DNA from: a virus
Virus record (IMG/VR): IMGVR_UViG_3300009079_000019
Coordinates: 1-64,000 of that record
Reading direction: 5' to 3' (one strand)
Length of the DNA stretch: 64,000 nucleotides
Shown here: positions 1 through 64,000 of the stretch, one piece after another
How the letters are laid out: each line of letters opens with the position of its first letter
How positions within the stretch are numbered: position 1 is the stretch's first letter
Translations under genes and position numbers: made by a program
The notes under the pieces: generated by a model
What the model saw: only the letters and a program-made list of their open reading frames with translations
Database searches by the model: none
Told to the model about the DNA's origin: nothing

Positions 1-49
1 CTGTAATCTTCCTTAAAGGGGGTGGATTTAATTGATTTCTGGTTGCCAT
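1..49 (-). CDS. Partial gene after gp18, possibly tail tube gp19
   Basis: Only the first 16 codons lie in the window (MATRNQLNPPPLRKIT). A good ribosome binding site (AGAGG) stands 8 bases before the ATG. In T4 order the gene after gp18 is the tail tube gp19; that assignment is by position only, because the visible residues do not settle it. Confidence 0.45.
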   Translation of the reverse strand, partial: MATRNQLNPPPLRKIT

Positions 50-68
50 AGTTTTTAACCTCTGTTAA

Positions 69-2231
69 TTAAAAGTTGCCGATTATTTCTTCAAAATCAA
101 CACCAGTCTTGGTGGCAATAAAGGTAAGACCGATGAAGTTAATCGATCTCGCTGGTTTAATGTAGATGTCTGCTCTAAACTCATTAGCATCAATAACTGC
201 TGCCGTGTTATTAGTTTCATCAGCAATTACGACATAATCAAAGATGCCTCTCTTTGCCTGAACATCACGCAAGAATGGTTCAATAGTATTTACAAAATTA
301 GTTCTTGTAATTTCATCGTTAAACTCAAATAGCACATCCCTAGCGGCACGAGAAATAGCATCCTCAAGGTAGATGAAGAGTCTGCGAACATTAATACGAT
401 CAAATGCTGATGTTCTTGCTAATCCAGTCTTATCACCGAACAGAATAATACCTGCTCCTGGTGAGAAGATGATTGGATTGATTCGGTTTGTATAAAGACG
501 ATCTCTCTGAGACTTACTTGGAGTATAAGCAAGTTTAACAGCATTTAAGATGGCACCTCTTGAGGTTCCTGCTGGAGAATACCAGGGGAAGTAATTAATG
601 TCACTACGAGCACAAAGACCGGCAATATCACCGTTTAAAGGAGCATATCTATAAGTATTTGCAAATCTATCGTACATATACTTATAACCAGAATCAAATA
701 CTGCATAAGACGAAGATGCTACGGAAGAGAAGAAACTAATTACATTATTTGTAATATCAGTAGAGTTTCTAACCGTAACTTCAGTTTGTACTGACGTATC
801 AGTAAGGGCAGAACTTCTGTAAGGTGAAATGAAGGCAATTGCATCTTTTCTGAGTTCGGCAACCGAAATAAGTTTGTTTGCTAGTTCTTGTGCAGTTTCT
901 TTCGCATAACCAGCAGATCCCATCAATAAGAAATCTACTTTGATATCTTCTGTGTTCTCAAATAAATCATATCCGTCTTTTAGTTCTGCTAGAGTTGCGG
1001 TAAGAGCACCGGTAGTTCCAATTCCTGTTTGTCCATTATAGTTAAGACCACCTGCTAACGTGTAAGTATTTGCACCTGCGGCACCAAAAATGATACCTTC
1101 TGCGGGTTGGTCCCATCCATTATCGGTCGTTAAGTCAAATTGATTCGGATCATATCCTGTTGTGGTAAGACCAGCAGGAGCACCACCAGCAAAGATATTT
1201 GCAGAACCTGCGGCAATATATTTTCTCCAATAAGAAGTACTTCCGGCAGAAAACTCCGCATCAGTTGCCTTAGAAAGACCTATATGCTTTTCAAGAATTG
1301 TTCCGGCATTACCAGTAACTGTTCCCAAATCATCAATAACTACTACGTGAACTTCATCAAATCTTGATCCTCTTGGTTCTGCAAATGCCGAAGTTCCTGG
1401 TGCTGGTGCTAGATTATTCCACTGAATGTTGGGAGTAATATATTGCTGACTGAACCAATCAAGTTCACTAGCGTAAGATGTGGTTCCCAATGAAACCAGA
1501 GAGTCTCCGGTTGTAACGATACCGACAATTCCAGATTCGGTAAAGCAATAAGTTCCGTCTTGTTGATAATCAACAATTGTTTCTGTATTTCCGGAGGATA
1601 CCTTACTTAAAATCTTAACAGCAATTGAACTGGCACCAACCTCAGTAATGATTCCTTTTAGATAAGAACCAGTTAACGATATGGAAGTACCCGTTCCAAC
1701 ATCTGCTTTTCCGGTAAGGGATTGAGTTACACCGTAACCAACTCTGGCAAGCGTAGTTACAATACCGCTTAAAATTTGGTCTGCCTTGGAGTCAATAATT
1801 GCTACTTTGATTCCGTTTGCCCAAGAACCAGGATTTCTTGCTGCTACAATAACATTTGGAATGGTATTTTCATCATACCCCAATTCTTCATAATGATCTA
1901 AACTCTTAATTTTAACGGTTGCAACTCCTACAGATGCAACACGGGCATTTTTTAGATCGGCGTCGTCTGCTCTGACTACCTGTAATGAACCACCATACGA
2001 AAGGTAGGATGAAGCAACCATCCAACTTTCATAGTGCTTATCTGTGGAGTATGGTTCGCCAAAATTATTCAGCAGATCATTTTCATTCTCTACTAAGGTT
2101 GGCGAATCTACAGGTCCCTTTGCGAAAGGTGCAACAATTGCCCCAATCTTATTGGAAGCTGGTTGGACTCTACCAGAGGTTAGATCAACTTCCCTTACTA
2201 CGATTCCAGGAGATGCTAAATTTAGCGGCAT
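69..2231 (-). CDS. gp18: Contractile tail sheath protein gp18
   Basis: A 720-aa protein forming the contractile sheath around the tail tube of a myovirus. The N-terminus (MPLNLASPGIVVREVDLT) is the classic sheath start, and the C-terminal half holds the conserved sheath core, including the segment RLFIYLEDAISRAARDVLFE near residue 620. Length is close to T4 gp18 (about 660 aa), with a variable Gly/Thr/Ser-rich insertion around residues 150-430. The start follows a GGAG ribosome binding site and a T4-type late promoter. It lies directly after gp17, as in T4. Identification is firm; the surface insertion is of unknown role. Confidence 0.95.
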   Translation of the reverse strand: MPLNLASPGIVVREVDLTSGRVQPASNKIGAIVAPFAKGPVDSPTLVENENDLLNNFGEPYSTDKHYESWMVASSYLSYGGSLQVVRADDADLKNARVASVGVATVKIKSLDHYEELGYDENTIPNVIVAARNPGSWANGIKVAIIDSKADQILSGIVTTLARVGYGVTQSLTGKADVGTGTSISLTGSYLKGIITEVGASSIAVKILSKVSSGNTETIVDYQQDGTYCFTESGIVGIVTTGDSLVSLGTTSYASELDWFSQQYITPNIQWNNLAPAPGTSAFAEPRGSRFDEVHVVVIDDLGTVTGNAGTILEKHIGLSKATDAEFSAGSTSYWRKYIAAGSANIFAGGAPAGLTTTGYDPNQFDLTTDNGWDQPAEGIIFGAAGANTYTLAGGLNYNGQTGIGTTGALTATLAELKDGYDLFENTEDIKVDFLLMGSAGYAKETAQELANKLISVAELRKDAIAFISPYRSSALTDTSVQTEVTVRNSTDITNNVISFFSSVASSSYAVFDSGYKYMYDRFANTYRYAPLNGDIAGLCARSDINYFPWYSPAGTSRGAILNAVKLAYTPSKSQRDRLYTNRINPIIFSPGAGIILFGDKTGLARTSAFDRINVRRLFIYLEDAISRAARDVLFEFNDEITRTNFVNTIEPFLRDVQAKRGIFDYVVIADETNNTAAVIDANEFRADIYIKPARSINFIGLTFIATKTGVDFEEIIGNF

Positions 2232-2267
2232 CTTTATTCTCCGTATTATCCCGAATTATTCTAAAAG

Positions 2268-2275
2268 TATTTATA
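2268..2275 (-). promoter_or_regulatory. T4-type late promoter for gp18
   Basis: Perfect TATAAATA on the minus strand, 37 bases before the gp18 start codon and between gp17 and gp18. This is the octamer read by the gp55/gp33/gp45 late transcription apparatus in T4-type phages. Confidence 0.75.
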
Positions 2276-2296
2276 ATTTCCTTGTCTTCAATATAC

Positions 2297-5002
2297 TTAT
2301 CTGTAATCCCACTCATTTGACACATCTCCGTACTCATCAACATTCCAAATATCTTGTGTCTGTATTCCGTTTTCTGAAGTGGCAAACATCCACCTGTCTC
2401 CAGTTTCTTGTTCTACAAATACCTCCATATCTTCCAATCCATCTGAAATAAATCCAAACGGAGACATATCTTGGTCTATTTGATTCTTTTGTTCTTCATA
2501 TATTCTTTTACGAATATCATTATTAGTCATTTCTTTGAAATATTCCTGAGCGACTAACCAGGCAAAAATTACAAGGCACATTACCAAATCATCATTACAA
2601 CCTTCTTCCGCTTCAAATGAATTATGTCTTTGGGCAAATGTTGTAAGTTCACTAATAATATCATAGTCATTCACAAATAATTTATCATCCTCAATAAGTA
2701 ATTTTAAGTTTGAACATCCTAATTTTTTAACTGCTGCAGTTGTTCTAACTCCAAGTTGAGATTTTTTACCACTAAATCCAGACCCAACTAATTGCCCTGC
2801 CCTACCTCTCATAGAGCACATTAGGATATTATCATATTCTAAATCGTAGTGAAGAATATTAGCAACCTGATCTCCAATATCATTTACTTCTATAAGTAAC
2901 CAGGCATTATCATATCCTCTTGCCACCTCATTAATAATACTTGGAAATAGCATCGGTCTAATCTCATTATTTTTATATTTTGCCACAACTCTGTAAGGAA
3001 ACTCCGTAATATCAAAAACAACAAATGCCGAATAATCATTACCCATTCCACGAGCAACATCAACCGTAATTAAATAACTGTGGTCTTCTATTGGATTTTC
3101 ATAAACATCAAGACCTTTACTTCTTTTTATTGGGTCATCATAGACTAATATTTTCAGTTTGCTTGGATTGATGAGTGTTCCTACCGACCCCAGAAACTCA
3201 CAAAGGTGCTCTGCCCTAAACTGCTCTTCACTAGTATTGGCAATCGTCTGTGCCTTCCATTCCTCATCTCTACCGGGCACTTCAGACCAGTGGACCTCTG
3301 TGGCAACAAATGAGTTCTTACCACGCTCTGCATCGTGCCACATACGGTAGAAATGATTCATACCTTTGGGTGTGGATACTACAATAACCTTGGTGGACTT
3401 ACCAGATGAAATTGTGGGATATACTGATGCGAAGAAATCGTCGGCAATATGATTTGGAACAAACGCAAATTCGTCCAAGAAAATAATGTTGAATGACATT
3501 CCTCGAACGGCAGAAGCAGACGTTGATGCCGCAATAATTTTTGACCCATTTTCCAATTCTAATGAACCTTTATTCCAGGAAACAATACCCTGTTGCATCC
3601 ATTTTGGAAGATTCTCATAAGATAATTGAAGTCTACTTAAGATTTCTCTTGATGTTGATGCTTTGTTTGCCAGAATACCCACATTTACGTTGTCATTAAA
3701 AACAATATAATGTAATAAGTATGATACTACCGTTGTTGTATTATGTGTGGGAATAAATGTTCTTCCACATAAAAACAGATGGTCATCACTATCTACTTGA
3801 ATACACGCAACTGGGACACTATCGACCTTTTCTATTTTTTGTATATAATGTCTTTTATTTTGAGGTCTTCCCTTTCCACCAAAATTTATTAATTCGGACT
3901 TTCTTGGAAGATTGAAAATATTTTCCTTACTGGGAAAACGAACAGTATGATACCAACACTGATTTATTAACCTTCTACTTACTCTGGATTTTATACCTAA
4001 AGAAGATAGAAGTTCAACAACTTGAAGAATAAATTCATAATTCTTTTGGTAAAATTCAAATGATTGATTTTTTGTAATTGAACCGTCAGTATCCATCAAT
4101 CCTCGCAATAATTCCATTCTTTGTTCTATGGATGTGCGAAGATATATTTGTGGAATGTGTTTATTCTTTAATAAATTATTTTCTTTTAATTTTTTTCTTA
4201 AATCCCTACACTTAAAACGAATACAATTATTATCTTCTCTTTCGTGTTCAATATCTAGTTTTGTTTTATAAAATTCATAATCATCTTTATGTGCTATTAT
4301 TCTCCCGTCTGCAGAATATCCATCACCCAACCAAACACCAAGAAGATATGGATCTATAGGCAAATTTTGATTTTTCCCATTAATTGCTTTAGATAAGTCA
4401 ATATAAAGTGACCCTTCTACACCTTTACCTCTTTTATTGTTAGTTTTCTTTAAGTATCTTGAATATATTTCATCAGTATTGATAACTTTTTTTCCAGTTC
4501 TCCAATAAGAACTATTTACTTCCCACAAATGATCTGCATCAGCGACAATTTCTTCTCCATTATCAAAAAATATTTTGTAGCACTGGTGATTAATCATAGT
4601 TTCTGTTTTAAATGTTACAGAAACTGAATTTCCATCGGGAGAAAGTATTTGATCCCCAACTTCAATATCCCCAATCGTCGTCCATCCTTCAGGTGTTGGT
4701 ATTGGAGTATCTAATGCTAATGCCTTACCAACCTGGCGTGGCATCTTTGCTATGTTAAATCTGTTCTTATGAAAGTTGCTGACCAATCTCTCTTGAAAGG
4801 GCCACATATTAAACTTAACAAGACCATCATCAACATTAACAATCTTGATATATTTCTTGGCAAAATAAACGGGGTCTTCCTTACAAGTTAAGAACTCAAT
4901 AATTTGTTCTTCGGTAAATTGTATTGGAGTATTTGCTCTCTTTAGATTTGGATTAGAGAGATATGCATCACCTATCTTTAGTTGAATGTCTTGAATATCC
5001 AT
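2297..5002 (-). CDS. gp17: Terminase large subunit gp17 containing an intein
   Basis: This is the packaging motor ATPase and nuclease. The 901-aa product is a 573-aa terminase interrupted by a 328-aa intein (residues 94-421). After splicing the Walker A loop becomes RQVGKTTTVV, as in T4 gp17. Walker B is FNIIFLDEFAF (D510, E511). The C-terminal RNase H-like nuclease shows D648 in TVDVARGMGNDYSA, E705 in LLIEVND and D804/D805 in GCNDDLV. The intein splits the P-loop, so unspliced protein cannot bind ATP. Unlike in T4, the small subunit gene is not adjacent: three genes separate gp16 from gp17. The start has an AAGG ribosome binding site that overlaps the end of the preceding gene. Confidence 0.95.
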   Translation of the reverse strand: MDIQDIQLKIGDAYLSNPNLKRANTPIQFTEEQIIEFLTCKEDPVYFAKKYIKIVNVDDGLVKFNMWPFQERLVSNFHKNRFNIAKMPRQVGKALALDTPIPTPEGWTTIGDIEVGDQILSPDGNSVSVTFKTETMINHQCYKIFFDNGEEIVADADHLWEVNSSYWRTGKKVINTDEIYSRYLKKTNNKRGKGVEGSLYIDLSKAINGKNQNLPIDPYLLGVWLGDGYSADGRIIAHKDDYEFYKTKLDIEHEREDNNCIRFKCRDLRKKLKENNLLKNKHIPQIYLRTSIEQRMELLRGLMDTDGSITKNQSFEFYQKNYEFILQVVELLSSLGIKSRVSRRLINQCWYHTVRFPSKENIFNLPRKSELINFGGKGRPQNKRHYIQKIEKVDSVPVACIQVDSDDHLFLCGRTFIPTHNTTTVVSYLLHYIVFNDNVNVGILANKASTSREILSRLQLSYENLPKWMQQGIVSWNKGSLELENGSKIIAASTSASAVRGMSFNIIFLDEFAFVPNHIADDFFASVYPTISSGKSTKVIVVSTPKGMNHFYRMWHDAERGKNSFVATEVHWSEVPGRDEEWKAQTIANTSEEQFRAEHLCEFLGSVGTLINPSKLKILVYDDPIKRSKGLDVYENPIEDHSYLITVDVARGMGNDYSAFVVFDITEFPYRVVAKYKNNEIRPMLFPSIINEVARGYDNAWLLIEVNDIGDQVANILHYDLEYDNILMCSMRGRAGQLVGSGFSGKKSQLGVRTTAAVKKLGCSNLKLLIEDDKLFVNDYDIISELTTFAQRHNSFEAEEGCNDDLVMCLVIFAWLVAQEYFKEMTNNDIRKRIYEEQKNQIDQDMSPFGFISDGLEDMEVFVEQETGDRWMFATSENGIQTQDIWNVDEYGDVSNEWDYR
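3740..4723 (-). mobile_element. Intein with LAGLIDADG homing endonuclease in gp17
   Basis: The intein occupies residues 94 (Ala) to 421 (Asn) of the gp17 precursor. N-terminal splicing block: ALALDTPIPTPEGW followed by GDIEVGDQILSPDG. Block B region: NGEEIVADADHLW. The C-terminal end is HLFLCGRTFIPTHN followed by extein Thr. Two LAGLIDADG-type helices are visible, LLGVWLGDGYS (residues 220-230) and LLRGLMDTDGSI (298-309), both with the acidic residue kept, so the endonuclease looks intact. The first residue is Ala rather than the usual Cys or Ser, which implies an alternative splicing route in which the +1 residue (Thr) is attacked directly, as in known Ala1 inteins. Boundaries are read from motif positions. 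Confidence 0.93.
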
Positions 5003-5007
5003 AAAAA

Positions 5008-6282
5008 TTACCTTTGTTCAATCCAATTCAATACCGCAAGTGCTTTTTTGTTAGTGTTTGGAGATGCACAAGCAAGAGTGTAAGTATCACTAATTGTTCC
5101 AATACCACTTCTACCTAACTGAAGTGCTGCTCTAACATCAAGATCAACTAACGCACCACTACCATTAATTACAAAACCACTCAAAAGATCACTTCCACCA
5201 GATACTGCAGTTTGAGTGATATTATACTGCATAAAAGAGTTTGGATCGGGATGATTTACCCAAGTTCCTCCAGTCAGTGTTGCATTTTGTAGAAGTTGCC
5301 AATAAACATTCGTATTGTCATCAGTTGCTGCCTGTAATGATCTCAAGAGCATTACACCAGTTAGATTATTAGATTTCAAACGAATGCTTATAATTGGATA
5401 AAATGTATTTGCAGATGACATCGTTGTCCCTGTGATGGGATTTGAGATGCTCAAAAGAGTTCCAAGTTTTTCTGATTCTCCTTCCTGAATCAGAGAATTA
5501 GAACCCTGATACATGTAATGAGTTCCTGCAACACCTGTTATATTTTCTATCTCAAGTCTAATAGGTAAGAATGGAGTAGAACACCAAACTCCCGGATTAG
5601 TATTTGAGTTCTCAAAAGTATGAGATGCAACAGTCTCATTCTTCATCAACCAAGTAAATTGAATTATACCTGCACCATACCATTCATAATTGATGGAAAT
5701 CATTTGTTGTTTTGTTGGATCTGCGGTTACTCCAGTCCACCCATTACCATCAAACTTCTCACCATTCCATTCATCTCTGTATACTCTGGTTTCTGTAACA
5801 ATTCCAGTTACACTACTACGGAGCACATAAGAATATGTTCCCCCATTATCCTCAAAATAAACACCATTATTTTCATCAAACAATCCAAATCTTCTGCGAA
5901 TACCAACTTGTGGTTGTTCAAGACGAATTGCAAATGCAAGAGTTGCACCCCTACCAGGAATGTATCTCATCACATTCTTGGTTTGGCGAACGATTTTACT
6001 ACCAGCAGTAGATTCAACTTGCATTACAACATTACTGGCATTTGCATTAAATGTTGCAGTTCCAACTCCAACTACTCTTTCATCCCATACATCAGTTTCC
6101 TTTCCATACTGGAAGGTGTTGAAGAATACTGTTTGGAACGGAGATATTTTAAATCTGTTGTTGTTAGTAAATTGGGGTCTCCAGTCAGTCTGGTTTCCCC
6201 AATGATCTGCGATATTATAAACCTCAAAGAGACTTCTTTCTTGATCTAAAAAATCTTGTGTTTTCTTATTCCATTGTGCCAT
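5008..6282 (-). CDS. Putative virion structural protein, 424 aa
   Basis: A 424-aa protein that resembles a recurrent cyanophage structural protein but has no catalytic motif I can see. It is rich in aromatic residues, Asn and beta-strand patterns, and begins MAQWNKKTQDFLDQERSLFE. It lies between the 104-aa protein and gp17, six bases from the gp17 start, so it is probably made late with the packaging genes. A minor capsid or decoration role is possible; the evidence is context only. Confidence 0.6.
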   Translation of the reverse strand: MAQWNKKTQDFLDQERSLFEVYNIADHWGNQTDWRPQFTNNNRFKISPFQTVFFNTFQYGKETDVWDERVVGVGTATFNANASNVVMQVESTAGSKIVRQTKNVMRYIPGRGATLAFAIRLEQPQVGIRRRFGLFDENNGVYFEDNGGTYSYVLRSSVTGIVTETRVYRDEWNGEKFDGNGWTGVTADPTKQQMISINYEWYGAGIIQFTWLMKNETVASHTFENSNTNPGVWCSTPFLPIRLEIENITGVAGTHYMYQGSNSLIQEGESEKLGTLLSISNPITGTTMSSANTFYPIISIRLKSNNLTGVMLLRSLQAATDDNTNVYWQLLQNATLTGGTWVNHPDPNSFMQYNITQTAVSGGSDLLSGFVINGSGALVDLDVRAALQLGRSGIGTISDTYTLACASPNTNKKALAVLNWIEQR

Positions 6283-6284
6283 AA

Positions 6285-6599
6285 TTAATCAGTCGAAGTT
6301 AGTCTTTCGGGTTGATATCTTTGTGAGTTCTTAATTTTTAAAGAATTTGTTGTTTGAGGGTAAATGTTATGTACAATTGCTCCAGGATATTCTCCCTGAA
6401 GTTGCTCCGCAAGTTCATTTTTGTTCAACATCTTGCCTTCAACTTCTAATCTATACATTTTACCTTCCCAAACTATATCTGCGGTAAAAGACTCTCCAAC
6501 GGGTTCTGATTGAGATTCTGAACCATTCATATAAAGATTGCCGTTGAAATTTCCGGCAATATTAACACTTTCTGAAATAAACTGATTGAAGGATTTCAT
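6285..6599 (-). CDS. Small protein with capsid-targeting-like N-terminus
   Basis: A 104-aa protein. Its N-terminus, MKSFNQFISES, resembles the capsid-targeting sequence of T4 internal proteins (MKTYQEFIAE type), including an IxE position where the gp21 prohead protease could cut. The rest (AEQLQGEYPGAIVHNIYPQ) is not recognised. It sits three bases before the next gene and one base after the 488-aa protein. Inference: a small internal head protein or scaffold component. Confidence 0.5.
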   Translation of the reverse strand: MKSFNQFISESVNIAGNFNGNLYMNGSESQSEPVGESFTADIVWEGKMYRLEVEGKMLNKNELAEQLQGEYPGAIVHNIYPQTTNSLKIKNSQRYQPERLTSTD

Positions 6600-6600
6600 T

Positions 6601-8067
6601 TTAGTTACAGTTCCACTTTCTTAAGGATAATGTCTTTCTTGTTGGACGACCTTTTTCATCTTTCGCAGGTCCAGGCATTCCACTCATACGAGCACAGAAT
6701 GATTTTCTGCGTTTTGCATCCTTAGAACCGGGTTTTAATTTTGATGGTTTAGTAGTAACGGCAGTTTGCAATTTTGAACCTGGATTTTCTTTTCTATAAG
6801 ATGCAACTCCTGCTGCGTTTAAACCACCCTCAGGATTTTTACCTGCTTTTCTTTGCCAGGCAGCGGATGCTTCATTCAGACCAAAATCTTCCCTCCAATT
6901 GGAATATACATCAATAGATTCCTTAACCTTAACGCAGTTTGGATATTTTTTACCAAACATCGTCTTCATACCCTTTTTCTTATAACCTTTCCAACACGCC
7001 TCTTTAACATCGTGTTCTCCACTATCTAGGTAGTCAGCAGCAGCATCAATATAATCTGCTGCCTTTGTAATTTTTGATTGAACCCATGCCTCAATATTAC
7101 CCTCACCATTCAATTTGCCACGGAGTCTTTTTGCAGCAGAAATAATTGTAGAGAGTTCAGACCTTGCCATAGAATATTCGTGGTCTGGTTCCTTAGACTC
7201 ATTAGTAGGATGAACCTGAGCAATACTAAACTTCATCTGATTTGGGGATAATCTGGAAGGTAGTGAAAACATATCCCAGTACTTGGGACCATATTTGCAT
7301 ACATCTCTAGTCTCATCTTTTTCACATTTGGGGCAATATCTCATACCCATTTCTTCTGAAATAGAATCTTTTGATGATAAATTTATTGATTCTGATTTAT
7401 TTCCCCAATTAGCAGCACCAACCTTGCGGCATTTTACAAGTGCTCCGGAAGCATATGCTGAAGGCCAGACAGAATATCTTGACTTTACTTTAGTATAACA
7501 AGCATCTTTTGTGCCGCTTCCTTTACCTTTGACATCTGATTCTTCGTTCATTTTCTTTTTTGGTTTATCGGTAGAAACATAAGTTGGTTTAGCAGCACCC
7601 GATTTTTCTGGTTGATTTGGGTCTGCGGCACTTTTTCTTCTTTGAGCAGATATTCTTTCAGATTTAGTCATACTTGCTCTTTTATCTGAAGAAACACACT
7701 TGGGTGTTTCATCCTCTTCGCCTTCTTCACGGGCACAAGGTTCTCCGGAGACTACTTCAACCCAACCAGGTTTTCTTTTTTTACCGATTGATTCAGATTT
7801 ACCAAACCAATCACGAAGACTCTCTTTCACATCCTTAAAGTTTTTATGCTCTTTTCTAGCATCAGACTCCATCTTTTTCAACTTAGTGTAATAATCTGGA
7901 AACTCGTCAAGATGTTGAAGAGCAATATCAGCAGCAAGATCCTTATCTTTAGTATGCTCCTTTTCAATAGCAATACCCATCTTAAGTTGATTTCTTACAA
8001 AAGAAATATCCTGACGATGCTTTTTCGCAATACTTTCAACCGTCTGGTGGGATTTTAATTTAGGCAC
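6601..8067 (-). CDS. Modular 488-aa prohead or virion protein (DUF5661/DUF6321-like)
   Basis: A mosaic of small phage modules. Residues 1-65 look like a DUF5661-type helical domain (HQTVESIAKKHRQDISFVRN). Around residue 195 is a Cys-containing module with SRYSVWPSAYASGALVKCRK. Near residue 245 lies CPKCEKDETRDVC, a possible zinc knuckle. Around 360-385 is CWKGYKKKGMKTMFGKKYPN. The C-terminus (about 405-488) is a basic DUF6321-like module ending KTLSLRKWNCN. Several LxE/IxE sites (ISEE, LNEA) could be prohead protease sites. It is Lys-rich with long low-complexity linkers. Family names are from memory. The location between gp16 and gp17 fits a head or packaging role. Confidence 0.6.
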   Translation of the reverse strand: MPKLKSHQTVESIAKKHRQDISFVRNQLKMGIAIEKEHTKDKDLAADIALQHLDEFPDYYTKLKKMESDARKEHKNFKDVKESLRDWFGKSESIGKKRKPGWVEVVSGEPCAREEGEEDETPKCVSSDKRASMTKSERISAQRRKSAADPNQPEKSGAAKPTYVSTDKPKKKMNEESDVKGKGSGTKDACYTKVKSRYSVWPSAYASGALVKCRKVGAANWGNKSESINLSSKDSISEEMGMRYCPKCEKDETRDVCKYGPKYWDMFSLPSRLSPNQMKFSIAQVHPTNESKEPDHEYSMARSELSTIISAAKRLRGKLNGEGNIEAWVQSKITKAADYIDAAADYLDSGEHDVKEACWKGYKKKGMKTMFGKKYPNCVKVKESIDVYSNWREDFGLNEASAAWQRKAGKNPEGGLNAAGVASYRKENPGSKLQTAVTTKPSKLKPGSKDAKRRKSFCARMSGMPGPAKDEKGRPTRKTLSLRKWNCN

Positions 8068-8079
8068 TTTAGGAAAACA

Positions 8080-8502
8080 TTATTCTTTATTATTTAGAAA
8101 ACCTTGCTTCAGTAATTTTGACAACTCCGAAGTAGATCCAACGAACACGGCATTATTTGTAACATTATTGGCAATTTTAGTATTATCCTCCTGAACATCT
8201 TTCAATTTCTTCTGAAGATCTATTAATTTATCAGTTGTATCCGCCACACTCTTAATAAGTTGCCCCGCCACCTCGTATGCTCTTGGACTTCCACCATCAC
8301 CGGCAAGTTCCATAATTCCATTAATGGCTTCCTGACCTTTCTCAATTAGTGAATATAGATTTGCTCTTGTATATTCATAATCTTTTTTTATATCATTATT
8401 CTGTGTAGGAATAATATCAATTGGTGTAATAGACTTTTCTACCTCAATAATACTACTTTCTATGTTCAGAGCTTTATCCAAATCTTCATAATTATTTTTC
8501 AT
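8080..8502 (-). CDS. gp16: Terminase small subunit gp16
   Basis: A 140-aa protein matching the T4 gp16 type: an acidic N-terminus, a central helical pair (YTRANLYSLIEKGQEAINGI and LIKSVADTTDKLIDLQKKLKDV) expected to form the oligomerising coiled coil, and a short C-terminal tail. It recognises viral DNA and regulates gp17. It follows gp15 as in T4. Length agrees with the family (T4 gp16 is 164 aa). Confidence 0.85.
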   Translation of the reverse strand: MKNNYEDLDKALNIESSIIEVEKSITPIDIIPTQNNDIKKDYEYTRANLYSLIEKGQEAINGIMELAGDGGSPRAYEVAGQLIKSVADTTDKLIDLQKKLKDVQEDNTKIANNVTNNAVFVGSTSELSKLLKQGFLNNKE

Positions 8503-8508
8503 AATATA

Positions 8509-9309
8509 TCAAATATCACTTTGTTGAGTTGGACTATAAGTTCTAGCATCACTATATGTTTCCCAAGTTTCATTAAATCCAAAATTATCATCCGGACCTG
8601 CGTCAATCGGGTCTGGAACAAGAGTATATCTCATTTCTCTCTTAGCAGTTGTAGTATCGGTACTCGTATACATATCAACCTGAACCTTACGAATAAGACC
8701 ATCTGTACTATCAGAAATTGGTCCGAACAGATAAGTTTTAGCAGTAAAATTTAAAGTATATATTAGGGTTCTCCGAGTTGAATAATCTCCTTCATAATCA
8801 TCGGTAAAAGATACACTATCTAAAACCACGGGAATATCTCTTTTTTCTCCGATAGAATCTACCAAATCTACTGTTAGATTGAATGATGGTTGAAAACTTG
8901 GAAGAATCTGTTCTACTATCTGCAGAGCATCATCTTGCAACTTAGTCATAATATTTAATTGAAACCCAATATTATATGGAACTGGCATATAAACCTTCTT
9001 TACAGTATCACCATTACCACAAGTTTTGAATGTTTGAGTTACATTTGCCTTTCTTGTAGAATCATACTGAATAGAAGTCATTTCAAATGATATTCTGGGA
9101 AGAGTAATCTGAATTGGTTTGTTCAATTCAGATTGTTGTTCAATTCTGGCCAGAAACTTTTGCATCGGTCCATATCCAAGAGGAACCTTCATCTGACTGA
9201 TTCCTACATCAGATGAATTTTTATGCTCAATATAAATGTCATTAAAAAGAGTTCCAAATGCAGTAACAGTCTTTCTAATAATTTGGTGATAAAAATAGGT
9301 TCCTAGCAT
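8509..9309 (-). CDS. gp15: Tail sheath stabiliser and completion protein gp15
   Basis: A 266-aa protein beginning MLGTYFYHQIIRKTVTAFGT, the conserved start of gp15. It caps the finished tail and allows head joining. The conserved centre includes VPLGYGPMQKFLARIEQQ. Length matches T4 gp15 (272 aa). It has its own late promoter and lies between gp14 and gp16 as in T4. Confidence 0.93.
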   Translation of the reverse strand: MLGTYFYHQIIRKTVTAFGTLFNDIYIEHKNSSDVGISQMKVPLGYGPMQKFLARIEQQSELNKPIQITLPRISFEMTSIQYDSTRKANVTQTFKTCGNGDTVKKVYMPVPYNIGFQLNIMTKLQDDALQIVEQILPSFQPSFNLTVDLVDSIGEKRDIPVVLDSVSFTDDYEGDYSTRRTLIYTLNFTAKTYLFGPISDSTDGLIRKVQVDMYTSTDTTTAKREMRYTLVPDPIDAGPDDNFGFNETWETYSDARTYSPTQQSDI

Positions 9310-9346
9310 TTTCTATACCCGATTATCCAATCATTATCGTATTATA

Positions 9347-9354
9347 TATTTATA
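9347..9354 (-). promoter_or_regulatory. T4-type late promoter for gp15
   Basis: Perfect TATAAATA on the minus strand in the 48-base gap between gp14 and gp15, 38 bases before the gp15 start. Confidence 0.75.
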
Positions 9355-9357
9355 GTA

Positions 9358-10749
9358 TCAATAAGAACCAAATGGATTTGATTCTGAAAAATCTAAAATA
9401 GATTCTGCTTCAGTCTGAATCTGCAAATTATCTCCATATTTATCGTAAGGATTCCAATTATTATAATCGTTTACGGAATATCTAGCACTAGAAATTGATC
9501 CCACAATTGTTTCTCCTGGGAAAAATCCATTAGGTGTTACATTATTGACAAAAGAAATCTTAAGAATTTTTGTATCAAAATCCCAAGATTTAACTCTTGC
9601 TGTTGTGCCAGACCTAGATCCGGTTACAATTTCATTAAAGAGATAGGTCCCAATTCCAGTTAGAATTGGAGGTCCATTAATGATAACTTGAGGGGCAATA
9701 GTGTATCCTATTCCAGTATTTGCAATTTTTATAGAAGATACACTCTGAGCAGTACCAACGACCGACGATATTACCGTTGCAGTTACTCCGGAACCAACAC
9801 TTCCAACAATAGTCACAAGAGGTGCAGTCGAATACCCAACACCATTATCTGTAAGAGTTATAGATATGACCCCAGACTGTGAGGTTTCAATTCCACAAGT
9901 AGCTGCCGCTCCGCTTCCATTACCCGTAATTGTAATGATTGGAGCAGAAGTATAACCTGCCCCGGCATTTTTTAATACTATTTGTTTAATTGAATAAATA
10001 CCGGATTTCAGTTCTGTAATTGCTTCTCCAACTGCATTTGTCCCCCCAAAAGGTGCCGAGGATATGCTTACTACTGGTGGAGAAGTATAACCATATCCAT
10101 CATTATTCAATGTTATCTGCCTAATATAACCACTTCCAATTCCTGCTGTTGCAGTAGCAGTTCTTCCAAGTCCAATCAAATTTAGTGTGGTTATATATCC
10201 TTCATCTTCAATTTGAGTATCAATTTCATCGATAGATGTATCAATAACTTCATCCCCATATTCGAATAGTTCACATTTTAGTTCGTAAACATATAATTTA
10301 CCTAACTGGTAAAATGGTTGCTCGTGCTCTACAAATTTAACTTCAAATAGTCTTTGACCTAGTGGGAAGTATATTAAATCTCCTTCTCTGGGTCTTGAAG
10401 ATAAAACAATTTCTTCATCGTTATCACCCTCAAGAAAAGGTGCAATAAAGTCTTCGTATCTTTCCTTGGATATGATTAGACTCAAATCATCCTTCAAACT
10501 CATTCCAAACTTGGTAAGAATATCTCCCTGTCCACTATATCCTTCATAATTGCTTATGTATGCTTCTAGTGCAAAATTATCATCGAATTTGGATGAAGAA
10601 ACCTCTCTAAGTATAGTTTCTCTTCTCACAAATTTTCTAGGAATATAAATTACTTCTACACCATAAATTCTCAACTGCTCGTTGATTAATTCCTGAACAA
10701 GTCTTTGCTCATTTGGTGAACCTTGAAGAAAAAAGGGATTTAGTGCCAT
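9358..10749 (-). CDS. gp14: Neck protein gp14 with GxGY repeat insertion
   Basis: A head completion (neck) protein. The N-terminal 160 residues are typical gp14 (MALNPFFLQGSPNEQRLVQELINEQ; YIPRKFVRRETILREVSSS). Residues about 180-380 are an insertion of four beta-rich repeats of the form GxGYxxxPxVxI followed by GxGxxAT (YGYTSPPVVSI, AGYTSAPIITI, VGYSTAPLVTI, IGYTIAPQVII). The C-terminal end resumes the gp14-like sequence (NPYDKYGDNLQIQTEAESIL). At 463 aa it is nearly twice T4 gp14 (256 aa). The repeats probably form an exposed decoration domain. It starts two bases after gp13 ends. Confidence 0.9.
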   Translation of the reverse strand: MALNPFFLQGSPNEQRLVQELINEQLRIYGVEVIYIPRKFVRRETILREVSSSKFDDNFALEAYISNYEGYSGQGDILTKFGMSLKDDLSLIISKERYEDFIAPFLEGDNDEEIVLSSRPREGDLIYFPLGQRLFEVKFVEHEQPFYQLGKLYVYELKCELFEYGDEVIDTSIDEIDTQIEDEGYITTLNLIGLGRTATATAGIGSGYIRQITLNNDGYGYTSPPVVSISSAPFGGTNAVGEAITELKSGIYSIKQIVLKNAGAGYTSAPIITITGNGSGAAATCGIETSQSGVISITLTDNGVGYSTAPLVTIVGSVGSGVTATVISSVVGTAQSVSSIKIANTGIGYTIAPQVIINGPPILTGIGTYLFNEIVTGSRSGTTARVKSWDFDTKILKISFVNNVTPNGFFPGETIVGSISSARYSVNDYNNWNPYDKYGDNLQIQTEAESILDFSESNPFGSY

Positions 10750-10751
10750 TA

Positions 10752-11597
10752 TTATCCAATAAAATCGTAAGGTGGAAGTTCATATTCAAGTACCATTCTT
10801 TGTTTTATATCTTCCAACTCTCTTTCAGCATCTTCATAAAGTTCTCTACCATTCAGTTCAATTCCACCCGGTAATTTAACTCCTCTGAATTTAATTAGGT
10901 TCTGACCCCACTGTTTTTTCATAAGTGAAGTTAGATATTTCTTTAAAAAACTGTCATTGTAAACGTCAGTAAAAGTATTTGGATCTAAAATTCTGTAACA
11001 ATCAATTATTAGGAAAGTTCCAACTTGTTGAGATCCCCAGTCAATATCGAGATACATTCTATTCTGTCTTTTATTAAATCTTATCTGCTTATCAGTACTC
11101 AAAAGAAAATCAATATCCTCAAGGTAACTTTTTACCATCGAATATTGTAATAAATCAATTGAATTGAAATAGTATAAATCATTTAAGAATAGTTGATATT
11201 TAATGCTAAACATACCTCTAGAGATAGAACTAGCATCAAATTTAAAAACTTTTTCTATTCCAATTACAGAATCCGGAACCTGAATAAAATTGGATGTTTC
11301 ATAAAAGTTGGAAGTAATTGTTCCAAGACCTGATATATTTGTTGATGTTCCTGTTGTAGTTACTAATCCAACTCCACTTCCTTTTGATGCGGTTCCTCTA
11401 TTAATATCATCTTGAGTAAATTGATATTTCAAATACATTCTTTCTACGCCATCAAAGTGCCTCTCCTGGAAGTACTGTAGGGCATCATCTACTAAATCAT
11501 CTATTTGGTCGTCGGCAAGGTTAATCTCCAGTACAGGGGCACCTAGGCGTCTTAGGCAATAGTCTACGAGTTCTTGTCTACTTGCTGGTTTAGACAC
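10752..11597 (-). CDS. gp13: Neck protein gp13
   Basis: A 281-aa head completion protein recognised by its N-terminus, SRQELVDYCLRRLGAPVLEI, followed by a conserved acidic helix (QIDDLVDDALQYFQERHFDG). Length is close to T4 gp13 (309 aa). It acts with gp14 to form the neck that joins the filled head to the tail. The start codon overlaps the stop of the preceding gene by one base. Confidence 0.93.
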   Translation of the reverse strand: MSKPASRQELVDYCLRRLGAPVLEINLADDQIDDLVDDALQYFQERHFDGVERMYLKYQFTQDDINRGTASKGSGVGLVTTTGTSTNISGLGTITSNFYETSNFIQVPDSVIGIEKVFKFDASSISRGMFSIKYQLFLNDLYYFNSIDLLQYSMVKSYLEDIDFLLSTDKQIRFNKRQNRMYLDIDWGSQQVGTFLIIDCYRILDPNTFTDVYNDSFLKKYLTSLMKKQWGQNLIKFRGVKLPGGIELNGRELYEDAERELEDIKQRMVLEYELPPYDFIG

Positions 11598-12061
11598 TAA
11601 TAGGTTCCTCCATCTATAACACTGGACCAGGTTGGTATTCCTGAATTGTCAGTTGTAAGTATATAGTTAGTTTCTGATATTGCCGATGAAGTAGTTCCGG
11701 TAGAAACTAATCGGTCATTAGGATCAAAATATGCAACACCATAAGGTTGTCCTAACGGATAATAAATTGATTGACCTACTGTAAGGATTCCGGTAATATT
11801 TGCATTCCGAGCAGTAAATTCATCAAATAATAAATCATCTCTAACATAAAGATCGCCATTAATATATACATCATTATTAAAGGTACTTACACCTACGAAA
11901 GTAGAGATACCGGAAACGTGGAGAGAAGTTACGGAAGCAATTCCACCAATAACATTTTCGGCAGTAATAGCAGTAATGGCAGATCCGCCAGCAGCTCCAG
12001 AAATACTAGATATAACTTTAACTGCATTTTGTTGTCCTACTCTTACTTTGATGTCAGACAT
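11597..12061 (-). CDS. Fibre-like virion structural protein
   Basis: A 154-aa protein with an N-terminus common in cyanophage structural proteins (MSDIKVRVGQQNAVKVISS) and repeats of beta-helical character (ITSLHVSGISTF-like segments, VYINGDLYVRDDLLF). It sits where T4 has gp12/wac, next to gp13. Inference: a short neck or baseplate fibre. One-base overlaps join it to both neighbours. Confidence 0.6.
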   Translation of the reverse strand: MSDIKVRVGQQNAVKVISSISGAAGGSAITAITAENVIGGIASVTSLHVSGISTFVGVSTFNNDVYINGDLYVRDDLLFDEFTARNANITGILTVGQSIYYPLGQPYGVAYFDPNDRLVSTGTTSSAISETNYILTTDNSGIPTWSSVIDGGTY

Positions 12062-12405
12062 TACCTAGTTGCTCCCTCTCTTACAAGAACCATTCCCTCA
12101 ATAACTCTATTTTTTATCCCATATGGATCGATAATTAAAATATCATAAATATATCTTCCCGATTTTAAATCTACAGTTTGTCCAGATGTTAATCCTATAG
12201 ATATTTTCCCTGAGGTAGAAGGTGCGATTATACTTGTCGAAAAATTTATTGCCGAAGAACTCCCAGACCACTTTCTCATCTGGGCATCAACTTCATAATT
12301 GTTCAAATTTAATGGAGAATTGCTATCAGATCCTTCTAAAGTAAAAGTCTGACTAAAATGGGAACCAGAATTGATGACTAGATTATTTACGTATACTGCT
12401 GCCAT
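12061..12405 (-). CDS. Small Ig-like virion structural protein
   Basis: A 114-aa beta-rich protein (LNLNNYEVDAQMRKW; SGKISIGLTSGQTVDLKSGR; YIYDILIIDPYG). The fold pattern resembles the N-terminal domain of BppU-type baseplate proteins. It has its own late promoter and overlaps the next gene by one base. Inference: a baseplate or fibre attachment protein. Confidence 0.55.
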   Translation of the reverse strand: MAAVYVNNLVINSGSHFSQTFTLEGSDSNSPLNLNNYEVDAQMRKWSGSSSAINFSTSIIAPSTSGKISIGLTSGQTVDLKSGRYIYDILIIDPYGIKNRVIEGMVLVREGATR

Positions 12406-12428
12406 CTATCTTTTTTAGATCTACAATT

Positions 12429-12436
12429 TATTTATA
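12429..12436 (-). promoter_or_regulatory. T4-type late promoter
   Basis: Perfect TATAAATA on the minus strand, 24 bases before the 114-aa structural gene and overlapping the stop codon of the small gene upstream. Confidence 0.7.
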
Positions 12437-12602
12437 TCTTACTCATAGTTGCTAAAGTTTCTTGCTGTTTTAAATATAATTTGCAGTAAAGTTTTGAGAA
12501 ATTTTTCAATTGTTCAGAACTCAATTCATCAATAATTCTACAGTGTTTTTCATATTCGAATAACTTATTGACTGACTGCAATTTAATTTCATTTGGATCC
12601 AT
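12432..12602 (-). CDS. Small conserved protein, 56 aa
   Basis: A 56-aa helical protein (MDPNEIKLQSVNKLFEYEKH at the start; Cys21, Cys40). It overlaps the end of the 66-aa gene by 14 bases, consistent with translational coupling. Function unknown; it lies in the baseplate operon, so it may be an assembly factor. Confidence 0.6.
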   Translation of the reverse strand: MDPNEIKLQSVNKLFEYEKHCRIIDELSSEQLKNFSKLYCKLYLKQQETLATMSKI

Positions 12603-12789
12603 TTAATAACTCCTTTAATAGTGATTTAATTTCATTAATATCTTGTTTAATCGTATCTAATTCTTTTTTTTGAGATTCTTTATTATTAATTATATTAAGA
12701 TATTGATTATATGCCGTAGAATCGCAATTTACAATAGCTCCACTATTTTCATCTCTATAAAGATTTGTATGCCCCTTCACCCTAATCAT
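12589..12789 (-). CDS. Small conserved baseplate-operon protein, 66 aa
   Basis: A 66-aa protein with a conserved N-terminal half (MIRVKGHTNLYRDENSGAIV) and a C-terminal coiled coil (KKELDTIKQDINEIKSLLKE). A similar protein recurs beside tail genes in cyanophages. Its start overlaps the stop of the 2456-aa gene by four bases (ATGA). Role unknown. Confidence 0.65.
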   Translation of the reverse strand: MIRVKGHTNLYRDENSGAIVNCDSTAYNQYLNIINNKESQKKELDTIKQDINEIKSLLKELLNGSK

Positions 12790-15700
12790 CTTACGGCAAT
12801 CGTCCTAAGTTCTTTTATTCTTGGTGGATATGCCTGATTAGTTCCAGACATTACGATTTTGATTACATATCCATTAAATAATCCAAGATTATCTGCAGTA
12901 AATTCATATTCTTTAAATTGATTGTCTAAACTAGAACTTACAAAAGAATCGGGTTTTCCATTATTGAGAGAAGAATCAACTACCGAAAGTCCGGATGCCG
13001 TAGACTTAAGATTATCATAACCGGGGAATAGTTCAAATGATTGTTCAACTTCGGAAGAGTCCGGCCTAAACAGACTATACAAAACTCTAAAATCGGCAGA
13101 TTCATGACGATATGCAGATAAAATAACTTTAAGAGAAGTTGCTGGTTGCACCAAATTTACTGATCTTGAAACATACACTACTGCGTGTGGATCATCCAAT
13201 ATAGAATTAGATCTACCATCAGATGCATAATCAGAAACTGGACTGTTCAAACGATTGGAAATAAACTCAGTAAATGCAGTATCTAAGAATATTATGGGTG
13301 ATAAATTAGAATCTGTTGTACTTAAAGTTATTCCTGTAGTAAATGATTTATTTCTTGGTAAATTATTAAGATATTCAGTTTCATTTTCTTTAGAACATAC
13401 AAGTCTCATAGATTTTAACGTATTTAATGAATTCAACTGAATTGGTTCAAATCCATTATCTAAGAATGAAATCTCACTTCCACTTGCGCTTGTTCCAGAA
13501 ACAGATCTAATCACAGCCGAAACCGATGTGGAAGATCCTGGAGTAATGATGTCGTATGTTGGTACTACAGAGCTGTAAAGGATATTTTCTGTAGCCAGAA
13601 CTTTAGAACCTCCTAAAGTTGCTTCTGAGGTAAATTGCAGTTGTGGCGCATTTGCGGCATTTGCACCGATAAATCCATCAGTACTTCTATTTTCTCCATT
13701 TGCGGTTCTATCAATTTGGAGATAATATCCATCTAGTCCGATATCTAAATCATCGATGTCATGAGTTTTATTAATTCTTCTTAAAGAAACACCATTCAGT
13801 TCGTACTTGTATATTAAAGTATTGATATTATAATCAATTGGAATGGTAGAATCAATACCCCTAGTAATAGTACCTAAGAATCCACTACCAATAGACTGAT
13901 ATTTAATTATTTCATTTCCAATTTTTACATATCCAGGATTAGATCCACTTACAGAAACTCCTTCAAAAGTTCCAAAGTTTGAAGTATCTCCGATAGCAAT
14001 TGTTGTTGACGTTGAAGTTATTGGTGAAGTAATTACAACTGGTGCGGTACTAGATTCTGTATTATAAATTCTAAGTTTATTTGTATTTCCATACATTCCG
14101 TGGTCAAAATGTTCTACTCTTATGAAATTTCCAGAATATTGATCAGTTGAAGGTGCAGAATTTCTAATTGTAGTACTTGCAAGAGAAACTATTGTATTGG
14201 AATTATTATAGTAACTTAGTCCGGCACCAACTGTAAAAGTATTACCCTGAACTCCGGAAAGGTATAAAGTATCAATACTATTATTGTTTCCAGTTACTGT
14301 AATTTTTGCATCACGCCCACGCACGGAAGTTCCGGTGCCTACTGTAGAAGTTACAATACCAACAACATCCCCTACCGCATATCCATTTCCGGGATTTACA
14401 ATTATTGGGGTTCCGGAAATTGTTCCCGAAGTTGCTGTAATACTTAAAACAAGTCCAGAACCATTTCCAGTAATATTATAAGTGCTTACATTAGAATCTG
14501 TAACATAATTACTTCCTCCCGTAGTTAATCCTACTGTTGCTACCGAACTTCCTGTTCCAACTACATATCCATAGACATAAGGTTGTGATCCAGCAACCTT
14601 TCTACCTTTGGATAAATCAGAAATCAATGATGCATTGGTTATTGTAGTAATTCCAAGAGTAAGTGTTTTTGGTAATGTTGTTAGCGGATTGTTTCCTAAT
14701 CTCTGAACATATCCATTACTTTCATCTAATGTTGGATTATAGAAAAATGCAGTTCCTGGTTGATTTTCAATAAATTGTGCTTTATAAAGTTTAAATTTGA
14801 GGTCCTGATATTGATTTGCTGTCCATATAGATCCGTTTTGAGATTTGAACAGACTTCCCATCGCAAATTGCTTTGAGTAGGTTACGGCATTTACATCTGG
14901 GAGATTTTTGGTATTGACAGTTTTTTCACCCATAACTGCAGTCCACATCTCATACTGATCACTATTTTCTGAAATAATTACGACAGCATACTCTCTTCCT
15001 GGTGGTAGGTAAATTGGTTCATCAAAAGTAACCTTAGTTGCAACTGAAGCATCTGAAGAAATATTTACTTCACTTGGTCTTAATGTAACCGAATTTCCAA
15101 TAACAATCCTTGTGGGTGTTCCCAGTTCTACAGTTCTTATTTCAACCTTTACTGTAGCATTTCCACTATCTTTTTTGGCAAAGAATAAATCAACGGCAGT
15201 TAAAAAGGCACCATTAGAATCATCAGTTGCCAATCCTTCTCTAGAAGAATCTGGAGCCTCTATATTTCCACCAACAACAAAAGATTGTGCAAGAGGGTCT
15301 ACGAATCTCTGGATAGTTGTTCTAGTATGAGTGTTTATTGTTGTAACTGATTGTGTTGTATTTGTTGTTAAGTTAGTTACTGTTTTTGTCGTTAGATTTT
15401 TCGTAGTTGCCGTAACAGTATTTTCCCACTGTTCAAGAGTACCATCAGAATTAAAATTTGTTTCAGCAACTGAAGTGTCCGAACTTCCTGGAAGACCTGG
15501 ATCGTTTGTTGAACTTGAACTCAACTTAAATGTTTTAGTTCCAGTAGAAATTCTTACAGTTGGAGTTGGGACTGTATTTGGATCTCTTAAAAAGAACGTT
15601 CCAATCAAATCTCCAAAATTATCAGAAATAAGTCTTAAGTCACTTACGGTTGCCACAGATCCACTAGTCTGACCAACCAATTGCATACCTCTAAGTAAAT

Positions 15701-18700
15701 ATCCAGAATACTTTCCTTGAGCTTCTTCTGATAGTGAAACCGTATCAACATTCAAAACTTTTGATGATTGACTATATCCTGATGCTATAGATTCAGTTCT
15801 AATATATGGGTTAATTGTATAAGTAGTAGATGGTGCATTATATGGACCATATTTGTGATTTGGTGCTGCAACTCTAAATGAAATTAAATTATTACCCCCA
15901 GATGTTCCAATAACAGTTTCTCCAACTACAAACGCTTTAGATGGGTTTGATATTTCGATTAATTTTGGAATAAAATCAACTCCACTATTTCCGTCAAGGA
16001 ACTGATAAAATTGTGTAGATGGTTTGATATTAGATACAGAAAATTGAATATTTCTGGATCTCATAAATGATTCGCTAGATGAAGATATTAATACATTTCT
16101 TATTGTCGTATCAGTATTACTTACCGTATCAAAGTTTTCAGTTGTTGCAGTATTGGAAGTAGTATTTGTAGCAGTTGATGAAGTTTGAGTTTGGTCACTA
16201 CCAACAGTTGTAGTAAAATTACCTTCCCCAAAAATATCAGGAAGATTAACTGTGTCACTTGTTTGAGTATTAATTGGTGTCAGAGTAACGGAAACATTAC
16301 TTGTTAAATTATTAGTAAGAGTTCTGCTAGAGTTTAATGTTATGCTAATATTTTTATCTGGAAGTTGAATTGTTCTCACCCAGTTGTCAATTTCTGGACT
16401 TAATTTAATATCACCACTATAAACAATTACATTAAATGGATTTACATTTTCAACTGTCGTTGCAAAAGCTTGTTCTATCCATCCAATAGATTCGTACTTT
16501 AAAGTTACTGCTTTTCCTGTTTTTACTACATTTGGATCTAGTAACTTAAAATTTTCTGAAAAATCTAAATTTTCATCAGTAATTGCAGACTCTGGTGCAA
16601 TTTGCGATTTTAGTGAATTTCTACTAATAACAGGTGTTATTTCATTTGTAGATGTATTAACTCTAATGGAAGATAATCCCCTGTTAATAAAAGAATAATT
16701 TTTAAAATCATCTACAAAAAATCCACTCTTAAATCTATTATTACCATCAGCATCTTGAATCTGCAAAGTCTGAGTATTTACTTCTAGTAAAGACAGTGAA
16801 GTAACCCTCTCTAAGTTTTCTACCCTATCTTCAATTAGTCCAATATCTCTCATAGTATATCTTCTATTGTCCTTCAAGGTCACCACAGCATTTGCAGGAT
16901 TGTAAAGATATGGTGGAAGTTTTATGGTTGCAATTTCCATTACAGCATCATTTTTATCCGGTGCCTTAGGGGTATTTGAGGATATTCCTTTTTCTAGGAT
17001 GAAATTTTTATTTCTATCAAGATATAGTTTGTCAATTCTAGCTAAGTAATAATCATAACCAAGCAATGAACTTTCATTTGGTGATAAAATTCGTGTTGGA
17101 CTTAAAGTTCTTGATGCAAAATCAAATGGAGAAGAACTATCTGAGGTAAAAATAGAAACTCTTGGCCTAAAATCTAAAGTATCTGAAGATCTTACAGATC
17201 TTGGTCCAATGAAAGGGACATCATGTGTAAATCGTTCTTTATCATAACTTAATACAGTAAATACATCACCACCATCATTAGAAGGAACTGAATAATAATC
17301 AAACACAACTAAAAGTTGTTTTGATGGTTCTGTAGTTCCCTTATTCCGGACGATTCTGGAATAATCATAATATTGATCTTTTTGCCCTTTGTCAAGTCTA
17401 TATGAATTTGTAATATCTTTATACTTTCCAGGAGTTATTGCTTCAATTTCTGTGGTTATGTTTGATTCCTCAAACGTAACTGTTTCAGAATCTGTAAATC
17501 TTTCTGAATTTAAGTATACTACTCCAAGGATGTTGGTAGATGGACTTGAAACGACTCTTGCGACAGCTTTACTATTGTTTCCTATAATATTTTCACCAAT
17601 AATAGCATTAGTTGATACATTAGCACTAGCACCAAATTGTATCCTATCTAAAGTAGGTGCAGAAGAATCGAATGACTCGTAAACTGAAATAATTTTTACT
17701 ACATCTGGGTAATTTAGTGATATTTCCTCATCTTGAACTCTCAGTCCATAAAATTGATTATAAGTAAGACCGTCTCCAATTGAAGAACTAATACCAGTTC
17801 CTGATTGTGGATACTTTGATCTTGTTACATTTAAAGGTTGACTTCTATTATATGTTTTTACTTTGCTTTGTATTCCATTTTTAACTAGTGTAGTATTTAC
17901 AACAACATTTGATTGTGAAGCAGACAATCCACTAATAGTTACCGTATTTCCGCTCAAAACAAATTGATCTGAAGTTATCGTACCAATACCACCTCCACTA
18001 TAGTGTATTGAATATCTTTCCTGATCAAATGACTCAAAAAATACACTAGAAATTCCACTAATTGCTGAAGTATTGAATTCCAATACTCCACTACCATTTG
18101 TGCCTTGTCCGGTTATTTGTTCGGAAATTGTTAATGATGAATCTGAAAGATTTACTGAAGAAACATTAGGATCTGGTAATTGTGCATATAGGAACCCAGA
18201 ATTCTCATTTCTTATGACCGGAGCACCCATAAGTATGTTACTGTAAGTTCCATTTGCAACGGCACCGTCAAATACTCCAGAAACTGTGGTGATACCAGCA
18301 ATTGTTAATGATGTACCAGAAGAAGGAACTGCAGTTACCCGATTAAATGATTCATCTCCAGTTGTAGTTTGATACCTAATAATTGATCCTACTTTTACAC
18401 CAGTGAAGAATTTTCCTGGGCTTACTAAGGTGTTTCCACCACTAATTGTTCCCTGAGAAACACCATTAGGTAATCTAAATCTTTCAAGAAAACAATTTGC
18501 AGTAAAATTTGTTGAAAGTCCGGATACGGTGGTTGTTTGTTTTACTGATTTAATGTCTTCTGTGGAATATGCAGTTACTGTTCTAATAGTTCTTGGAAAA
18601 TCAATCCCATTGATAATTAACTGCTCTCCAACTGAAAATGTTCCGGAAGTTTGTCTTAAGTTAATAGTAGATGATGCTCCACCAGCAGAAACTGCAAAAC

Positions 18701-20156
18701 CACTAGCGCCGCTACTTTTTCCTTTTACGAACGATGTTGCAGGTAATTCTACACTTGTTACTGAAGTATTTAAACCGACAGTTGTGTAAGTCTGAATGTC
18801 ATAAAGATATAAATTCCAATTAGTAGCATTATTGGTATAAGAGGCATCGGTCAAACTAAAATTATATACTCTTGCGTTTCCGATAGTGGTTCCAGATCCC
18901 ACAAATTGATCCAATAAATCTATTGTAAGTTTTTGTTTTGGAGTTCCGGATACTGTATTAACTCTTAGAACATTTCCCATTTCAAAAGGAACATTTACAT
19001 TATCTACTCTTGCCGTATCTCTTGGTTTATCAATATCAATAATTGTTGTTGAAATTTTTTCTATATCATATCCCCTTACATAAGCCTTTCCTGGGGATAT
19101 TTTTAAACACATCAAGTTCTCTGATGGTGAGTTTTTTTGTTCAGTTGTTTCGGTATTGAAAAATAAACCATTATTACCTAATCTATCATTTAAAGAATTA
19201 TTTACAGATACATTAAAAGGTTCAACAGTATAATCACCAGATTCGTCATAAGTTCTTTCTGCCATATAATCTTTGATTATATTATATTGACTTTTTTGTT
19301 CAATAATTTTAATTTTTCCATTTTCAACTCTCAAAAGTTCAACAAAATCAGTATCGTTGAGGTCTGATATTAATTTCTTCGTTAGAGTTAAATCAATCTT
19401 AAATCTATCTGCTCCGGGTGCTGCATAATTTGTAAATCCCTTAGATGGGTCATACAATGAACTGTCATCTCCAGCACTGAGAATTAATTCGTCAATTTTT
19501 AGTCCAACTCTATATGAGGGCGTATTTGTATAATTATCTAAGATTATAGTTTGTTTAGATACATTAACAAAATAACCTCTAATGAAATAAACTCCATCAC
19601 CAATAGATGCAGAAGAACCTACGGATGTTGCATTCAGTGCTATTAATGATGCAAATGGAGTTCCTGCATTAATGGTAGTATTACCATAAGTTATATTTTC
19701 TTCTGCAATTAATGATTCTCCATCTTCAAACGGATTAAACTGAAAATTATTATCAGAATCCAAATATTTTACATATATTGTTAAATCTTCTACATTTTCT
19801 CCATCGGGGAGGGAAACAAATTGAATTATTGCTGTTGTTCCTGATATTTGCCCTGTTATTTTTTTACCAATAAAATTATTAATATAAAGAGAAATATCAA
19901 CTCCAAAATTAGTTGGATTAAGTTTTACAGAATTAAAATTTCCATCATAGGCAATATTTCCGGGAATAACTACCGATCCCTCTTTAAATATATGACTTCC
20001 AAAAGATTTTACCTGATCCTGCAAGATAGATTGGAGAGTTGTTAATTCCCTTGCCTGTATTGGATATCCTGGTTTAAACAAGACTTTATAAAAATTCCTT
20101 TCAGAATCAAAGTCATCATAATATGGACTGATGTTTAAATCTGTTTTCTGTGTCAT
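12786..20156 (-). CDS. Giant DUF4815 baseplate protein at the gp9/gp10 position
   Basis: A 2456-aa virion protein. The first 300 residues carry a DUF4815-type domain (MTQKTDLNISPYYDDFDSER; FKPGYPIQARELTTLQSILQ). The rest is beta-rich, Ser/Thr/Gly-rich and repetitive, with GxGY-type elements (ITGNGSGLVLSI, NPGNGYAVGD near residue 1900) and a C-terminal part resembling a carbohydrate-facing beta sandwich (LKVILSAYRHESADFRVLYS). It holds the T4 gp9-gp10 slot, after gp8 and before the neck genes. Likely role: peripheral baseplate and fibre attachment. No homology to T4 gp9 or gp10 is visible, so that link is by position only. Confidence 0.8.
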   Translation of the reverse strand: MTQKTDLNISPYYDDFDSERNFYKVLFKPGYPIQARELTTLQSILQDQVKSFGSHIFKEGSVVIPGNIAYDGNFNSVKLNPTNFGVDISLYINNFIGKKITGQISGTTAIIQFVSLPDGENVEDLTIYVKYLDSDNNFQFNPFEDGESLIAEENITYGNTTINAGTPFASLIALNATSVGSSASIGDGVYFIRGYFVNVSKQTIILDNYTNTPSYRVGLKIDELILSAGDDSSLYDPSKGFTNYAAPGADRFKIDLTLTKKLISDLNDTDFVELLRVENGKIKIIEQKSQYNIIKDYMAERTYDESGDYTVEPFNVSVNNSLNDRLGNNGLFFNTETTEQKNSPSENLMCLKISPGKAYVRGYDIEKISTTIIDIDKPRDTARVDNVNVPFEMGNVLRVNTVSGTPKQKLTIDLLDQFVGSGTTIGNARVYNFSLTDASYTNNATNWNLYLYDIQTYTTVGLNTSVTSVELPATSFVKGKSSGASGFAVSAGGASSTINLRQTSGTFSVGEQLIINGIDFPRTIRTVTAYSTEDIKSVKQTTTVSGLSTNFTANCFLERFRLPNGVSQGTISGGNTLVSPGKFFTGVKVGSIIRYQTTTGDESFNRVTAVPSSGTSLTIAGITTVSGVFDGAVANGTYSNILMGAPVIRNENSGFLYAQLPDPNVSSVNLSDSSLTISEQITGQGTNGSGVLEFNTSAISGISSVFFESFDQERYSIHYSGGGIGTITSDQFVLSGNTVTISGLSASQSNVVVNTTLVKNGIQSKVKTYNRSQPLNVTRSKYPQSGTGISSSIGDGLTYNQFYGLRVQDEEISLNYPDVVKIISVYESFDSSAPTLDRIQFGASANVSTNAIIGENIIGNNSKAVARVVSSPSTNILGVVYLNSERFTDSETVTFEESNITTEIEAITPGKYKDITNSYRLDKGQKDQYYDYSRIVRNKGTTEPSKQLLVVFDYYSVPSNDGGDVFTVLSYDKERFTHDVPFIGPRSVRSSDTLDFRPRVSIFTSDSSSPFDFASRTLSPTRILSPNESSLLGYDYYLARIDKLYLDRNKNFILEKGISSNTPKAPDKNDAVMEIATIKLPPYLYNPANAVVTLKDNRRYTMRDIGLIEDRVENLERVTSLSLLEVNTQTLQIQDADGNNRFKSGFFVDDFKNYSFINRGLSSIRVNTSTNEITPVISRNSLKSQIAPESAITDENLDFSENFKLLDPNVVKTGKAVTLKYESIGWIEQAFATTVENVNPFNVIVYSGDIKLSPEIDNWVRTIQLPDKNISITLNSSRTLTNNLTSNVSVTLTPINTQTSDTVNLPDIFGEGNFTTTVGSDQTQTSSTATNTTSNTATTENFDTVSNTDTTIRNVLISSSSESFMRSRNIQFSVSNIKPSTQFYQFLDGNSGVDFIPKLIEISNPSKAFVVGETVIGTSGGNNLISFRVAAPNHKYGPYNAPSTTYTINPYIRTESIASGYSQSSKVLNVDTVSLSEEAQGKYSGYLLRGMQLVGQTSGSVATVSDLRLISDNFGDLIGTFFLRDPNTVPTPTVRISTGTKTFKLSSSSTNDPGLPGSSDTSVAETNFNSDGTLEQWENTVTATTKNLTTKTVTNLTTNTTQSVTTINTHTRTTIQRFVDPLAQSFVVGGNIEAPDSSREGLATDDSNGAFLTAVDLFFAKKDSGNATVKVEIRTVELGTPTRIVIGNSVTLRPSEVNISSDASVATKVTFDEPIYLPPGREYAVVIISENSDQYEMWTAVMGEKTVNTKNLPDVNAVTYSKQFAMGSLFKSQNGSIWTANQYQDLKFKLYKAQFIENQPGTAFFYNPTLDESNGYVQRLGNNPLTTLPKTLTLGITTITNASLISDLSKGRKVAGSQPYVYGYVVGTGSSVATVGLTTGGSNYVTDSNVSTYNITGNGSGLVLSITATSGTISGTPIIVNPGNGYAVGDVVGIVTSTVGTGTSVRGRDAKITVTGNNNSIDTLYLSGVQGNTFTVGAGLSYYNNSNTIVSLASTTIRNSAPSTDQYSGNFIRVEHFDHGMYGNTNKLRIYNTESSTAPVVITSPITSTSTTIAIGDTSNFGTFEGVSVSGSNPGYVKIGNEIIKYQSIGSGFLGTITRGIDSTIPIDYNINTLIYKYELNGVSLRRINKTHDIDDLDIGLDGYYLQIDRTANGENRSTDGFIGANAANAPQLQFTSEATLGGSKVLATENILYSSVVPTYDIITPGSSTSVSAVIRSVSGTSASGSEISFLDNGFEPIQLNSLNTLKSMRLVCSKENETEYLNNLPRNKSFTTGITLSTTDSNLSPIIFLDTAFTEFISNRLNSPVSDYASDGRSNSILDDPHAVVYVSRSVNLVQPATSLKVILSAYRHESADFRVLYSLFRPDSSEVEQSFELFPGYDNLKSTASGLSVVDSSLNNGKPDSFVSSSLDNQFKEYEFTADNLGLFNGYVIKIVMSGTNQAYPPRIKELRTIAVR

Positions 20157-20161
20157 TTTTT

Positions 20162-21721
20162 TTAGAATTCCAGGATAATTTTAATGTCTTCTTTTTGCCT
20201 AATGTCTCTTGTTACCAGGGGTCTATTATCAATATAAATTATATCTCCTGTCTTTTTATTTATCTCAGGATTTGCAAGACCTTCTGTAAAAGTTACCCCC
20301 AAGTCTATAACTTTACCTCCAACCGTAACCTTATTGGCATTAAATGACGTGTCTATAGATGCGGTAAATGTTCCATTTACACTTACAATATTTCCACCAT
20401 TAGATTGGAAGTCATATACATTAGAATCTGCACTAACTGTATTATAATCAGTTTCATCTTCATTTATACTACCGAAATATAAAGATCTATCCCTAAAATA
20501 TTTTAAAACTTTAGTTTCACTGTCATATGAAGCTACATATCCCTTTGCAATTTTTCCATCTGCTCTGGTTTGTTCAATTTCCTCTCCAATAACTGGATTT
20601 CCACTAATTGATGTAGTAATTCCTGCATATAGTGATGAATACTGATTTTCTGTAAAAACAACAGTATCCGAAGAAAATGTAGTTGGATTTTTTATAATTC
20701 CAACTTGAGCAAATTTAGTGTCCGTTGGAAAATCTTTAGTTGAATCGTCAAATCTGGCATATGCCAATACCTTATCTGTTCCCAATTCGGTATAAATGTC
20801 GTAACCATGCCCCTTTGATGGTGGAATGATTGGTATTAGTTTTGCTGGATTTTGAAGACTGTCTATAGGTTGAAGACTTCCTAAATCAACAATTCCCCAA
20901 GTATATCCATAACCACCTGCAACAACTTGAGTTTCAGTAATTTTTCCGCCACTTACTTTTATAGAAACTCTGCCGCCAACTCCATCACCAAGAATATCAA
21001 CAGTTTTTACAACTTCACTATATCCACCGCCACCAGATGCAATATATACTTTCTTAATTTGATTTGGATTTGTAGGTCCAGAATTTCCATTTTCCCTTAC
21101 ACTTACAATTTGAGAATCTGTTGATGTTTTCCAATCATTAGGAACAACAACATATTCTGTCGAATCAAACTTTATAATATCACTGGGAGAAACTGAAAAG
21201 AGATATTTCCAAATATAACCATCTCCACTTGTTCCCGCTGCTGAAGGTTCCAAATCTGTAAATGTGGGCTCATCTTGGGATTTGCCACCTTTCAAACTAG
21301 TTCCAGAAGAACCATTATCTATACAAATATAAATTCTAAAATCACTATTAATTACATAATAATTAGAATCATATAATCTACTTGAATTTGAATTTGGTGT
21401 TGGATTCTGAATGCTATAATCGTGCCTATACATCTCATATGATGTATTAGAAGTCCAAGTAACTTTTCTTATAAGTCTTCTAATATTACTAGATGTAATT
21501 TTTTTACCAAATAAAGATGTATCTCTATAGTGTGAGGAATATTTCAAATTATCTGTTGGATTTGGGGCATTGGTGTTCCAATCAGTAGTTCTTCCAAATG
21601 CATCTTGTACTGGATTGTCCAAACCCAAAAAAACATAGTAAGAATCGTTACCACCAGTTACAGAATCTATAAAATTACTTGCATTTAATATTCTAAATTG
21701 ATCCGTTACTATTGCCGCCAT
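20162..21721 (-). CDS. gp8: Baseplate wedge protein gp8
   Basis: A 519-aa protein. I start it at the ATG giving MAAIVTDQFRILNASNFIDS, because the longer reading frame begins with 34 residues that are gp7 antisense-frame noise and gp7 ends only 20 bases upstream. The segment TSGDGYIWKYLFSVSPSDI followed by STEYVVVPNDW matches the conserved gp8 core (GDGYVWEYLFEI...EYIVVP in T4). It is longer than T4 gp8 (334 aa) and carries a GGGYSE/GGYGYT repeat insertion. It forms a dimer in each baseplate wedge. Confidence 0.88.
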   Translation of the reverse strand: MAAIVTDQFRILNASNFIDSVTGGNDSYYVFLGLDNPVQDAFGRTTDWNTNAPNPTDNLKYSSHYRDTSLFGKKITSSNIRRLIRKVTWTSNTSYEMYRHDYSIQNPTPNSNSSRLYDSNYYVINSDFRIYICIDNGSSGTSLKGGKSQDEPTFTDLEPSAAGTSGDGYIWKYLFSVSPSDIIKFDSTEYVVVPNDWKTSTDSQIVSVRENGNSGPTNPNQIKKVYIASGGGGYSEVVKTVDILGDGVGGRVSIKVSGGKITETQVVAGGYGYTWGIVDLGSLQPIDSLQNPAKLIPIIPPSKGHGYDIYTELGTDKVLAYARFDDSTKDFPTDTKFAQVGIIKNPTTFSSDTVVFTENQYSSLYAGITTSISGNPVIGEEIEQTRADGKIAKGYVASYDSETKVLKYFRDRSLYFGSINEDETDYNTVSADSNVYDFQSNGGNIVSVNGTFTASIDTSFNANKVTVGGKVIDLGVTFTEGLANPEINKKTGDIIYIDNRPLVTRDIRQKEDIKIILEF

Positions 21722-21737
21722 ATTGATATTTTTTAAG

Positions 21738-21745
21738 TATTTATA
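21738..21745 (-). promoter_or_regulatory. T4-type late promoter for gp8
   Basis: Perfect TATAAATA on the minus strand, overlapping the gp7 stop codon and 17 bases before the chosen gp8 start. The position supports the short gp8 start. Confidence 0.7.
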
Positions 21746-24700
21746 AAAGTTTTGGAAGTGCTCCGGTTTGTCTAATACCAACTCCTCTTCTTTGAATTGT
21801 TGCAAAAGTTGACAATCCAACATCTACAGTATTTCCAGTCACTCCTATTGAAATTGCAGAACTTGATCTATTAAATCCAGACATTCTACCCCAAGAGAAT
21901 TTACCTATGGGGTTTGATATACTTCCAGTAGATGCTAACCCAACCACAGATGTAGTTGATAGTATATTACAAGTAATAATTCCAGTAGTGCTAGTAGAAG
22001 AGATTTGATGAATATAGTAAATATTATCTACAAAGGTTGTTCCAATTCCAACCACTGCAGAGTTAGAACTGTTGATAGAAGTTACTCCTTTTCCAACTCT
22101 TGTATCAAAAATATAAATTGGATATCCAGTTTGCAATTGAGGAAATCCAACAGGTCCTTCTAAAGTAAACTTAAGTGCTAGGGGATTTCCACCACTACCT
22201 GTCGTGGTTCCAATTCCAATAATAGTTCCAGAGAATCCATTTACTAGAGAAATATTTGTAATATTTTCATATATTGGATCTGGAAGTGGAACAATAACTT
22301 CTGGTGGTCTCCCAACACTGTAACCCAATCCGGGATTTATAATTGTAATTGGAGTTGTTAGAGATCCTGCAGCAGAGACTGCAATAGTTGCGGTTGCAGT
22401 AGACCCAATACCAATACCACCCATAGGTAATGAAGTCAAAATGCCAACTGTTGATGGTGCAGCAATCTTAACAGTAACTGATGCTCCAGTGTATCCACTT
22501 CCAGGGTTACTAATTGATAGAGATTGAATTGTTCCCGCAATAGAAACTATTGCAGTTATTCCAGCAGATACTGGATCAGCAACTCCAGAAAAAATTAAAG
22601 CATCAAATTTTTCTGGTGCTGTCAAATCATAATTAAAGAATTCTGCATTATCTACAAATATTTCATCAGATGTAGTTGAAAAATCTTTGATAATTTTAGC
22701 AGTTGGATAAATTAAAGACTCAATAGAATCTCTAGTTTTATAAACATCTTCTCCGTTAATTTTCCTATCAACTTTTTGTTTAATCCAACTTAATGGTTTA
22801 TTATTTTCTGAATCAACTCCTTGATTTGAATATAAATTAGTCTCAAACTTATCAGAGAATGATAAATCAAATATTGTCCTCTTATCTTGTGTTATTGTTC
22901 CGGGAATTGAATTATTTTTAAGAACCTGTACAGTATCACCTCTTTTTAGAGTTTCATTAATCGTATCATTTACAATAACATCGTCACCATCAGTACCCTT
23001 ATAGAAGAAAATCGCAACATTATCCTCTGGTCTTGGAGCAGTTGTAAACACGAAACTAGTTCCACCATCAAATTCATAGGCAACTCCAGGATCTTGAATG
23101 ACTCCATTTATGACAATTAATAGAGCATTTGAAAGATTTATCTGAGAATCCTCAAGAGATTCAAAACTTAATAATTCATTATTATAGAATAATGGGAATC
23201 TTGTTCTAACTCCATCCTGATAATTTTTTACTGAATCTATATAATCAAACTCTCCAAACTGCCAAGCGGCAAAAGAATCTGAAAATGTATCAACTACTGT
23301 CAACTGGAACTCTGATAATGGAGATGCCAATCCTTTAGCAGTCACCAATCCAACTGGTTTAAATACATCCCCTCTTCGGAATGAGTAACCCTGTCTAGAA
23401 ATACTAAATCTAGAAACTTCAAAGTATGTTGATCCTATTCCAGTTGCAGAACTTGCTCCAACTTCAACATTGAGTAAAAGACCTATTCCAGTTCTTGTTG
23501 TTGCCCCAAGTCCCAATCTAGATACGCCAATTACACTTAAATTTTCATATGATGGTTCAGATACGAATACTTTAGGATTTGTGTATCCAGTTCCGCCACC
23601 AACGACAGTAAATGATAGAGTTCCACCCGCTCCAACCGATGCAGTTATGATTGCTGTATCTCCAATATGATCACTTTGATATACGGAAACTCCCACCGAA
23701 ACAACACCATTATATCCAGAACCAAGATTATCAGTAGTTCCTAGTCCAACAGATACTATACTGCCCCCAGCACCAACTACGGCAGTTACTGCTGCCCCTA
23801 CAAGAGGTGCATATCCAAGACCAATAGAAGAACCCAACGAAATAATTATCCCCCCTCTGGGGGTTTGATTTTGATTTACATCAAAATCTGAAGTAATAAT
23901 TGTACCAGTACCAGAAGATGTAATACCAGAGAATACTACGCTAGATATTCCAGAAACAGTATTTTCAATAATACTAAAATTATTTTGCGGATTATTAATA
24001 GTTGTTGGAGTTTGGAAAACACCGTTTATAAACAAAATTCCATTTCCTCCAGTGGTTCCTAGTCCTACAGTGTTTGCCCCACCAACAGTTAATGTGAAAG
24101 TTCTACCAATACCTGTAAATTGACTTGAAATATCATCATACAGTTGATTTGATGTGTAATCATTTCTCAAGAAAACTCTTCCCGTAAAATCAGAAGTTTC
24201 GAAAGTCAAATTACTAGAATCTCTTTCTATTTGTGGATTACCTCTTGGAGATTCGGCAAAGAAAATATTACTATCAACAATATTATAAGATCCTTTATAA
24301 ATTCTTACTGAAGTAGTGTCTGTATGAGTTGTTGCCGATGATCCGACAAATGCTCTAGTGACTTCAACTAAATTAACATTTCCACTATTTGTAATAGGTC
24401 CAACATTAGTAGTTCCCAATCCAACATTAATTATACCCATATATTCATTATCAATTTTTAGAATATCTTTTGGAATAATTGTAGATATTCCACTCAAGGC
24501 AAATATTGAAGAACCTGCACTTATTTGCCCACCATTACCAAGCAAATTATATGCTATTGGAGTAAATTGTAATGGGTATTGGGCAATATTGTCGATAGTA
24601 ATAAGTGATTTTTCAAGTTTTTTATCCATTTCAAGTTGGTGTGCATTACCACTACCGTATGAAGTAAATGTAACTCCAATTCCTAGTGTAGCATAATCCT

Positions 24701-27700
24701 TTCTTGTGGATAATTTAAATGTATTATCTGATAATTTTATAACATAAACATCAGATGGGAGTATTGTAGTTACAACACCTACAGAATTTAGAGTTGAACC
24801 AATTCCAACGGCACTGGCACCAACTCCAATAAATGTTGATTTTGGCGTATAGATAAGTTTTTCTAGATTACTAAAGAAATGATTTTGTATAGTGAATATT
24901 CCCGTTGATGGGTCTGGAGTTAATGGATTTATTGGATTAAATCTTTTTCTAAAAATTTCAATTCCATTGGAGTTTAGATTAAAATTAGTTTTATTAATTC
25001 TACTTCCATTAATTGCATTATATAATTTAATATCAATCGATTCTTCTACTGTTCCGTAACTTAAATTCGGAGCAGTATTTTGAATATCTAAAGTTGTATA
25101 GAAACATTGATTAAATGCTGAAATATTAACCTTTGAAGTTATTGTTGTGTCTGGATAGAATTTTAGTATAAAATTACTACCAGAATATTCTCCACCAAAA
25201 GTTCCAATTCCATTTGTGCTTCCAACAGAAAGAAATGGTGACTGTTGAACATAAATGTCAGTTTCGTCCTGTATTAACATAATTTGATGAAGAGCACTTG
25301 TTGATCCAACACTGACTTCCACCAAAGATTTAACTGCATTAAAATTAGATTTATCCAATGATATGACAGTTGATGCGGAAGAAACTGTGGATGAATAAGT
25401 TGATTGATATACTGCACTTCTTTCATTTCCTGGTATTTGACCTGGAGATATAAATCTATATGCACCAGTTCCTACAGATGTTGTTCCAAACCCAACAACT
25501 TTTGACCTGACATTTACTGGATTTGATGAATTATTAATATAATTTAATGATAAAATTCCAGAAGGAGAAATACTTGCCGTGAATATTCCTATATTATTAC
25601 CGGAATAATAATTGCTGGAAAATTCAGAATCAAAATAATATTCTGAGATATAAGTATCATCGATGATAGTACTAAAATTGACGACAGTGCCAACACCAAT
25701 TATGCTTGATGATGTAGATGCAGTGCCGATTTGAACAAATGTAGATCCAATGGCAACAATTGGTCTGTTAGTAATTGCGGCGCCAACCACACTTACAGAA
25801 CTTACACCAACTATAAGTCCAGTTGTATCAGCAACAAAAATTACAGTTGATCCAATTCCAACAGTTGAATTAATTGTTGTAGATAATAAGTTTACATATT
25901 CTTTATGATTCAAATAAACTTCAGCAAAGTTCATTTGAGTTGTTGCTGAACCAACAATCTGGACATTTAAATACAATGAAGAAAACTTATTAGATTCTAC
26001 GGATACAAGTGAAGTTTGTATTCCAGATGCCGCAGTTCTATTTGAACCGGTTAAATTGATGAATCCTACAGAAGTTGTCCCAATTCCTACTAAAGGAGAA
26101 TTAAAATTACTATTAATTAGTTTAACATCATAATCAATATCGAATGGATTATTTGGAATAAATCTTAAGTAAGTATTATCATCCACATCGTCTTCAATTA
26201 ATATAAATTTTCCTATTGGTTCTCCGGAGATATGTGTAAGTCCTACTCCAGTATTGACTAGAGTTGATTTTTCTGCCAAAAATGGATTACTTCCATTATT
26301 CAATAAAACTAATTCCGTTAATTGAATTTCTGTATTATCAAGACTGGAAACCCGGACTAGTATATTGTTATAAGATACTCCAGAATTTAATTGTAGTAAA
26401 TTGAGAAATTCACTTGGATTTCCATCGGAGTCGGAAAATTGTCGATTTATGTCATCTATTTTTAAAACTACATTACTTCTACACTCAATGTAATCAGTTA
26501 ATTTTTTATTTTTTAATTTTAAGAACTTTGAAGAAGTCCCAACTACATCAATATCTTTTACTAAATCAAAATCATAAATTGTATCTACTCGGTTTTCTTC
26601 TATTATGTCATAAATTATAGATGTAGCATTCTCAGAATTTATAGCACCAAAGTTTGTAGTTGATGTGATTCCAGTATCTGCAAAATTCTTCAATCCACTA
26701 GTATGGACTAAACTATTAACTGGTGTTCTTAATTCTTGATATGTAATTGGACTCTTTACCGTGTAGGAAAGATTCTGATAATAATCATTATTCGGAATAA
26801 CTTGATTATCTTGATCTAATTTACCAATATCATTAGACCATCCAATGTTTTTTTCAACTGAATAGTCAATCTTAAATCTACCGATACCAGATTCAATTTT
26901 ATCTATTGTTGCTATATTTCCAGATTCTTTTCCTATAATAATTTCTCCAACAGACAACTCATAGGTTCCGGATACTTTAATAAATGAATTTTCATATGAA
27001 GAAATTTCTAAGTCTCTCTCAGTATCATTTGAAATAAGTTTTTCTCCAACAATAAATTGAGATGGAATTTGAGTAACAGTAAATGATGGATAGTCGGTTC
27101 TTTTTATGATATTTCCAACAGAATCCTGAATTGTTTTTGCTATACCAGTATTTGTAGTTAATCCAGAAATATTGATTGTTACTGAATCGAGAACTCCAGC
27201 AGTATTAATACTCTGAATCTTGAAGAATTTGTATCCATAGTCTTCAGAATTAAATCCAGTCCCTTCGGTACTAAATTTTTGAATTCCTTCCACAAATACT
27301 TGATCATTAGCACTAAAAGGATATGGTACAAAGGTAGAAAATCCTAAAGTTGGTGTTGTTATGAAGCAAGTAAATATTCCACTTGAAGAAGATTGAACTT
27401 GTTGAATACTAATTCCATTAGTGTTATTGGTGGTGAATAATTGTACCGTTGTTTCTGGAAGACCATTTGGTTGCTGTATAATACTTATAGAATCAATAGA
27501 ATTTCCTGATAGTTTTGCTTCCAATATTCCACTATCAATTTTTTCTCCAGTGCTAGAATTCACAATTATTACAGATGGGGAATCAGTATATCCATTTCCG
27601 CCATTATTAACTGTAACAATACCAATTGTATTTGAGTCTTTAATTGTGATTAGAGGAGATATGAATGCAACTGGTTGTAAAGTTTTATCTGAAGAATATT

Positions 27701-30700
27701 GAAATCCTTCATTGACAATTCTTACTTCTTTTGCATTGCCTATAGATGTCGATTTTGGAGTAATGTAAGCATCCTTTCCGTTCGCAGAATTAGATCCTAC
27801 AAATGTTGGAAGTTTTTTATATCCAGAACCACCAGAAATAATATCAATTCTATCAATAGGACCTTTTGCCGATAATGAAGTAGTAGTATATTGTAATTTA
27901 TCACACTCATTTTGAATATATGTTAATTTTTCTGGTTTTTTAGATAAAGAAACATTAAATGTAGTTGCTCCTACACCAGAAATTATATAATTAGAACGAT
28001 ATACGCTATTCGCAAATAATATTTCGGAATAATTATTTACTTCTGTATCTGAAGTGCTAATGTACCCAGATTTTTCTAAATTGTAATATAACTTTGTTGG
28101 TAAACTTTCACTATAATTAATTGCCAGAGAGGCATTAGTGGAAACTCCTATAGTTCCAATGTCAGATAGTGTAAACAAATTAGAAGATGGAGTTGAAATA
28201 AATTCATTATTATAATCTTGATCGTAGTAAAGTTTAAATTTATATCCCGCTAAAGAATTATCTGATAAATTAAATATAAGGTTATTATTTTTAATTGATT
28301 CAATTTGGGGATTTATTAATGAAATACTTTGACTTGAACCACCAGTTCCGGCAATACTTACTGTTGTTGGGGGAATGGTTTTAGAGTCTAGATATGTTTC
28401 AGAAAGTTTTATTGTGTTATCATTAACTCGGTAAACATAATAAAATCCAGTTGATAATCCAGATGCAACTAAATTAGATGAATATAGAATTTTATCTCCA
28501 GTTTTTAAGTTATGCGAATTAATTGAAATGCTATTTGTTGATGTGTTAATTCCGGTTGAAGTAAATCCAATTGGATTGATTAAAATGTTTCCAGTTATTA
28601 AATCTCTTTTTACTCTAATGCCAGTAGAAGTTCCAATACCAACAGAAAGATTTGGTTCTATACTTAAACTAATAACATCTCCGCTAGAAAGTTCGTGAGA
28701 AGTTGATACTGAAACTGTAGATTTAACTCTTTCAACCTTTCCAACTATTTGTGGGTATGTACTTTCAAATGAATACTTATCATTATCACTACCGTTAGTA
28801 ATGAAGAATACTTCGGAAGAATTGAGAGTAGTTTTTATTCCAATTGTATTTTTATTTTTATTAGTTACATATACATTTTGAGGTAAATCAAATGTACCTG
28901 TACTTAGTGAAGTTGAAATTGATATTACACCATTACCATTGCTCGCAAATATTACCTGCTGATTATTTTTAAATGGGTGATTTTCAATATAAATTCCTTG
29001 AGTTGGAACAGTTCTGGTAATATTAGAATCTCCAAATTGAAATGTTATTTTATTTGTAATTCCAGGTGTAGTACCAATTCCTACTGATTGTTTTGGATTG
29101 AAAAATACTTTGTCATTTACATTAGATTCAAAATAATCTATTTTTTGTGAAATAATGAATGAATCTGGAATAAAGTTTATTTGAGTAGTTGCAGTGTGAG
29201 ATACTCCGGTAGATCCTCTTTCTACTTTAAGTATATTAAGGTTTTTATATACTTCCAATACTGATAGTCTTTCACTACCTATTGCGATGCTACTTCCTAT
29301 AGATACGGTTTCTGGAAGTTGTGTAATATAAATTTCAGTTGTCAATCCTGATGTTGATGTTGATGGAATGTCCTTAAGAACATTTGAATAATACGAAGAT
29401 ACTCCAATCTTATATGAATTATTTAACTTTGATAAGTTGGTTGAAAATCCTGAAACCATAACAAAATCATTATTGGACAAATTGTGATATGGTTTAATTG
29501 TAACTTTTACTTCCCCTCCAGCATTATATGTAAAAATAGAATTTTCATAAGTTTCTATAGAAGTATCTATTTTTGTAATATCTTTTCCTTCTATTGAAGA
29601 TACTCTTGCAATCAATCCACCTCCAGAAGTGCCACTATCGTTGAAATTTAAAATATCATTAACTTTATAATCAGATCCAGAATTAATAATATCAAAAGAA
29701 CTTACAAATCCTTCAGATACCGACTCAACAATCGACTCTTGTGATGTAATTTCATTAGTCTCTACTATAAAATCATTTTTTGCATAATTATCGGATACTT
29801 TATACGGTAAGGTATTTCTAAGTAAATTTGAGTTGTTAAAATCAAATGTTTGGTTTAAAGTATAGTTTTCATTTATGGTATTAGATCTATATTTGTTTCC
29901 TATAAAATATGGGAATTGTGAAGTGAAAGAGGTTGGGTTAATAGTTGCAAAATATGCATAAACTCCATTTGGAAATTCTGGTGTTTTTCCAAATCTTCCA
30001 TTATTTTCATCCAAATCTCCAGAATTTGTGTATTTGTAATCTTCAACAAAGAACCCTAACGGCAATTCTGGTCTATCAATAATGTTAGAAGAACTTAATG
30101 TATATCCAGAAGTTAAAATTTTAGGAGTAGAATTGGTATCCTCCGGATTAGAATATCCATATGCTCCATATATTGGATTTCCATCATATGCCCACCCAAT
30201 TATATTAGAAACCTGAGATCCACTATCACCAAATGAAGTTCTTAAGTTTTCAAAATATCCACAAACAGAATACTGCAATTGATTTTCAGTTTCTATTAAA
30301 ATTTCATCACCAAACTTTAAGTTATTATTAACTGTTAAATCTCTAATATTGGCACTTAAAATTGCATTAGAACCTGAAGGATTTACTTTAATTATTGTTG
30401 AGGTGCTTGAGTATCCAATTCCCGGATTTACTATCTTAATATCTGTTATTTTTTGGTTAGTAATGACTGGTCTTAAATCTGCTCCGGATCCGGCACCGGT
30501 TAAATCTGTTACAACCAAATCAGGAGTTGAATAATAATCAACCCCACCATATTGAATATTTACGGAATTAATTTGACCATTTACAATAATTGGTTTTAAT
30601 TTTGCCTCCTTTCCGGTTTTTATCGTTATTAATGGTCTTCTCTCAAGATTTACAATTGTCGATCCATATCCAGTTCCACTTTCATATAGATAAGCATCTA

Positions 30701-33700
30701 TAATATTACCTTTAACAATAGGAGTTGCTACAAGAGATTGAATCTGTTGACTTGTGGTTCCAAATCCAACAGGAGTATATTGTATAGAAACAGAAATATT
30801 AGGATAACTAAAATATTGATATCCCGATCCAGTAGAAGAAAATTTAATATAATTTTTTCTATTATAATTTGATATGTCAGTTCCACCAATTCCAGCATCA
30901 CAAAGTCTAAAAGAATCATCATTATTTTTCAATACATGATATTGAGATAATGTAGAAATTCCAATTGTAGATGTTTCATATTGATAAGTTACAAGTTCTC
31001 CACTCTTAAATCCATGATTTTCGAAACTAATCGTGTAGTTTATTGTGGATATTCCTGTTGAAGAAACAATTAACTCTCTATTTGTATATCCATTCCCACC
31101 ATTTAATATTTTAATCTCTGATATGGTATTTTTAAATGATGCAGTAGAAAACTTATGTATTCCTCCGGCACTAATTCCATTAAATTTGATAGTATTAATT
31201 CCCGACTGATAATCAGAATTGGACTGATAAAGTCTGATAGTTCTGTTATTATCAACTTTAGAATAATATGTGGCATTATTTACTAAAGTTAAATTTGTAG
31301 TACCAATACCAATTGAAGAATTTCCATTAGAATTGTAAACTACTAATTCCCCATTGCTTAAATTGTGATTCGTTAAAAATGACAATTGATTTGTCGTTGA
31401 ACTAATTCCCCCAGAATTTGTGGTCAATCTTCCATCGAAGAAAATATCTCTTCTTCTCTTCGTAAGAATGGGTTCTAATACGCAACCAGACCCATTACCA
31501 CCAGTTACACCAATAGATACAATTGTATTGATATCATAGTCTTGAGAATCGATGTAAACTTTTTTAATTGACCCACCAACTACTGGTCTAACTAATGCTG
31601 TAGATCCAATTCCAGAAGAAACGGATATTGATGGGGGATTAATAACATCATAGTCTATTCCACCATTTAATACACTAATAGATTTTAAAGGACCATAGTA
31701 TACTTTATCATTAGATTTATAACTATTAACTTCAACACCATTAATTAACATTCCGACTGAACCTGGAATTGTTAATTCTCCAGTTCCAGTATCGATACTT
31801 TCAGATAATGGAAATTTTTTGAGTAATTTTTGAGCACCAATTATACCAGATTTCTGAGAATATAATGTAAATCTATGAGTTTGATTGGCAAAATTTGAAT
31901 TTGAAAATGTTAAGAAATTATCAGTTCCAACAAATGATAATGATGAATATAATCTTATTTTATTAGATGGATCTAGAACTTGTACATAATAATCTCCAGT
32001 ATCTAATCCAACAATAGGTGTTCCTGATGGTTGATAGTAAATTCTATCGCCAGTGATAAATGGAACTGGATTTTGAAATACTATACTTGTGTAGTTGTTA
32101 TCTATTACATCAGCAGTTCCTATTCCAACTGATGTTTTAATATCTTTTGTTATTTTATATGTAAAATTTCCATCATATCCATCTCTACCCGATGGTAATG
32201 AGTTAGAAGCTACATAGGCATACTCATCATCAGTATATAAATTTTGAATATCTGATAAAATAACATTATTTCCAAATTCTATTGGAACTACTGTACTGTT
32301 TGCGGTATTAATTTTTCTTCTTAAATCATACTTCACTCCATTTTCTGCCGTGAAGTTTAAATTATATATAATAACTCTATTTTGTGAAGATATAATATCC
32401 GAAATATATGCACCAGAAGATGAAACTACAACATTACTATTTTTTTCTAAAATTTCTACTTCATCTCCAATTTTTAAACTAGACCTGTCAATTGGACTTT
32501 TTAAAGTAAAATTACTGATATTTTCTATTTCATATCTAGATCCAGTATTGTATATCCACGAATTTGCAAATATTTCTTTATATGTCTTATTCTGCTGCGG
32601 ATTTTGAATCAAATCCCCAATATTTTTAACTGATATTTTTTGCCCTTCATCCAAATTTAAAGTATCTGATACTTGAACAAATTTAGATAATACTCCCGTA
32701 AGTCTTAACTCAACTTTTTTATCCAAATCTCCATTTTCATATCCAAAATAAATTTCATCAGATCTTATATCGGCAGATGATAAAATTGAAGATGTAATTC
32801 CAGTACATCCAAAAAACTGATTAATACTCTTACTTGTATAAGTGATAGTATTAATTCCAGATATGATGGTTCCAATTCCAGCAAATCCTATTGTAGAGTC
32901 TACTGAAATTACTGACGACCCGATGGCAACATTTTTTAGACTTTTTGTATTTGGAGTAATTGTAAAATTTCCAAGAACAGCGGAAAAATTTTCATATCCA
33001 ACAAAAAGTGAAATCTTAAAATATTGTATATTATTTCTGGTAAATAGTTCTACTTCAGAAATTGAGGCACTAGTGCTCTCATCATTAAATTTCTGAATTG
33101 TTTGACCTACCAATTTAGAAGGATCTCCAGAAATTCTTTCTGCAATTACAATTTCTCTTCTTATAAATTCTGCCGAAGATGGTTTAATTAAAAACTCCTC
33201 TAAATTTACTACCAGAGGAGTTACTCCATATAAAATATTAAATAAAATTCTAAATGATTCGTCAGTCCCCTTTGCCTGATAAAATGATCTTGCTTCCTTT
33301 ATAAAATTACCAACATTTAAATTTGATACAAAATCAACTTCTTCCAGACCTGGAGTAAAAGTGTATTTTATTTTTTTATAAAACTCTTTTAAGAATAAAG
33401 AACTTAGATTTTGTACGGATGATCCAGCACTATGAAATGTAGATATCGATTCTGAAAATACTAATTCTTCTTGATTTGAATTTGAATGATAATTAGTAAT
33501 GCCACTAAACCCACGAACACATCCTGTAAATGTATTTGTGGTTATTCCGGTATATGTAATAATTTCATCATCAATCTTCAATAAACCATAAGTTTGAGGA
33601 AAACCTTTAGTACTACTTACTGTAATAATATTTGATGTTGTTGTGATTCCTATTGTAAGTATCGTACTATCAACTACAACTTCTGGAGTTAGATTATCTA

Positions 33701-33881
33701 ATTTCAAATATTGATCTAAATTTTCTGCAATATCAACTACACCACCTTGATATTCTTGAGAAATATAATATTGCTTTAAAAATTCTGCCGTATTTGGACT
33801 TTCATCCAAAATAAAGTTTGGAAGTTGATTTTCAATAACTTGCTGAACCTTAACTCTAGATTCGAACCCAGTCTGTATCAT
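21741..33881 (-). CDS. gp7: Giant baseplate wedge protein at the gp7 position
   Basis: At 4046 aa it is about four times T4 gp7 (1032 aa). The first 270 residues are the conserved cyanophage gp7-type start (MIQTGFESRVKVQQVIENQL; FLKQYYISQEYQGG; EARSFYQAKGTDESFRILFN). Near residues 1225-1290 is a YHYH-type module (GWAYDGNPIYGAYGYSNPED). The body contains many GxGYxxxPxVxI repeats (for example GGNGYTDSPSVIIV, GGGTGYTNPKVFV, NPGLGYSVGRPPEVI) and repeats of type GIGTTxxVGIGS. It lies between gp6 and gp8 as in T4. Likely role: wedge initiator enlarged by surface domains that may contact the host. The function of the repeats is inference. Confidence 0.85.
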   Translation of the reverse strand: MIQTGFESRVKVQQVIENQLPNFILDESPNTAEFLKQYYISQEYQGGVVDIAENLDQYLKLDNLTPEVVVDSTILTIGITTTSNIITVSSTKGFPQTYGLLKIDDEIITYTGITTNTFTGCVRGFSGITNYHSNSNQEELVFSESISTFHSAGSSVQNLSSLFLKEFYKKIKYTFTPGLEEVDFVSNLNVGNFIKEARSFYQAKGTDESFRILFNILYGVTPLVVNLEEFLIKPSSAEFIRREIVIAERISGDPSKLVGQTIQKFNDESTSASISEVELFTRNNIQYFKISLFVGYENFSAVLGNFTITPNTKSLKNVAIGSSVISVDSTIGFAGIGTIISGINTITYTSKSINQFFGCTGITSSILSSADIRSDEIYFGYENGDLDKKVELRLTGVLSKFVQVSDTLNLDEGQKISVKNIGDLIQNPQQNKTYKEIFANSWIYNTGSRYEIENISNFTLKSPIDRSSLKIGDEVEILEKNSNVVVSSSGAYISDIISSQNRVIIYNLNFTAENGVKYDLRRKINTANSTVVPIEFGNNVILSDIQNLYTDDEYAYVASNSLPSGRDGYDGNFTYKITKDIKTSVGIGTADVIDNNYTSIVFQNPVPFITGDRIYYQPSGTPIVGLDTGDYYVQVLDPSNKIRLYSSLSFVGTDNFLTFSNSNFANQTHRFTLYSQKSGIIGAQKLLKKFPLSESIDTGTGELTIPGSVGMLINGVEVNSYKSNDKVYYGPLKSISVLNGGIDYDVINPPSISVSSGIGSTALVRPVVGGSIKKVYIDSQDYDINTIVSIGVTGGNGSGCVLEPILTKRRRDIFFDGRLTTNSGGISSTTNQLSFLTNHNLSNGELVVYNSNGNSSIGIGTTNLTLVNNATYYSKVDNNRTIRLYQSNSDYQSGINTIKFNGISAGGIHKFSTASFKNTISEIKILNGGNGYTNRELIVSSTGISTINYTISFENHGFKSGELVTYQYETSTIGISTLSQYHVLKNNDDSFRLCDAGIGGTDISNYNRKNYIKFSSTGSGYQYFSYPNISVSIQYTPVGFGTTSQQIQSLVATPIVKGNIIDAYLYESGTGYGSTIVNLERRPLITIKTGKEAKLKPIIVNGQINSVNIQYGGVDYYSTPDLVVTDLTGAGSGADLRPVITNQKITDIKIVNPGIGYSSTSTIIKVNPSGSNAILSANIRDLTVNNNLKFGDEILIETENQLQYSVCGYFENLRTSFGDSGSQVSNIIGWAYDGNPIYGAYGYSNPEDTNSTPKILTSGYTLSSSNIIDRPELPLGFFVEDYKYTNSGDLDENNGRFGKTPEFPNGVYAYFATINPTSFTSQFPYFIGNKYRSNTINENYTLNQTFDFNNSNLLRNTLPYKVSDNYAKNDFIVETNEITSQESIVESVSEGFVSSFDIINSGSDYKVNDILNFNDSGTSGGGLIARVSSIEGKDITKIDTSIETYENSIFTYNAGGEVKVTIKPYHNLSNNDFVMVSGFSTNLSKLNNSYKIGVSSYYSNVLKDIPSTSTSGLTTEIYITQLPETVSIGSSIAIGSERLSVLEVYKNLNILKVERGSTGVSHTATTQINFIPDSFIISQKIDYFESNVNDKVFFNPKQSVGIGTTPGITNKITFQFGDSNITRTVPTQGIYIENHPFKNNQQVIFASNGNGVISISTSLSTGTFDLPQNVYVTNKNKNTIGIKTTLNSSEVFFITNGSDNDKYSFESTYPQIVGKVERVKSTVSVSTSHELSSGDVISLSIEPNLSVGIGTSTGIRVKRDLITGNILINPIGFTSTGINTSTNSISINSHNLKTGDKILYSSNLVASGLSTGFYYVYRVNDNTIKLSETYLDSKTIPPTTVSIAGTGGSSQSISLINPQIESIKNNNLIFNLSDNSLAGYKFKLYYDQDYNNEFISTPSSNLFTLSDIGTIGVSTNASLAINYSESLPTKLYYNLEKSGYISTSDTEVNNYSEILFANSVYRSNYIISGVGATTFNVSLSKKPEKLTYIQNECDKLQYTTTSLSAKGPIDRIDIISGGSGYKKLPTFVGSNSANGKDAYITPKSTSIGNAKEVRIVNEGFQYSSDKTLQPVAFISPLITIKDSNTIGIVTVNNGGNGYTDSPSVIIVNSSTGEKIDSGILEAKLSGNSIDSISIIQQPNGLPETTVQLFTTNNTNGISIQQVQSSSSGIFTCFITTPTLGFSTFVPYPFSANDQVFVEGIQKFSTEGTGFNSEDYGYKFFKIQSINTAGVLDSVTINISGLTTNTGIAKTIQDSVGNIIKRTDYPSFTVTQIPSQFIVGEKLISNDTERDLEISSYENSFIKVSGTYELSVGEIIIGKESGNIATIDKIESGIGRFKIDYSVEKNIGWSNDIGKLDQDNQVIPNNDYYQNLSYTVKSPITYQELRTPVNSLVHTSGLKNFADTGITSTTNFGAINSENATSIIYDIIEENRVDTIYDFDLVKDIDVVGTSSKFLKLKNKKLTDYIECRSNVVLKIDDINRQFSDSDGNPSEFLNLLQLNSGVSYNNILVRVSSLDNTEIQLTELVLLNNGSNPFLAEKSTLVNTGVGLTHISGEPIGKFILIEDDVDDNTYLRFIPNNPFDIDYDVKLINSNFNSPLVGIGTTSVGFINLTGSNRTAASGIQTSLVSVESNKFSSLYLNVQIVGSATTQMNFAEVYLNHKEYVNLLSTTINSTVGIGSTVIFVADTTGLIVGVSSVSVVGAAITNRPIVAIGSTFVQIGTASTSSSIIGVGTVVNFSTIIDDTYISEYYFDSEFSSNYYSGNNIGIFTASISPSGILSLNYINNSSNPVNVRSKVVGFGTTSVGTGAYRFISPGQIPGNERSAVYQSTYSSTVSSASTVISLDKSNFNAVKSLVEVSVGSTSALHQIMLIQDETDIYVQQSPFLSVGSTNGIGTFGGEYSGSNFILKFYPDTTITSKVNISAFNQCFYTTLDIQNTAPNLSYGTVEESIDIKLYNAINGSRINKTNFNLNSNGIEIFRKRFNPINPLTPDPSTGIFTIQNHFFSNLEKLIYTPKSTFIGVGASAVGIGSTLNSVGVVTTILPSDVYVIKLSDNTFKLSTRKDYATLGIGVTFTSYGSGNAHQLEMDKKLEKSLITIDNIAQYPLQFTPIAYNLLGNGGQISAGSSIFALSGISTIIPKDILKIDNEYMGIINVGLGTTNVGPITNSGNVNLVEVTRAFVGSSATTHTDTTSVRIYKGSYNIVDSNIFFAESPRGNPQIERDSSNLTFETSDFTGRVFLRNDYTSNQLYDDISSQFTGIGRTFTLTVGGANTVGLGTTGGNGILFINGVFQTPTTINNPQNNFSIIENTVSGISSVVFSGITSSGTGTIITSDFDVNQNQTPRGGIIISLGSSIGLGYAPLVGAAVTAVVGAGGSIVSVGLGTTDNLGSGYNGVVSVGVSVYQSDHIGDTAIITASVGAGGTLSFTVVGGGTGYTNPKVFVSEPSYENLSVIGVSRLGLGATTRTGIGLLLNVEVGASSATGIGSTYFEVSRFSISRQGYSFRRGDVFKPVGLVTAKGLASPLSEFQLTVVDTFSDSFAAWQFGEFDYIDSVKNYQDGVRTRFPLFYNNELLSFESLEDSQINLSNALLIVINGVIQDPGVAYEFDGGTSFVFTTAPRPEDNVAIFFYKGTDGDDVIVNDTINETLKRGDTVQVLKNNSIPGTITQDKRTIFDLSFSDKFETNLYSNQGVDSENNKPLSWIKQKVDRKINGEDVYKTRDSIESLIYPTAKIIKDFSTTSDEIFVDNAEFFNYDLTAPEKFDALIFSGVADPVSAGITAIVSIAGTIQSLSISNPGSGYTGASVTVKIAAPSTVGILTSLPMGGIGIGSTATATIAVSAAGSLTTPITIINPGLGYSVGRPPEVIVPLPDPIYENITNISLVNGFSGTIIGIGTTTGSGGNPLALKFTLEGPVGFPQLQTGYPIYIFDTRVGKGVTSINSSNSAVVGIGTTFVDNIYYIHQISSTSTTGIITCNILSTTSVVGLASTGSISNPIGKFSWGRMSGFNRSSSAISIGVTGNTVDVGLSTFATIQRRGVGIRQTGALPKLL

Positions 33882-33882
33882 A

Positions 33883-35757
33883 TTATGCTCTTATTAAATT
33901 CCCGTTTGAATAACTTGATGTATAATAGTCTCTGGCAAATAATGTACCTGATATTTCATCACCGGAGGCAACTACATCTCTTACCATATTTATTGTGCTT
34001 TTTGAAATACTAAAATTTAAATATAAATCTTTTAGTCCAAGAACATCATTAGATTCTGGGAATGCCTGTATTTCGATAATATCATTTTCTTTAGATGTTG
34101 AAATAATGTTTATGGTTCCCAATTTAATTTCACCTTTCACATAATCAACTGTTCCGGAAGATTTTGCAACTATTCTTGTAGTTCCATCGCTTAAAGGTTT
34201 TACTATTGATAGTATTCCAGTTTTTCCATCGCTATTAGGTACATCTGTTAGATATACGGTATCCGAATCTGCAGAAATTTTAAATCCAGTGCTTTTAATA
34301 TTAAAACCGCCACTATTGATATGAAATTTATTTCCAAAGCATAGTTCATATTGTGCAAACTGGTTTATCTGCGCTTTCAAATCTCTTCTAATTCTAACCT
34401 TAGTGATATTAGAAGTTATAGCAATATCAGTATTGTCAATTATTTGAAGAACCTTACTATATTTAAATCTTCCACCAAATGAATTGAGATCCACAGAATC
34501 GGAATATTCTGTCAATGAATTTATAATTTTTGTTTTCAATGATTCTACTGCCGATACTTGAGCATAGTTGTAATAAATTGATGAATCAATTTCTACATAT
34601 AATATCTTAAGATCAATTATTTTTTGATTAATTCCAGAAATACTATATTGCTTTAATTTATTTTTAATTTGTTCTTTATTAAAATCGGAAACAAAAGTTC
34701 CATTTTTTGGTTTAATACTTATTGATACTGTACCAAATTCTGGTGGATCTAATTCCTCACCTCCAATAACAGCAACTGATTCGGTATCTGGATATATTTT
34801 TTTTATAATTGCCTCATAATCTCTTGATGTTACTGCTCTATATTGGGAGGAATAAATTCTTGGGGCAAAATATTTGACAGAATCTATGGATTCTATTTCA
34901 GAACCATTTTGAGATGACTGATTCGTTATAACAGAGACCGAACCTGTTTCACTATTTGGACTAGTGCTCCCGGCAAAAGAAAATGAAGAAGCACCATTAC
35001 CATCTTCACCATCGGTAACAATATAATTTACTGTAATTACTGAATTGTTTTCTAATTTTTTTCCAATCAGTCCATCACCGAAAAGTAATTCATATTTTTC
35101 ATCTTGAACTTCTTGTAGGAGATATATTCTTGAGGATGAATCTACATTAAGAATATTATCAACAGAAGAATATTCTACTCCAAGACCACTATCATTAATT
35201 CCCTTCACATAGACTGAGATGGTGGAAGTATCAATAAATGAGTTGTTTAAAATAAATCTTTGATCCAGAGATCCATCTACTGTAAATTGTTTAGTTAAAA
35301 ATGTTCCTTGATAGATATTAATATTATTAAAAGATGCTGCTCCGTCTACAACATTTGATGATATGTTGTCTGGGATTGAAAATGTGTATGAAGTATTATC
35401 TACAGAACCTATACAGACTAGACCTTTCTGTAAGGTAAGTGTGGGAGTTGCGGTTGTGGGGATATTAAATGATATTTGTGCCTTTGCTGCCGTCCTGGAG
35501 CGAGGTACGTAACCGATATTTCTTGCTAGTGAAACAACATTTTCACGAACAGTTGCAGAATCCAGAAAGGATTCGTTCACAACCATATTCGAGTTGAATG
35601 AGGTAATATAGGTATTATATGCTAGCGTGTCTATTAGTACAGAAAAATTAGATCCCTCAAAGTCAAAATCCGTGAATGTGGAGTTGGCACGGAGATAATC
35701 TTTAATGGATGTCTTTATCTGATCGAAATCTAGATTTGTAAATTTAGTAAAAGGCAT
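33883..35757 (-). CDS. gp6: Baseplate wedge protein gp6
   Basis: A 624-aa protein that closes the inner ring of the baseplate. The start MPFTKFTNLDFDQIKTSIKD and the following FSVLIDTLAYNTYITSFNSN are typical of gp6/gpJ-like baseplate proteins. Length equals T4 gp6 (660 aa) within normal range. It is placed between gp25 and gp7, one base from each, in the T4 order. Confidence 0.93.
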   Translation of the reverse strand: MPFTKFTNLDFDQIKTSIKDYLRANSTFTDFDFEGSNFSVLIDTLAYNTYITSFNSNMVVNESFLDSATVRENVVSLARNIGYVPRSRTAAKAQISFNIPTTATPTLTLQKGLVCIGSVDNTSYTFSIPDNISSNVVDGAASFNNINIYQGTFLTKQFTVDGSLDQRFILNNSFIDTSTISVYVKGINDSGLGVEYSSVDNILNVDSSSRIYLLQEVQDEKYELLFGDGLIGKKLENNSVITVNYIVTDGEDGNGASSFSFAGSTSPNSETGSVSVITNQSSQNGSEIESIDSVKYFAPRIYSSQYRAVTSRDYEAIIKKIYPDTESVAVIGGEELDPPEFGTVSISIKPKNGTFVSDFNKEQIKNKLKQYSISGINQKIIDLKILYVEIDSSIYYNYAQVSAVESLKTKIINSLTEYSDSVDLNSFGGRFKYSKVLQIIDNTDIAITSNITKVRIRRDLKAQINQFAQYELCFGNKFHINSGGFNIKSTGFKISADSDTVYLTDVPNSDGKTGILSIVKPLSDGTTRIVAKSSGTVDYVKGEIKLGTINIISTSKENDIIEIQAFPESNDVLGLKDLYLNFSISKSTINMVRDVVASGDEISGTLFARDYYTSSYSNGNLIRA

Positions 35758-35758
35758 T

Positions 35759-36160
35759 TTATCTTGTTGCCTCTAGTATGAATGAATATTCTTGAGTTGG
35801 AAATTCTTGCCCTATAATATCAAAAATAATTGTTACATTAAAGGTATTATCATCTGGAATAGGATCTACCTGAACTTCTACATTATTAACTCTTGGTTCA
35901 AAGTTATTAATGGATATTTCAATTTGACTTTGTATTACTGATGCAGTACCAAAATCAACAAATTCAAATAAACTTTTTGTAATATCAGATCCTAAGAGTG
36001 AATTGAAGAATCTTTCCGTTGGAATAGTTTCTACAATATTTCTTACTGATCTACGAATTGCATTTTCATTCTTTAGTATCGGCAGATCCTTTGTCACTGG
36101 ATGTGGTTCAAAGGATAAACTGATATCTTTGAATGATCTGGATATCCTTTGAATTGCCAT
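35759..36160 (-). CDS. gp25: Baseplate wedge protein gp25
   Basis: A 133-aa protein of the gp25/lysozyme-like wedge family (W0640 type). The conserved core is visible: NENAIRRSVRNIVETIPTER followed by FFNSLLGSDI, with the EPR motif in INNFEPRVNNVEV. It links the sheath to the wedge and starts sheath polymerisation. It leads the baseplate operon behind a late promoter. Confidence 0.95.
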   Translation of the reverse strand: MAIQRISRSFKDISLSFEPHPVTKDLPILKNENAIRRSVRNIVETIPTERFFNSLLGSDITKSLFEFVDFGTASVIQSQIEISINNFEPRVNNVEVQVDPIPDDNTFNVTIIFDIIGQEFPTQEYSFILEATR

Positions 36161-36179
36161 CGAACGAAAGTTTTTTATT

Positions 36180-36187
36180 TATTTATA
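36180..36187 (-). promoter_or_regulatory. T4-type late promoter for gp25 operon
   Basis: Perfect TATAAATA on the minus strand, 20 bases before gp25 and just past the stop of the 58-aa gene. It probably drives gp25-gp6-gp7. Confidence 0.75.
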
Positions 36188-36188
36188 C

Positions 36189-36365
36189 CTACTTCCAGGA
36201 AGAACCATAGTTTGGTTCTGTTCCATAAGACCAATCATCATAGTCTTCATCATTACGAATTTTTTCGTGCAGTTCAACTTGTTTTTTTAGGTTATGCTTC
36301 GGTGCAACATCATAGACCACTTCTTGAATGAGTCTTTTTTGATTTTCTTCTGATTCGAATAGCAT
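36189..36365 (-). CDS. Small acidic protein, 58 aa
   Basis: A 58-aa protein (begins MLFESEENQKRLIQEVVYDV, ends NYGSSWK) with a strong AGGAG ribosome binding site seven bases before the ATG. A similar protein accompanies gp25 in cyanophages. Function unknown. Confidence 0.7.
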   Translation of the reverse strand: MLFESEENQKRLIQEVVYDVAPKHNLKKQVELHEKIRNDEDYDDWSYGTEPNYGSSWK

Positions 36366-36375
36366 TTTGAAACTC

Positions 36376-36394
36376 CTGTTTTAATTTAAAACAG
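36376..36394 (-). terminator. AT-rich palindrome upstream of the 58-aa gene
   Basis: The sequence CTGTTTTAA-T-TTAAAACAG is a perfect 19-base palindrome in the gap between speD and the 58-aa gene. No U-tract follows, so it is a weak terminator candidate or a protein-binding site. Confidence 0.3.
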
Positions 36395-36431
36395 AACTTT
36401 TATAAAGGAGGTTTCTATCTCCTATTACTAT

Positions 36432-36758
36432 TTAACGATTTACTTCTCGAAGATTGTAATTATCAGAATTTAGATATTTTAATAATTCAATTGCAACTAG
36501 TCTAGGATTTCCTTCACCACAAGTATAGACATCAATTGCTATACAACCATTTTCAGGCCAGGTGTGGCAAGAAACATGACTTTCTGAGAGTGCAATAACA
36601 ATAGTACATCCTTGAGGAAAAAAACAATGAGAAAAAATATTCAAAATAGTCATATTTGCACGATTAATACCCTTCTCCATTGTTTCTTGGAGAGATATTA
36701 CGTCATTTAAGAGGTTAAATTTAACATCATACACCTCCAAAAGGAGATGAGTTCCCAT
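36432..36758 (-). CDS. speD: S-adenosylmethionine decarboxylase proenzyme
   Basis: Makes decarboxylated S-adenosylmethionine for spermidine synthesis; the enzyme cleaves itself to form a pyruvoyl group. The processing site is in ALSESHVSCHTWPENGCIAI: cleavage is expected between Glu and Ser of SES, with the catalytic His in CHTWPE and the Cys in DVYTCGE, all present and spaced as in the short bacterial SpeD. Length (108 aa from this ATG) is typical for the class. A TTG start 15 bases upstream would add five residues; neither start has a clear ribosome binding site. It is a host-derived auxiliary metabolic gene known in cyanophages. Confidence 0.92.
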   Translation of the reverse strand: MGTHLLLEVYDVKFNLLNDVISLQETMEKGINRANMTILNIFSHCFFPQGCTIVIALSESHVSCHTWPENGCIAIDVYTCGEGNPRLVAIELLKYLNSDNYNLREVNR

Positions 36759-36805
36759 CGAATGCTGTTTCAACTAAATTTTATGTAAAAAAAATATTTA
36801 GTCTA

Positions 36806-37297
36806 TTATCTCCAATGATTATTTGGTCTTTCCCACCAAAAATGAAGGTCTACTTTACTATCATCATAGTATAACGAGACAAAATCACTTTTAAATTTAC
36901 TATGAATATTCTCACATAATGCTACTGTATAGTATTTTTTGTCAATTATATCCGTAATCCATTTATAATTACCTCCTCTTATAACTCCTGCCTCAATTAA
37001 AACAAATTTTTTCCACTGTTTTGACCACTTTAAATAGTTTTCAATAAAATCTTTACGATATTCGTTTACATTTTCATCCGGAAATGGAACATTAACTGAT
37101 TCTATATGAAATATTTCTCCATCCATACTTAAAGAATGTGAAAGATGTTGTGTCACAATTGCGGAATAATCGGGAGAAACCATTAAAAAACAAGTATCGG
37201 AAGGATGAATATCAATCTCCGATACTTGAATGAGATAAGTTATTTGTTGAATTAGTGCCTTTTCTTTATCTTCAGAAATGAAAAGCAATGGATTCAT
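36806..37297 (-). CDS. Conserved protein of unknown function, 163 aa
   Basis: A 163-aa protein. The stretch KKFVLIEAGVIRGGNYKWI followed by YYTVALCENIHSKFKSDFVS has the strand-loop-helix look of a phosphoribosyltransferase-type PRPP loop, but the usual acidic pair is absent, so activity is doubtful. It is the last gene of a run with the glycosyltransferase; its start overlaps the stop of the 50-aa gene (ATGA). Confidence 0.6.
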   Translation of the reverse strand: MNPLLFISEDKEKALIQQITYLIQVSEIDIHPSDTCFLMVSPDYSAIVTQHLSHSLSMDGEIFHIESVNVPFPDENVNEYRKDFIENYLKWSKQWKKFVLIEAGVIRGGNYKWITDIIDKKYYTVALCENIHSKFKSDFVSLYYDDSKVDLHFWWERPNNHWR

Positions 37298-37446
37298 TTT
37301 TTACCTTGTCCCCTGTATTTCTTACGAGCTTTATTACGAGAAGATGCCGCATACTTAGTATGAGCACCACAACCTTGCTTAGTTTTCTTGGGGAGAGATT
37401 CAATTACTTGCTTCCCACCACCACCTGATGATTTTTTAATTGCCAT
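37294..37446 (-). CDS. Small basic protein, 50 aa
   Basis: A 50-aa strongly basic protein (MAIKKSSGGGGKQVIESLPK at the start; RNKARKKYRGQGKK at the end) with one Cys. It has a clear AGGAG ribosome binding site seven bases before ATG and overlaps both neighbours by a few bases. A similar protein is widespread in cyanophages. Nucleic-acid binding is plausible from charge; function unknown. Confidence 0.7.
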   Translation of the reverse strand: MAIKKSSGGGGKQVIESLPKKTKQGCGAHTKYAASSRNKARKKYRGQGKK

Positions 37447-37610
37447 TAATTTTCTCCTATAATTTCAGTTTCAATTTCATTTGGATTTGGAGAACCCGTC
37501 TGATAAAATTGTACGGACAGATCCTCCATAGTATTGAAGTATTCTTCTTCTGTAAGATTAGAATAAATTTTACGACCCTTACAGATTATATTGTAAGATT
37601 CGTTAGTCAT
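37446..37610 (-). CDS. Small protein, 54 aa
   Basis: A 54-aa protein (MTNESYNIICKGRKIYSNLT at the start), overlapping the glycosyltransferase stop by ATGA and the next gene by one base. Its tight coupling suggests co-translation. No family recognised. Confidence 0.65.
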   Translation of the reverse strand: MTNESYNIICKGRKIYSNLTEEEYFNTMEDLSVQFYQTGSPNPNEIETEIIGEN

Positions 37611-38368
37611 CAAATTACTCTTGTCTTTTCGTGACCGACTCTAATACGAGGGTCGCACCAAATCTCAAATCCTGCTTCTTTTGCATCCAAACAGAATGAT
37701 ACATCTTCTCCACACATATCCTGAACTTCTCCAGATTCAAAGACTTGCATCTTTGGTGCAAACCATGGATATGTCATCTCCGAGTGCTCGAAGACTCCTT
37801 TCTTAATCAGTAACCAACCAAATCCTGCATAATCAACTGTGAATGGTTTGCGACGCTTGGAGATGCTATCGACGGTCTCATGATTCATGACTCCACCATT
37901 ATTGCGGAAATCATCTTCTTCCATCCAGTGTGCCACTGAGGTTGTATGCCCGTCTTCGGTTGCATACCATCCAGATGCAATATCTTTGTCCATAAGAACT
38001 AATTGCCAAAACTTTTCACTATTGAAGACAATATCAGAGTCAATCCAAAGTTGCCAATCATAATTGAGTTTTCCATCCCAGGGAAGTTGATTTGGACCTC
38101 TGAGTACATTCGCACCCAAACATTTGCATCGTGCAAAGTTTACCATGGATGAATAGTCTTGTGAGATTTGAATGCTTGCACCGTTCTGTACAAGATCAAA
38201 GCACAATTGAACAAAACTTTTCAGATATGTATAGGAGACTCCTCTTCCGGGAAGACAAAAGACAATTGATTTGCCTCGTACCATTTCCCTTGCTAGATCG
38301 TAATCCCATTCTAATTCTTTATTTGCTGCTACGGGGGCAGATGCTTTAACGGTAAATCCTTTAGCCAT
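37610..38368 (-). CDS. GT-A type glycosyltransferase
   Basis: A 252-aa cyanophage glycosyltransferase-like protein. The N-terminal Rossmann part starts at SIVFCLPGRGVSYTYLKSF; a DxD metal/nucleotide-sugar motif is present in LWIDSDIVF (D110, D112); a conserved C-terminal region holds GEDVSFCLDAKEAGFEIWCD and VGHEKT. It could modify phage DNA bases, virion proteins or host sugars; the acceptor cannot be told. It is the first gene of a four-gene overlapping run. Confidence 0.8.
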   Translation of the reverse strand: MAKGFTVKASAPVAANKELEWDYDLAREMVRGKSIVFCLPGRGVSYTYLKSFVQLCFDLVQNGASIQISQDYSSMVNFARCKCLGANVLRGPNQLPWDGKLNYDWQLWIDSDIVFNSEKFWQLVLMDKDIASGWYATEDGHTTSVAHWMEEDDFRNNGGVMNHETVDSISKRRKPFTVDYAGFGWLLIKKGVFEHSEMTYPWFAPKMQVFESGEVQDMCGEDVSFCLDAKEAGFEIWCDPRIRVGHEKTRVI

Positions 38369-38419
38369 AATAGTAAGTAGTTACTTCAGTATCATACAAC
38401 ATTATATATCAGTTGTCAA

Positions 38420-38590
38420 TCAATCGTTTTCGGAAAGAATCACATCTTTACCATCCAATAAAAACTTGACTTCGGTATCTTCATACCAAGAAAGTTCGTT
38501 CATAATTTGTTCGGGGATTATTAAAAAATATTGCCCGGTAATTGGATCAACTTGTATGGACTCGAAAATTTCCTCGGAATTTTTTTTCAT
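38420..38590 (-). CDS. AbrB/MazE-like small protein, 56 aa
   Basis: A 56-aa protein (IQVDPITGQYFLIIPEQIMN; WYEDTEVKFLLDGKDVILSE) with the strand pattern of a swapped-hairpin AbrB/MazE DNA-binding domain. Cyanophages carry close relatives. No toxin partner is adjacent. A late-like TATAAACA box stands about 12 bases before the ATG. Confidence 0.65.
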   Translation of the reverse strand: MKKNSEEIFESIQVDPITGQYFLIIPEQIMNELSWYEDTEVKFLLDGKDVILSEND

Positions 38591-38757
38591 TTTCGTGTTT
38601 ATAAAACTTTATTTTATTTTTTATATAGCGAAAAATTTTTTTATGTTTGGTGTTTATACATCTCTCGCTTCCGTAACACTTTGTAGGTTAGGGTAGTTAG
38701 GCGTTTTTATATACGGGGCGGCGGGGGGTCGGCACCGCGCCATGGGCACTGTCCCCA

Positions 38758-38792
38758 CACGAACGACCAGACTGCCCCGGCACGAACGACCA
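38758..38792. repeat. Direct repeat CACGAACGACCA, two copies
   Basis: Two exact 12-base copies (38758-38769 and 38781-38792) in the 208-base gap where AT-rich DNA turns GC-rich. A shorter relative (GGAACGACCAGA) occurs near 39131. The gap holds no gene I can support. The copies may be a recombination footprint. Confidence 0.45.
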
Positions 38793-38793
38793 A

Positions 38794-38809
38794 CCCGCTC
38801 AGAAGCGGG
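38794..38809 (-). terminator. Stem-loop containing the stop codon
   Basis: Perfect 6-bp GC stem CCCGCT-CAGA-AGCGGG, with the stop of the 88-aa gene beginning inside it and TTGG following on the minus strand. It is the first example here of a stop codon placed in a hairpin. Confidence 0.5.
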
Positions 38810-39065
38810 CAGCGAGCGGGGAGTGACCCACCCCATTCAGGCGGCGGTCACGGGCAGCGGCAATTCGGTCTGCCTTTGCCTGAGCGGCGAAGCGTTGGGC
38901 GTTGGTGGTCTTGTCTCCGACCCACTGCCGACCCAGACCGGTTACGGGGGTCAGGGTCATGCCACGCCCCGAACCGTTGGCAGAGTTGACTGCCATAGAG
39001 GCACGAACGCCATCGGCGCCGGAACCCAGATGACCGATGGCGGTGTGTTGGTTGTGAAGTGCCAT
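38799..39065 (-). CDS. GC-rich island protein, 88 aa
   Basis: An 88-aa Gly/Ala/Arg-rich protein (MALHNQHTAIGHLGSGADGV start). Supported by a promoter (TGCTACAAT) 28 bases upstream and by its place in a regular series of promoter-gene units. No family recognised. A run of ten C lies directly before the start on the coding strand. Confidence 0.6.
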   Translation of the reverse strand: MALHNQHTAIGHLGSGADGVRASMAVNSANGSGRGMTLTPVTGLGRQWVGDKTTNAQRFAAQAKADRIAAARDRRLNGVGHSPLAARF

Positions 39066-39068
39066 GAT

Positions 39069-39078
39069 GGGGGGGGGG
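39069..39078. repeat. Ten-base G:C homopolymer in a leader
   Basis: Ten consecutive G on the plus strand (C on the mRNA), four bases upstream of the 88-aa gene start, where the ribosome binding site would be. Confidence 0.7.
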
Positions 39079-39092
39079 TGTGAACTGAGTGA

Positions 39093-39098
39093 ATTGTA
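39093..39098 (-). promoter_or_regulatory. Early-type promoter -10 box (TACAAT)
   Basis: TGCTACAAT on the minus strand, leader TCACTCAGTTCACACC, ahead of the 88-aa gene. Confidence 0.55.
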
Positions 39099-39145
39099 GC
39101 ACGAATGGGGTCAGAACCCCAACCAGACCAGGAACGACCAGAGGG

Positions 39146-39358
39146 TCACCCCAGAGCATAACGGTTCAACCACTGCCCAACGCTCTGCTGCGGATTGAGC
39201 AGGCGGAGCATATCACGGCGGCGGACGGTATGGGTGCTGAGGTGACCCGACCGCCAGAAGACGGTGATATTGCGCTTCCGGAAGCGAAGGCGGAGTTCAG
39301 AGCAGGCGCTGCTCGGTACGTCCTGCCAGATGATGACGGTGTAGAGGGGGTTACGCAT
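39146..39358 (-). CDS. GC-rich island protein, 70 aa
   Basis: A 70-aa Arg-rich protein (MRNPLYTVIIWQDVPSSACS start; LNPQQSVGQWLNRYALG end). The start is chosen as the first ATG after the cassette leader; an in-frame ATG 33 bases earlier falls inside the promoter. Function unknown. Confidence 0.55.
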   Translation of the reverse strand: MRNPLYTVIIWQDVPSSACSELRLRFRKRNITVFWRSGHLSTHTVRRRDMLRLLNPQQSVGQWLNRYALG

Positions 39359-39386
39359 GAGGGTCGGTTGCTTGTGAACTGAGAGA

Positions 39387-39392
39387 ATCATA
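39387..39392 (-). promoter_or_regulatory. Early-type promoter -10 box (TATGAT)
   Basis: TGGTATGATTCTCTCAG on the minus strand, 29 bases before the 70-aa gene. Confidence 0.55.
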
Positions 39393-39433
39393 CCACGAAT
39401 CGGGGGCAGGGAACGAACCCCACCCCCACGAAC

Positions 39434-39679
39434 TCACCCCAACCAGGTCAGGCGCTTTGCTTCGGGGTTACAGTAGAACTGATGACCCGGACCCTGCCAA
39501 CCCACGAACGGGGTGTGAAGGTCTGCCAACTCAACGGCGGATAGACCATCGGACTCCATGGAGCGACCCAGCACATCATCACGGTGGGAGTTGAGTTGCG
39601 GGCGACCCTTGGAAACGTTGCGGGAGACCCATACGGTCTGGCGGGTCTGAAGGTCGGTTGCTGGAGAGAAGAGTGCCAT
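39434..39679 (-). CDS. GC-rich island protein, 81 aa
   Basis: An 81-aa protein (MALFSPATDLQTRQTVWVSR start; PFVGWQGPGHQFYCNPEAKR near the end). Start chosen after the promoter leader. The pattern suggests a small compact domain; no family recognised. Confidence 0.55.
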   Translation of the reverse strand: MALFSPATDLQTRQTVWVSRNVSKGRPQLNSHRDDVLGRSMESDGLSAVELADLHTPFVGWQGPGHQFYCNPEAKRLTWLG

Positions 39680-39707
39680 CGGTGTTGGTTGGTTTGGAAC
39701 TGAGAGA

Positions 39708-39713
39708 ATCATA
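39708..39713 (-). promoter_or_regulatory. Early-type promoter -10 box (TATGAT)
   Basis: TGCTATGATTCTCTCAG on the minus strand, nearly identical to the box at 39387, 29 bases before the 81-aa gene. Confidence 0.55.
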
Positions 39714-39726
39714 GCATGGAATGGGG

Positions 39727-39891
39727 TCAGAGGGAAACCCACCCCTGCTTAATGCGGCGCTCAAGGTGGCGGGCAGCAAGGTCCTCTTTACGGGTCATCG
39801 CTGCCTGACCGGGACGGGGACCACGGCGGGGCAGGCGGGTGACCTTGAATTCTCCGGAGGCAATGGCAGCGGTCAGTTCGGCAGAGGTCAT
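39727..39891 (-). CDS. GC-rich island basic protein, 54 aa
   Basis: A 54-aa basic protein (MTSAELTAAIASGEFKVTRL; then LPRRGPRPGQAAMTRKEDLA; ends QGWVSL). It has a clear promoter and fits the spacing of the series. The Arg/Lys content suggests nucleic-acid or protein binding; function unknown. Confidence 0.6.
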   Translation of the reverse strand: MTSAELTAAIASGEFKVTRLPRRGPRPGQAAMTRKEDLAARHLERRIKQGWVSL

Positions 39892-39919
39892 CGGGGTCGG
39901 TGTCGGTGGAACTGATAGT

Positions 39920-39925
39920 ATTGTA
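39920..39925 (-). promoter_or_regulatory. Early-type promoter -10 box (TACAAT)
   Basis: TGCTACAATACTATCAGTTCC on the minus strand, 29 bases before the 54-aa gene. Confidence 0.55.
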
Positions 39926-39937
39926 GCAGATCAGGGG

Positions 39938-40168
39938 TCAGGCAGCAGTCAGAACCCGTCCGACCCGCAAATCATAAACCTTAGGGGTTTTGGTGACCTG
40001 ATCGGGTCCGACCTGCTCAACGGTTGCCCGCTTGATATTGATTCCGTTGGAGGGGTTGCCCAACAGACGATATCCCATCTGAGGGGAAACGCCCTCGGGG
40101 AAGCGGACGAACTGAACCATAGGAGTGACCTTGTTTCGGCGGGAGAAGCGGGTAACCTTGAGGATCAT
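39938..40168 (-). CDS. GC-rich island protein, 76 aa
   Basis: A 76-aa beta-rich protein (MILKVTRFSRRNKVTPMVQF; YRLLGNPSNGINIKRATVEQ). Start chosen after the promoter leader rather than the upstream ATG at 40306, which lies in the antisense of the neighbouring gene. No family recognised. Confidence 0.55.
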   Translation of the reverse strand: MILKVTRFSRRNKVTPMVQFVRFPEGVSPQMGYRLLGNPSNGINIKRATVEQVGPDQVTKTPKVYDLRVGRVLTAA

Positions 40169-40191
40169 CGGGATTGGTTGCGGTTGATAGT

Positions 40192-40197
40192 ATTGTA
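40192..40197 (-). promoter_or_regulatory. Early-type promoter -10 box (TACAAT)
   Basis: TGCTACAATACTATCAACCGC on the minus strand, 24 bases before the 76-aa gene, sharing its leader with the boxes at 39920 and 40379. Confidence 0.55.
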
Positions 40198-40202
40198 GCA
40201 GG

Positions 40203-40355
40203 TCAGCGGGGCAATGGGGGGCAGTCCAGCGAACCGCTACGGTGGCAGATTTCCGCCTGCTCCGCTTCCAGTGTGGCGCCGATGGTGGAGAGGGCAGCGT
40301 TGCCAATCATCAGGCAGAGGGCACAGAATCCGATGGGGAACAGAGCGCGGGTCAT
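40203..40355 (-). CDS. Small secreted or membrane protein, 50 aa
   Basis: A 50-aa protein with a signal-peptide-like N-terminus: Arg3 then the hydrophobic run ALFPIGFCALCLMIGNAA, followed by a polar tail with Cys. It may sit in the membrane or be exported. Supported by promoter and series context only. Confidence 0.55.
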   Translation of the reverse strand: MTRALFPIGFCALCLMIGNAALSTIGATLEAEQAEICHRSGSLDCPPLPR

Positions 40356-40378
40356 TCGGGTCGGTTGCGGTTGATAGT

Positions 40379-40384
40379 ATTGTA
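40379..40384 (-). promoter_or_regulatory. Early-type promoter -10 box (TACAAT)
   Basis: TGCTACAATACTATCAACCGC on the minus strand, an exact copy of the element at 40192, before the 50-aa gene. Confidence 0.55.
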
Positions 40385-40405
40385 GCAGGTCGGGGGCAGG
40401 ACCCC

Positions 40406-40585
40406 TCAGATTCCGTTGAGGAAGTCTGCCAGTGCCTCATCGTATTCTGCTTTGGTTTGGAAGGTCCGCCCGTGGATGGTTCGGGGATACGTGGCATCCA
40501 AACCAGCGGCAGCAACGTTCCGGCAGTCCTGCTCATCGTATCCCATTTCAATCAGGGTTGCGACGTAGGGGTTGAAGGCGGTCAT
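40406..40585 (-). CDS. UBA-like small protein, 59 aa
   Basis: A 59-aa protein. The segment YVATLIEMGYDEQDCRNVAA recalls a UBA/TS-N helical bundle (LxxMGxxxxxxxxA). The rest (FQTKAEYDEALADFL) is helical. Function unknown. Confidence 0.55.
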   Translation of the reverse strand: MTAFNPYVATLIEMGYDEQDCRNVAAAGLDATYPRTIHGRTFQTKAEYDEALADFLNGI

Positions 40586-40675
40586 TTGGTCTCGGTTCGT
40601 TTGGTATGCTTTAGTCTACAGGGTCAGGGGTCCCGGTCCCGGTGACCCGGTGCCAGTCTGGCAATTGGTTAGGTA

Positions 40676-40825
40676 TCAGAACTGAATCTCACTTAGAGTA
40701 GGATTAGCAGCGGAATCAGGACTGACACTATCAGAAACCCCATCAACAATTGAATCAAGAATCTGGAGAATTTGCTCACCATTGGAACCCTTAGCAAGGA
40801 GTGAGAGGAGGACATCGCGGGACAT
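40676..40825 (-). CDS. Small conserved protein, 49 aa
   Basis: A 49-aa protein (MSRDVLLSLLAKGSNGEQIL start). A similar small protein, often with the same N-terminus, recurs in cyanophages. AT-richer than its left neighbours. Function unknown. Confidence 0.65.
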   Translation of the reverse strand: MSRDVLLSLLAKGSNGEQILQILDSIVDGVSDSVSPDSAANPTLSEIQF

Positions 40826-40893
40826 AATGTAGAAAGAAAAATGTTAATGAAAGTGTGGGAGAAGTTTAGAGTCATTCTCCCAGGACTTGAGAT

Positions 40894-41154
40894 TTAGAAG
40901 TCGAAAATGTCGCCGTTGATTTCTGCGCGGTTGACTTTAGGGTCAGTCCATTTCACACCGTCGCGGGTCTCTTTGGCACCACAATCATACATCAATTCAA
41001 GCAGTTCTTCATAGCAGCAGATATCACGTTCTGCGATAGCATCCTGAACGCAAGCATCATTCTGAATCCAGAGAGCTACGTTCCAGGTTTCATAATTGGT
41101 CCAACCGTTATAAGTTTGGTCGGTCAGGCAGGTCTGGTAGGTGGTGACGGTCAT
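40894..41154 (-). CDS. DUF7249-like protein, 86 aa
   Basis: An 86-aa protein with the marker sequence NGWTNYETWNVALWIQND, seen in many phages that infect cyanobacteria and other hosts. An acidic Cys-containing centre (ERDICCYEELLELMYDCG) follows. Start chosen after the leader CATACCAAACAACCCAAGCAA. Probable early host-takeover gene; activity unknown. Confidence 0.7.
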   Translation of the reverse strand: MTVTTYQTCLTDQTYNGWTNYETWNVALWIQNDACVQDAIAERDICCYEELLELMYDCGAKETRDGVKWTDPKVNRAEINGDIFDF

Positions 41155-41180
41155 TTGCTTGGGTTGTTTGGTATGAATCA

Positions 41181-41186
41181 ATTATA
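41181..41186 (-). promoter_or_regulatory. Early promoter -10 box (TATAAT)
   Basis: CCTTATAATTGATTCATACC on the minus strand, 26 bases before the 86-aa gene. No good -35 box is visible; its place is taken by a GC-rich stem-loop. Confidence 0.65.
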
Positions 41187-41228
41187 AGGGGTGGAGAGGG
41201 TGCCAGGGGCACCCGATGTGCCAGTGCC

Positions 41229-41426
41229 TCAGGCGGCACACAGCAGTGCCGATTCCATATTCACCTCCCGAACATCCATCTTGGAGTAATCATAACCCTC
41301 CTGCTCCTCAAGATACACAAGGTATGCATTTGCAGTGGAGAAGCAGTCAAACAAGCGGAGCGATTTGAAGTCCTCACCTTCATAATCAAAACCACCGATG
41401 ACAGCGTAGACTTTAGTGATTTGCAT
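41229..41426 (-). CDS. Small conserved protein, 65 aa
   Basis: A 65-aa protein (VYAVIGGFDYEGEDFKSLRL; DCFSTANAYLVYLEEQEGYD), a family I recognise from cyanophage early regions without known function. The N-terminal strand and Gly-rich turn suggest a small alpha/beta fold. Confidence 0.7.
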   Translation of the reverse strand: MQITKVYAVIGGFDYEGEDFKSLRLFDCFSTANAYLVYLEEQEGYDYSKMDVREVNMESALLCAA

Positions 41427-41452
41427 TTGCTTGGGTTGCGTGGTATGAATCA

Positions 41453-41458
41453 ATTATA
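41453..41458 (-). promoter_or_regulatory. Early promoter -10 box (TATAAT)
   Basis: CCTTATAATTGATTCATACC on the minus strand, an exact repeat of the 41181 element, before the 65-aa gene. Confidence 0.65.
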
Positions 41459-41489
41459 AGGGGTGGAGAGGGGTCCTGGGAGACCCCGT

Positions 41490-41511
41490 GTGCCACTAGG
41501 GCAACTGTCAC
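41490..41511. repeat. Gene-end inverted repeat GTGCCA...TGTCAC
   Basis: Imperfect inverted repeat straddling the stop codon of the 64-aa gene. One of at least 15 relatives found at gene ends between 41 and 64 kb. Confidence 0.6.
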
Positions 41512-41702
41512 ATCCAACCGCAGCGGGGGCAGGCAGGATGACCATTACAACCGCAGCGGGGCAGGGTGAGAATACCTATCAGGGTGTTGAGGTTACGCTC
41601 ATCAGCGGTGCCTGCCTTACGGTCTGCCTCAGCGATGGCAGCGGCAGCGATGGCACGGGACTGGGCGGCACGGTCCTGAGCGGTGATGGCGTTGCGGGTC
41701 AT
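41508..41702 (-). CDS. Ala-rich protein with C-terminal zinc motif, 64 aa
   Basis: A 64-aa protein with an Ala-rich helix (SRAIAAAAIAEADRKAG) and a C-terminal four-Cys motif (RCGCNGHPACPRCGWM) that could bind zinc. Start follows the cassette leader. Function unknown. Confidence 0.65.
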   Translation of the reverse strand: MTRNAITAQDRAAQSRAIAAAAIAEADRKAGTADERNLNTLIGILTLPRCGCNGHPACPRCGWM

Positions 41703-41729
41703 TCGGGTCGGTTCGTTTGGTATGAATCA

Positions 41730-41735
41730 ATTATA
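41730..41735 (-). promoter_or_regulatory. Early promoter -10 box (TATAAT)
   Basis: TATAATTGATTCATACC on the minus strand before the 64-aa gene. Immediately upstream is the stem-loop GGGGGCA-TCAGG-TGCCCCC (41745-41763). Confidence 0.65.
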
Positions 41736-41773
41736 AGGGGTCAGAGGGGGCATCAGGTGCCCCCTGTGTGCCA

Positions 41774-41941
41774 CTACTGAAGGTGGGCGAACTGTGCCAG
41801 CGATGAGGGGCAGATGTGGGAGGGTGACCCGCAGGAGCGGTAGAAGTCTACCATCCGCTCCGCTTCGGGAAGGGTGGGGAACCACTGGGAGCGCCACTCG
41901 GTCTGGTTGTAGGGGGTCTGGTAGCGGACTTCGATTCGCAT
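41774..41941 (-). CDS. Small protein, 55 aa
   Basis: A 55-aa protein (MRIEVRYQTPYNQTEWRSQW; FPTLPEAERMVDFYRSCG). The pattern strand-loop-helix fits a small ferredoxin-like or DUF fold. Series context and promoter support it; function unknown. Confidence 0.6.
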   Translation of the reverse strand: MRIEVRYQTPYNQTEWRSQWFPTLPEAERMVDFYRSCGSPSHICPSSLAQFAHLQ

Positions 41942-41966
41942 CGGTTGGGTTGTTTGGTATGAATCA

Positions 41967-41972
41967 ATTATA
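41967..41972 (-). promoter_or_regulatory. Early promoter -10 box (TATAAT)
   Basis: TATAATTGATTCATACC on the minus strand before the 55-aa gene. Confidence 0.65.
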
Positions 41973-42003
41973 AGGGGTCGGAGGGTGCCAGCGGACCCCC
42001 AGT

Positions 42004-42025
42004 GTGCCAGCGGTCAGACTGTCAC
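42004..42025. repeat. Gene-end inverted repeat GTGCCA...TGTCAC
   Basis: Straddles the stop codon of the MutH-like gene; same family as the repeat at 41490. Confidence 0.6.
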
Positions 42026-42606
42026 AGGACCTCCTTCCCGAACTTGCCACAGAGGTAAAATGCCATACCCTTATCTTTGAGGGTGCAATTTGCAAAGGTC
42101 AGAGGAACATAGCGACCGTTAGTTTTAGATGCTTTGGTGCGGATTTGCAGCAGTCCGTTAGGTCCGGTGATAGTGTTGAGTATACTGCCAGAGTCAAATG
42201 AACTGCGGATGGTATCACAAATGAAGGTGTAATCCTCTGCCAGTTCCTGATAGTGCTCAGGGTGAGTCTCAGGATTCAGAACCTCAGTACCCACATAATC
42301 ATTGGCACGGGTGAAACCAACGTAGATGGTCTGAGATAGTTTTTCTCCTACCTTACTATCAGTGAAACTAACACCGTCTTCGATGATTTCAGAGAGGCAG
42401 TGCTTCAACTGTGTGACGGCGATAGACTCACCAACTGTGAAAGTCTTAAGTTCACCGTCCACCAAATCTTTCAGGTTGGAACTGTTAGGAATGCCAAGGG
42501 CAGTTTCAATCAGTTGCCCACGCGAACCTTTGTTTTTACCGGGTTTGGCAAATGCATCAAAGTTGGTGACCTTGAGTTGAGCGGCGACTTGGAGAGTGTT
42601 GAGCAT
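42022..42606 (-). CDS. MutH/Sau3AI-like endonuclease
   Basis: A 194-aa protein of the MutH/Sau3AI nuclease fold. The segment NKGSRGQLIETALGI matches the MutH helix with its catalytic Glu (E34). The metal-binding motif appears as DLVDGELKTF: D47 or D50, E52 and K54 fit the D-x(n)-E-x-K signature. A later conserved Lys/Arg region is LLQIRTKASK. MutH nicks and Sau3AI cuts GATC; the site recognised here is unknown. It has its own early promoter and lies beside a nucleotidyltransferase. Possible roles are host DNA breakdown or exclusion of competing phages. Confidence 0.75.
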   Translation of the reverse strand: MLNTLQVAAQLKVTNFDAFAKPGKNKGSRGQLIETALGIPNSSNLKDLVDGELKTFTVGESIAVTQLKHCLSEIIEDGVSFTDSKVGEKLSQTIYVGFTRANDYVGTEVLNPETHPEHYQELAEDYTFICDTIRSSFDSGSILNTITGPNGLLQIRTKASKTNGRYVPLTFANCTLKDKGMAFYLCGKFGKEVL

Positions 42607-42628
42607 CGGGTGGGTTGCTTATGAATCA

Positions 42629-42634
42629 ATTATA
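42629..42634 (-). promoter_or_regulatory. Early promoter -10 box (TATAAT)
   Basis: TATAATTGATTCATAAGC on the minus strand before the MutH-like gene. Confidence 0.65.
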
Positions 42635-42680
42635 AGGGGTCAGAGGGGGGAAGGTCAACCCCCCGAACCATCAGTGTTGC

Positions 42681-43589
42681 TTATGCGACCTGAAACCTCC
42701 CGTGATTGAAGTTAGCATAGCTGAAGACCTCACGATTGACCAGTTTGAACATACCAAACTCATTGGTCATCACATAACCCTCAGAATCAATACGGTTGCC
42801 GTTGATGTATGCTGCGGGACCACTATTGCGGCACAGGAACAAACAATCATCTTTGATTGACTTCACTAGTGCCCACAGTCCAATCAGTTTAGGGTCACAA
42901 TCAAAGTCCTCAAACGTTTGGGCAATGATAGCATCACCGGCACGAATACAGGCATTCAGTTGTTTCTTAATCTTTGCTGCTTGCTTGTCAGAAACAAACT
43001 CTACAGCAAGTGCCATAGCACGGGTAAACTTTACCACTTCCTCAACATCAGCGAAGGACTCCTGATTGTGAAGGATATAAGTATCTGGTTTGACAAACTT
43101 TACGCTGTCGGTATCATTCCATATGGCACGGTCAGGCATTGCAACCGCATCACGAATGTCGCTCTCGGCATAATAGCAAGTGTGGGGTGCGATGATAATA
43201 GTCTGCCGCACAATCTCAGAAAACTTATAAGTGATGGTGTTCGGAGTATACTCATTAGAACCACCAAACCCGATGAAGTCTCCCTGATAGATTGTCTCTG
43301 TACGGGGCAGATACTTAAGACATGCCGCTAGAATCTCAATCAGTGCGGGTTGCTCACCATACAGAGCAAACACATCTTCTTGAGTATAACAGATTTTGAT
43401 TTTGACTTTGTTGAAGACACTTTTGGTGCCAACAAAGAACTTACCGTTGGCAGGATTCGTGCCCCAAACAATAGCAGGCGCTCCGTCAATCTTTACACTT
43501 AGGGTGCCGGGATTCACGAACCAATCCAGAACGGTCAGGTCCCCGGTCAGGATAGAATCTTCGGGGTGTTCGAGGTGGGTGTTTTTCAT
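42681..43589 (-). CDS. KxDG nucleotidyltransferase (DUF6267-like, ligase fold)
   Basis: A 302-aa protein. The N-terminal THLEHPEDSIL is the hallmark of a cyanophage family I know as DUF6267. Motif I of the ligase/capping nucleotidyltransferases is visible as SVKIDGAP (K33, D35, G36), the Lys that would carry AMP. FFVGTKSVF and YQGDFIGFG fit later core motifs, and VKFVKPD may serve as motif V. Substrate (DNA, RNA or other) is unknown. The -10 box lies only six bases before the start codon, so the mRNA may be leaderless. It stands directly upstream of the MutH-like gene. Confidence 0.75.
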   Translation of the reverse strand: MKNTHLEHPEDSILTGDLTVLDWFVNPGTLSVKIDGAPAIVWGTNPANGKFFVGTKSVFNKVKIKICYTQEDVFALYGEQPALIEILAACLKYLPRTETIYQGDFIGFGGSNEYTPNTITYKFSEIVRQTIIIAPHTCYYAESDIRDAVAMPDRAIWNDTDSVKFVKPDTYILHNQESFADVEEVVKFTRAMALAVEFVSDKQAAKIKKQLNACIRAGDAIIAQTFEDFDCDPKLIGLWALVKSIKDDCLFLCRNSGPAAYINGNRIDSEGYVMTNEFGMFKLVNREVFSYANFNHGRFQVA

Positions 43590-43595
43590 ACTGTT

Positions 43596-43601
43596 ATTAT
43601 A
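43596..43601 (-). promoter_or_regulatory. Early promoter -10 box abutting a start codon
   Basis: CCCCTTATAATAACAGTATG on the minus strand. Only AACAGT separates the -10 box from the ATG of the nucleotidyltransferase gene, so transcription should start at about the start codon. Confidence 0.6.
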
Positions 43602-43655
43602 AGGGGTCAGGAGGGGGTCTGGGGGGAACCTTGTGCCAGTTCCCCGAGTGGCACT

Positions 43656-43973
43656 CTATGCCAGACGCATACCTGAGAAGAAAGGAATTACGCCGTTTCC
43701 AGCATAATTTAGGAACCACTGTCCTTTCTTCTGGAATACACATTCGCCCTTAATCCCGTGAACCTGAAGAATAGCATTCAGGCGGGATTTGGTTGTATTA
43801 GACTGCCATCCACCATCAAACAATCGGACGAAATTATCACCAACCTCGGCAATCTTGTTGCCGTGAAGCAATACAACAGCGATGCCATCTGCCTGCACAA
43901 CGTTAGTATTAGCAGAACGAAAATCAGTGCCGTTGGTGATGGCATCGTTCATCAGGGATTCAATCTTACGCAT
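43656..43973 (-). CDS. Conserved protein, 105 aa
   Basis: A 105-aa protein with the segment RLFDGGWQSNTTKSRLNAIL, seen in cyanophage early proteins of unknown function, and a C-terminal aromatic patch (KGQWFLNYAGNGVIPFFSG). Start set after the cassette leader. Confidence 0.7.
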   Translation of the reverse strand: MRKIESLMNDAITNGTDFRSANTNVVQADGIAVVLLHGNKIAEVGDNFVRLFDGGWQSNTTKSRLNAILQVHGIKGECVFQKKGQWFLNYAGNGVIPFFSGMRLA

Positions 43974-43999
43974 TTGGTGGGGTTGCTTGGTATGAATCA

Positions 44000-44005
44000 A
44001 TTATA
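44000..44005 (-). promoter_or_regulatory. Early promoter -10 box (TATAAT)
   Basis: TATAATTGATTCATACC on the minus strand before the 105-aa gene. Confidence 0.65.
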
Positions 44006-44036
44006 AGGGGTCAGGGGGGGCAGCGGAACCCCCTCT

Positions 44037-44058
44037 GTGCCACTTAGGCAACTGGCAC
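44037..44058. repeat. Gene-end inverted repeat GTGCCA...TGGCAC
   Basis: A clean 6+6 copy with the stop codon of the 74-aa gene inside; on the minus strand the gene end reads GTGCCAGTTGCCTAAGTGGC. Confidence 0.65.
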
Positions 44059-44268
44059 AGCAGTTGCTGATTCTAACAAACCCTGAGCATATTCATCATC
44101 ATAAATCTCTTTAATCTCATTCACAATTTGCTCTTCAGTATAAGTCTCATACTCACGAACAAGTAAGTCAAAGGCAATAGTTGAAAGTTGGTCTACATCT
44201 AAACCCTCTACAATATCAGAAACATAGTTCTCAACGAACTGGGCGAATTGTGCTTTGTTAAGTGTCAT
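44044..44268 (-). CDS. Small acidic helical protein, 74 aa (VPVA family)
   Basis: A 74-aa acidic helical protein (QFVENYVSDIVEGLDVDQLS; ETYTEEQIVNEIKEIYDDEY). It is a paralogue of the genes at 46846 and 62918, sharing the plan (Y)V..I...D......DLL...Y....EEQ...EI, and ends VPVA like the 46846 copy. The family is common in cyanophages; function unknown. Confidence 0.7.
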   Translation of the reverse strand: MTLNKAQFAQFVENYVSDIVEGLDVDQLSTIAFDLLVREYETYTEEQIVNEIKEIYDDEYAQGLLESATAVPVA

Positions 44269-44281
44269 TTGGATTTGTTTG

Positions 44282-44335
44282 GTATGAATGTAGAATAACA
44301 GGATTGAAGCAGGAAGTCTAGGGGTCTTGTGTCAC
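44282..44335. repeat. Intergenic cassette copy with TATTCT box
   Basis: 54-base cassette nearly identical (two differences) to that at 46792-46845: GTATGAATGTAGAATAACAG then GGGGTCTTGTG. It includes the minus-strand -10 box TATTCT at 44292-44297 and leader TACATTCATACC, serving the 74-aa gene. Confidence 0.65.
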
Positions 44336-44356
44336 CTTATCAACTGTCACATAGTA

Positions 44357-44602
44357 TCATTGAATCTGCTTAAGTTCTGCTTCAATAGCATCAGCAATCT
44401 CAGTGTAAATGTGGTCATATTCATCTAATTGATGAAGCACAGTTTCGGCAATCTCACGACTCACAGGGTCGGGATTACCATTCTCATCCATTACAAATAC
44501 ATCCTCATTTGTGTAGATCCAGTAAGCAACAGGAGCATCATTACCCTGTTGTTCAATCAAATGCTCAACGGATTCTTTGAGTTGTTGTAGAGTTCGTGCC
44601 AT
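44357..44602 (-). CDS. Acidic helical protein, 81 aa
   Basis: An 81-aa protein (MARTLQQLKESVEHLIEQQG; YWIYTNEDVF; ETVLHQLDEYDHIYTEIADA). Helical, acidic, resembling cyanophage early proteins of unknown role. Its start overlaps the preceding stop (TAATG), placing it last in a seven-gene operon. Confidence 0.65.
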   Translation of the reverse strand: MARTLQQLKESVEHLIEQQGNDAPVAYWIYTNEDVFVMDENGNPDPVSREIAETVLHQLDEYDHIYTEIADAIEAELKQIQ

Positions 44603-44778
44603 TAGTTGTCTCCGAAGTTGTTAGTGAGAAAGTCGTCAAGTTCAGTCAGGTCAGTATCACTCAACCGAGTGATATATTCTGTGATGATTGTTGCTAATAG
44701 GTCGGAATCTTTGAGGCAGGATTCATACAACAACTCTTCACGTTCAGAGTTAAAGTTTGGTGCTACGCTGTAAGTCAT
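44602..44778 (-). CDS. Acidic protein, 58 aa
   Basis: A 58-aa protein (MTYSVAPNFNSEREELLYES; LTELDDFLTNNFGDN). The start chosen overlaps the upstream stop (TAATG); an earlier in-frame start would overlap the neighbour by 48 bases. Function unknown. Confidence 0.6.
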   Translation of the reverse strand: MTYSVAPNFNSEREELLYESCLKDSDLLATIITEYITRLSDTDLTELDDFLTNNFGDN

Positions 44779-45017
44779 TAGTGAGTGTTGAGAACGTGAA
44801 CGAAATCCAGAGAACAGACACACCAACCGGCATAATCTGTCACCTCTTCAACTAGAGCATCGGCAACGACTTCATCATCATAACCATCATCAACTTCAAC
44901 CTCAAAGACATTACCAAGCACATCATCTAGAACTGCTTGTTGCTCTTCGGGGGTGAAGTCTAAGTCATCAAAATCAAACTGAACTTCAGTAACTTGGAGA
45001 GTGAGGGTTGCCATCAT
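44778..45017 (-). CDS. Highly acidic protein, 79 aa
   Basis: A 79-aa protein rich in Asp/Glu (EVQFDFDDLDFTPEEQQAVL; DDGYDDEVVADALVEEV), a possible DNA mimic by charge. Starts MMATL; the first ATG overlaps the preceding TGA (TGATG). Function unknown. Confidence 0.6.
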   Translation of the reverse strand: MMATLTLQVTEVQFDFDDLDFTPEEQQAVLDDVLGNVFEVEVDDGYDDEVVADALVEEVTDYAGWCVCSLDFVHVLNTH

Positions 45018-45187
45018 CAATTAGAGGGAAAGTTAGCACAAACAGAATCACACAGAGTTTTTATCAATTCATTCTGTGTATTAACGTATTCATCACCCCA
45101 GGTATCCCAAAACAACGATTCAACGATACATTCAATGTCGCTCATAAGTTGTTCACGAGCACTCAACATTTCAAGTTTGGGATTCAT
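45017..45187 (-). CDS. Small protein, 56 aa
   Basis: A 56-aa helical protein with three Cys (MNPKLEMLSAREQLMSDIEC; ESLFWDTWGDEYVNTQNELI). Overlaps both neighbours by a few bases, consistent with coupled translation. Function unknown. Confidence 0.6.
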   Translation of the reverse strand: MNPKLEMLSAREQLMSDIECIVESLFWDTWGDEYVNTQNELIKTLCDSVCANFPSN

Positions 45188-45312
45188 TTCCTTAGGGGAG
45201 AATTGAAGTAGGAACGAAACACCGAAACCACGATGATTGCGGTACTGATGACACCAATCAAACCCAGGTAGGTTACGGCATCACCAGTGAAATTGTAAGA
45301 GTCAGGTGTCAT
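45184..45312 (-). CDS. Single-pass membrane protein, 42 aa
   Basis: A 42-aa protein with one membrane span (TYLGLIGVISTAIIVVSVF) and a short basic C-terminus. Its stop overlaps the next start (ATGA). Function unknown; too short to call a holin. Confidence 0.6.
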   Translation of the reverse strand: MTPDSYNFTGDAVTYLGLIGVISTAIIVVSVFRSYFNSPLRK

Positions 45313-45314
45313 GA

Positions 45315-45521
45315 TTAATTAGCAACTAGGGCGAGGTTAGCAACACGATCTTCAGGAACAAACTCCTGAAGTTTATTAGAAATGAGTTCAAATTGTTGAA
45401 TCATATTTTGATAATAAGCAGCACCTTGAAGGTCTCCATCATCATACACTCCTTCTTCTACAAGTTGAAGAGCAGAGATAATATCATACAATTCGCCAGA
45501 TGTGAAAGAAATCGTAGTCAT
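45315..45521 (-). CDS. Small helical protein, 68 aa
   Basis: A 68-aa protein (MTTISFTSGELYDIISALQL; YYQNMIQQFELISNKLQEF). The chosen ATG follows the previous stop at once (TGAAATG); an upstream ATG at 45554 would add 11 residues but overlap the neighbour. A similar start is seen in cyanophage homologues. Confidence 0.6.
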   Translation of the reverse strand: MTTISFTSGELYDIISALQLVEEGVYDDGDLQGAAYYQNMIQQFELISNKLQEFVPEDRVANLALVAN

Positions 45522-45522
45522 T

Positions 45523-45651
45523 TCAGTAATCAATGTTAGAGTTGAGGTAGTCATTTAGATTGAACTTTTCTTCATCAAGTTCACGAAGTTCGGGCAGGTC
45601 AAATATCTCACCGGGAGCATCAGCAATCTCACTCCAGAGTTCGTCAAACAT
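45523..45651 (-). CDS. Acidic protein, 42 aa
   Basis: A 42-aa acidic protein (MFDELWSEIADAPGEIFDLP start). First gene of the operon that runs down to 44357; promoter at 45678. Function unknown. Confidence 0.6.
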   Translation of the reverse strand: MFDELWSEIADAPGEIFDLPELRELDEEKFNLNDYLNSNIDY

Positions 45652-45677
45652 TTGGTGGGTGTCTCAGGTACGAATGT

Positions 45678-45683
45678 AATATA
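45678..45683 (-). promoter_or_regulatory. Early promoter -10 box (TATATT)
   Basis: GTTATATTACATTCGTACC on the minus strand, 27 bases before the 42-aa gene. Confidence 0.55.
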
Positions 45684-45714
45684 ACAGGGTTTGTGGGGTC
45701 TCACAAGGGGGTCT

Positions 45715-45736
45715 GTGACACTCTACGAACTGGCAT
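45715..45736. repeat. Orphan gene-end inverted repeat
   Basis: GTGACA...TGGCAT copy with no gene ending in it. The 257-base gap 45652-45908 otherwise holds the promoter at 45678 and, near 45820-45875, a plus-strand TATAAT in a small palindrome (GATATAATATC) and a hairpin AGGGG...CCCCT ahead of the HNH gene. Confidence 0.5.
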
Positions 45737-45908
45737 AGGAGACCTTGACAAAACTAGGATTATATAAAAAAAATGAGGAAGGTCACCACACCCTCCTCAC
45801 ATACAACACCCATAACCCTATTGATATAATATCACCACAGGAGTAACTTTTGCTTAATAGCAGGGGCAAACATCATTCCCCTAAATAATATAAAATGATT
45901 AAAATAAA

Positions 45909-46403
45909 ATGTTAGAGCATCCGGTACATAAAGGTTATTATATCACAAAAGATGGAAAAGTGATAGGAAAAAAAGGAAACTATTTAAAATCATATGTTTG
46001 TCCTAAAGGTTATTTAAAAATGAAAGTTAATGGGATGAGTAGGTTAGTTCATAGATTAGTTGCAGAAACCTTTATTCCAAATCCAGATAATTTGCCTCAA
46101 GTTAATCATATTGATAAGGACAAAACAAATAATAACATTTCAAACTTGGAGTGGTGTAATGAGACATACAATAATCATCACGCAAAAGGTAATTTAGGAA
46201 TTATCTATAAGATATTCAAGGATGGAAGGTGTTATGCAGAAACTGACAATTTGCATAAGTTTTCGAAAGAACATAATGTATCAAAATCGAGAATGTACCT
46301 TATCGTAGGAACAGGAAAAGAATGTAAAGGATTTAGAGTTGAGTTGAATACTTTAGAACGAAGAACTAAACACATAACCATTCACGAAGTCAAAGTCATA
46401 TGA
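45909..46403 (+). CDS. HNH homing endonuclease with NUMOD4
   Basis: A 164-aa free-standing homing endonuclease on the opposite strand to its neighbours. The HNH core reads SRLVHRLVAETFIPNPDN, then VNHIDKDKTNNNISNLEW with the Asn/His pair, then ETYNNHH. The C-terminal part has a helix-turn-helix-like segment (KFSKEHNVSKSRMYLIVGTG) ending GFRVEL near residue 145. The last 17 codons run antisense through the end of ardA, suggesting the frame was extended by insertion there. Low GC compared with nearby genes. Confidence 0.88.
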   Translation: MLEHPVHKGYYITKDGKVIGKKGNYLKSYVCPKGYLKMKVNGMSRLVHRLVAETFIPNPDNLPQVNHIDKDKTNNNISNLEWCNETYNNHHAKGNLGIIYKIFKDGRCYAETDNLHKFSKEHNVSKSRMYLIVGTGKECKGFRVELNTLERRTKHITIHEVKVI

Positions 46404-46775
46404 TAGATTCTGCTGCCAAGTTGCCTCCCAATCTACAACCAACATAGAGGGAACATCACCATAGACTTCGTTATAGAAGTCTTCGGTAAAGTCTGCTTCG
46501 GAACTATACACTCCACGGTATGCTTCTTCTACGTGCTCAACATACGAAACACCACCGTGATATTCAATAAAGGCATCAACTACATCATAACCCAGAATCT
46601 CACCAACACGAACATACTCATCATAATATGCCACGAAGTCATCCTCATTGTGCTCATCAATGAACTTGAGAGCATCATCTAAATCATACTCACCTTCAAC
46701 ACAGTTCTCTTCAATGAACTCAACAGTTTCCAGTTTCAGAACTTCTTTGTAGTTGGCAGTCATCGTGATAGTCAT
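46353..46775 (-). CDS. ardA: Antirestriction protein ArdA
   Basis: A 140-aa acidic protein of the ArdA family, DNA mimics that block type I restriction enzymes. The conserved C-terminal half is clear: VEHVEEAYRGVYSSEADFTE, a Pro-containing link (VYGDVPSMLVVDWEATWQQN) and the ending DFDFVNGYVFSSSF. It is slightly shorter than plasmid ArdA (about 165 aa). It has an early promoter and would be needed on entry. Its 3' end is overlapped by the convergent HNH gene over 51 bases without obvious damage. Confidence 0.85.
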   Translation of the reverse strand: MTITMTANYKEVLKLETVEFIEENCVEGEYDLDDALKFIDEHNEDDFVAYYDEYVRVGEILGYDVVDAFIEYHGGVSYVEHVEEAYRGVYSSEADFTEDFYNEVYGDVPSMLVVDWEATWQQNLSYDFDFVNGYVFSSSF

Positions 46776-46791
46776 TTGGTGAATTGCTTGA

Positions 46792-46845
46792 GTATGAATG
46801 TAGAATAACAGGATTGAGGCAGGAAGTCTAGGGGTCTTGTGCCAC
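46792..46845. repeat. Intergenic cassette copy with TATTCT box
   Basis: Near-identical partner of 44282-44335. Contains the ardA -10 box TATTCT at 46802-46807 on the minus strand. Confidence 0.65.
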
Positions 46846-46860
46846 TTATGCCACTGGCAC
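46839..46860. repeat. Gene-end inverted repeat GTGCCA...TGGCAC
   Basis: Straddles the stop of the 63-aa gene, which reads VPVA then TAA, with GTGGCACAA immediately after, as in the paralogue at 44044. Confidence 0.65.
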
Positions 46861-47037
46861 ATCCTCCAACAGTTCTGGATTGTATTCTGTAACCTCTGTG
46901 ATGAGTTGCTCATCAGTATAATCCGAGAGATTATCCTTCAGAGTATCATAAACCAGACACTCCATAGTTTTATAATCCATACCCTCAATAAGTTGTTGAA
47001 TGTAATCTTCAACTAGTTGTGCTCGGTCGAATGTCAT
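46846..47037 (-). CDS. Small acidic helical protein, 63 aa (VPVA family)
   Basis: A 63-aa protein (AQLVEDYIQQLIEGMDYKTM; DNLSDYTDEQLITEVTEYNP; ends EDVPVA). It is a paralogue of 44044 and 62918. Own early promoter. Function unknown. Confidence 0.7.
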   Translation of the reverse strand: MTFDRAQLVEDYIQQLIEGMDYKTMECLVYDTLKDNLSDYTDEQLITEVTEYNPELLEDVPVA

Positions 47038-47053
47038 TTGGTGAATTGCTTGA

Positions 47054-47107
47054 GTACGAATGTAGAATAACAGGTTTTGGGGGGAACCGCAACCCCCCTT
47101 GTGACAC
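47054..47107. repeat. 54-base cassette, copy A
   Basis: GTACGAATGTAGAATAACAG, then the stem-loop GGGGGG-AACCGCAA-CCCCCC (47079-47098), then TTGTGACAC. Includes the minus-strand -10 box TATTCT at 47064-47069 for the 63-aa gene. Almost identical to copies at 47337 and 47981. Confidence 0.75.
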
Positions 47108-47110
47108 TTT

Positions 47111-47323
47111 CTAGACTGTCACATACAACACTTTATCTGGTGCCCGATAGATATTCTCACCGTAGAAGACTTCCAACCGCAGAGTGTTACCATAGAAGTC
47201 ACTAGGTACACCATAACGAATGAAGTTACGTACGGTTGAATAATCACCAGTCAACCTACGGTGAGTCATACCAACATCGTGATATCCACCCTTAGCATTA
47301 GGTTTGGAGCAGATAATTTTCAT
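47111..47323 (-). CDS. Small protein, 70 aa
   Basis: A 70-aa beta-rich protein (MKIICSKPNAKGGYHDVGMT; LRLEVFYGENIYRAPDKVLY; ends VTV). The final codons overlap the gene-end repeat. Function unknown. Confidence 0.6.
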   Translation of the reverse strand: MKIICSKPNAKGGYHDVGMTHRRLTGDYSTVRNFIRYGVPSDFYGNTLRLEVFYGENIYRAPDKVLYVTV

Positions 47324-47336
47324 TTGGATTTGTTTG

Positions 47337-47390
47337 GTATGAATGTAGAATAACAGGTTTTGGGGGGAACCGCAACCCCCCTTGTGCCAC
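47337..47390. repeat. 54-base cassette, copy B
   Basis: Same arrangement as copy A with the -10 box TATTCT (47347-47352) for the 70-aa gene and the same G6/C6 stem-loop. Confidence 0.75.
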
Positions 47391-47393
47391 TAG

Positions 47394-47612
47394 TCAGACT
47401 GTCATATCCTGTTTCATTTTCGCAAGGTCTTCCATACAGTTAGGCATCATCTCCTGAACGTACTCATAGAAGTAAGAGTTATTCATCGATGCCAAACTTT
47501 GACGCTCTGCTTCTTCACTACCATCAACAAACTCAGACTCAGTATCAATCAGGCAGTCAATATACCAATCAATCAAGATTTGGCGTTGTGCTTTGGTGAG
47601 AAAAGTTGTCAT
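47394..47612 (-). CDS. Helical protein, 72 aa
   Basis: A 72-aa protein (MTTFLTKAQRQILIDWYIDC; NNSYFYEYVQEMMPNCMEDL; ends DMTV). The N-terminus resembles the VPVA family only weakly. The start is one base before the stop of the preceding gene. Function unknown. Confidence 0.6.
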   Translation of the reverse strand: MTTFLTKAQRQILIDWYIDCLIDTESEFVDGSEEAERQSLASMNNSYFYEYVQEMMPNCMEDLAKMKQDMTV

Positions 47613-47759
47613 CTAGATTTGTTTGGTGTTTTGTTGGCGTTGAGAGTCTTTATCTTCTTGAAAGGGTGTATACTCTGGATGAGCATTCTCCCATTTGACT
47701 AGTTCATTAACCCAATCTTCCTGCCCTAATACGTTCTTCCAGAAATTATCGTAGTTCAT
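47613..47759 (-). CDS. Small protein, 48 aa
   Basis: A 48-aa protein (MNYDNFWKNVLGQEDWVNEL; WENAHPEYTPFQED). Follows the 68-aa gene by three bases in the same short operon. Function unknown. Confidence 0.6.
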   Translation of the reverse strand: MNYDNFWKNVLGQEDWVNELVKWENAHPEYTPFQEDKDSQRQQNTKQI

Positions 47760-47761
47760 AA

Positions 47762-47968
47762 TTACACCTCTGCGAGCAACAGTTTGTGAATACGGTCTGC
47801 TTCTTCTAGAACATCAGGGTCTAAACGGTCCCACTCTACCCAATCATATGCCGACCCTGCAGTTTCATATGAACCATCAGATAGCAGCGGAGCATACATT
47901 AGGACCCGCTGATTGTTTGCGTCCAGTTTGTAAGTGCAACCGTTGAGTTCGGAGATGACGAAAACCAT
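47762..47968 (-). CDS. Small protein, 68 aa
   Basis: A 68-aa protein (MVFVISELNGCTYKLDANNQ; AYDWVEWDRLDPDVLEEADR). Start set after the cassette leader. Function unknown. Confidence 0.6.
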   Translation of the reverse strand: MVFVISELNGCTYKLDANNQRVLMYAPLLSDGSYETAGSAYDWVEWDRLDPDVLEEADRIHKLLLAEV

Positions 47969-47980
47969 TGAATTTCTCAG

Positions 47981-48034
47981 GTATGAAAGTAGAATATCAG
48001 GTTTTGGGGGGAACCGCAACCCCCCTTGTGACAG
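47981..48034. repeat. 54-base cassette, copy C
   Basis: Third copy: GTATGAAAGTAGAATATCAG with the same G6/C6 stem-loop. -10 box TATTCT at 47991-47996 for the 68-aa gene. Confidence 0.75.
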
Positions 48035-48037
48035 TTC

Positions 48038-48193
48038 TCAGATTGGCATAGTAATCCAAATTGCCCGATCAGTTCCCATAGTAAACTGATTGTCCCAAAT
48101 GAAATGTGTTGCCTCCTGATTACTCAATTGCAACTCATTCATTAGAAACACAAGTGCCTCTTTAAATGTAACGAACCGATGAGTTTGTTTCAT
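48038..48193 (-). CDS. Small protein, 51 aa
   Basis: A 51-aa helical protein (MKQTHRFVTFKEALVFLMNE; NQEATHFIWDNQFTMGTD). Own promoter at 48215. Function unknown. Confidence 0.6.
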   Translation of the reverse strand: MKQTHRFVTFKEALVFLMNELQLSNQEATHFIWDNQFTMGTDRAIWITMPI

Positions 48194-48214
48194 GAATTCC
48201 TCAGGTATGAAAGT

Positions 48215-48220
48215 AGAATA
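48215..48220 (-). promoter_or_regulatory. Early promoter -10 box (TATTCT)
   Basis: GGTATTCTACTTTCATACC on the minus strand, 21 bases before the 51-aa gene; it lies close behind the stop of the membrane protein gene. Confidence 0.55.
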
Positions 48221-48227
48221 CCACCAA

Positions 48228-48476
48228 TCAGCGGCGTTTGGTAGTTTTCGGTGCCACCTTTACAACTGGCACATCAGTATCAACGAATGCCTGCAATTGC
48301 CCCACAATAGTATCAACGAACCGCAGCACGGTTTGAATCACCTTGCGGGTCTTTTCTGCGCCGTTGTTTTCTTTATAAGCACGAATGCCAAATTGTACAA
48401 TTCCAACAACGATTGCGGCGATGGTAGCAACATTTAGAATCAGAGTTTGGTAGAACTTAGCGACGAAGAGTTTCAT
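48228..48476 (-). CDS. Membrane protein, 82 aa, with cassette-derived tail
   Basis: An 82-aa protein with one membrane span (TLILNVATIAAIVVGIVQFG) and a basic tail (KTTKRR). The final residues DVPVVKVAPK are read through the gene-end repeat (GTGCCA...TGGCAC at about 48251-48272), which in sister genes holds the stop codon. A holin-like role is possible from size and topology, but nothing proves it. Confidence 0.65.
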   Translation of the reverse strand: MKLFVAKFYQTLILNVATIAAIVVGIVQFGIRAYKENNGAEKTRKVIQTVLRFVDTIVGQLQAFVDTDVPVVKVAPKTTKRR

Positions 48477-48526
48477 AATATTTGGGGTGACGAGGAGAAT
48501 GTAGAGAATTCCTCAACCACGAATGT

Positions 48527-48532
48527 AGAATA
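48527..48532 (-). promoter_or_regulatory. Early promoter -10 box (TATTCT)
   Basis: GTTATTCTACATTCGTGG on the minus strand, 50 bases before the 82-aa membrane protein gene. Confidence 0.5.
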
Positions 48533-48609
48533 ACCCCTCACCCGGCATTCCACAAGGGGTTCTGTGCCAGTTCGAGAATTGTCACATCATTATATCCAGA
48601 TACTAAAAA

Positions 48610-48829
48610 ATCCTCCTATTCTTGATACGTTTCAAGAACACGAGATAACTATATTCAGTTCGGTAATATTGGATTGTTCGCTATATTCGGCGCCGTGGGA
48701 AACCTATAGTTAAACCCTGTCCGCCTAGATGATATTTAAGGTTCACTTGGTTTCTTATATTCTGTCAGATTGACTCTGTATCCCGCAGGAGAGTTCAAGT
48801 GCTGCTCTATGATATAAGAACTCAAGTGA
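48610..48829 (-). ncRNA. Candidate structured late RNA
   Basis: No reading frame is usable on either strand between 48540 and 48870. An 18-base inverted repeat (16 of 18 paired) joins 48743-48760 with 48812-48829 across a 51-base loop. A perfect late promoter (48833-48840) would start transcription within a base or two of the foot of this stem. Further inside are complementary heptamers (AACTATA/TATAGTT, near 48650 and 48708) and a 7-bp hairpin (48619-48638) followed by AGGAGG and six U. The alternative is a long 5' leader for the 82-aa membrane protein, or a decayed gene or intron remnant. The right boundary is inferred from the promoter; the left one is a guess. Confidence 0.5.
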
Positions 48830-48832
48830 TTT

Positions 48833-48840
48833 TATTTATA
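48833..48840 (-). promoter_or_regulatory. T4-type late promoter with no protein gene behind it
   Basis: Perfect TATAAATA on the minus strand, three bases from the start of an 18-bp stem and not followed by a reading frame for 350 bases. Confidence 0.65.
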
Positions 48841-48847
48841 TAAGTTT

Positions 48848-48869
48848 GTGCCAATTAATGAAGTGGCAC
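48848..48869. repeat. Gene-end inverted repeat GTGCCA...TGGCAC
   Basis: Clean 6+6 copy just after the stop codon of the 50-aa gene, without the promoter half of the cassette. Confidence 0.6.
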
Positions 48870-48870
48870 A

Positions 48871-49023
48871 TTACATCCACGGTTCGAGTTCCCTTATGCT
48901 AGCATAGACATCTTCGTCACCTTCGAGGTCTAGAAGGTCCTTCCAGTCGGTTGTTTCTAGGTCTAGGTCATCATAACACATAATGTCTAATGTAACCCGT
49001 ACAAGGCGCTTCTGGGCAATCAT
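48871..49023 (-). CDS. Acidic protein, 50 aa
   Basis: A 50-aa acidic protein (MIAQKRLVRVTLDIMCYDDL; LDLEGDEDVYASIRELEPWM). Promoter TGATATAATC lies upstream. Its coding sequence is rich in CTAG. Function unknown. Confidence 0.6.
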   Translation of the reverse strand: MIAQKRLVRVTLDIMCYDDLDLETTDWKDLLDLEGDEDVYASIRELEPWM

Positions 49024-49055
49024 AGGAGTCTCGTTGTGTATGTGTGTGTATCTAG

Positions 49056-49061
49056 ATTATA
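49056..49061 (-). promoter_or_regulatory. Early promoter -10 box (TATAAT)
   Basis: TGATATAATCTAGATACAC on the minus strand, 33 bases before the 50-aa gene. Confidence 0.6.
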
Positions 49062-49208
49062 TCATGCATAGTGACGATATGCAAGTGATTCGTAATCATG
49101 TGAATCTCGTGCATAATCCTCATCTAGGTCTAGACTAGATGTATAATACTCGTCGAGATCTGTGTGGTCGTTTGTGTATGTATAGTCGAGATCGTAGTCG
49201 TCGTACAT
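49062..49208 (-). CDS. Asp/Tyr-rich low-complexity protein, 48 aa
   Basis: A 48-aa protein made almost entirely of Asp, Tyr, Ser, Thr and Leu (MYDDYDLDYTYTNDHTDLDE start). Very acidic. The DNA repeats TCGTCGAGAT and CTAGAC run through it and into its promoter, so it may have expanded by repeat duplication. A DNA-mimic role is conceivable. Function unknown. Confidence 0.55.
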   Translation of the reverse strand: MYDDYDLDYTYTNDHTDLDEYYTSSLDLDEDYARDSHDYESLAYRHYA

Positions 49209-49240
49209 AATACTCGTCGAGATTGTGTGTATACTAGATG

Positions 49241-49269
49241 ATTGTAGCACAGATCTCGACTAGATGCAA
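49241..49269 (-). promoter_or_regulatory. Promoter TTGCAT-17-TACAAT
   Basis: Sigma-70-like pair on the minus strand: -35 TTGCAT (49264-49269), 17-base spacer containing CTAGTCGAGA, -10 TACAAT (49241-49246). It drives the 48-aa gene. Confidence 0.65.
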
Positions 49270-49410
49270 GTGTATTCTAGACGAGATTGTGATAGTATAT
49301 ATGTGTTCTCGACTAGATTTTGTGTGCTTATGAGTATTCTAGACTAGATTATGAGATTTGTCAAGGTCTCGTCGAGATTTTGTGTGGGTCTCATAGTATT
49401 ATGGGGGCAG
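49250..49410. repeat. CTAG/TCGA-rich control region
   Basis: Diverged copies of TCTCGACTAGAT, TCTAGACTAGAT and TCTAGACGAGATT fill this gene-free stretch and continue into the coding DNA on its left. The 383-base gap 49251-49633 also holds promoters on both strands and a hairpin before the HNH gene. Confidence 0.55.
49336..49364 (-). promoter_or_regulatory. Promoter TTGACA-17-TAGAAT
   Basis: Consensus -35 TTGACA (49359-49364), 17-base spacer, -10 TAGAAT (49336-49341) on the minus strand; a second upstream promoter for the 48-aa gene. Confidence 0.55.
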
Positions 49411-49416
49411 TGGGGC

Positions 49417-49445
49417 TTGACAAACGGTGAGTCTTATGGTATGCT
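49417..49445 (+). promoter_or_regulatory. Plus-strand promoter TTGACA-17-TATGCT
   Basis: Consensus -35 TTGACA, 17-base spacer, -10 TATGCT. It points toward the HNH gene that starts 189 bases downstream. Confidence 0.5.
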
Positions 49446-49585
49446 CGCTTTACTTGCATAAGGATGTTTCATTTATAAGCATTCATAAGTATTCTAACAC
49501 ATTTATTCTCAATAATACATCATTAATGAGAAATTAACCAAGTATACAATCATATTTAATCTATTATAAGTACAAAACAAATTAC

Positions 49586-49617
49586 TTTTTTCTACTAAAT
49601 ATTTTTGGTAGAAAAAA
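49586..49617. terminator. AT-rich hairpin with flanking T/A tracts
   Basis: Perfect 10-bp stem TTTTTTCTAC/GTAGAAAAAA with a 12-base loop. It can end minus-strand transcripts coming from 50192 and also lies in the HNH leader, 17 bases before its start. Confidence 0.5.
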
Positions 49618-49633
49618 CTAACCAAAAAACCCC

Positions 49634-50179
49634 ATGGATATACCCAAGATAAAAGGATTAAATGAAATACTCGGACTTGAAGAATACAATGATTACGGCG
49701 TAGATGCAGATGGTAATGTGTATAGTTGGAAGACTAAAAAAATAAAGAGATTAAGTCCCGGATGGGCTAAGAAGAGAGGTGGATATTTGTTCGTTAGACT
49801 AACAGGTAATAATGGTAGATTAAAAAACTTATTCGTTCATCGTTTAGTGGCAATGGCATTTATACCCTGCGATAATTTCTCATTAGAAGTAAATCACTTA
49901 AATAGAAACCAACAAGATAACAGAATTGAAAACTTAGAATGGATAGAATCTAAAAGAAATAAAAAATACAATAAAGATATTAAAGGTTTTACACTAAACG
50001 ATCACTTACTTATGAAGACTAAAGAAGTTCATGTCGCATCTATTCGTAAGGGATTACCAGTACCAGACGGGCATTCTTTTATGAATAGTATTTTTGAGGG
50101 TGCATTAGAGCAGTACATATCTCAGTATGGTCTTCGTAAGGTAATGAATCGTTTACCAAATGCAACTAATTGGGATTAA
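49634..50179 (+). CDS. HNH homing endonuclease with NUMOD4
   Basis: A 181-aa free-standing homing endonuclease. N-terminal NUMOD4-like part (YNDYGVDADGNVYSWKTKKI; SPGWAKKRGGYLFVRL), then the HNH core (LFVHRLVAMAFIPC; VNHLNRNQQDNRIENLEW) and a C-terminal recognition part. It is AT-rich and on the opposite strand to its neighbours, like the gene at 45909, but the C-termini differ, so it is a separate arrival. Confidence 0.88.
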   Translation: MDIPKIKGLNEILGLEEYNDYGVDADGNVYSWKTKKIKRLSPGWAKKRGGYLFVRLTGNNGRLKNLFVHRLVAMAFIPCDNFSLEVNHLNRNQQDNRIENLEWIESKRNKKYNKDIKGFTLNDHLLMKTKEVHVASIRKGLPVPDGHSFMNSIFEGALEQYISQYGLRKVMNRLPNATNWD

Positions 50180-50191
50180 TAAAATAGGATT

Positions 50192-50380
50192 TCATTTAAT
50201 CTTACATCCCCATACCCACTTAGTTTCTCCTGTTGGATTTGGATGTAATTCATAATACTCTTCCTTACCTAATCTTCTATACACATAATGAGTTCCATCC
50301 TCTCTTTCACAAACATATTCACACTTATGAGGTGAATAAAGACGGGCTTGGATTATATTATCCTTTGGATTTAACATCAT
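50192..50380 (-). CDS. Small protein, 62 aa
   Basis: A 62-aa protein (YSPHKCEYVCEREDGTHYVY; NPTGETKWVWGCKIK). Either of two adjacent ATGs may be used; it overlaps the 82-aa gene by 23 bases. Last gene of a three-gene operon. Function unknown. Confidence 0.55.
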   Translation of the reverse strand: MMLNPKDNIIQARLYSPHKCEYVCEREDGTHYVYRRLGKEEYYELHPNPTGETKWVWGCKIK

Positions 50381-50606
50381 ATGTAATTACAGTTTTCTTA
50401 TATTCGGTATAAGAGTCGGCACAGATATAATGTTCTACCTTACCATCAACCTTACATCCCTCTTCATAAGCAGCAAGTAACCATTTGTACATCATATCCT
50501 TTCTCAGTTCCTTATCATCAATTTCTACATCACCATAGAAGCATTCACTCCGAAATGTATATGGTGTCATATTATCATTAAACCAAGTCTCAAAATCTTT
50601 ATTCAT
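50358..50606 (-). CDS. FYGD-family protein, 82 aa
   Basis: An 82-aa protein, paralogue of the gene at 61464: both share FRSECFYGDVEIDDKELRKD-like and KWLLAAYEEG-like segments (FYGD, then D, R-D-M, KW..AS/AY..G). ATGA overlap with the membrane protein gene upstream. Function unknown. Confidence 0.65.
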   Translation of the reverse strand: MNKDFETWFNDNMTPYTFRSECFYGDVEIDDKELRKDMMYKWLLAAYEEGCKVDGKVEHYICADSYTEYKKTVITYDVKSKG

Positions 50607-50824
50607 TTGTTACTACAATCTAAGAAATACTTATAAGTTGCCATAGAACTATCAGTATATTTCACAACCTCACATCCTTTATAAGTATCCACCACCTCAA
50701 ACTTTTGGTCTGGTGGTGATGGTTTTACATCCTCTCCCGGATTTATCACCATAAGCAGAGAAAGTAATCCCATACCAACTATAACACCAAGTAGCACTGC
50801 TCTGTAATAATCATTGGATTTCAT
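50603..50824 (-). CDS. Single-pass membrane protein, 73 aa
   Basis: A 73-aa protein with an N-terminal membrane span (AVLLGVIVGMGLLSLLMVI), a Pro-rich linker and a small outer domain with two Cys (YKGCEVVKYT; KYFLDCSNK). It resembles the 57-aa gene at 62571 in layout, and in both cases an FYGD-family gene is nearby. Function unknown. Confidence 0.65.
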   Translation of the reverse strand: MKSNDYYRAVLLGVIVGMGLLSLLMVINPGEDVKPSPPDQKFEVVDTYKGCEVVKYTDSSMATYKYFLDCSNK

Positions 50825-50851
50825 AAAAACAAAATGAGAGAACTTATGACT

Positions 50852-50857
50852 ATTATA
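50852..50857 (-). promoter_or_regulatory. Early promoter -10 box (TATAAT)
   Basis: CTCTATAATAGTCATAAG on the minus strand, 28 bases before the 73-aa gene. Confidence 0.6.
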
Positions 50858-50892
50858 GAGTATTATGAGGCAGAAGTCAAATTAACCTATGA

Positions 50893-51183
50893 TTAAGCAA
50901 ATACCCGATAAGGGGCAGTAGGACTTACCAGATACTGGTCCCATCCATCAGGTAACTCACCGATGTAGTTGATGTGCCATCCTTCCATTTGAGTAGCAGG
51001 AGTGATGAGTTCAAATGTTTCAGGGTCAAGCACAGCATCATTATTGTAGATGGTTCCTACAATATCCATAGCATGTTCGTGAGTATACTGAATGTAACTG
51101 CCCTCTGGTTCTTTATAGAGACCAGCAGTTATGGATGCGTATTTGAAGGTGTCTTCGTCGGGGAAGCGGAGGTAATTAGTCAT
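50893..51183 (-). CDS. Tail-fibre-associated conserved protein, 96 aa
   Basis: A 96-aa protein of a phage family with ends MTNYLRFPDE and WDQYLVSPTAPYRVFA and the central EGWHINYIGELPDGWDQYL. Relatives usually follow tail fibre or receptor-binding genes, as here (five bases after the 424-aa fibre gene). Possible fibre chaperone or attachment protein; inference from context. Confidence 0.7.
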   Translation of the reverse strand: MTNYLRFPDEDTFKYASITAGLYKEPEGSYIQYTHEHAMDIVGTIYNNDAVLDPETFELITPATQMEGWHINYIGELPDGWDQYLVSPTAPYRVFA

Positions 51184-51188
51184 TGTGA

Positions 51189-52463
51189 TTATTGAGTGAG
51201 GGATTGGAGAGTGGCATCGGGCAGGCGGACGGGGTAGAAGGTGAGGCGGGCGATGTGTTTGGTGGCGCCCACATTTGGTCCAATGGAAATCGCAGACAAC
51301 CCTGTAACTGCGTTGAATAATGATCCAGTTAGTGGCGCTGCTCCATCCTTACTAGCACTATAGGTAAGAGATGTATTTGACAAGGCTTGAGCAACCTTGA
51401 ATGATTGCGGAGACGAAGTAAATGTTCCAAGATTCCTAGTATGTGTATCCGATCCAATGGTAAGGTGATTAACTGTTCCGTTAAGATACAGCATCCATAA
51501 TCTATTTGGATATCCTCCTATTTCGTAAATAGATGGAAAAACAGAAGATGTGGACAAGGAAAAGTTAAGACTGGCTTGAGCAAACAAAGTGCCCTCGCTT
51601 TGGTTATACCAACTTGAAAAGTTAGTCCCCGTAATGCTCGCCACATCAGCAGCGCGGGTGACGGTGGCGGAAGTGGTGGGGATGTAGGAGGTGGGGAAGG
51701 AGCCCGCTTCTAGTTGAAACCCCCAAGCAAAAAATCCGTCCCCGCTTGCTCCTGTCCCAAAAACCAATAAAGCAGGTTCTTCATCATCGGTGGAGGCGGA
51801 TGTCCCTGTGACCGAACATCTATACCAGCCATTGCCAGCGGAGGAAATTTGAGCAGACGTTCCGCTAGACAATACATAACTTCCGCTTCCAGTCAGTGTA
51901 AATGCTGCTGAAAACCCTAACCCACCTCCGTCCCGAACATCACCGTAAAGTTGAACCGTTGTAATTTCTGCTGCTTTCAAAAAGCAGCTAAGAGTGTAAG
52001 CGGTCCCATTGGTAACTGGAATGGATTGCCTATTGTATTTACCCCAGAAAGCGCCACTAGTGCCTGTATTCCTTGTCAATTTTGATGCCGTTAAAGTCCC
52101 ATCTGGCGCAACAGTTGCATTTTCCGTAAATCCACCGCCATCATATCCAATGGAATAGTTGGTGTTGTTAAAAGCTTGGCTGTAAGTAATCAAATTCGTC
52201 CTCGCCTCCTCCACCAACATCCCAAGACTTTCCCCCGTCGTTGGGTTGTGATCGAAGCGCGGGACGTTATTGCCAGCGGTCTTGATCAGGCCATCGGCAC
52301 CGACGTAGGTGGCAACTGAGGCGCCGGTCATGACGCGGGTGAACGTGATAAGATTATTTCCACTAATTCTATCAACCAAACTTTTTTTATCAGCAAAAGT
52401 TAGGTCTAATGAAGGAACTCCGTATGCTTTATATAAGTTTTTTGCTCCAAGTTCAATTCCCAT
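51189..52463 (-). CDS. Tail fibre or receptor-binding protein, 424 aa
   Basis: A 424-aa beta-rich protein. Residues about 1-100 hold a phage structural motif (FTRVMTGASVATYVGADGLI; VPRFDHNPTTGESLGMLVEE; RTNLI), followed by a carbohydrate-binding beta sandwich (SCFLKAAEITTVQLYGDVRD; WGFQLEAGSFPTSYIPT) and a LamG-like C-terminal domain that ends FYPVRLPDATLQSLT. Such proteins bind host surface sugars. GC content is higher than in the tail module and the gene lies far from it, so horizontal gain is likely. A late-like promoter precedes it. Confidence 0.82.
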   Translation of the reverse strand: MGIELGAKNLYKAYGVPSLDLTFADKKSLVDRISGNNLITFTRVMTGASVATYVGADGLIKTAGNNVPRFDHNPTTGESLGMLVEEARTNLITYSQAFNNTNYSIGYDGGGFTENATVAPDGTLTASKLTRNTGTSGAFWGKYNRQSIPVTNGTAYTLSCFLKAAEITTVQLYGDVRDGGGLGFSAAFTLTGSGSYVLSSGTSAQISSAGNGWYRCSVTGTSASTDDEEPALLVFGTGASGDGFFAWGFQLEAGSFPTSYIPTTSATVTRAADVASITGTNFSSWYNQSEGTLFAQASLNFSLSTSSVFPSIYEIGGYPNRLWMLYLNGTVNHLTIGSDTHTRNLGTFTSSPQSFKVAQALSNTSLTYSASKDGAAPLTGSLFNAVTGLSAISIGPNVGATKHIARLTFYPVRLPDATLQSLTQ

Positions 52464-52486
52464 TCTCTCTCAATATCTCTTTGTCT

Positions 52487-52494
52487 TATTTATG
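52487..52494 (-). promoter_or_regulatory. Late-like promoter (CATAAATA)
   Basis: CATAAATA on the minus strand, one base from the T4 late octamer, 24 bases before the tail fibre gene. Expression with the structural genes would make sense. Confidence 0.5.
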
Positions 52495-52505
52495 AGTACT
52501 CGGTA

Positions 52506-52847
52506 CTACTCATCCCAAGGTGCTTTACGATTCATAAGTTCTTTCAACCTCTCCATTATAGCAGCATTTGGAGGTTCATTCAACATTTCTACAATAGCAT
52601 CATAATCTTCTCGGTGTAGTACAATCTGCTCTGCTTTGGCACCTTTACCCCAGAACTTCTCAAACTCCCAATCATACTCCATATCACACCATCCAGAGTT
52701 GATAGAATACCAGAAGTCCCAGTATCTTTGATGGTCGTCCATTCTCCAATTAGAATGGTTAGTAAGACGAAACCAATACCAAAAACTGGTGTGCCGAAGA
52801 TACTTGTTGCCGATTATAAGTTTGTTTAGAAATATGGGAAAGTCCAT
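52506..52847 (-). CDS. Trp/Tyr-rich protein with DUF1778-like end, 113 aa
   Basis: A 113-aa protein. The N-terminal 65 residues are rich in Trp/Tyr (FWYWFRLTNHSNWRMDDHQR; WYSINSGWCDMEYDWEFEKF), as in a cyanophage family of unknown role. The C-terminus (QIVLHREDYDAIVEMLNEPP; LMNRKAPWDE) looks like the toxin-binding end of DUF1778/TacA antitoxins. No toxin gene is adjacent. The second of two adjacent ATGs is chosen, as it lies five bases from an AAGGAG site. Confidence 0.6.
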   Translation of the reverse strand: MDFPIFLNKLIIGNKYLRHTSFWYWFRLTNHSNWRMDDHQRYWDFWYSINSGWCDMEYDWEFEKFWGKGAKAEQIVLHREDYDAIVEMLNEPPNAAIMERLKELMNRKAPWDE

Positions 52848-52868
52848 CATTCTCCTTGTAATACAGAT

Positions 52869-52874
52869 ATTATA
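52869..52874 (-). promoter_or_regulatory. Promoter TTGATT-16-TATAAT
   Basis: TATAAT on the minus strand with TTGATT 16 bases upstream, 22 bases before the 113-aa gene. One of few promoters here with a plausible -35 box. Confidence 0.6.
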
Positions 52875-52904
52875 CCAAAATCTCAATAAAAATCAAGTCT
52901 CCTT

Positions 52905-52926
52905 GTGCCAGTTCGTCAGGTGTCAC
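52905..52926. repeat. Gene-end inverted repeat GTGCCA...TGTCAC
   Basis: GTGCCAGTTCGTCAGGTGTC form; contains the stop codon of the GIY-YIG gene. Close copies lie at about 54809 and 56022. Confidence 0.65.
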
Positions 52927-53662
52927 ATAGTTTTTTTCCACGACCACGAACCCAATTTTCTCCGGGACATTCTTCAGTAAATTTAGTATTTCCTTTGCCA
53001 TCGTTCCACCATTTTTTATCTTTATTTGCCTCACCTATTTTTCTTTTAGTTTCTTCTGAAGGTGATTTGCCGTAAAGATAGTGTTTTTCTCCACTATATT
53101 TACCTTTAAGTGCTTCACTCTGTTTTCTTCTGCTTTCTTCTGAACGTGATTTACCGTACATAGCATTATTTTCACCTTTCTGTGCCTCACTCATTCTTTT
53201 TCTGGTTTCTTCAGAAGGAGATTTTTCATAATTATGATTTTTTTCACCTTTCTGCCTCTCACTTAATTTTTTTCTGGTTTCTTCAGAAGGAGATTTCCCA
53301 TAATTATGAGAATTCTTACCTCGTTTACCGTATTGGGGATTATTTTTACCTTTCTTTGCTTCACCAATCTTTCTTCTGGTTTCTTCACTTTTAATAGTGC
53401 CAGAAGCACCTTCACCACCATTAGTTCTATTATGAAGAATACCAGTTCCTAAATCCTTTCTTCCGAAGATAGCAATCATATAAATTTCGTGCCTGAATGC
53501 TTCTTGTTCTGATAGGTTTTGTTTTAGGAATATTATTCTTGATTTATCTTTTGGTGGTTTTAGTCCTTTTCTATTGGTGGAATAAATTCTTCCTCCAGTT
53601 CCTTTACCAACATAATAAGGTGTCTTATCTTCACGCAAATATGCGTAAGTGTAGTAATACAT
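52916..53662 (-). CDS. GIY-YIG homing endonuclease with NUMOD3 repeats
   Basis: A 248-aa segF/SegB-like free-standing endonuclease. The GIY-YIG domain spans about residues 1-90: YTYAYLREDKTPYYVGKGTG with the catalytic Arg in GGRIYS and Glu in EIYMIAIFG. Residues 90-215 hold five NUMOD3 DNA-binding repeats of the form PSEETRKKxSExxKGxxNHNYGKS. The C-terminus (KWWNDGKGNTKF; GENWVRGRGKKLCDT) is a typical recognition tail. It has a late promoter and lies behind a terminator, so it is expressed late and independently of the genes upstream. Confidence 0.9.
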   Translation of the reverse strand: MYYYTYAYLREDKTPYYVGKGTGGRIYSTNRKGLKPPKDKSRIIFLKQNLSEQEAFRHEIYMIAIFGRKDLGTGILHNRTNGGEGASGTIKSEETRRKIGEAKKGKNNPQYGKRGKNSHNYGKSPSEETRKKLSERQKGEKNHNYEKSPSEETRKRMSEAQKGENNAMYGKSRSEESRRKQSEALKGKYSGEKHYLYGKSPSEETKRKIGEANKDKKWWNDGKGNTKFTEECPGENWVRGRGKKLCDT

Positions 53663-53688
53663 CTGCTTCTAAATTGAGTTCGCAATAC

Positions 53689-53696
53689 TATTTATA
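53689..53696 (-). promoter_or_regulatory. T4-type late promoter for the GIY-YIG gene
   Basis: Perfect TATAAATA on the minus strand, 27 bases before the GIY-YIG start codon. Confidence 0.7.
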
Positions 53697-53699
53697 CAA

Positions 53700-53725
53700 G
53701 AAAAGGTGCCAAAATGCACCTTTTC
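53700..53725. terminator. Bidirectional intrinsic terminator
   Basis: Perfect 10-bp stem GAAAAGGTGC/GCACCTTTTC with a 6-base loop, U-rich on both strands. It is nested in a second perfect 10-bp inverted repeat, TGAGTTCGCA (53675-53684) with TGCGAACTCA (53738-53747). Confidence 0.8.
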
Positions 53726-53766
53726 CACTCTTATGGATGCGAACTCATTAGAGCATTATTATTTAT

Positions 53767-54000
53767 TCACCATCTTCCTAATCGTAGTTTGCGTTCTTCT
53801 GATATGTATGGATTGTAAGGGTCATCATAAGGATAGACATATTCACAACACCAACCCCAACTGAGAGACTCCCAGAAGTCATCATAACCATAAGGTTCTG
53901 GAGTATTATAACAAGATATGATGTATGAGATGTTGCGGAAACCCTCAATAAACCACTCACATTTAGTCATTTTCCAGTATTCTTTCCAAGTCATTCCCAT
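53767..54000 (-). CDS. Aromatic-rich protein, 77 aa
   Basis: A 77-aa protein rich in Trp, Tyr and Cys (MTKCEWFIEGFRNISYIISC; YDDFWESLSWGWCCEYVYPY; ERKLRLGRW). It resembles the N-terminal part of the 113-aa gene at 52506 in composition and FWxSxxxGW pattern. Overlaps the 51-aa gene by 10 bases. Function unknown. Confidence 0.6.
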   Translation of the reverse strand: MGMTWKEYWKMTKCEWFIEGFRNISYIISCYNTPEPYGYDDFWESLSWGWCCEYVYPYDDPYNPYISEERKLRLGRW

Positions 54001-54146
54001 TCCTCACTATCATAATACATTTGATACCAACCATAGTTTAGTTCCTCAAAAAATGCCAGTCTGTCTATGTTGTCATTATACTCGTAAAATCTGAAATAGA
54101 ATACATTACGCCAGTGCCAATAAGCATCTTCAATCCAAGTCTTCAT
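53991..54146 (-). CDS. Aromatic-rich protein, 51 aa
   Basis: A 51-aa protein (MKTWIEDAYWHWRNVFYFRF; FFEELNYGWYQMYYDSEEWE) with the same aromatic pattern as its neighbour; the pair may be related. ATGG/TGA overlaps link it to both sides. Function unknown. Confidence 0.6.
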   Translation of the reverse strand: MKTWIEDAYWHWRNVFYFRFYEYNDNIDRLAFFEELNYGWYQMYYDSEEWE

Positions 54147-54340
54147 TTTCCTTCCAGTTCGTTTGCGATGGCAAGGAGTTCATCTGCGTCACACTCCCGG
54201 TATCGTTGTGTGTGAGCAACAGCAGCACGGAGGGCAGCGGCGGCAGCAGCATTTGGTAGGTATCCGGCCGACCAATCCAGGCTTGATTTAGCGGCATTTG
54301 ACACTGCCTGTGCGGCAGGAGAGAGTTGTTTGTAAGTCAT
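54143..54340 (-). CDS. Ala-rich helical protein, 65 aa
   Basis: A 65-aa protein (MTYKQLSPAAQAVSNAAKSS; LPNAAAAAALRAAVAHTQRY; ends ANELEGK). Start chosen at the ATG overlapping the upstream stop. Its end, ELEGK, recurs in the two genes just upstream (QELEGK, DEIEGK). GC-richer than its neighbours. Function unknown. Confidence 0.6.
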   Translation of the reverse strand: MTYKQLSPAAQAVSNAAKSSLDWSAGYLPNAAAAAALRAAVAHTQRYRECDADELLAIANELEGK

Positions 54341-54522
54341 TTTCCTTCCAGTTCCTGTTTGATTTGTTTGAGGTTCATTCCTGCCCAAATATCAAGGGCA
54401 ATATCTGCTTTTTGAATTGCGGTCCAGAGTTTAGGATAGTCTCTCCAATCCACAACATCATCATCAATTGCTATAAGCAAATCAAGAATACAGATTTTGT
54501 AGAGTTTTTCTGTTTCAGTCAT
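54337..54522 (-). CDS. Helical protein, 61 aa
   Basis: A 61-aa protein (MTETEKLYKICILDLLIAID; IALDIWAGMNLKQIKQELEGK region). Overlaps both neighbours by four bases (ATGA). Function unknown. Confidence 0.6.
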   Translation of the reverse strand: MTETEKLYKICILDLLIAIDDDVVDWRDYPKLWTAIQKADIALDIWAGMNLKQIKQELEGK

Positions 54523-54743
54523 TTTCCTTCAATTTCATCTAAAACACCAGCAGCATAAGAACCAAAGTCAATCTCACCTAACTCTGTATCACCACAATAC
54601 TCGGGCACATTCTCCATCATAAATTCATCAAGATAAAGAAACACACGAATTGCTCTGCGTTTATCGTGCTCGGTGATTATGGTATGAGGTTCCGCAATAG
54701 TTTTCGCAACCATATCAAAGAATTGTTTCATAGTAATGTTCAT
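54519..54743 (-). CDS. Helical protein, 74 aa
   Basis: A 74-aa protein (MKQFFDMVAKTIAEPHTIIT; RAIRVFLYLDEFMMENVPEY; ends DEIEGK). First gene of a five-gene run with its own promoter. Function unknown. Confidence 0.6.
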   Translation of the reverse strand: MNITMKQFFDMVAKTIAEPHTIITEHDKRRAIRVFLYLDEFMMENVPEYCGDTELGEIDFGSYAAGVLDEIEGK

Positions 54744-54771
54744 TTGCTGTTTGCGAATTGCGTATGAGACT

Positions 54772-54777
54772 ATTATA
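54772..54777 (-). promoter_or_regulatory. Early promoter -10 box (TATAAT)
   Basis: CCCTATAATAGTCTCATACG on the minus strand, 28 bases before the 74-aa gene. Confidence 0.65.
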
Positions 54778-54782
54778 GGGCA

Positions 54783-54998
54783 TCAAGGGGCATCAGTGGG
54801 ATGCTCTTGTGCCAGTTCGTCAGGTGTCTCATCACTCAAAGAAACCCTGAGATTATCACCCCCAATATGAAGGTGAAATATCCTTCCATCATTCAAGTAT
54901 ATTCCACACCAATATACATCAGTATCCATATTTTCCCAGTGAACCATCTTCACATCTTCCAACACAAACTCATCAGGATTGGTAAGTCTTTCAGTCAT
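54783..54998 (-). CDS. Small protein, 71 aa, with cassette-derived tail
   Basis: A 71-aa beta-rich protein (DVYWCGIYLNDGRIFHLHIG; DNLRVSLSDE). Its last residues, TPDELAQEHPTDAP, are translated from the intergenic cassette: the gene-end repeat is read in a frame that avoids the TGA used as stop by sister genes. Function unknown. Confidence 0.6.
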   Translation of the reverse strand: MTERLTNPDEFVLEDVKMVHWENMDTDVYWCGIYLNDGRIFHLHIGGDNLRVSLSDETPDELAQEHPTDAP

Positions 54999-55219
54999 TT
55001 TGCTTCCCAGAGTTTTCCTTCCATACCACATTCGCGAAACCTTCTTGTAGCATCACAATAACGACCATCAGTTTTTCCAGTCACAACATTTCCAGTTATA
55101 AGTGGATGTAAGCACAAATCAAATGTGTCCCCAGAACCAGTAATATGAGCAGACCAATCTTTTTTATAGTGCTTACAATCCTTACATAATTTTATTTCAG
55201 TCATTGGTAATTCTTTCAT
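54995..55219 (-). CDS. Zinc-ribbon-like protein, 74 aa
   Basis: A 74-aa protein with Cys pairs CKDCKHY at residues 12-18, a middle Cys in DLCLHP and a final RECGMEGKLWE, as in a cyanophage family that probably binds zinc (DGRYCDATRRFRECG). Start could be the first Met or the one at codon 6. Function unknown. Confidence 0.65.
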   Translation of the reverse strand: MKELPMTEIKLCKDCKHYKKDWSAHITGSGDTFDLCLHPLITGNVVTGKTDGRYCDATRRFRECGMEGKLWEAK

Positions 55220-55437
55220 TCTCTTGAGTCATACAAATAAGCAACCAGTTTTACAATATGGCAATGGTCTTTGATAAATCCAAGTTCATTTAGTGCGTAT
55301 TCTGCGTCCTCTTCAAGAAGATAGATTTTCTCTGTGGTTTTATGTAAATCCACATAGATTTCACCATCTTTTCGTTTCTGCATCACCACATAAAATATGT
55401 GCCCCGACTTTGTGGGTATTGGAGTTGTAGTATTCAT
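55216..55437 (-). CDS. Small protein, 73 aa
   Basis: A 73-aa alpha/beta protein (SGHIFYVVMQKRKDGEIYVD; LLEEDAEYALNELGFIKDHC). ATGA overlaps with both neighbours. Function unknown. Confidence 0.6.
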   Translation of the reverse strand: MNTTTPIPTKSGHIFYVVMQKRKDGEIYVDLHKTTEKIYLLEEDAEYALNELGFIKDHCHIVKLVAYLYDSRE

Positions 55438-55700
55438 TGATAAGGATTGGGTAGATTTTTGATGATTTCAGTAAAGAAAGCAAGACGGTCTTTGGTATAA
55501 GCAACATCTACATTATGTGTCTCACAGAGTTTCATAATCTTCATAGTCTTTTCGTTGTAAAAAGAGTATCCGTCAAATTGCCCGTACTCAACATTATCAA
55601 GAAGTGATTCCTTCATCAGCTCAAAGAGTTGAAAAAGTTCTTGTTGAGTGAGTTCTACTTGTCGTTCAGTTTGTTGGTGCCCGTTGAATGTGATTTTCAT
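55434..55700 (-). CDS. Small protein, 88 aa
   Basis: An 88-aa helical protein (RQVELTQQELFQLFELMKES; YNEKTMKIMKLCETHNVDVA). Overlaps the next start by four bases. Function unknown. Confidence 0.6.
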   Translation of the reverse strand: MKITFNGHQQTERQVELTQQELFQLFELMKESLLDNVEYGQFDGYSFYNEKTMKIMKLCETHNVDVAYTKDRLAFFTEIIKNLPNPYQ

Positions 55701-55701
55701 T

Positions 55702-55962
55702 TTAGTTTACAGAATAAAGTTCAAGAATACGACGGGCAACACAAATGGAAAGTTCTTTGTTGCCGATAGACATATCTTCGGTGATGTTTTTAGAACCTTC
55801 TTCAAGTCCTTTTTCACTTGAACGAATGTAAATTCCACCATTATCAGCATTTAGTTCTACACGATAAACCATTTCCTCTGCTTCATCGGTGAGTTCATAA
55901 ACATCGGTCAAATTATGAACAATTTGAGTTCCGGGAACGATATTGTAAGGTTGAAAAGTCAT
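55702..55962 (-). CDS. Small protein, 86 aa
   Basis: An 86-aa protein (YNIVPGTQIVHNLTDVYELT; EEMVYRVELNADNGGIYIRS). Mostly beta. It heads the operon that continues to 54783. Function unknown. Confidence 0.6.
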   Translation of the reverse strand: MTFQPYNIVPGTQIVHNLTDVYELTDEAEEMVYRVELNADNGGIYIRSSEKGLEEGSKNITEDMSIGNKELSICVARRILELYSVN

Positions 55963-55985
55963 TGGAGTTCTGTGTGTTCTTATGT

Positions 55986-55991
55986 ATTATA
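55986..55991 (-). promoter_or_regulatory. Early promoter -10 box (TATAAT)
   Basis: GCCTTATAATACATAAGAAC on the minus strand with stem-loop GGGGCACCAGATGCC just upstream; 24 bases before the 86-aa gene. Confidence 0.65.
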
Positions 55992-56033
55992 AGGCATCTG
56001 GTGCCCCTGTGGAGGGGTGTCTGTGCCAGTTCG

Positions 56034-56534
56034 TCAGGTGTCCAACAGTGCCTTAAGAGACTTAAGTGTAGATTTAAGTTTCTCATTTTCTTCCTCAAGT
56101 TCTTTAATCTTGAGGTCTTTATCATCTTGAAGAACTTCTTTCTTCTCAAGAATGGTTCCAGTTACGTTAGCACCCACAAGGTTAGCACCCTCAAGGTTAG
56201 CACCCTCAAGGTTAGCACCCTTAAGGTCAGCACCCTTAAGGTTAGCATACCTAAGGTTAGCATCCTCAAGGTCAGCACCCTCAAGGTAAGCACCCTGAAG
56301 GTTAGCATCCCGAAGGTCGGCACCCACAAGGTTAGCACCCTTAAGGTCAGCACCCTCAAGGTTAGCACCCCGAAGGTTAGCATCCTCAAGGTCAGCACCC
56401 ACAAGGTTAGCACCCTCAAGGTCGGCACCCTCAAGGTTAGCACCCTTAAGGTTAGCATCCCGAAGGTTAGCACCCCAAAGGTCAGCACCTTTAAGGTTAG
56501 CAAAGGGTTTGATTTCGTATCCGTTGATGTTCAT
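56034..56534 (-). CDS. Pentapeptide repeat protein with coiled-coil tail
   Basis: A 166-aa protein. Residues 12-125 are about 23 tandem A(D/N)LxG/x pentapeptides ([20 protein letters not shown] and so on), predicted to fold as a right-handed beta helix that can mimic DNA. Residues 130-166 are a charged coiled coil ([20 protein letters not shown]), probably for dimers. The stop codon lies in the gene-end repeat. Pentapeptide proteins can inhibit gyrase; that function is not shown here. Confidence 0.85.
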
Positions 56535-56557
56535 CAGGTTTCTGTGTGTATGAGACT

Positions 56558-56563
56558 ATTATA
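56558..56563 (-). promoter_or_regulatory. Early promoter -10 box (TATAAT)
   Basis: CCCTATAATAGTCTCATACAC on the minus strand, 23 bases before the pentapeptide gene, preceded by the stem-loop GGGGCACCAGATGCCC. Confidence 0.65.
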
Positions 56564-56602
56564 GGGCATCTGGTGCCCCTGTGGAGGGGGTCTGTGCTGT
56601 CC

Positions 56603-56953
56603 TCAAACCCAAGTTATTACATTTGCCTTTGGGTGTTCTTTACAAGCACCCAACACCTTTTCCACAAAGGGAACAAAGTCTTTATAAGTTCCCCAACCAT
56701 TAGAAGCATCAAACTGCTTATAATGCTCTGGATGAGATTTGAGTTTTAGAAGTCCTGCCTCAAGATGTGGAATAAGTTTATCAGCAGTTGGATTTTCATA
56801 AAGGTCATCAGGATGCCACAGACACTTATAGATGCCTGCTTCTTCTGCCATCGTATTCAGGTTGTGAGTGATGTTTCCAGAATACAACTCAACCTTATGA
56901 GGTTCAGGTGCTCCCGTATCAACTTCAATTTCCAACGAAATATCAAGAGACAT
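56603..56953 (-). CDS. Conserved phage protein, 116 aa
   Basis: A 116-aa protein of a phage family with the conserved start MSLDISLEIEVDTGAPEPHK, then ITHNLNTMAEEAGIYKCLWH and a C-terminal NGWGTYKDFVPFVEKVLGAC. Seen in many phages; function unknown. Confidence 0.7.
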   Translation of the reverse strand: MSLDISLEIEVDTGAPEPHKVELYSGNITHNLNTMAEEAGIYKCLWHPDDLYENPTADKLIPHLEAGLLKLKSHPEHYKQFDASNGWGTYKDFVPFVEKVLGACKEHPKANVITWV

Positions 56954-56977
56954 AATGTGTTTGTGCTTATGAGACTA

Positions 56978-56983
56978 TTATAG
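56978..56983 (-). promoter_or_regulatory. Early promoter -10 box (TATAAT) overlapping a stop codon
   Basis: CCCTATAATAGTCTCATAAG on the minus strand, 25 bases before the 116-aa gene. Its TAA is also the stop codon of the 83-aa gene. Confidence 0.65.
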
Positions 56984-57229
56984 GGCATCCACAGGGGGAT
57001 TGGTGGGGTCTTGTGCCAGTGTCTCAAGTGTCACAGTCTCCCGAAGTTCTTTAATGAGTTCCTGTAAATCTCTTACATCTATGAGATCTTCACCCTCACC
57101 ATCAGTATATGAATATTCCAGTATAACAAACTCCAGAGCAGCAGCAATTACTTTCTCTCTGTTTCCTCTTTTAGGTCGCAGAGTATGAGGCATCGTTGCT
57201 TCTATAATTCGGTCTGCTGGTGATAACAT
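56978..57229 (-). CDS. Helical protein, 83 aa, with cassette-derived tail
   Basis: An 83-aa protein (EKVIAAALEFVILEYSYTDG; VRDLQELIKELRE). The last part, LETLAQDPTNPPVDAL, is translated from the intergenic cassette and stops at the -10 box of the next promoter. It looks related to the 83-aa gene at 57546. Function unknown. Confidence 0.6.
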   Translation of the reverse strand: MLSPADRIIEATMPHTLRPKRGNREKVIAAALEFVILEYSYTDGEGEDLIDVRDLQELIKELRETVTLETLAQDPTNPPVDAL

Positions 57230-57549
57230 TATGCTACACCCTCCGCACTATCTTTGAATTCTTTTACTTTTTCAAGGAATGAAATTGATTGTTGATAAAG
57301 TGCCTCAATCAAGTCCTCAATATCACTAATTGCGATATGAGTGTATTCTTGATTGAGGTTTTCACAACGGAGAGCATCAATCATAGACTGAAATGCGATA
57401 ATTTGTTGCTGTTCCATCGTTACGGGTGTTCCCCAAGAAAGTCCAGAAGTTTCAAGATTATGGAAATCATTATACCGTTGAAGAATACGATTACTTCTTT
57501 CTCTCCGTGCTGCTTCTTCAATCATTTCATCAAGTGTAGGGTCAGTCAT
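57229..57549 (-). CDS. Helical protein, 106 aa
   Basis: A 106-aa protein (TLDEMIEEAARRERSNRILQ; VTMEQQQIIAFQSMIDALRC; IAISDIEDLIEALYQQSISF). Mostly helical. Start overlaps the upstream stop by ATGA. Function unknown. Confidence 0.6.
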   Translation of the reverse strand: MTDPTLDEMIEEAARRERSNRILQRYNDFHNLETSGLSWGTPVTMEQQQIIAFQSMIDALRCENLNQEYTHIAISDIEDLIEALYQQSISFLEKVKEFKDSAEGVA

Positions 57550-57797
57550 AAGTTCTCCAGTTCATCAACAAGTTTAAGAATGTCTTTTACATTTACGACA
57601 TTAATTCCGTGGTCTCCATCAATATTGAAGTTATTATATCCAAGTTCTTCTGCTAATGTTCTCAATACGGCAGCATACTCATAATAAGTTTTAGTAATCA
57701 TAGGGTCTCTACCCTCACGAATAAGTTTCCCCAAAGTAGGAGAACCTTCGGCAACATTTCGTGCTGCTGCTATAATTTTTTGTGCTGTTTCAGTCAT
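57546..57797 (-). CDS. Helical protein, 83 aa
   Basis: An 83-aa protein (MTETAQKIIAAARNVAEGSP; YYEYAAVLRTLAEELGYNNF; DILKLVDELENL). It shares its plan with 56978 (helix, then VKDILKLVDEL versus VRDLQELIKEL), so the two are probable paralogues. Function unknown. Confidence 0.6.
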   Translation of the reverse strand: MTETAQKIIAAARNVAEGSPTLGKLIREGRDPMITKTYYEYAAVLRTLAEELGYNNFNIDGDHGINVVNVKDILKLVDELENL

Positions 57798-58143
57798 TCA
57801 GTTTCTCCGCAAGTTCTTCTGGTGTAAATTTGGTTTCTGTAATCATAAGACCCAATACTTCTTTAGATGGATTTTTAACATCATAATCACAGAAGTAGTT
57901 TTTACTACGACTATCTTGATAATAAGTTCTTCCATCCTTATCTTCAAGATAGTTGATGACTCCAGCATAAAGAGATTTATTCTTTTGTCCTTCTACATAC
58001 CTATCTAAAAACTCTGGATGTTTTTGAATAAACTCTGGAGATGTAATATCATCCAAGAAACATCGTTCTTCTTTATGAGGTTCTTCTTTGGAAACTAACC
58101 GAAACCCAAATCGGGTAAGTAGTTTGTTGAATAAGTCAATCAT
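57790..58143 (-). CDS. Conserved protein, 117 aa
   Basis: A 117-aa protein (MIDLFNKLLTRFGFRLVSKE; SPEFIQKHPEFLDRYVEGQK; ends FTPEELAEKLND). Function unknown. Overlaps the next gene by eight bases. Confidence 0.6.
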   Translation of the reverse strand: MIDLFNKLLTRFGFRLVSKEEPHKEERCFLDDITSPEFIQKHPEFLDRYVEGQKNKSLYAGVINYLEDKDGRTYYQDSRSKNYFCDYDVKNPSKEVLGLMITETKFTPEELAEKLND

Positions 58144-58285
58144 TTTGTGCCTCCTGTTTTTCTATAAGTTCTTTCAATTTTTGTTTAGCATAATCCGTGA
58201 GTTCTCTTTTTGATTTTCTCAATTCATCAATTTCACTTTGAGATAGTAGAAACCCGTCTGGAATATTCCCATATTCTTCACTCAT
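58136..58285 (-). CDS. Coiled-coil protein, 49 aa
   Basis: A 49-aa protein with a Lys/Glu helix (SQSEIDELRKSKRELTDYAK). Overlaps both neighbours by eight bases. Function unknown. Confidence 0.6.
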   Translation of the reverse strand: MSEEYGNIPDGFLLSQSEIDELRKSKRELTDYAKQKLKELIEKQEAQND

Positions 58286-58481
58286 CTCTTATATCCTTGA
58301 ACCATTTAGCAAATTCAATCCATTTTGTATCGTTGAATGCTTCTGAACGATTGGCAGCACTGTAATCTTGGTTCCCATTTTCAGCACAAAATTTATGAAA
58401 TGCGTGTTTAATCTCACACATCATAAGGTATCGGTGCATATTAACCATTTCGCATATTTGGGCATCAGTCATCGTTCCCAC
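58278..58481 (-). CDS. Helical protein, 67 aa
   Basis: A 67-aa protein (MTDAQICEMVNMHRYLMMCE; WIEFAKWFKDIRDE). The Met at codon 4 may be the true start. Function unknown. Confidence 0.6.
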   Translation of the reverse strand: MGTMTDAQICEMVNMHRYLMMCEIKHAFHKFCAENGNQDYSAANRSEAFNDTKWIEFAKWFKDIRDE

Positions 58482-58651
58482 GCATAAGATTTCAGGAGTT
58501 CGTTGTCTCTTTCAAGTGTCTCAATTTTATCATACAAATCGTCAATAATTTCAATCAAAGCAGGATAAGAAATATTTTCTATGTCCTCCCCGTATTCTGG
58601 GTCATTATAGACATAATATTGAAGTTGTTTCGTAAGGTTGCGTTCAGTCAT
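58469..58651 (-). CDS. Acidic coiled-coil protein, 60 aa
   Basis: A 60-aa protein (MTERNLTKQLQYYVYNDPEY; ALIEIIDDLYDKIETLERDN). Overlaps both neighbours. Function unknown. Confidence 0.6.
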   Translation of the reverse strand: MTERNLTKQLQYYVYNDPEYGEDIENISYPALIEIIDDLYDKIETLERDNELLKSYAWER

Positions 58652-58839
58652 TTGTTTTTTTGTTTCTCAAAGTATTCAGTAAGTCCTTCAAATGCTCCAA
58701 TAGAAAAGGCAATCCAACCGGGAGACAATACCCAAATCCAACTCCAATCAATAGTGTGAGTTAGTTTAGCACAAATAAAAAGAAAGAGCAAACTTTCAAA
58801 AATGCCGATTTTCAGTTTACCGATTTTGATTGGGTTCAT
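58648..58839 (-). CDS. Membrane protein, 63 aa
   Basis: A 63-aa protein with two hydrophobic stretches (GIFESLLFLFICAKL; IWVLSPGWIAFSIGAF). Start chosen two bases after the upstream stop. Function unknown. Confidence 0.6.
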   Translation of the reverse strand: MNPIKIGKLKIGIFESLLFLFICAKLTHTIDWSWIWVLSPGWIAFSIGAFEGLTEYFEKQKNK

Positions 58840-58840
58840 T

Positions 58841-59248
58841 TCAGTTGTCCTCAAATAATGAATTGAATGCTTTGAGATACTCAATCACCCCGCATTTTGG
58901 TTCTTTTGCTTTTTGAAGGACTTCTTCCCAAGTGTATGCTTTACCAACAACTCCTACAACTGGTTCGGGAGTTTCATCAGTCACAAGATAAACATCTTCT
59001 CTATTTTGAGGATGAGAAAATACATCATAATCTTGAGCATATTCAGTCACTTTGTCCATCCAATACTTTTGATTCAGAGTAGAAAAGTATCCGGCATCAT
59101 CAGGATGAATAGTGGGATGAAGTTTCCCATCTTCAATCTTCACGATAAACCTAACACCTTCAAGAATTCGGTCTCCAACAAGATAACCATCAAAAATGGC
59201 AGTATCAAATTGAGTTCCGTCTTCGGATTCAAAATAAAGAGCAGTCAT
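58841..59248 (-). CDS. Conserved protein, 135 aa
   Basis: A 135-aa protein (MTALYFESEDGTQFDTAIFD; KLHPTIHPDDAGYFSTLNQK; KAYTWEEVLQKAKEPK). The N-terminal half is beta-rich. It leads an operon running to 56978 and has a clear promoter. Function unknown. Confidence 0.65.
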   Translation of the reverse strand: MTALYFESEDGTQFDTAIFDGYLVGDRILEGVRFIVKIEDGKLHPTIHPDDAGYFSTLNQKYWMDKVTEYAQDYDVFSHPQNREDVYLVTDETPEPVVGVVGKAYTWEEVLQKAKEPKCGVIEYLKAFNSLFEDN

Positions 59249-59271
59249 AATGTGTTTGTGTTTGTAAGAGT

Positions 59272-59277
59272 ATTATA
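59272..59277 (-). promoter_or_regulatory. Early promoter -10 box (TATAAT)
   Basis: CTGTATAATACTCTTACAAAC on the minus strand, 24 bases before the 135-aa gene; it overlaps the stop codon of the 47-aa reading frame. Confidence 0.65.
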
Positions 59278-59416
59278 CAGGGTTTCCGTCAATAAACATA
59301 GGGTGATTTGGATAAGAACTCCTAACCATCATCACCCTAATCATAAGAGAACCATAACTCCCAGATTGTTTCATTGGAGTTCCTTTTCTGGTGTGGTTCC
59401 AAGATAGAATACTCAT
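59273..59416 (-). CDS. Possible small basic protein, 47 aa
   Basis: A 47-aa frame (MSILSWNHTRKGTPMKQSGS start; HPMFIDGNPV end) that fills the gap after the 76-aa gene, starting four bases after its stop and ending in the next -10 box. No family recognised; it could be chance. Confidence 0.4.
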   Translation of the reverse strand: MSILSWNHTRKGTPMKQSGSYGSLMIRVMMVRSSYPNHPMFIDGNPV

Positions 59417-59419
59417 AAG

Positions 59420-59650
59420 TCAATTACTCGCGTATGAAAAATATACACTATCATAACCTTCACGATAACCAACACTATATGCTTTACCAGCAACTACCTT
59501 TACTCCATCACCATATGCTTTATCGGCAACTACAAGAGCAAACTTCACAGCAACCTCACGAAATGCGTTGTTCATAAACAGTTCATCATTAGGAGAAAGA
59601 CCAAACTCACTTCCATCTCCCCAGAGTTCAATAAGTTCTTGTTCGGTCAT
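59420..59650 (-). CDS. Small protein, 76 aa
   Basis: A 76-aa protein (MTEQELIELWGDGSEFGLSP; VKFALVVADKAYGDGVKVVA; GYREGYDSVYFSYASN). It has an internal repeat VADKAYGDG/VAGKAYSVG and an ending similar to the YNAGW family. Function unknown. Confidence 0.6.
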   Translation of the reverse strand: MTEQELIELWGDGSEFGLSPNDELFMNNAFREVAVKFALVVADKAYGDGVKVVAGKAYSVGYREGYDSVYFSYASN

Positions 59651-59880
59651 TTGGAGTTCCTTTGTGTTCGTTGTTTTTTAAGTGCTTTGAAGTATTCGTA
59701 TGTGTGAAGTGTAACCACCTCCATCTCAAAGTTGCTTACTAGAATAGTGAAAGAACAAATTGTGACGAGAGCATCAAGTAGTCCGGCAACAGGAGTGAGA
59801 AAACGAAAAATCCAACATTTGAGGGTTAGTTCTTTTCGTTTCCATAAACAGATTTGTGGTTTGAACTGATGGTTTTTCAT
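59647..59880 (-). CDS. Membrane protein, 77 aa
   Basis: A 77-aa basic protein with one membrane span (TPVAGLLDALVTICSFTILV) and a basic tail. Start set after the cassette leader. Function unknown. Confidence 0.6.
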   Translation of the reverse strand: MKNHQFKPQICLWKRKELTLKCWIFRFLTPVAGLLDALVTICSFTILVSNFEMEVVTLHTYEYFKALKKQRTQRNSK

Positions 59881-59901
59881 CGGTTTGTTTCGTATGAGAC
59901 T

Positions 59902-59907
59902 ATTATA
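59902..59907 (-). promoter_or_regulatory. Early promoter -10 box (TATAAT)
   Basis: GCCTTATAATAGTCTCATACG on the minus strand with stem-loop GGGGCACCAGATGCC upstream; 22 bases before the 77-aa gene. Confidence 0.65.
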
Positions 59908-59957
59908 AGGCATCTGGTGCCCCTGTGGAGGGGTCTTGTGCCGGTTTGGGAAGTGTC

Positions 59958-60155
59958 CTACCTCGCATCCTTTTCAAGTGTCTCAATACAGTCCATCCAT
60001 CCAGCATTATAATCGGCATCATACTTGGTTTCTTCTCTATGATGAGTTTTCAACCAGTCCTTTACGACATCCACAATCTCATTCGCAATCACATCACCAG
60101 ATTGAACGGCATCGTGAGTATAATACCATTCTGTAAGTCGTTCGTGGAGTTTCAT
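59958..60155 (-). CDS. YNAGW-family protein, 65 aa
   Basis: A 65-aa protein (MKLHERLTEWYYTHDAVQSG; ADYNAGWMDCIETLEKDAR). The end YNAGWxDxIxTLxK is shared with the gene at 61706 (YNAGWNDAIKTLKDKLR) and, more loosely, with 60152. Function unknown. Confidence 0.65.
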   Translation of the reverse strand: MKLHERLTEWYYTHDAVQSGDVIANEIVDVVKDWLKTHHREETKYDADYNAGWMDCIETLEKDAR

Positions 60156-60832
60156 TTCTTATTCCTCAACTTTGATTTGATTTTTGTGAGTGCGTCATTA
60201 TATCCATCTACAAGTAATTCAGTATCTACATTTTGAGAACCAGCAGCTGATTGAAAATCGGGCAACCATTTTTCAATATTATTCAAAATATCTTCAAGTA
60301 ATCCACCTGCTATAATACTATTATAATCTACCATACATTTACAAATAAGTTCTTCAAGAGTTTTACCTAACTCAAACTTCAAGAACTTGGGTTCATCAAA
60401 CACTCCATCTTTCTTTGCTTTCCTCATAGCATTACGAAGTCCAGCATCAACTTGCTCTGGTGTTTGTGGAGTTAGGTAATCTTCCACACTCTCATCTGGA
60501 TGCTCCTTACACCATTTCACACTCTCACGAACAATATCCCCCCATTTTTGTTCTTTTTTGGGTTCTTTTACTACAACTTGTTCCTGATAAAGTTTCTCCA
60601 ACTTTCTTTCAGTTTCGTCTTCTACAAGATAAAAAACTTCACCATCTGTATCAGTTTTATACCAACCACCACAAATACCATCATAAAGATTGCGATAATA
60701 AGTTTCTCCATTATATGAGACGATAGAAAACTCACCTGATTTTTCAAGGGTCATTTGAGTTTCTTCAAGTTTTTGTAGTTTCATTTGAAGGAGAGCAATA
60801 TCTTCTTTGAGTTGTTGAATGGTTTCAGTCAT
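60152..60832 (-). CDS. Coiled-coil protein with YNDAL end, 226 aa
   Basis: A 226-aa protein. The N-terminus is a coiled coil (ETIQQLKEDIALLQMKLQKL), the centre is a small beta region (VSYNGETYYRNLYDGICGGW) and the C-terminus ends VDGYNDALTKIKSKLRNKK, related to the YNAGW ending of its neighbours. Start chosen at the second Met so as not to overlap far into the upstream gene. Function unknown. Confidence 0.65.
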   Translation of the reverse strand: MTETIQQLKEDIALLQMKLQKLEETQMTLEKSGEFSIVSYNGETYYRNLYDGICGGWYKTDTDGEVFYLVEDETERKLEKLYQEQVVVKEPKKEQKWGDIVRESVKWCKEHPDESVEDYLTPQTPEQVDAGLRNAMRKAKKDGVFDEPKFLKFELGKTLEELICKCMVDYNSIIAGGLLEDILNNIEKWLPDFQSAAGSQNVDTELLVDGYNDALTKIKSKLRNKK

Positions 60833-61076
60833 TTTCAGGTTCTTGTGAAGTTGGTTCATACTCTCCTACCTTATAATCTTTTTGTGCTCTCGCATATCCT
60901 TTTTCAAAGATATCCCAAGCAGAACCATATTTATCATCAAGTTTATCAGGATACCTACAATAAACTCTTTTGAATGCCTCTTCTGCTGGTGATTTGTGCT
61001 TCTCCATTTCTTTGAGAAGTTCTAATTTTGCTTGAAGGACTTTTATTTCTCCCTCTGTTTTTTCAATTTCGTTCAT
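60825..61076 (-). CDS. Coiled-coil protein, 83 aa
   Basis: An 83-aa protein with an N-terminal coiled coil (EKTEGEIKVLQAKLELLKEM) and an acidic tail (VYCRYPDKLDDKYGSAWDIF). Function unknown. Confidence 0.6.
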   Translation of the reverse strand: MNEIEKTEGEIKVLQAKLELLKEMEKHKSPAEEAFKRVYCRYPDKLDDKYGSAWDIFEKGYARAQKDYKVGEYEPTSQEPEND

Positions 61077-61296
61077 TTTCTTTCATACAAGGGTATTCAA
61101 ACTTTTCACCGATTTGTTCTAATAGAGTGCGGGCAAAGAGGATTTCACCATAATCAGCACCATCCTCAAAGGCATCATCACTATTTTCGGGGAGATAATA
61201 GTAATCTCCACCACCTTTACCATCATAGCAGTGTTTTTGTTCTGCGTATGTTTTGAGAACTCCAAGAAGAAGAGTGAGTTTTTCTTCGTTAATCAT
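61063..61296 (-). CDS. Small protein, 77 aa
   Basis: A 77-aa protein (MINEEKLTLLLGVLKTYAEQ; DDAFEDGADYGEILFARTLL). The ATG at 61296 is preferred to one five codons earlier. Function unknown. Confidence 0.6.
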   Translation of the reverse strand: MINEEKLTLLLGVLKTYAEQKHCYDGKGGGDYYYLPENSDDAFEDGADYGEILFARTLLEQIGEKFEYPCMKENERN

Positions 61297-61474
61297 TTTC
61301 CGTTCCTCCATAATACTTTTGTGCGTTGTAAGTATTCCACATTACAATCTTCTCAAAACATTCTCCCAAACTATAACAGTATCCAACATATTCATCAATA
61401 TGTTCAGGGCCAGTATAGAGTTCCCACCGATAATCACCAGTTCCACTGATGTCTTGTGTGATTTCAATTCTCAT
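61289..61474 (-). CDS. Small beta protein, 61 aa
   Basis: A 61-aa protein (MRIEITQDISGTGDYRWELY; ECFEKIVMWNTYNAQKYYGG). The plan (xIEIT, then Gly-Asp-Tyr, then C-terminal helix) matches 63245, so they may be paralogues. Function unknown. Confidence 0.6.
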   Translation of the reverse strand: MRIEITQDISGTGDYRWELYTGPEHIDEYVGYCYSLGECFEKIVMWNTYNAQKYYGGTEND

Positions 61475-61709
61475 TTACTTCCTTCTCCATTTTAGCACAT
61501 CGTCCCATCATAAAACCGGAATAAAAACTCGCATATATCCATTTTCTCATTAGGTCTTCACGGGTCTTTGGGTCTTCAACGGCACAATCTCCATAAAAGT
61601 ATTCGTTTTTGAAAGAATAGTCAGTATGATTGGAATAAAACCATTCGTTGAAGAATGTTTCAATCTCATCAACAAACTCCCAGTCATTTATAGGGTAGTT
61701 TTTAGTCAT
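61464..61709 (-). CDS. FYGD-family protein, 81 aa
   Basis: An 81-aa protein (FSFKNEYFYGD-like core YSFKNEYFYGDCAVEDPKTR; LMRKWIYASFYSGFMMG), paralogue of 50358. Overlaps both neighbours. Function unknown. Confidence 0.65.
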   Translation of the reverse strand: MTKNYPINDWEFVDEIETFFNEWFYSNHTDYSFKNEYFYGDCAVEDPKTREDLMRKWIYASFYSGFMMGRCAKMEKEVNEN

Positions 61710-61987
61710 CGTAGTTTATCCTTGAGTGTTTTGATTGCGTCATTCCAACCAGCATTATACTCTGGTAGTCCAACACCTTTTTTATATTCAGGAATATTCT
61801 CCCTAATCAAATCCAGTACTCTAATAGTAATACCGTCTGTATCAACCCATTCAATAAGATTATCGTCTAGCAATCCATAGAGTTTATCATAAAAACTTTG
61901 AGGTTCTATGATACGTTGATACCTAACCCCCATAATGGTTACGGTGTCTCCTTCTATGAGAATTTTTGAGATGTCGGTTTCAGGCAT
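61706..61987 (-). CDS. YNAGW-family protein, 93 aa
   Basis: A 93-aa protein (SKILIEGDTVTIMGVRYQRI; ends PEYNAGWNDAIKTLKDKLR). C-terminal motif shared with 59958. It overlaps the upstream gene by 34 bases if this start is right. Function unknown. Confidence 0.6.
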   Translation of the reverse strand: MPETDISKILIEGDTVTIMGVRYQRIIEPQSFYDKLYGLLDDNLIEWVDTDGITIRVLDLIRENIPEYKKGVGLPEYNAGWNDAIKTLKDKLR

Positions 61988-62169
61988 AGTTTTACGGGTT
62001 GTTGAGGGTCTTGTGTCCAAAGTTGTTTATATGTAATCCATTTTTCTACACTAGTTTCCTGTTGTGCCGTCCAGTGGTTCCCATACTCATCAATCGCATC
62101 CAAATAATGAATACCTGTCTTGGGGCAGATTACTCTGGATACTTGTGTGAATTTTAGTCGTTCAGTCAT
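61954..62169 (-). CDS. Small protein, 71 aa
   Basis: A 71-aa protein (MTERLKFTQVSRVICPKTGI; DAIDEYGNHWTAQQETSVEK). The segment HYLDAIDEYGNHW is typical of small phage beta proteins. Function unknown. Confidence 0.55.
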   Translation of the reverse strand: MTERLKFTQVSRVICPKTGIHYLDAIDEYGNHWTAQQETSVEKWITYKQLWTQDPQQPVKLCLKPTSQKFS

Positions 62170-62344
62170 ATCCCTCAACACCCATATCATACTGTGGTTT
62201 TGGTTGTCCTGCCATATTATAGCACCAATCACAAAACTCCATAGTTTCAATCATATCCGCATTCCAATTACAACACTCCACAGCAGTATGAAGAGTTGAT
62301 AGAAACTCTGGTGTGAGAAGTTCTTTGAGTTCTTGTTTTTTCAT
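62162..62344 (-). CDS. Cys-containing protein, 60 aa
   Basis: A 60-aa protein (MKKQELKELLTPEFLSTLHT; VECCNWNADMIETMEFCDWC). Four Cys in pairs could bind metal. Function unknown. Confidence 0.6.
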   Translation of the reverse strand: MKKQELKELLTPEFLSTLHTAVECCNWNADMIETMEFCDWCYNMAGQPKPQYDMGVEGYD

Positions 62345-62574
62345 CAGTTCAACTCCATTTCAATACGATTGATTGCTGTTTGGTTTGCTTGAGGATTAGG
62401 AACATTTGAGAGTAGGTGAATGATTTCATAAAGTGTATCTCTACGAATTTGTTGAGCAAAATAAATGATTTCTTGAGCAGTTCCACTATATTCTACCCAA
62501 GTTTTTCCATCCTCTTCTGCTTCCCATTCTTCAAGGAACTCATCAGCAACTTCCAGGATTTGTTCTTTAGTCAT
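62344..62574 (-). CDS. Acidic helical protein, 76 aa
   Basis: A 76-aa protein (MTKEQILEVADEFLEEWEAE; QIRRDTLYEIIHLLSNVPNP). One-base overlap with the next gene. Function unknown. Confidence 0.6.
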   Translation of the reverse strand: MTKEQILEVADEFLEEWEAEEDGKTWVEYSGTAQEIIYFAQQIRRDTLYEIIHLLSNVPNPQANQTAINRIEMELN

Positions 62575-62744
62575 TTCGGCACACAGAAATAAGAATAATT
62601 ACCAGCAATCATACCAGAAACCCACTTTCCACCTTCTTTCAAACATTCTGTTTTCTCATAATTCACAACAAATCCGTTAAGGATTGCGAAAAGTAGAAGT
62701 ATTCCAAGAATAATAAAAAGTATTGTGAGTTCTTCTTTATCCAT
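62571..62744 (-). CDS. Single-pass membrane protein, 57 aa
   Basis: A 57-aa protein with a membrane span (LTILFIILGILLLFAILNGF) and an outer tail with two Cys (ECLKEGGKWV; YSYFCVPK). Layout like the 73-aa gene at 50603. Function unknown. Confidence 0.6.
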   Translation of the reverse strand: MDKEELTILFIILGILLLFAILNGFVVNYEKTECLKEGGKWVSGMIAGNYSYFCVPK

Positions 62745-62916
62745 TATCTTCATCCTCCACAGGAAACATAGATTCATACTCTTCATCAGTCAGTGTGAGA
62801 TACTGAACATCAGCATCTTGGTGTTCTTCGGCATACACCAGTTGATAGTGAGCAAAATCACTCAAACTGGTGCTACCATATTCTACAAGACCATCAACAA
62901 GGCAGAGGTAGTTCAT
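62737..62916 (-). CDS. Small protein, 59 aa
   Basis: A 59-aa acidic protein (MNYLCLVDGLVEYGSTSLSD; LTLTDEEYESMFPVEDEDNG). Starts right after the upstream stop (TGAAATG). Function unknown. Confidence 0.6.
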   Translation of the reverse strand: MNYLCLVDGLVEYGSTSLSDFAHYQLVYAEEHQDADVQYLTLTDEEYESMFPVEDEDNG

Positions 62917-62917
62917 T

Positions 62918-63097
62918 TCAGGTGTTCTCCTTAAACCATTCATCACCATAGATTTCAAGGATTTGTTGAGTGAGTTCTTCCTCACTCAAATCCTTATAGT
63001 CATTCACCAAATACTCATAAAGCATTTCTTCTTTGATTTGTTGAGACATACTATCCATAATGAAATTCACATAATCATCAACGAGTTTGGTAGTCAT
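62918..63097 (-). CDS. Small acidic helical protein, 59 aa (VPVA-family relative)
   Basis: A 59-aa protein (LVDDYVNFIMDSMSQQIKEE; NDYKDLSEEELTQQILEIYG). It shares the VPVA-family plan (VxDYVxxIxDxM then DxxxLxEEELxxxIxEIY) with 44044 and 46846 but has a different end. Overlaps the next gene by four bases. Confidence 0.65.
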   Translation of the reverse strand: MTTKLVDDYVNFIMDSMSQQIKEEMLYEYLVNDYKDLSEEELTQQILEIYGDEWFKENT

Positions 63098-63243
63098 TCT
63101 AATACATCAATAAGTTTGTTAAACATCCAAGAGATTATGAGTGCCTGTCCCCAAGTAAGAGGAAAGAAAGACACAAGTGCCCAACCCATCAATCCCACAA
63201 AAATATAAAATCCAATTGTTTCACCAATCTCGTGTTTAGTCAT
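63094..63243 (-). CDS. Membrane protein, 49 aa
   Basis: A 49-aa hydrophobic protein (TIGFYIFVGLMGWALVSFFP; GQALIISWMFNKLIDVLE). One or two membrane spans. Function unknown. Confidence 0.6.
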   Translation of the reverse strand: MTKHEIGETIGFYIFVGLMGWALVSFFPLTWGQALIISWMFNKLIDVLE

Positions 63244-63244
63244 T

Positions 63245-63466
63245 TCAGTTCACCTTGAAGAGTTTGTAGATGGCATCAGCAACAGCAAGTGCTTCTACAT
63301 TTCCCATACAAATATGTTGAATTCGTTTATCTCCTTTTTCTTTATCAAACTGCCAATAAGAAATGGTGCATCCATCGCATCCCACATCAATATGAGTGTC
63401 TTCTACCGTATACCAATAATCTCCGTATTCTTGAATACGAACTTGGTTTGTGATTTCAATAGTCAT
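63245..63466 (-). CDS. Small beta protein, 73 aa
   Basis: A 73-aa protein (MTIEITNQVRIQEYGDYWYT; CDGCTISYWQFDKEKG). Possible paralogue of 61289. First gene of the long operon down to 59958, with a cassette promoter. Function unknown. Confidence 0.6.
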   Translation of the reverse strand: MTIEITNQVRIQEYGDYWYTVEDTHIDVGCDGCTISYWQFDKEKGDKRIQHICMGNVEALAVADAIYKLFKVN

Positions 63467-63492
63467 TTGGAGTTTGTCTTGTGTATGAATGT

Positions 63493-63498
63493 ATTATA
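63493..63498 (-). promoter_or_regulatory. Early promoter -10 box (TATAAT) overlapping a stop codon
   Basis: CCCTATAATACATTCATACAC on the minus strand, preceded by GGGGCACCAGATGCCC, 27 bases before the 73-aa gene. Its TAA ends the 51-aa gene. Confidence 0.65.
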
Positions 63499-63649
63499 GG
63501 GCATCTGGTGCCCCTGTGGAGGGTGTCTGTGCCAGTTTCTCAAGTGTCCTCTGTTCCTCAAGGATTGTTTCAAAAATCATGCTAGTGTAGGTTTCTGTTG
63601 CTCCCCAGTGTCTTGCTAATCTTATAATGTCTTTATCTTTATAAGTCAT
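63494..63649 (-). CDS. Small protein, 51 aa, with cassette-derived tail
   Basis: A 51-aa protein (MTYKDKDIIRLARHWGATET; MIFETILEEQ). The N-terminal part looks like a helix-turn-helix fragment. From about residue 35 on, the sequence RTLEKLAQTPSTGAPDAL is read from the intergenic cassette and stops in the -10 box, exactly as in the gene at 56978. Confidence 0.6.
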   Translation of the reverse strand: MTYKDKDIIRLARHWGATETYTSMIFETILEEQRTLEKLAQTPSTGAPDAL

Positions 63650-63896
63650 CCACATAAACCTCAAAGATAATTTTATTAGGCATAATACTCATTACATCCC
63701 TTTCCATACTCATACTCGCAACCTGTGCTTTTCCTTGTTGGATTTTATCTGCTACTTGTTGAAAAGATACTTTCAAGTCATCACGGTCATAACATTTTGC
63801 GAGTTTTCGTGGTTTTGGTTTCTCTACTGGTTTTGGAGGCTCTGGTGGTTTTGGATTGTGAATTTCATTATATTTTTCAATTAGTGGATTAGTCAT
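63639..63896 (-). CDS. Pro/Lys-rich protein, 85 aa
   Basis: An 85-aa protein with a Pro-rich linker (NPKPPEPPKPVEKPKPRKLA) followed by a helical and beta part (VSFQQVADKIQQGKAQVASM; IIFEVYVDDL). Overlaps both neighbours. Function unknown. Confidence 0.6.
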   Translation of the reverse strand: MTNPLIEKYNEIHNPKPPEPPKPVEKPKPRKLAKCYDRDDLKVSFQQVADKIQQGKAQVASMSMERDVMSIMPNKIIFEVYVDDL

Positions 63897-63997
63897 TTCT
63901 CACACCGATGTAATGGAATACGAAGAAACTGAAAGAACCTTCCAGTCCATCCTATCATATCCCCGCATTTAGGACAACAATACGATGGGTAGGTCAT
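63893..63997 (-). CDS. Zinc-ribbon fragment-like protein, 34 aa
   Basis: A 34-aa frame with a CCPKCG knuckle near the start and a final Cys (MTYPSYCCPKCGDMIGWTGR start; ends HRCEK). It starts three bases from the window end and overlaps the next gene by ATGA. Function unknown. Confidence 0.5.
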   Translation of the reverse strand: MTYPSYCCPKCGDMIGWTGRFFQFLRIPLHRCEK

Positions 63998-64000
63998 TTC

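Follow-up and report, generated by a model that had tools for sequence, protein, structure and literature searches.

In the late part of a T4-like Synechococcus phage sequence, small genes are joined by a composite element of about 90 bases, of which 21 copies lie on the minus strand between 41 and 63.6 kb of the window. The parts come in this order: a box, TGTGNCACTTGANGAACTGGCACA, a spacer of 29–30 nt, TATAAT, five bases, CA(+1)TAC, an A/C-rich leader and ATG, with the CA of CATAC where a transcription start would be expected. We think it probable that the element is a gene joint with two jobs, marking the end of the gene upstream and acting as promoter for the gene that follows, and that its copies are interchangeable by recombination.

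The window, the whole 64,000-base stretch analyzed here, is the start of a 71,483-base virus record. Its first 39 kb encode baseplate wedge proteins, terminase, a tail sheath and a tail sheath stabiliser. Of the named records, the closest are T4-like Synechococcus phages (S-SRM01, S-PM2, S-WAM1 and others), and the source is a T4-like Synechococcus phage. Beyond 39 kb, small genes (called, as throughout the window, as simple open reading frames) succeed one another on the minus strand.

Anatomy and distribution of the element

Exact searches with three motif variants gave roughly 50 stretches from related environmental phages, and in 20 of these records the motif was nearly always confined to one strand. 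The window has nine minus-strand copies of TATAAT-N5-CATAC and no plus-strand copy, where 0.04 per strand would be expected. A profile of box, spacing and −10, trained partly on sequences that it later scored, picked out 16 strong elements in the window, every one of them on the minus strand. Across 629 kb from the window phage and its relatives, the same profile gave 225 forward hits, two reverse hits and none in shuffled sequence. The modular minus-strand promoter array described in an earlier note on this DNA, drawn from the sequence alone, is largely confirmed. Three analyses described below do not depend on the spacing built into the profile, namely a pattern scan of IMG/VR, the matching scan of cellular genomes and the re-dealing of spacer arms.

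A profile of the box alone found 21 minus-strand boxes in the window, all within 41.2–63.6 kb, and reading the sequences placed a −10-like hexamer 29–31 nt away from 20 of them. Matches to the box on the plus strand coincide with minus-strand places because the box is two-fold symmetric. Strong elements stand at 16 of the 98 gene junctions of the window, and one long gene run at approximately 60.2–63.2 kb is without any, so that the earlier description of nearly every gene or short operon being introduced in this way was too strong. The individual features are as follows.

39080..40410, minus: promoter-like group with TACAAT/TATGAT and short GC hairpins; no box matches (from sequence)
41171..41240, minus: composite element; box 41217-41240, spacer 30 nt, −10 at 41186, predicted +1 at 41174; hairpin GGGTGCC/GGCACCC (−13.6); element profile score 55.2
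41443..41512, minus: composite element; −10 at 41458; hairpin GGGGTC/GACCCC; profile
41720..41790, minus: composite element; −10 at 41735, spacer 31; hairpin GGGGGCA/TGCCCCC; profile
41957..42026, minus: composite element; −10 at 41972; profile
42619..42671, minus: promoter without box; −10 at 42634; −35-like TTGACC inside the loop of a GGGGGG/CCCCCC hairpin
43587..43655, minus: composite element; −10 at 43601, spacer 30; leaderless, with +1 predicted at the A of the ATG at 43589; box score 31.8 plus sequence
43990..44059, minus: composite element; −10 at 44005; profile
44282..44351, minus: composite element without hairpin; −10 at 44297 (TATTCT); spacer MFE 0.0; profile
45668..45737, minus: composite element; −10 at 45683 (TATATT); profile
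46792..46861, minus: composite element without hairpin; −10 at 46807 (TATTCT); spacer MFE 0.0; profile
47054..47123, minus: composite element; −10 at 47069; G6/C6 hairpin; profile
47337..47406, minus: composite element; −10 at 47352; G6/C6 hairpin; profile
47981..48050, minus: composite element; −10 at 47996; G6/C6 hairpin; profile
48205..48273, minus: composite element; −10 at 48220 (TATTCT), spacer 29; profile
48517..48586, minus: box with TATTCT 30 nt downstream; −10 at about 48532; box score 28.7
52864..52927, minus: box followed by TATAAT at 29 nt; spacer AT-rich and lacking a GC hairpin; leader resembling a ribosome-binding site; box score 36.1
54762..54831, minus: composite element; −10 at 54777; profile
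55976..56045, minus: box followed by TATAAT at 55991 (spacer 30); initiator shortened; box score 32.8 plus sequence
56548..56602, minus: element with box cut by an internal deletion (GGACA|GCACAGA); −10 at 56563
56967..57035, minus: composite element; −10 at 56982; profile
59892..59960, minus: composite element; −10 at 59907; profile
63483..63551, minus: composite element; −10 at 63498; profile

The consensus of the box, built from 151 distinct copies, is 24 bp long and two-fold symmetric, and in 120 of these copies the distance from TGGCAC to the −10 is 30 or 31 nt. Spacer length is similarly constant, at 29 or 30 nt in 211 of 238 spacers from a set less than 80% alike, and common descent could be a partial cause of this constancy. 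Most elements carry the stop codon of the upstream gene within the box, and leaders are mostly 14–22 nt long. The gene-end inverted repeat recognized earlier is thus present, with the correction that it, rather than the stem-loop, is the most conserved part of the element and stands at a fixed distance from the −10.

Sequence and profile together confirm four blocks of box types along the window: TACAAT/TATGAT at 39–40.4 kb, TATAATTGATTCATACC at 41–44 kb, TATTCT at 44–48.5 kb and TATAATAGTCTCATAC at 54–60 kb. The first of these, which lacks the symmetric box, is a different or worn-down type. Several waves of spread, as proposed before, are not needed to account for the blocks because the same blocks occur in relatives. 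In the window phage and one relative, an element resembles its neighbors more closely than it does elements paired at random (p<0.001), and such similarity was absent in most of the other phages compared.

The box, the −35 hexamer and the spacer hairpin

The profile places the −10 and initiator of a putative sigma-70-like early promoter in the gaps between genes. When 141 promoters were chosen on −10 and initiator alone, ignoring the box, 130 proved to have a strong box at 27–32 nt and 11 had none, with no intermediates. A TTGACA-like −35 at 16–18 bp was mostly absent from the boxed promoters (mean match 2.91 of 6; five or more positions matched in nine of 130), whereas four of the 11 box-less promoters reached five or more (p=0.01). 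The box-less promoter at 42634, with TTGACC in its hairpin loop, is among these 11. This suggests that the box may do the work of the −35. The GC stem-loop had been placed at the position of the −35, and it does overlap that position, but the likely substitute for the −35 is the box upstream of it.

Pairing between the arms of the box stands at 5.50, compared to 5.68 when arms are re-dealt among elements. Given this lack of covariation the box is not an RNA stem, and it looks like a protein-binding site. Known sites were compared with the consensus. A sigma-54 site (TGGCAC-N5-TTGC) was considered because the word TGGCAC is present, and was ruled out since there is no −12 element at the right distance; cyanobacteria are also not known to carry rpoN. 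Neither an NtcA site (GTA-N8-TAC) nor the T4 MotA box fits the consensus.

The spacer behaves differently from the box. Its minimum free energy is −6 kcal/mol or lower in 59% of the 238 spacers, and the best stem becomes clearly weaker when left and right spacer halves are re-dealt among elements (z 9.7 and 9.4); within each element, then, the two arms match beyond chance. The hairpin is optional rather than universal, with no fold (0.0 kcal/mol) at 44297 and 46807. The hairpins vary among elements in sequence, place, length and register. RNAalifold returned no common pairs for 27 spacers of the TGATT class because the hairpins shift register and differ in length; alignment yields no consensus structure, and the spacer hairpin is not inherited in register.

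A T-tract follows the hairpin in 24% of the 238 spacers and in none of the window elements, which makes termination in the window doubtful. Terminator-like sites between 39 and 59 kb number 13, against 15 expected, and Rfam gave no match within 38.5–64 kb. Several relatives have a textbook terminator at the same place in the element.

Based on these features, we propose that the right part of the element would drive transcription of the small gene or operon that follows, putatively an early one. A phage-borne or host protein would bind the box, centered near −54, in place of a −35 hexamer and would set the host RNA polymerase on TATAAT-N5-C, so that transcription would begin at the A of CATAC and continue through the A/C-rich leader of 14–22 nt. 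The hairpin in the middle, where it forms, as it often does, may end or protect the upstream transcript, and where a T-tract follows, as in some relatives, it resembles an ordinary terminator. In the left part, the upstream gene usually has its stop codon. With a core common to all copies, recombination inside the element could bring together any pair of upstream and downstream genes with neither broken.

Spread among phages and exchange of genes

An unbiased scan of IMG/VR with AACTGGCACA-N(10-40)-TATAAT-N5-CATA found at least 135 matches. Among the 135 matches listed, 134 have a spacing of 27–31 (85 at 29, 36 at 30 and 13 at 27, 28 or 31) and a single one has a spacing of 20. The same scan over 257 Gb of cellular genomes gave 20 matches, scattered over spacings 10–40 and none with a cyanobacterial title; these are scattered chance matches. 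The geometry of box and −10 is common to the isolates S-SRM01, S-PM2 and Syn9, the last with five box/−10 pairs at 43.1–49.2 kb and none on the reverse strand or in shuffles, and S-CRM01 has the box and several box/−10 pairs. A wider reading, which we hold tentatively and with somewhat less than even confidence, is that the elements form a promoter class across T4-like cyanophages, apparently absent from cells, in which a box near −54 replaces the −35, is recognized by a factor delivered with the virion, encoded by the phage or hijacked from the host, and is fused to the 3′ end of the preceding gene at interchangeable junctions.

Comparison with relatives also bears on gain and loss of whole cassettes. 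In one relative (G003), the gene at 41508-41702 is absent together with one element, and the joint that remains lies inside an element. On its left side the joint matches the end of the gene that lies upstream of the absent cassette, and on its right side it matches the next gene's promoter and leader; its hairpin is similar to that of a third copy. In the same relative, the promoter half of the 41443..41512 element is attached to a different upstream gene. Where two phages share only the downstream gene, the likeness is mainly in the promoter half and leader (leader identity 0.69 against a baseline of 0.39, box identity 0.73 against 0.68); where they share only the upstream gene, it is in the box half (box identity 0.89, leader identity 0.43). 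These split-half identities show that crossovers occur inside elements.

Turnover of neighboring genes shows no clear excess at elements, at 0.85 upstream and 0.79 downstream compared to approximately 0.78 elsewhere. The upstream excess is weak (p=0.025; downstream 0.75), and the phage pairs on which it is based are non-independent. A family-level turnover test was dropped, since it was inflated by paralogues. The region is plastic everywhere and the elements are one kind of joint in it. The resemblance to PeSL (promoter-early stem-loop) cassettes in the earlier note is supported for a promoter joined to a hairpin with joints inside the element, and is not supported for the role of shuffling engine.

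The chief rival to the two-job joint is a plain PeSL, that is, a host-sigma promoter behind an ordinary terminator, with the box a conserved end of the terminator/gene joint that has no role in initiation and is kept by frequent recombination among copies. The spacers with hairpin and T-tract fit this account, as do the TCCACA- or TTGAAC-like hexamers that some members carry about 16–17 nt upstream of the −10 and −35 matches of five or more in 27 of 238, with 1.9% expected. However, the hairpin varies far more than box and spacing do, two window copies and the copy at 52.9 kb keep both box and spacing without a GC hairpin, and the box is all-or-none among promoters chosen on the −10; we regard this account as unlikely, at perhaps one chance in a handful.

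Very improbable, in our judgment, is a reading in which the symmetric box folds as RNA and serves as a gene-end hairpin or terminator. 'Rho independent terminator' features are annotated in S-CRM01 over or beside boxes, at 125862-125891 and 137087-137103, but the box arms pair no better than re-dealt arms, copies whose left arm cannot pair still retain the right arm, and the distance to the −10 is fixed. We give least credence to selfish spread, in which the elements are mobile repeats kept mainly for recombining and gene capture. The joints inside elements, the loss of one gene with one element in G003 and the local similarity of neighbors would agree with it, but turnover at element junctions equals that elsewhere, and a strand nearly always that of the genes, together with conserved spacing, fits function. 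For the two-job joint, the fixed geometry in many environmental phages and several isolates, and not in cells, makes the protein that would bind the box a concrete target. The box/−10 geometry also offers a computational marker for promoter starts among small genes of unknown function, and the elements show, at the level of sequence, how genes of this kind are swapped.

Relation to known systems

The PeSL cassette is known from T4-type coliphages and from further T4-like phages, and the cassettes of T4-type phages are reportedly the subject of work by Arbiol and co-workers in 2010 and Comeau and co-workers in 2014. The element found here is like them in combining promoter and stem-loop between small variable genes, with recombination joints inside the element. 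It differs in having a two-fold symmetric box at a fixed distance and no clear −35, in a hairpin that is optional and mostly without a T-tract, and in showing no excess turnover. The cassettes are cited and discussed for S-PM2, where few PeSLs were seen and an early promoter and stem loops, one of them at 11369-11391, were noted (PMC4503421). This stem loop falls inside the S-PM2 element at approximately 11350-11420, and the passages of that account consulted here contain no description of the box or of a fixed spacing (PMC4503421).

There is also a likeness to the middle (MotA) promoters of T4, in which an upstream box likewise stands in place of a good −35. The MotA box is positioned near −30, whereas the box here is centered near −54, is two-fold symmetric and spans 24 bp. 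The middle-promoter activators of T4, motA/asiA, are reported to be missing from T4-like cyanophages (PMC5780444).

For the early genes of cyanophage Syn9, Doron and co-workers (ISME J, 2016) reportedly described a novel regulatory element, and our box may be that element. If so, the box itself is known, and what is new is that it forms a composite with a gene end, that environmental phages keep its spacing nearly constant, and that split-half identities point to recombination inside it.

Predicted start of the DUF6267 transcript

43587-43655 (-): composite element before the DUF6267 gene

The predicted +1 of this element falls exactly on the A of the DUF6267 ATG (43589), and on this basis the sequence upstream of the gene predicts a leaderless transcript.

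Endonuclease genes, a pentapeptide-repeat gene and a repeat-dense stretch

45909-46403 (+): HNH endonuclease gene, first of two
49634-50179 (+): HNH endonuclease gene, second of two
52916-53662 (-): NUMOD3-repeat endonuclease-like gene
56034-56534 (-): pentapeptide-repeat protein gene

All neighbors of both HNH endonuclease genes lie on the other strand, and the first of the two is absent from the related phage G003, where its flanks are directly joined. The NUMOD3-repeat gene, which shares roughly 84% identity over 1.2 kb with the Synechococcus phage isolate S-SRM01, is located immediately upstream of a box whose promoter has no GC hairpin. In the element upstream of the pentapeptide-repeat gene, the box has been lost through an internal deletion. 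Between 49100 and 49450 of the window, the words TCTCGACGAG, CTAGTCGAG and CTAGTCTAG are densely repeated, in part within a small D/Y-rich reading frame; sequence comparison revealed a similar counterpart of this stretch in S-SRM01 and in the related phages G003, G012 and G017.

Promoters and boxes that depart from the usual arrangement

Promoters preceding tRNA-like sequence in the relatives G003 and G011 (sequence stretches L061, position 6794, and L075, position 16199) possess the same -10 and initiator as the elements, together with a conventional -35, TTGACT, and no box. The box at 48830-48870 (-) of the window has no clear -10 at the usual distance. It is followed by TATAAATA, a word that resembles a T4-type late promoter.

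Follow-up and report, generated by a model that had tools for sequence, protein, structure and literature searches.

The locus and its late promoter

The element described here lies in a window of 64,000 bases, positions 1-64,000 of the 71,483-base virus record IMGVR_UViG_3300009079_000019 (IMG/VR). The window resembles the T4-like freshwater cyanophages, and its best annotated matches are Synechococcus phages. Between the end of a 50-aa gene and the start of an 82-aa gene (minus strand, 48871 to 48476), there is no open reading frame (ORF) of at least 40 aa. The gap and its surroundings contain the following features:

48871-49023, minus strand: 50-aa gene of family phrog_12516 (E 1.5e-14)
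48833-48840, minus strand: T4-type late promoter TATAAATA, exact match
48605-48829, minus strand: whole proposed ncRNA gene, about 225 nt from promoter to terminator-like end, with full-length homology in contigs L010, L052, L081 and others
48228-48476, minus strand: 82-aa gene, downstream of the RNA

The octamer TATAAATA occurs seven times in the window, always on the minus strand. Five of the other six copies are followed by an ORF after 19-37 nt, and the sixth lies within a large ORF; the copy at the RNA locus is the only one of the seven that has no ORF of at least 60 aa behind it for 356 nt. Three bases (AAA) separate it from P1, the outer stem of the RNA, and the 3-nt spacing is found in all of the closest homologues. 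As T4 late transcription starts about 5-7 nt past the octamer, the transcript probably begins within the first few bases of P1. The octamer is then positioned a few bases ahead of the presumed start, as in a T4-type late unit. A first-pass annotation of this DNA had described a perfect late promoter with its start at the first base of an inverted repeat and no reading frame behind it for 350 bases. The promoter is indeed exact (48840-48833, minus strand), and the next gene is 356 bases away. The start stays at the foot of the stem, its exact base shifting, probably, to the first few stem positions.

The 50-aa gene product is an acidic protein, and its gene is mostly single-copy per record. In 27 of 36 members of the RNA family, no more than 1.5 kb separates the gene from the RNA, and the gene often ends 44-117 nt upstream. 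As phrog_12516 is also present in records in which the RNA was not detected (S-SKS1, S-T4, G013 and G014), the link between the two may be positional or functional; in S-SKS1 and S-T4, no RNA was found beside the gene. The 82-aa protein has a hydrophobic N-terminal segment and only a weak match to a holin (phrog_608, E 0.063). Two HNH_3 endonuclease genes of the window (45909-46403 and 49634-50179, both on the plus strand) are oriented against their neighbours and are both likely to be free-standing homing endonucleases.

Architecture of the RNA

The proposed RNA can be divided into the following parts:

48812-48829, minus strand: 5' arm of P1, TCACTTGAGTTCTTATAT, outer stem, presumed at or near +1 (inverted repeat, fold, compensatory changes)
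48766-48804, minus strand: conserved core inside the P1 loop (alignment A1, RNAalifold core, covariation)
48743-48760, minus strand: 3' arm of P1, ATATAAGAAACCAAGTGA (inverted repeat, fold, compensatory changes)
48689-48725, minus strand: 3' domain of the window type (alignment A4, 11 sequences)
48605-48644, minus strand: intrinsic-terminator-like hairpin and T6 (motif; conserved in A4)

P1 pairs 48829-48812 with 48760-48743 and has 16 pairs in 18 positions closing a 51-base loop, exactly as read at first sight. Inside this loop, the helices CAG/CUG (48804-48802 with 48768-48766), UUG/CAA and ACUCU/AGAGU accompany a hairpin, CC-UGCG-GG, of the UNCG type (loop 48787-48784). The core sequence CAGCWCUUGAAYUCUCCUNCGGGA is near-invariant: in alignment A1, both paired and unpaired bases hardly change across members, most of which have a hairpin loop of UNCG form (UACG, UGCG or UUCG). 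Mimicry of 16S rRNA (CUCCUACGGGA) was discarded as an explanation, since the stem is preserved while the UNCG loop is variable.

The 3' domain has the order GGC-ggaca-GGG-UUUAACUAUAGGUUU-CCC-acggc-GCC, in which the stems GGC/GCC (48725-48723 with 48691-48689) and GGG/CCC (48717-48715 with 48699-48697) enclose a 15-nt loop, UUUAACUAUAGGUUU (48714-48700), that is invariant in 11 members. The 3' domain of many relatives is an H-type pseudoknot composed of S1, GGAG/CUCC, and S2, either RCGGU/AUCGU or UCCUGU/ACAGGA. The S2 alternatives occupy identical alignment columns, and the third loop is A-rich (GGCNNAAUAAAA).

The terminator-like hairpin, CUC-gug-UUCUUGA-aacgua-UCAAGAA-uag-GAG, is followed by T6 at 48610-48605, and the unit has its own terminator at the motif level only, as a conserved hairpin plus a U run. 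The element had been placed at 48610-48840; this placement holds, with the end slightly further on, at about 48605. The additional complementary segments noticed behind the repeat turn out to be the second domain and the terminator-like hairpin, both of which carry compensatory changes.

Folding and covariation

None of 200 dinucleotide shuffles folds as well as the minus strand of the 231-nt region (z -3.0), and the fold of the plus strand is weaker (z -1.9). Among the homologues, the z of the sense strand is lower than that of the antisense strand in 26 of 37. This comparison weakly suggests that the RNA would act from the minus, promoter-sense strand. G-U combinations account for 26 cells versus 51 for A-C, a count that does not favour the sense strand, in part because an internal-loop position of one subgroup is scored as a pair.

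Alignment A1, made with MAFFT from 17 members, is unfitted to structure. Double-sided changes are found in 15 of the 28 P1 and core pairs, versus 6.5 +/- 1.7 in shuffled alignments, none of 500 being as high, and RNAalifold recovers the core hairpin unaided. The alignment of 39 distinct rows made with the covariance model R1 is fitted to the structure and hence biased towards it; in its rows, 25 of 28 pairs have double changes, and the covariation score is 0.378 compared to 0.117 +/- 0.010 for shuffled rows; with slid partners it never exceeds 0.081. Every P1 pair has compensatory changes in alignment A2, and CUCU/AGAG of the core covaries to CUUU/AAAG, CUUA/UAAG and UUCU/AGAA. In alignment A4, which contains the 11 sequences with the window-type 3' domain, 98.8% of the cells are paired. 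The outer stem GGC/GCC changes to GGU/ACC, UGC/GCA, GGA/UCC and AGC/GCU, and the terminator hairpin shows a compensatory C-G/U-A change. The pseudoknot has few independent changes; its count of double-change pairs is not above that of shuffles, whereas its cells and score are.

The secondary structure thus covaries, as expected of a structured ncRNA, and the window unit has no sense ORF of at least 40 aa, while insertions and deletions alter the lengths of the members. Of the 37 homologous elements, 35 carry an exact TATAAATA, about 0.005 being expected per element; together with the covariation, this excludes a chance origin. The lack of conservation or covariation in related phages had been named beforehand as what would speak against the RNA; both are present. 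The earlier reading as a dedicated structured RNA gene is strengthened by a single-copy family with a covarying stem, a conserved core, a late promoter and a terminator-like end.

Distribution of the family

A search with the 82-aa protein as the query gave 65 contigs. Most homologues of this gene are not preceded by the RNA, and homologous elements are located elsewhere in other contigs. The core pattern CTTGAAYTCTN{0,1}CCTNCGGGA was found in 45 contigs, 39 of which proved to be true members on inspection. The 3'-domain pattern added 25 members, the window-type 3' domain as a query five, a relaxed core pattern one, and the covariance model one more (in L057). The family comprises about 70 IMG/VR contigs, near-duplicates among them. 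A search of 31 records with R1 located a single copy in 21, including records of 146 kb, 234 kb and 241 kb, and none in the rest.

Ordinary blastn against named phages gave chance matches only for the whole element and no match for the 3' domain. The core consensus led to an isolate, Synechococcus phage S-SRM01 from Serangoon Reservoir, which carries a divergent copy at about 86.6 kb on the minus strand, within a gap that has no annotation (E 1.7e-5). Neither model was significant in the marine phages S-PM2, P-SSM2, Syn9, P-HM1, S-SKS1 and S-T4 or in the freshwater phage S-CRM01, and the 3'-domain pattern was unmatched in bacterial and archaeal genomes. Freshwater cyanophages appear to make a folded RNA of about 225 bases, presumably late in infection. 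As the element is conserved across many of them, with a fold open to testing, and an isolate with a cultured host (Synechococcus sp. KCZYC6) carries it, its transcript and partner can be searched for directly.

Relation to known RNAs

To our knowledge, the structured RNAs described so far from T4-like phages are few. The covariance search suggested at the start was run against Rfam, and neither the gathering nor relaxed thresholds (E <= 10) gave a family match, which leaves no place for the RNA in GOLLD, ROOL or the other phage RNAs of Rfam; the covariation comes from the homologues. GOLLD and ROOL are likewise structured ncRNAs of unknown function that phages encode. The present RNA is shorter, however, with about 225 nt against more than 800 nt for many GOLLD RNAs, and it differs from both in having its own T4-type late promoter; a search of the window for tRNA and tmRNA found none.

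The ncRNA CfrI of the T4-like cyanophage S-PM2 is of similar length, about 225 nt (PMC2984593), but it is an antisense RNA to psbA and to a gene for a homing endonuclease, whereas the present RNA is intergenic; the family model finds only a chance-level match in S-PM2 (E 0.59). The PhotoRC-II, wcaG and manA motifs are structured RNAs of T4-like cyanophages as well (PMC2864571). Most of these motifs are leaders of genes for metabolism or photosynthesis, and Rfam includes them, in contrast to the RNA described here. Group I introns occur in psbA of cyanophages (PMC8557907). A resemblance of complementary heptamers to the intron P7 pairing had been called weak in the first-pass annotation and is now rejected, as no Rfam intron model matches even at E <= 10; furthermore, the genes on both sides of the RNA unit are intact, and the unit has a promoter and a terminator-like end of its own.

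A literature search found no structured RNA of a T4-like phage that is a dedicated late gene of the present type, and no paper describing the RNA of 48605-48829. By these comparisons, it is a new family of putative late cyanophage ncRNA within a known kind, the phage-encoded structured RNAs.

A possible mode of action and its alternatives

By combining the above information, it is possible to propose how the RNA might be made and used. The phage late RNA polymerase, consisting of the host core and a gp55-type factor, would initiate at the foot of P1. Transcription would end at the terminator-like hairpin to give a stable RNA of about 225 nt, protected, we infer, by P1 at its 5' end and the hairpin at its 3' end. 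In the 5' domain, the long and variable P1 would present the nearly invariant core with its UNCG-capped hairpin. The separate 3' domain would carry the invariant 15-nt-loop hairpin in this phage or the H-type pseudoknot in many relatives. The near invariance of unpaired core bases suggests recognition by some partner. In the last phase of infection the cores would be presented in trans to one or two proteins of the phage or the host. A gp55-type late transcription system has been described for cyanophages, with NATAAATA as the late promoter (PMC2984593).

That 48605-48829 is a dedicated structured RNA gene is very probable. Action in trans through a protein has about an even chance of being correct. 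Late transcription, action in trans and the protein nature of the partner are inferred from sequence features, and the combined reading, a dedicated late ncRNA gene whose stable product of about 225 nt acts in trans via one or two protein partners, is assigned a probability of roughly 0.6.

The RNA could otherwise be a cis-acting leader, a long late 5' UTR resembling a riboswitch or attenuator and controlling the downstream gene. The 82-aa gene does lie downstream on the same strand, its start 356 nt from the promoter. This explanation is nevertheless unlikely, because the RNA is separated from the gene by the terminator-like hairpin and its T6, followed by a distinct host-type promoter, the downstream genes differ among members, and the annotated flanking genes of S-SRM01 are on the strand opposite to the RNA, which can be no leader there. 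Moreover, most homologues of the 82-aa gene are without the RNA in front, and the gene's own host-type promoter is kept in relatives in which this site has no RNA. A riboswitch or other leader would keep its place before a single class of codirectional genes, which this RNA does not. Some effect in cis on its neighbours may nevertheless exist. Similarly unlikely is a base-pairing regulator, whose UUUAACUAUAGGUUU loop or core would pair with mRNAs of the phage or the host, or with a second molecule of the same RNA. The loop, invariant in its 11 members, contains the self-complementary CUAUAG, but it is missing from most of the family.

Phage RNAs can act as decoys against type III toxin-antitoxin systems, and the pseudoknot domain might mimic the target of a toxin or nuclease from the host's defences. 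Its compact H-type fold with an A-rich loop would fit such a decoy, and module swapping between phages would suit an arms race. Against this, the window version has no H-type pseudoknot, the predicted timing is late for evading abortive infection, and the members have a single pseudoknot without the tandem repeats of a ToxI-like antitoxin RNA and without a match to antitoxin RNAs in Rfam; a role as antitoxin mimic is therefore quite improbable. Finally, compensatory changes would preserve DNA hairpins too, and the strand evidence is weak, so that the late promoter and hairpin sequence might serve replication, recombination or packaging as DNA. However, the promoter, the domains and the terminator-like end share one orientation, UNCG-type loops and the pseudoknot are features of RNA, and the position and orientation of the unit relative to its neighbours vary between phages, all of which make a DNA element very unlikely.

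Modules and movement

The window-type 3' domain is combined with two subtypes of the 5' core; in L199, L200, L202 and L203 it is joined to core subtypes other than that of the window. The pseudoknot 3' domain is joined to the UNCG 5' domain, to a quite different 5' domain or to none (L153). This second 5' domain, GAGCACAACAGNCNG..CCGGTGAGATAAG, is unrelated to the UNCG type and is present in L145, L146, L154, L156, L160, L165 and L166; the copy in L165 has no match in Rfam. The terminators vary independently of the other domains. These combinations indicate that the RNA is modular, its 5' domains, 3' domains and terminators recombining between phages, and such swapping represents an example of modular evolution in viral RNA. 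It is possible, although somewhat doubtful, that these RNAs constitute a new modular class of viral RNA, single-copy and late, whose domains are swapped like those of proteins and which might function as an RNA-protein particle, a decoy or a regulator unlike any known one, perhaps with the neighbouring phrog_12516 protein.

A 24-base palindrome, TGTGNCA..TGNCACA, is found in nine copies in the window and in none of 20 shuffles:

41489, 42003, 44036, 46838, 47100, 48563, 48847, 52904 and 57012: palindrome copies, 24 bases each

Eight of them are just upstream of minus-strand host-type promoters and one precedes the late promoter of the RNA. The arms covary in relatives (TGTGACAG/CTGTCACA), and the palindrome is likely an operator, a terminator or a recombination site. 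As two copies flank the RNA unit in the window and a single copy is present at this place in relatives that lack the unit, it is plausible that the unit was moved by recombination at these repeats. A further recurrent intergenic element, GGGTTTGCCT...AAAGTTACCC...GGGAGTGGTGTCCCTGCCTTTTT, is present in the upstream regions of L052, L045 and L037 and is possibly another structured RNA or a terminator.
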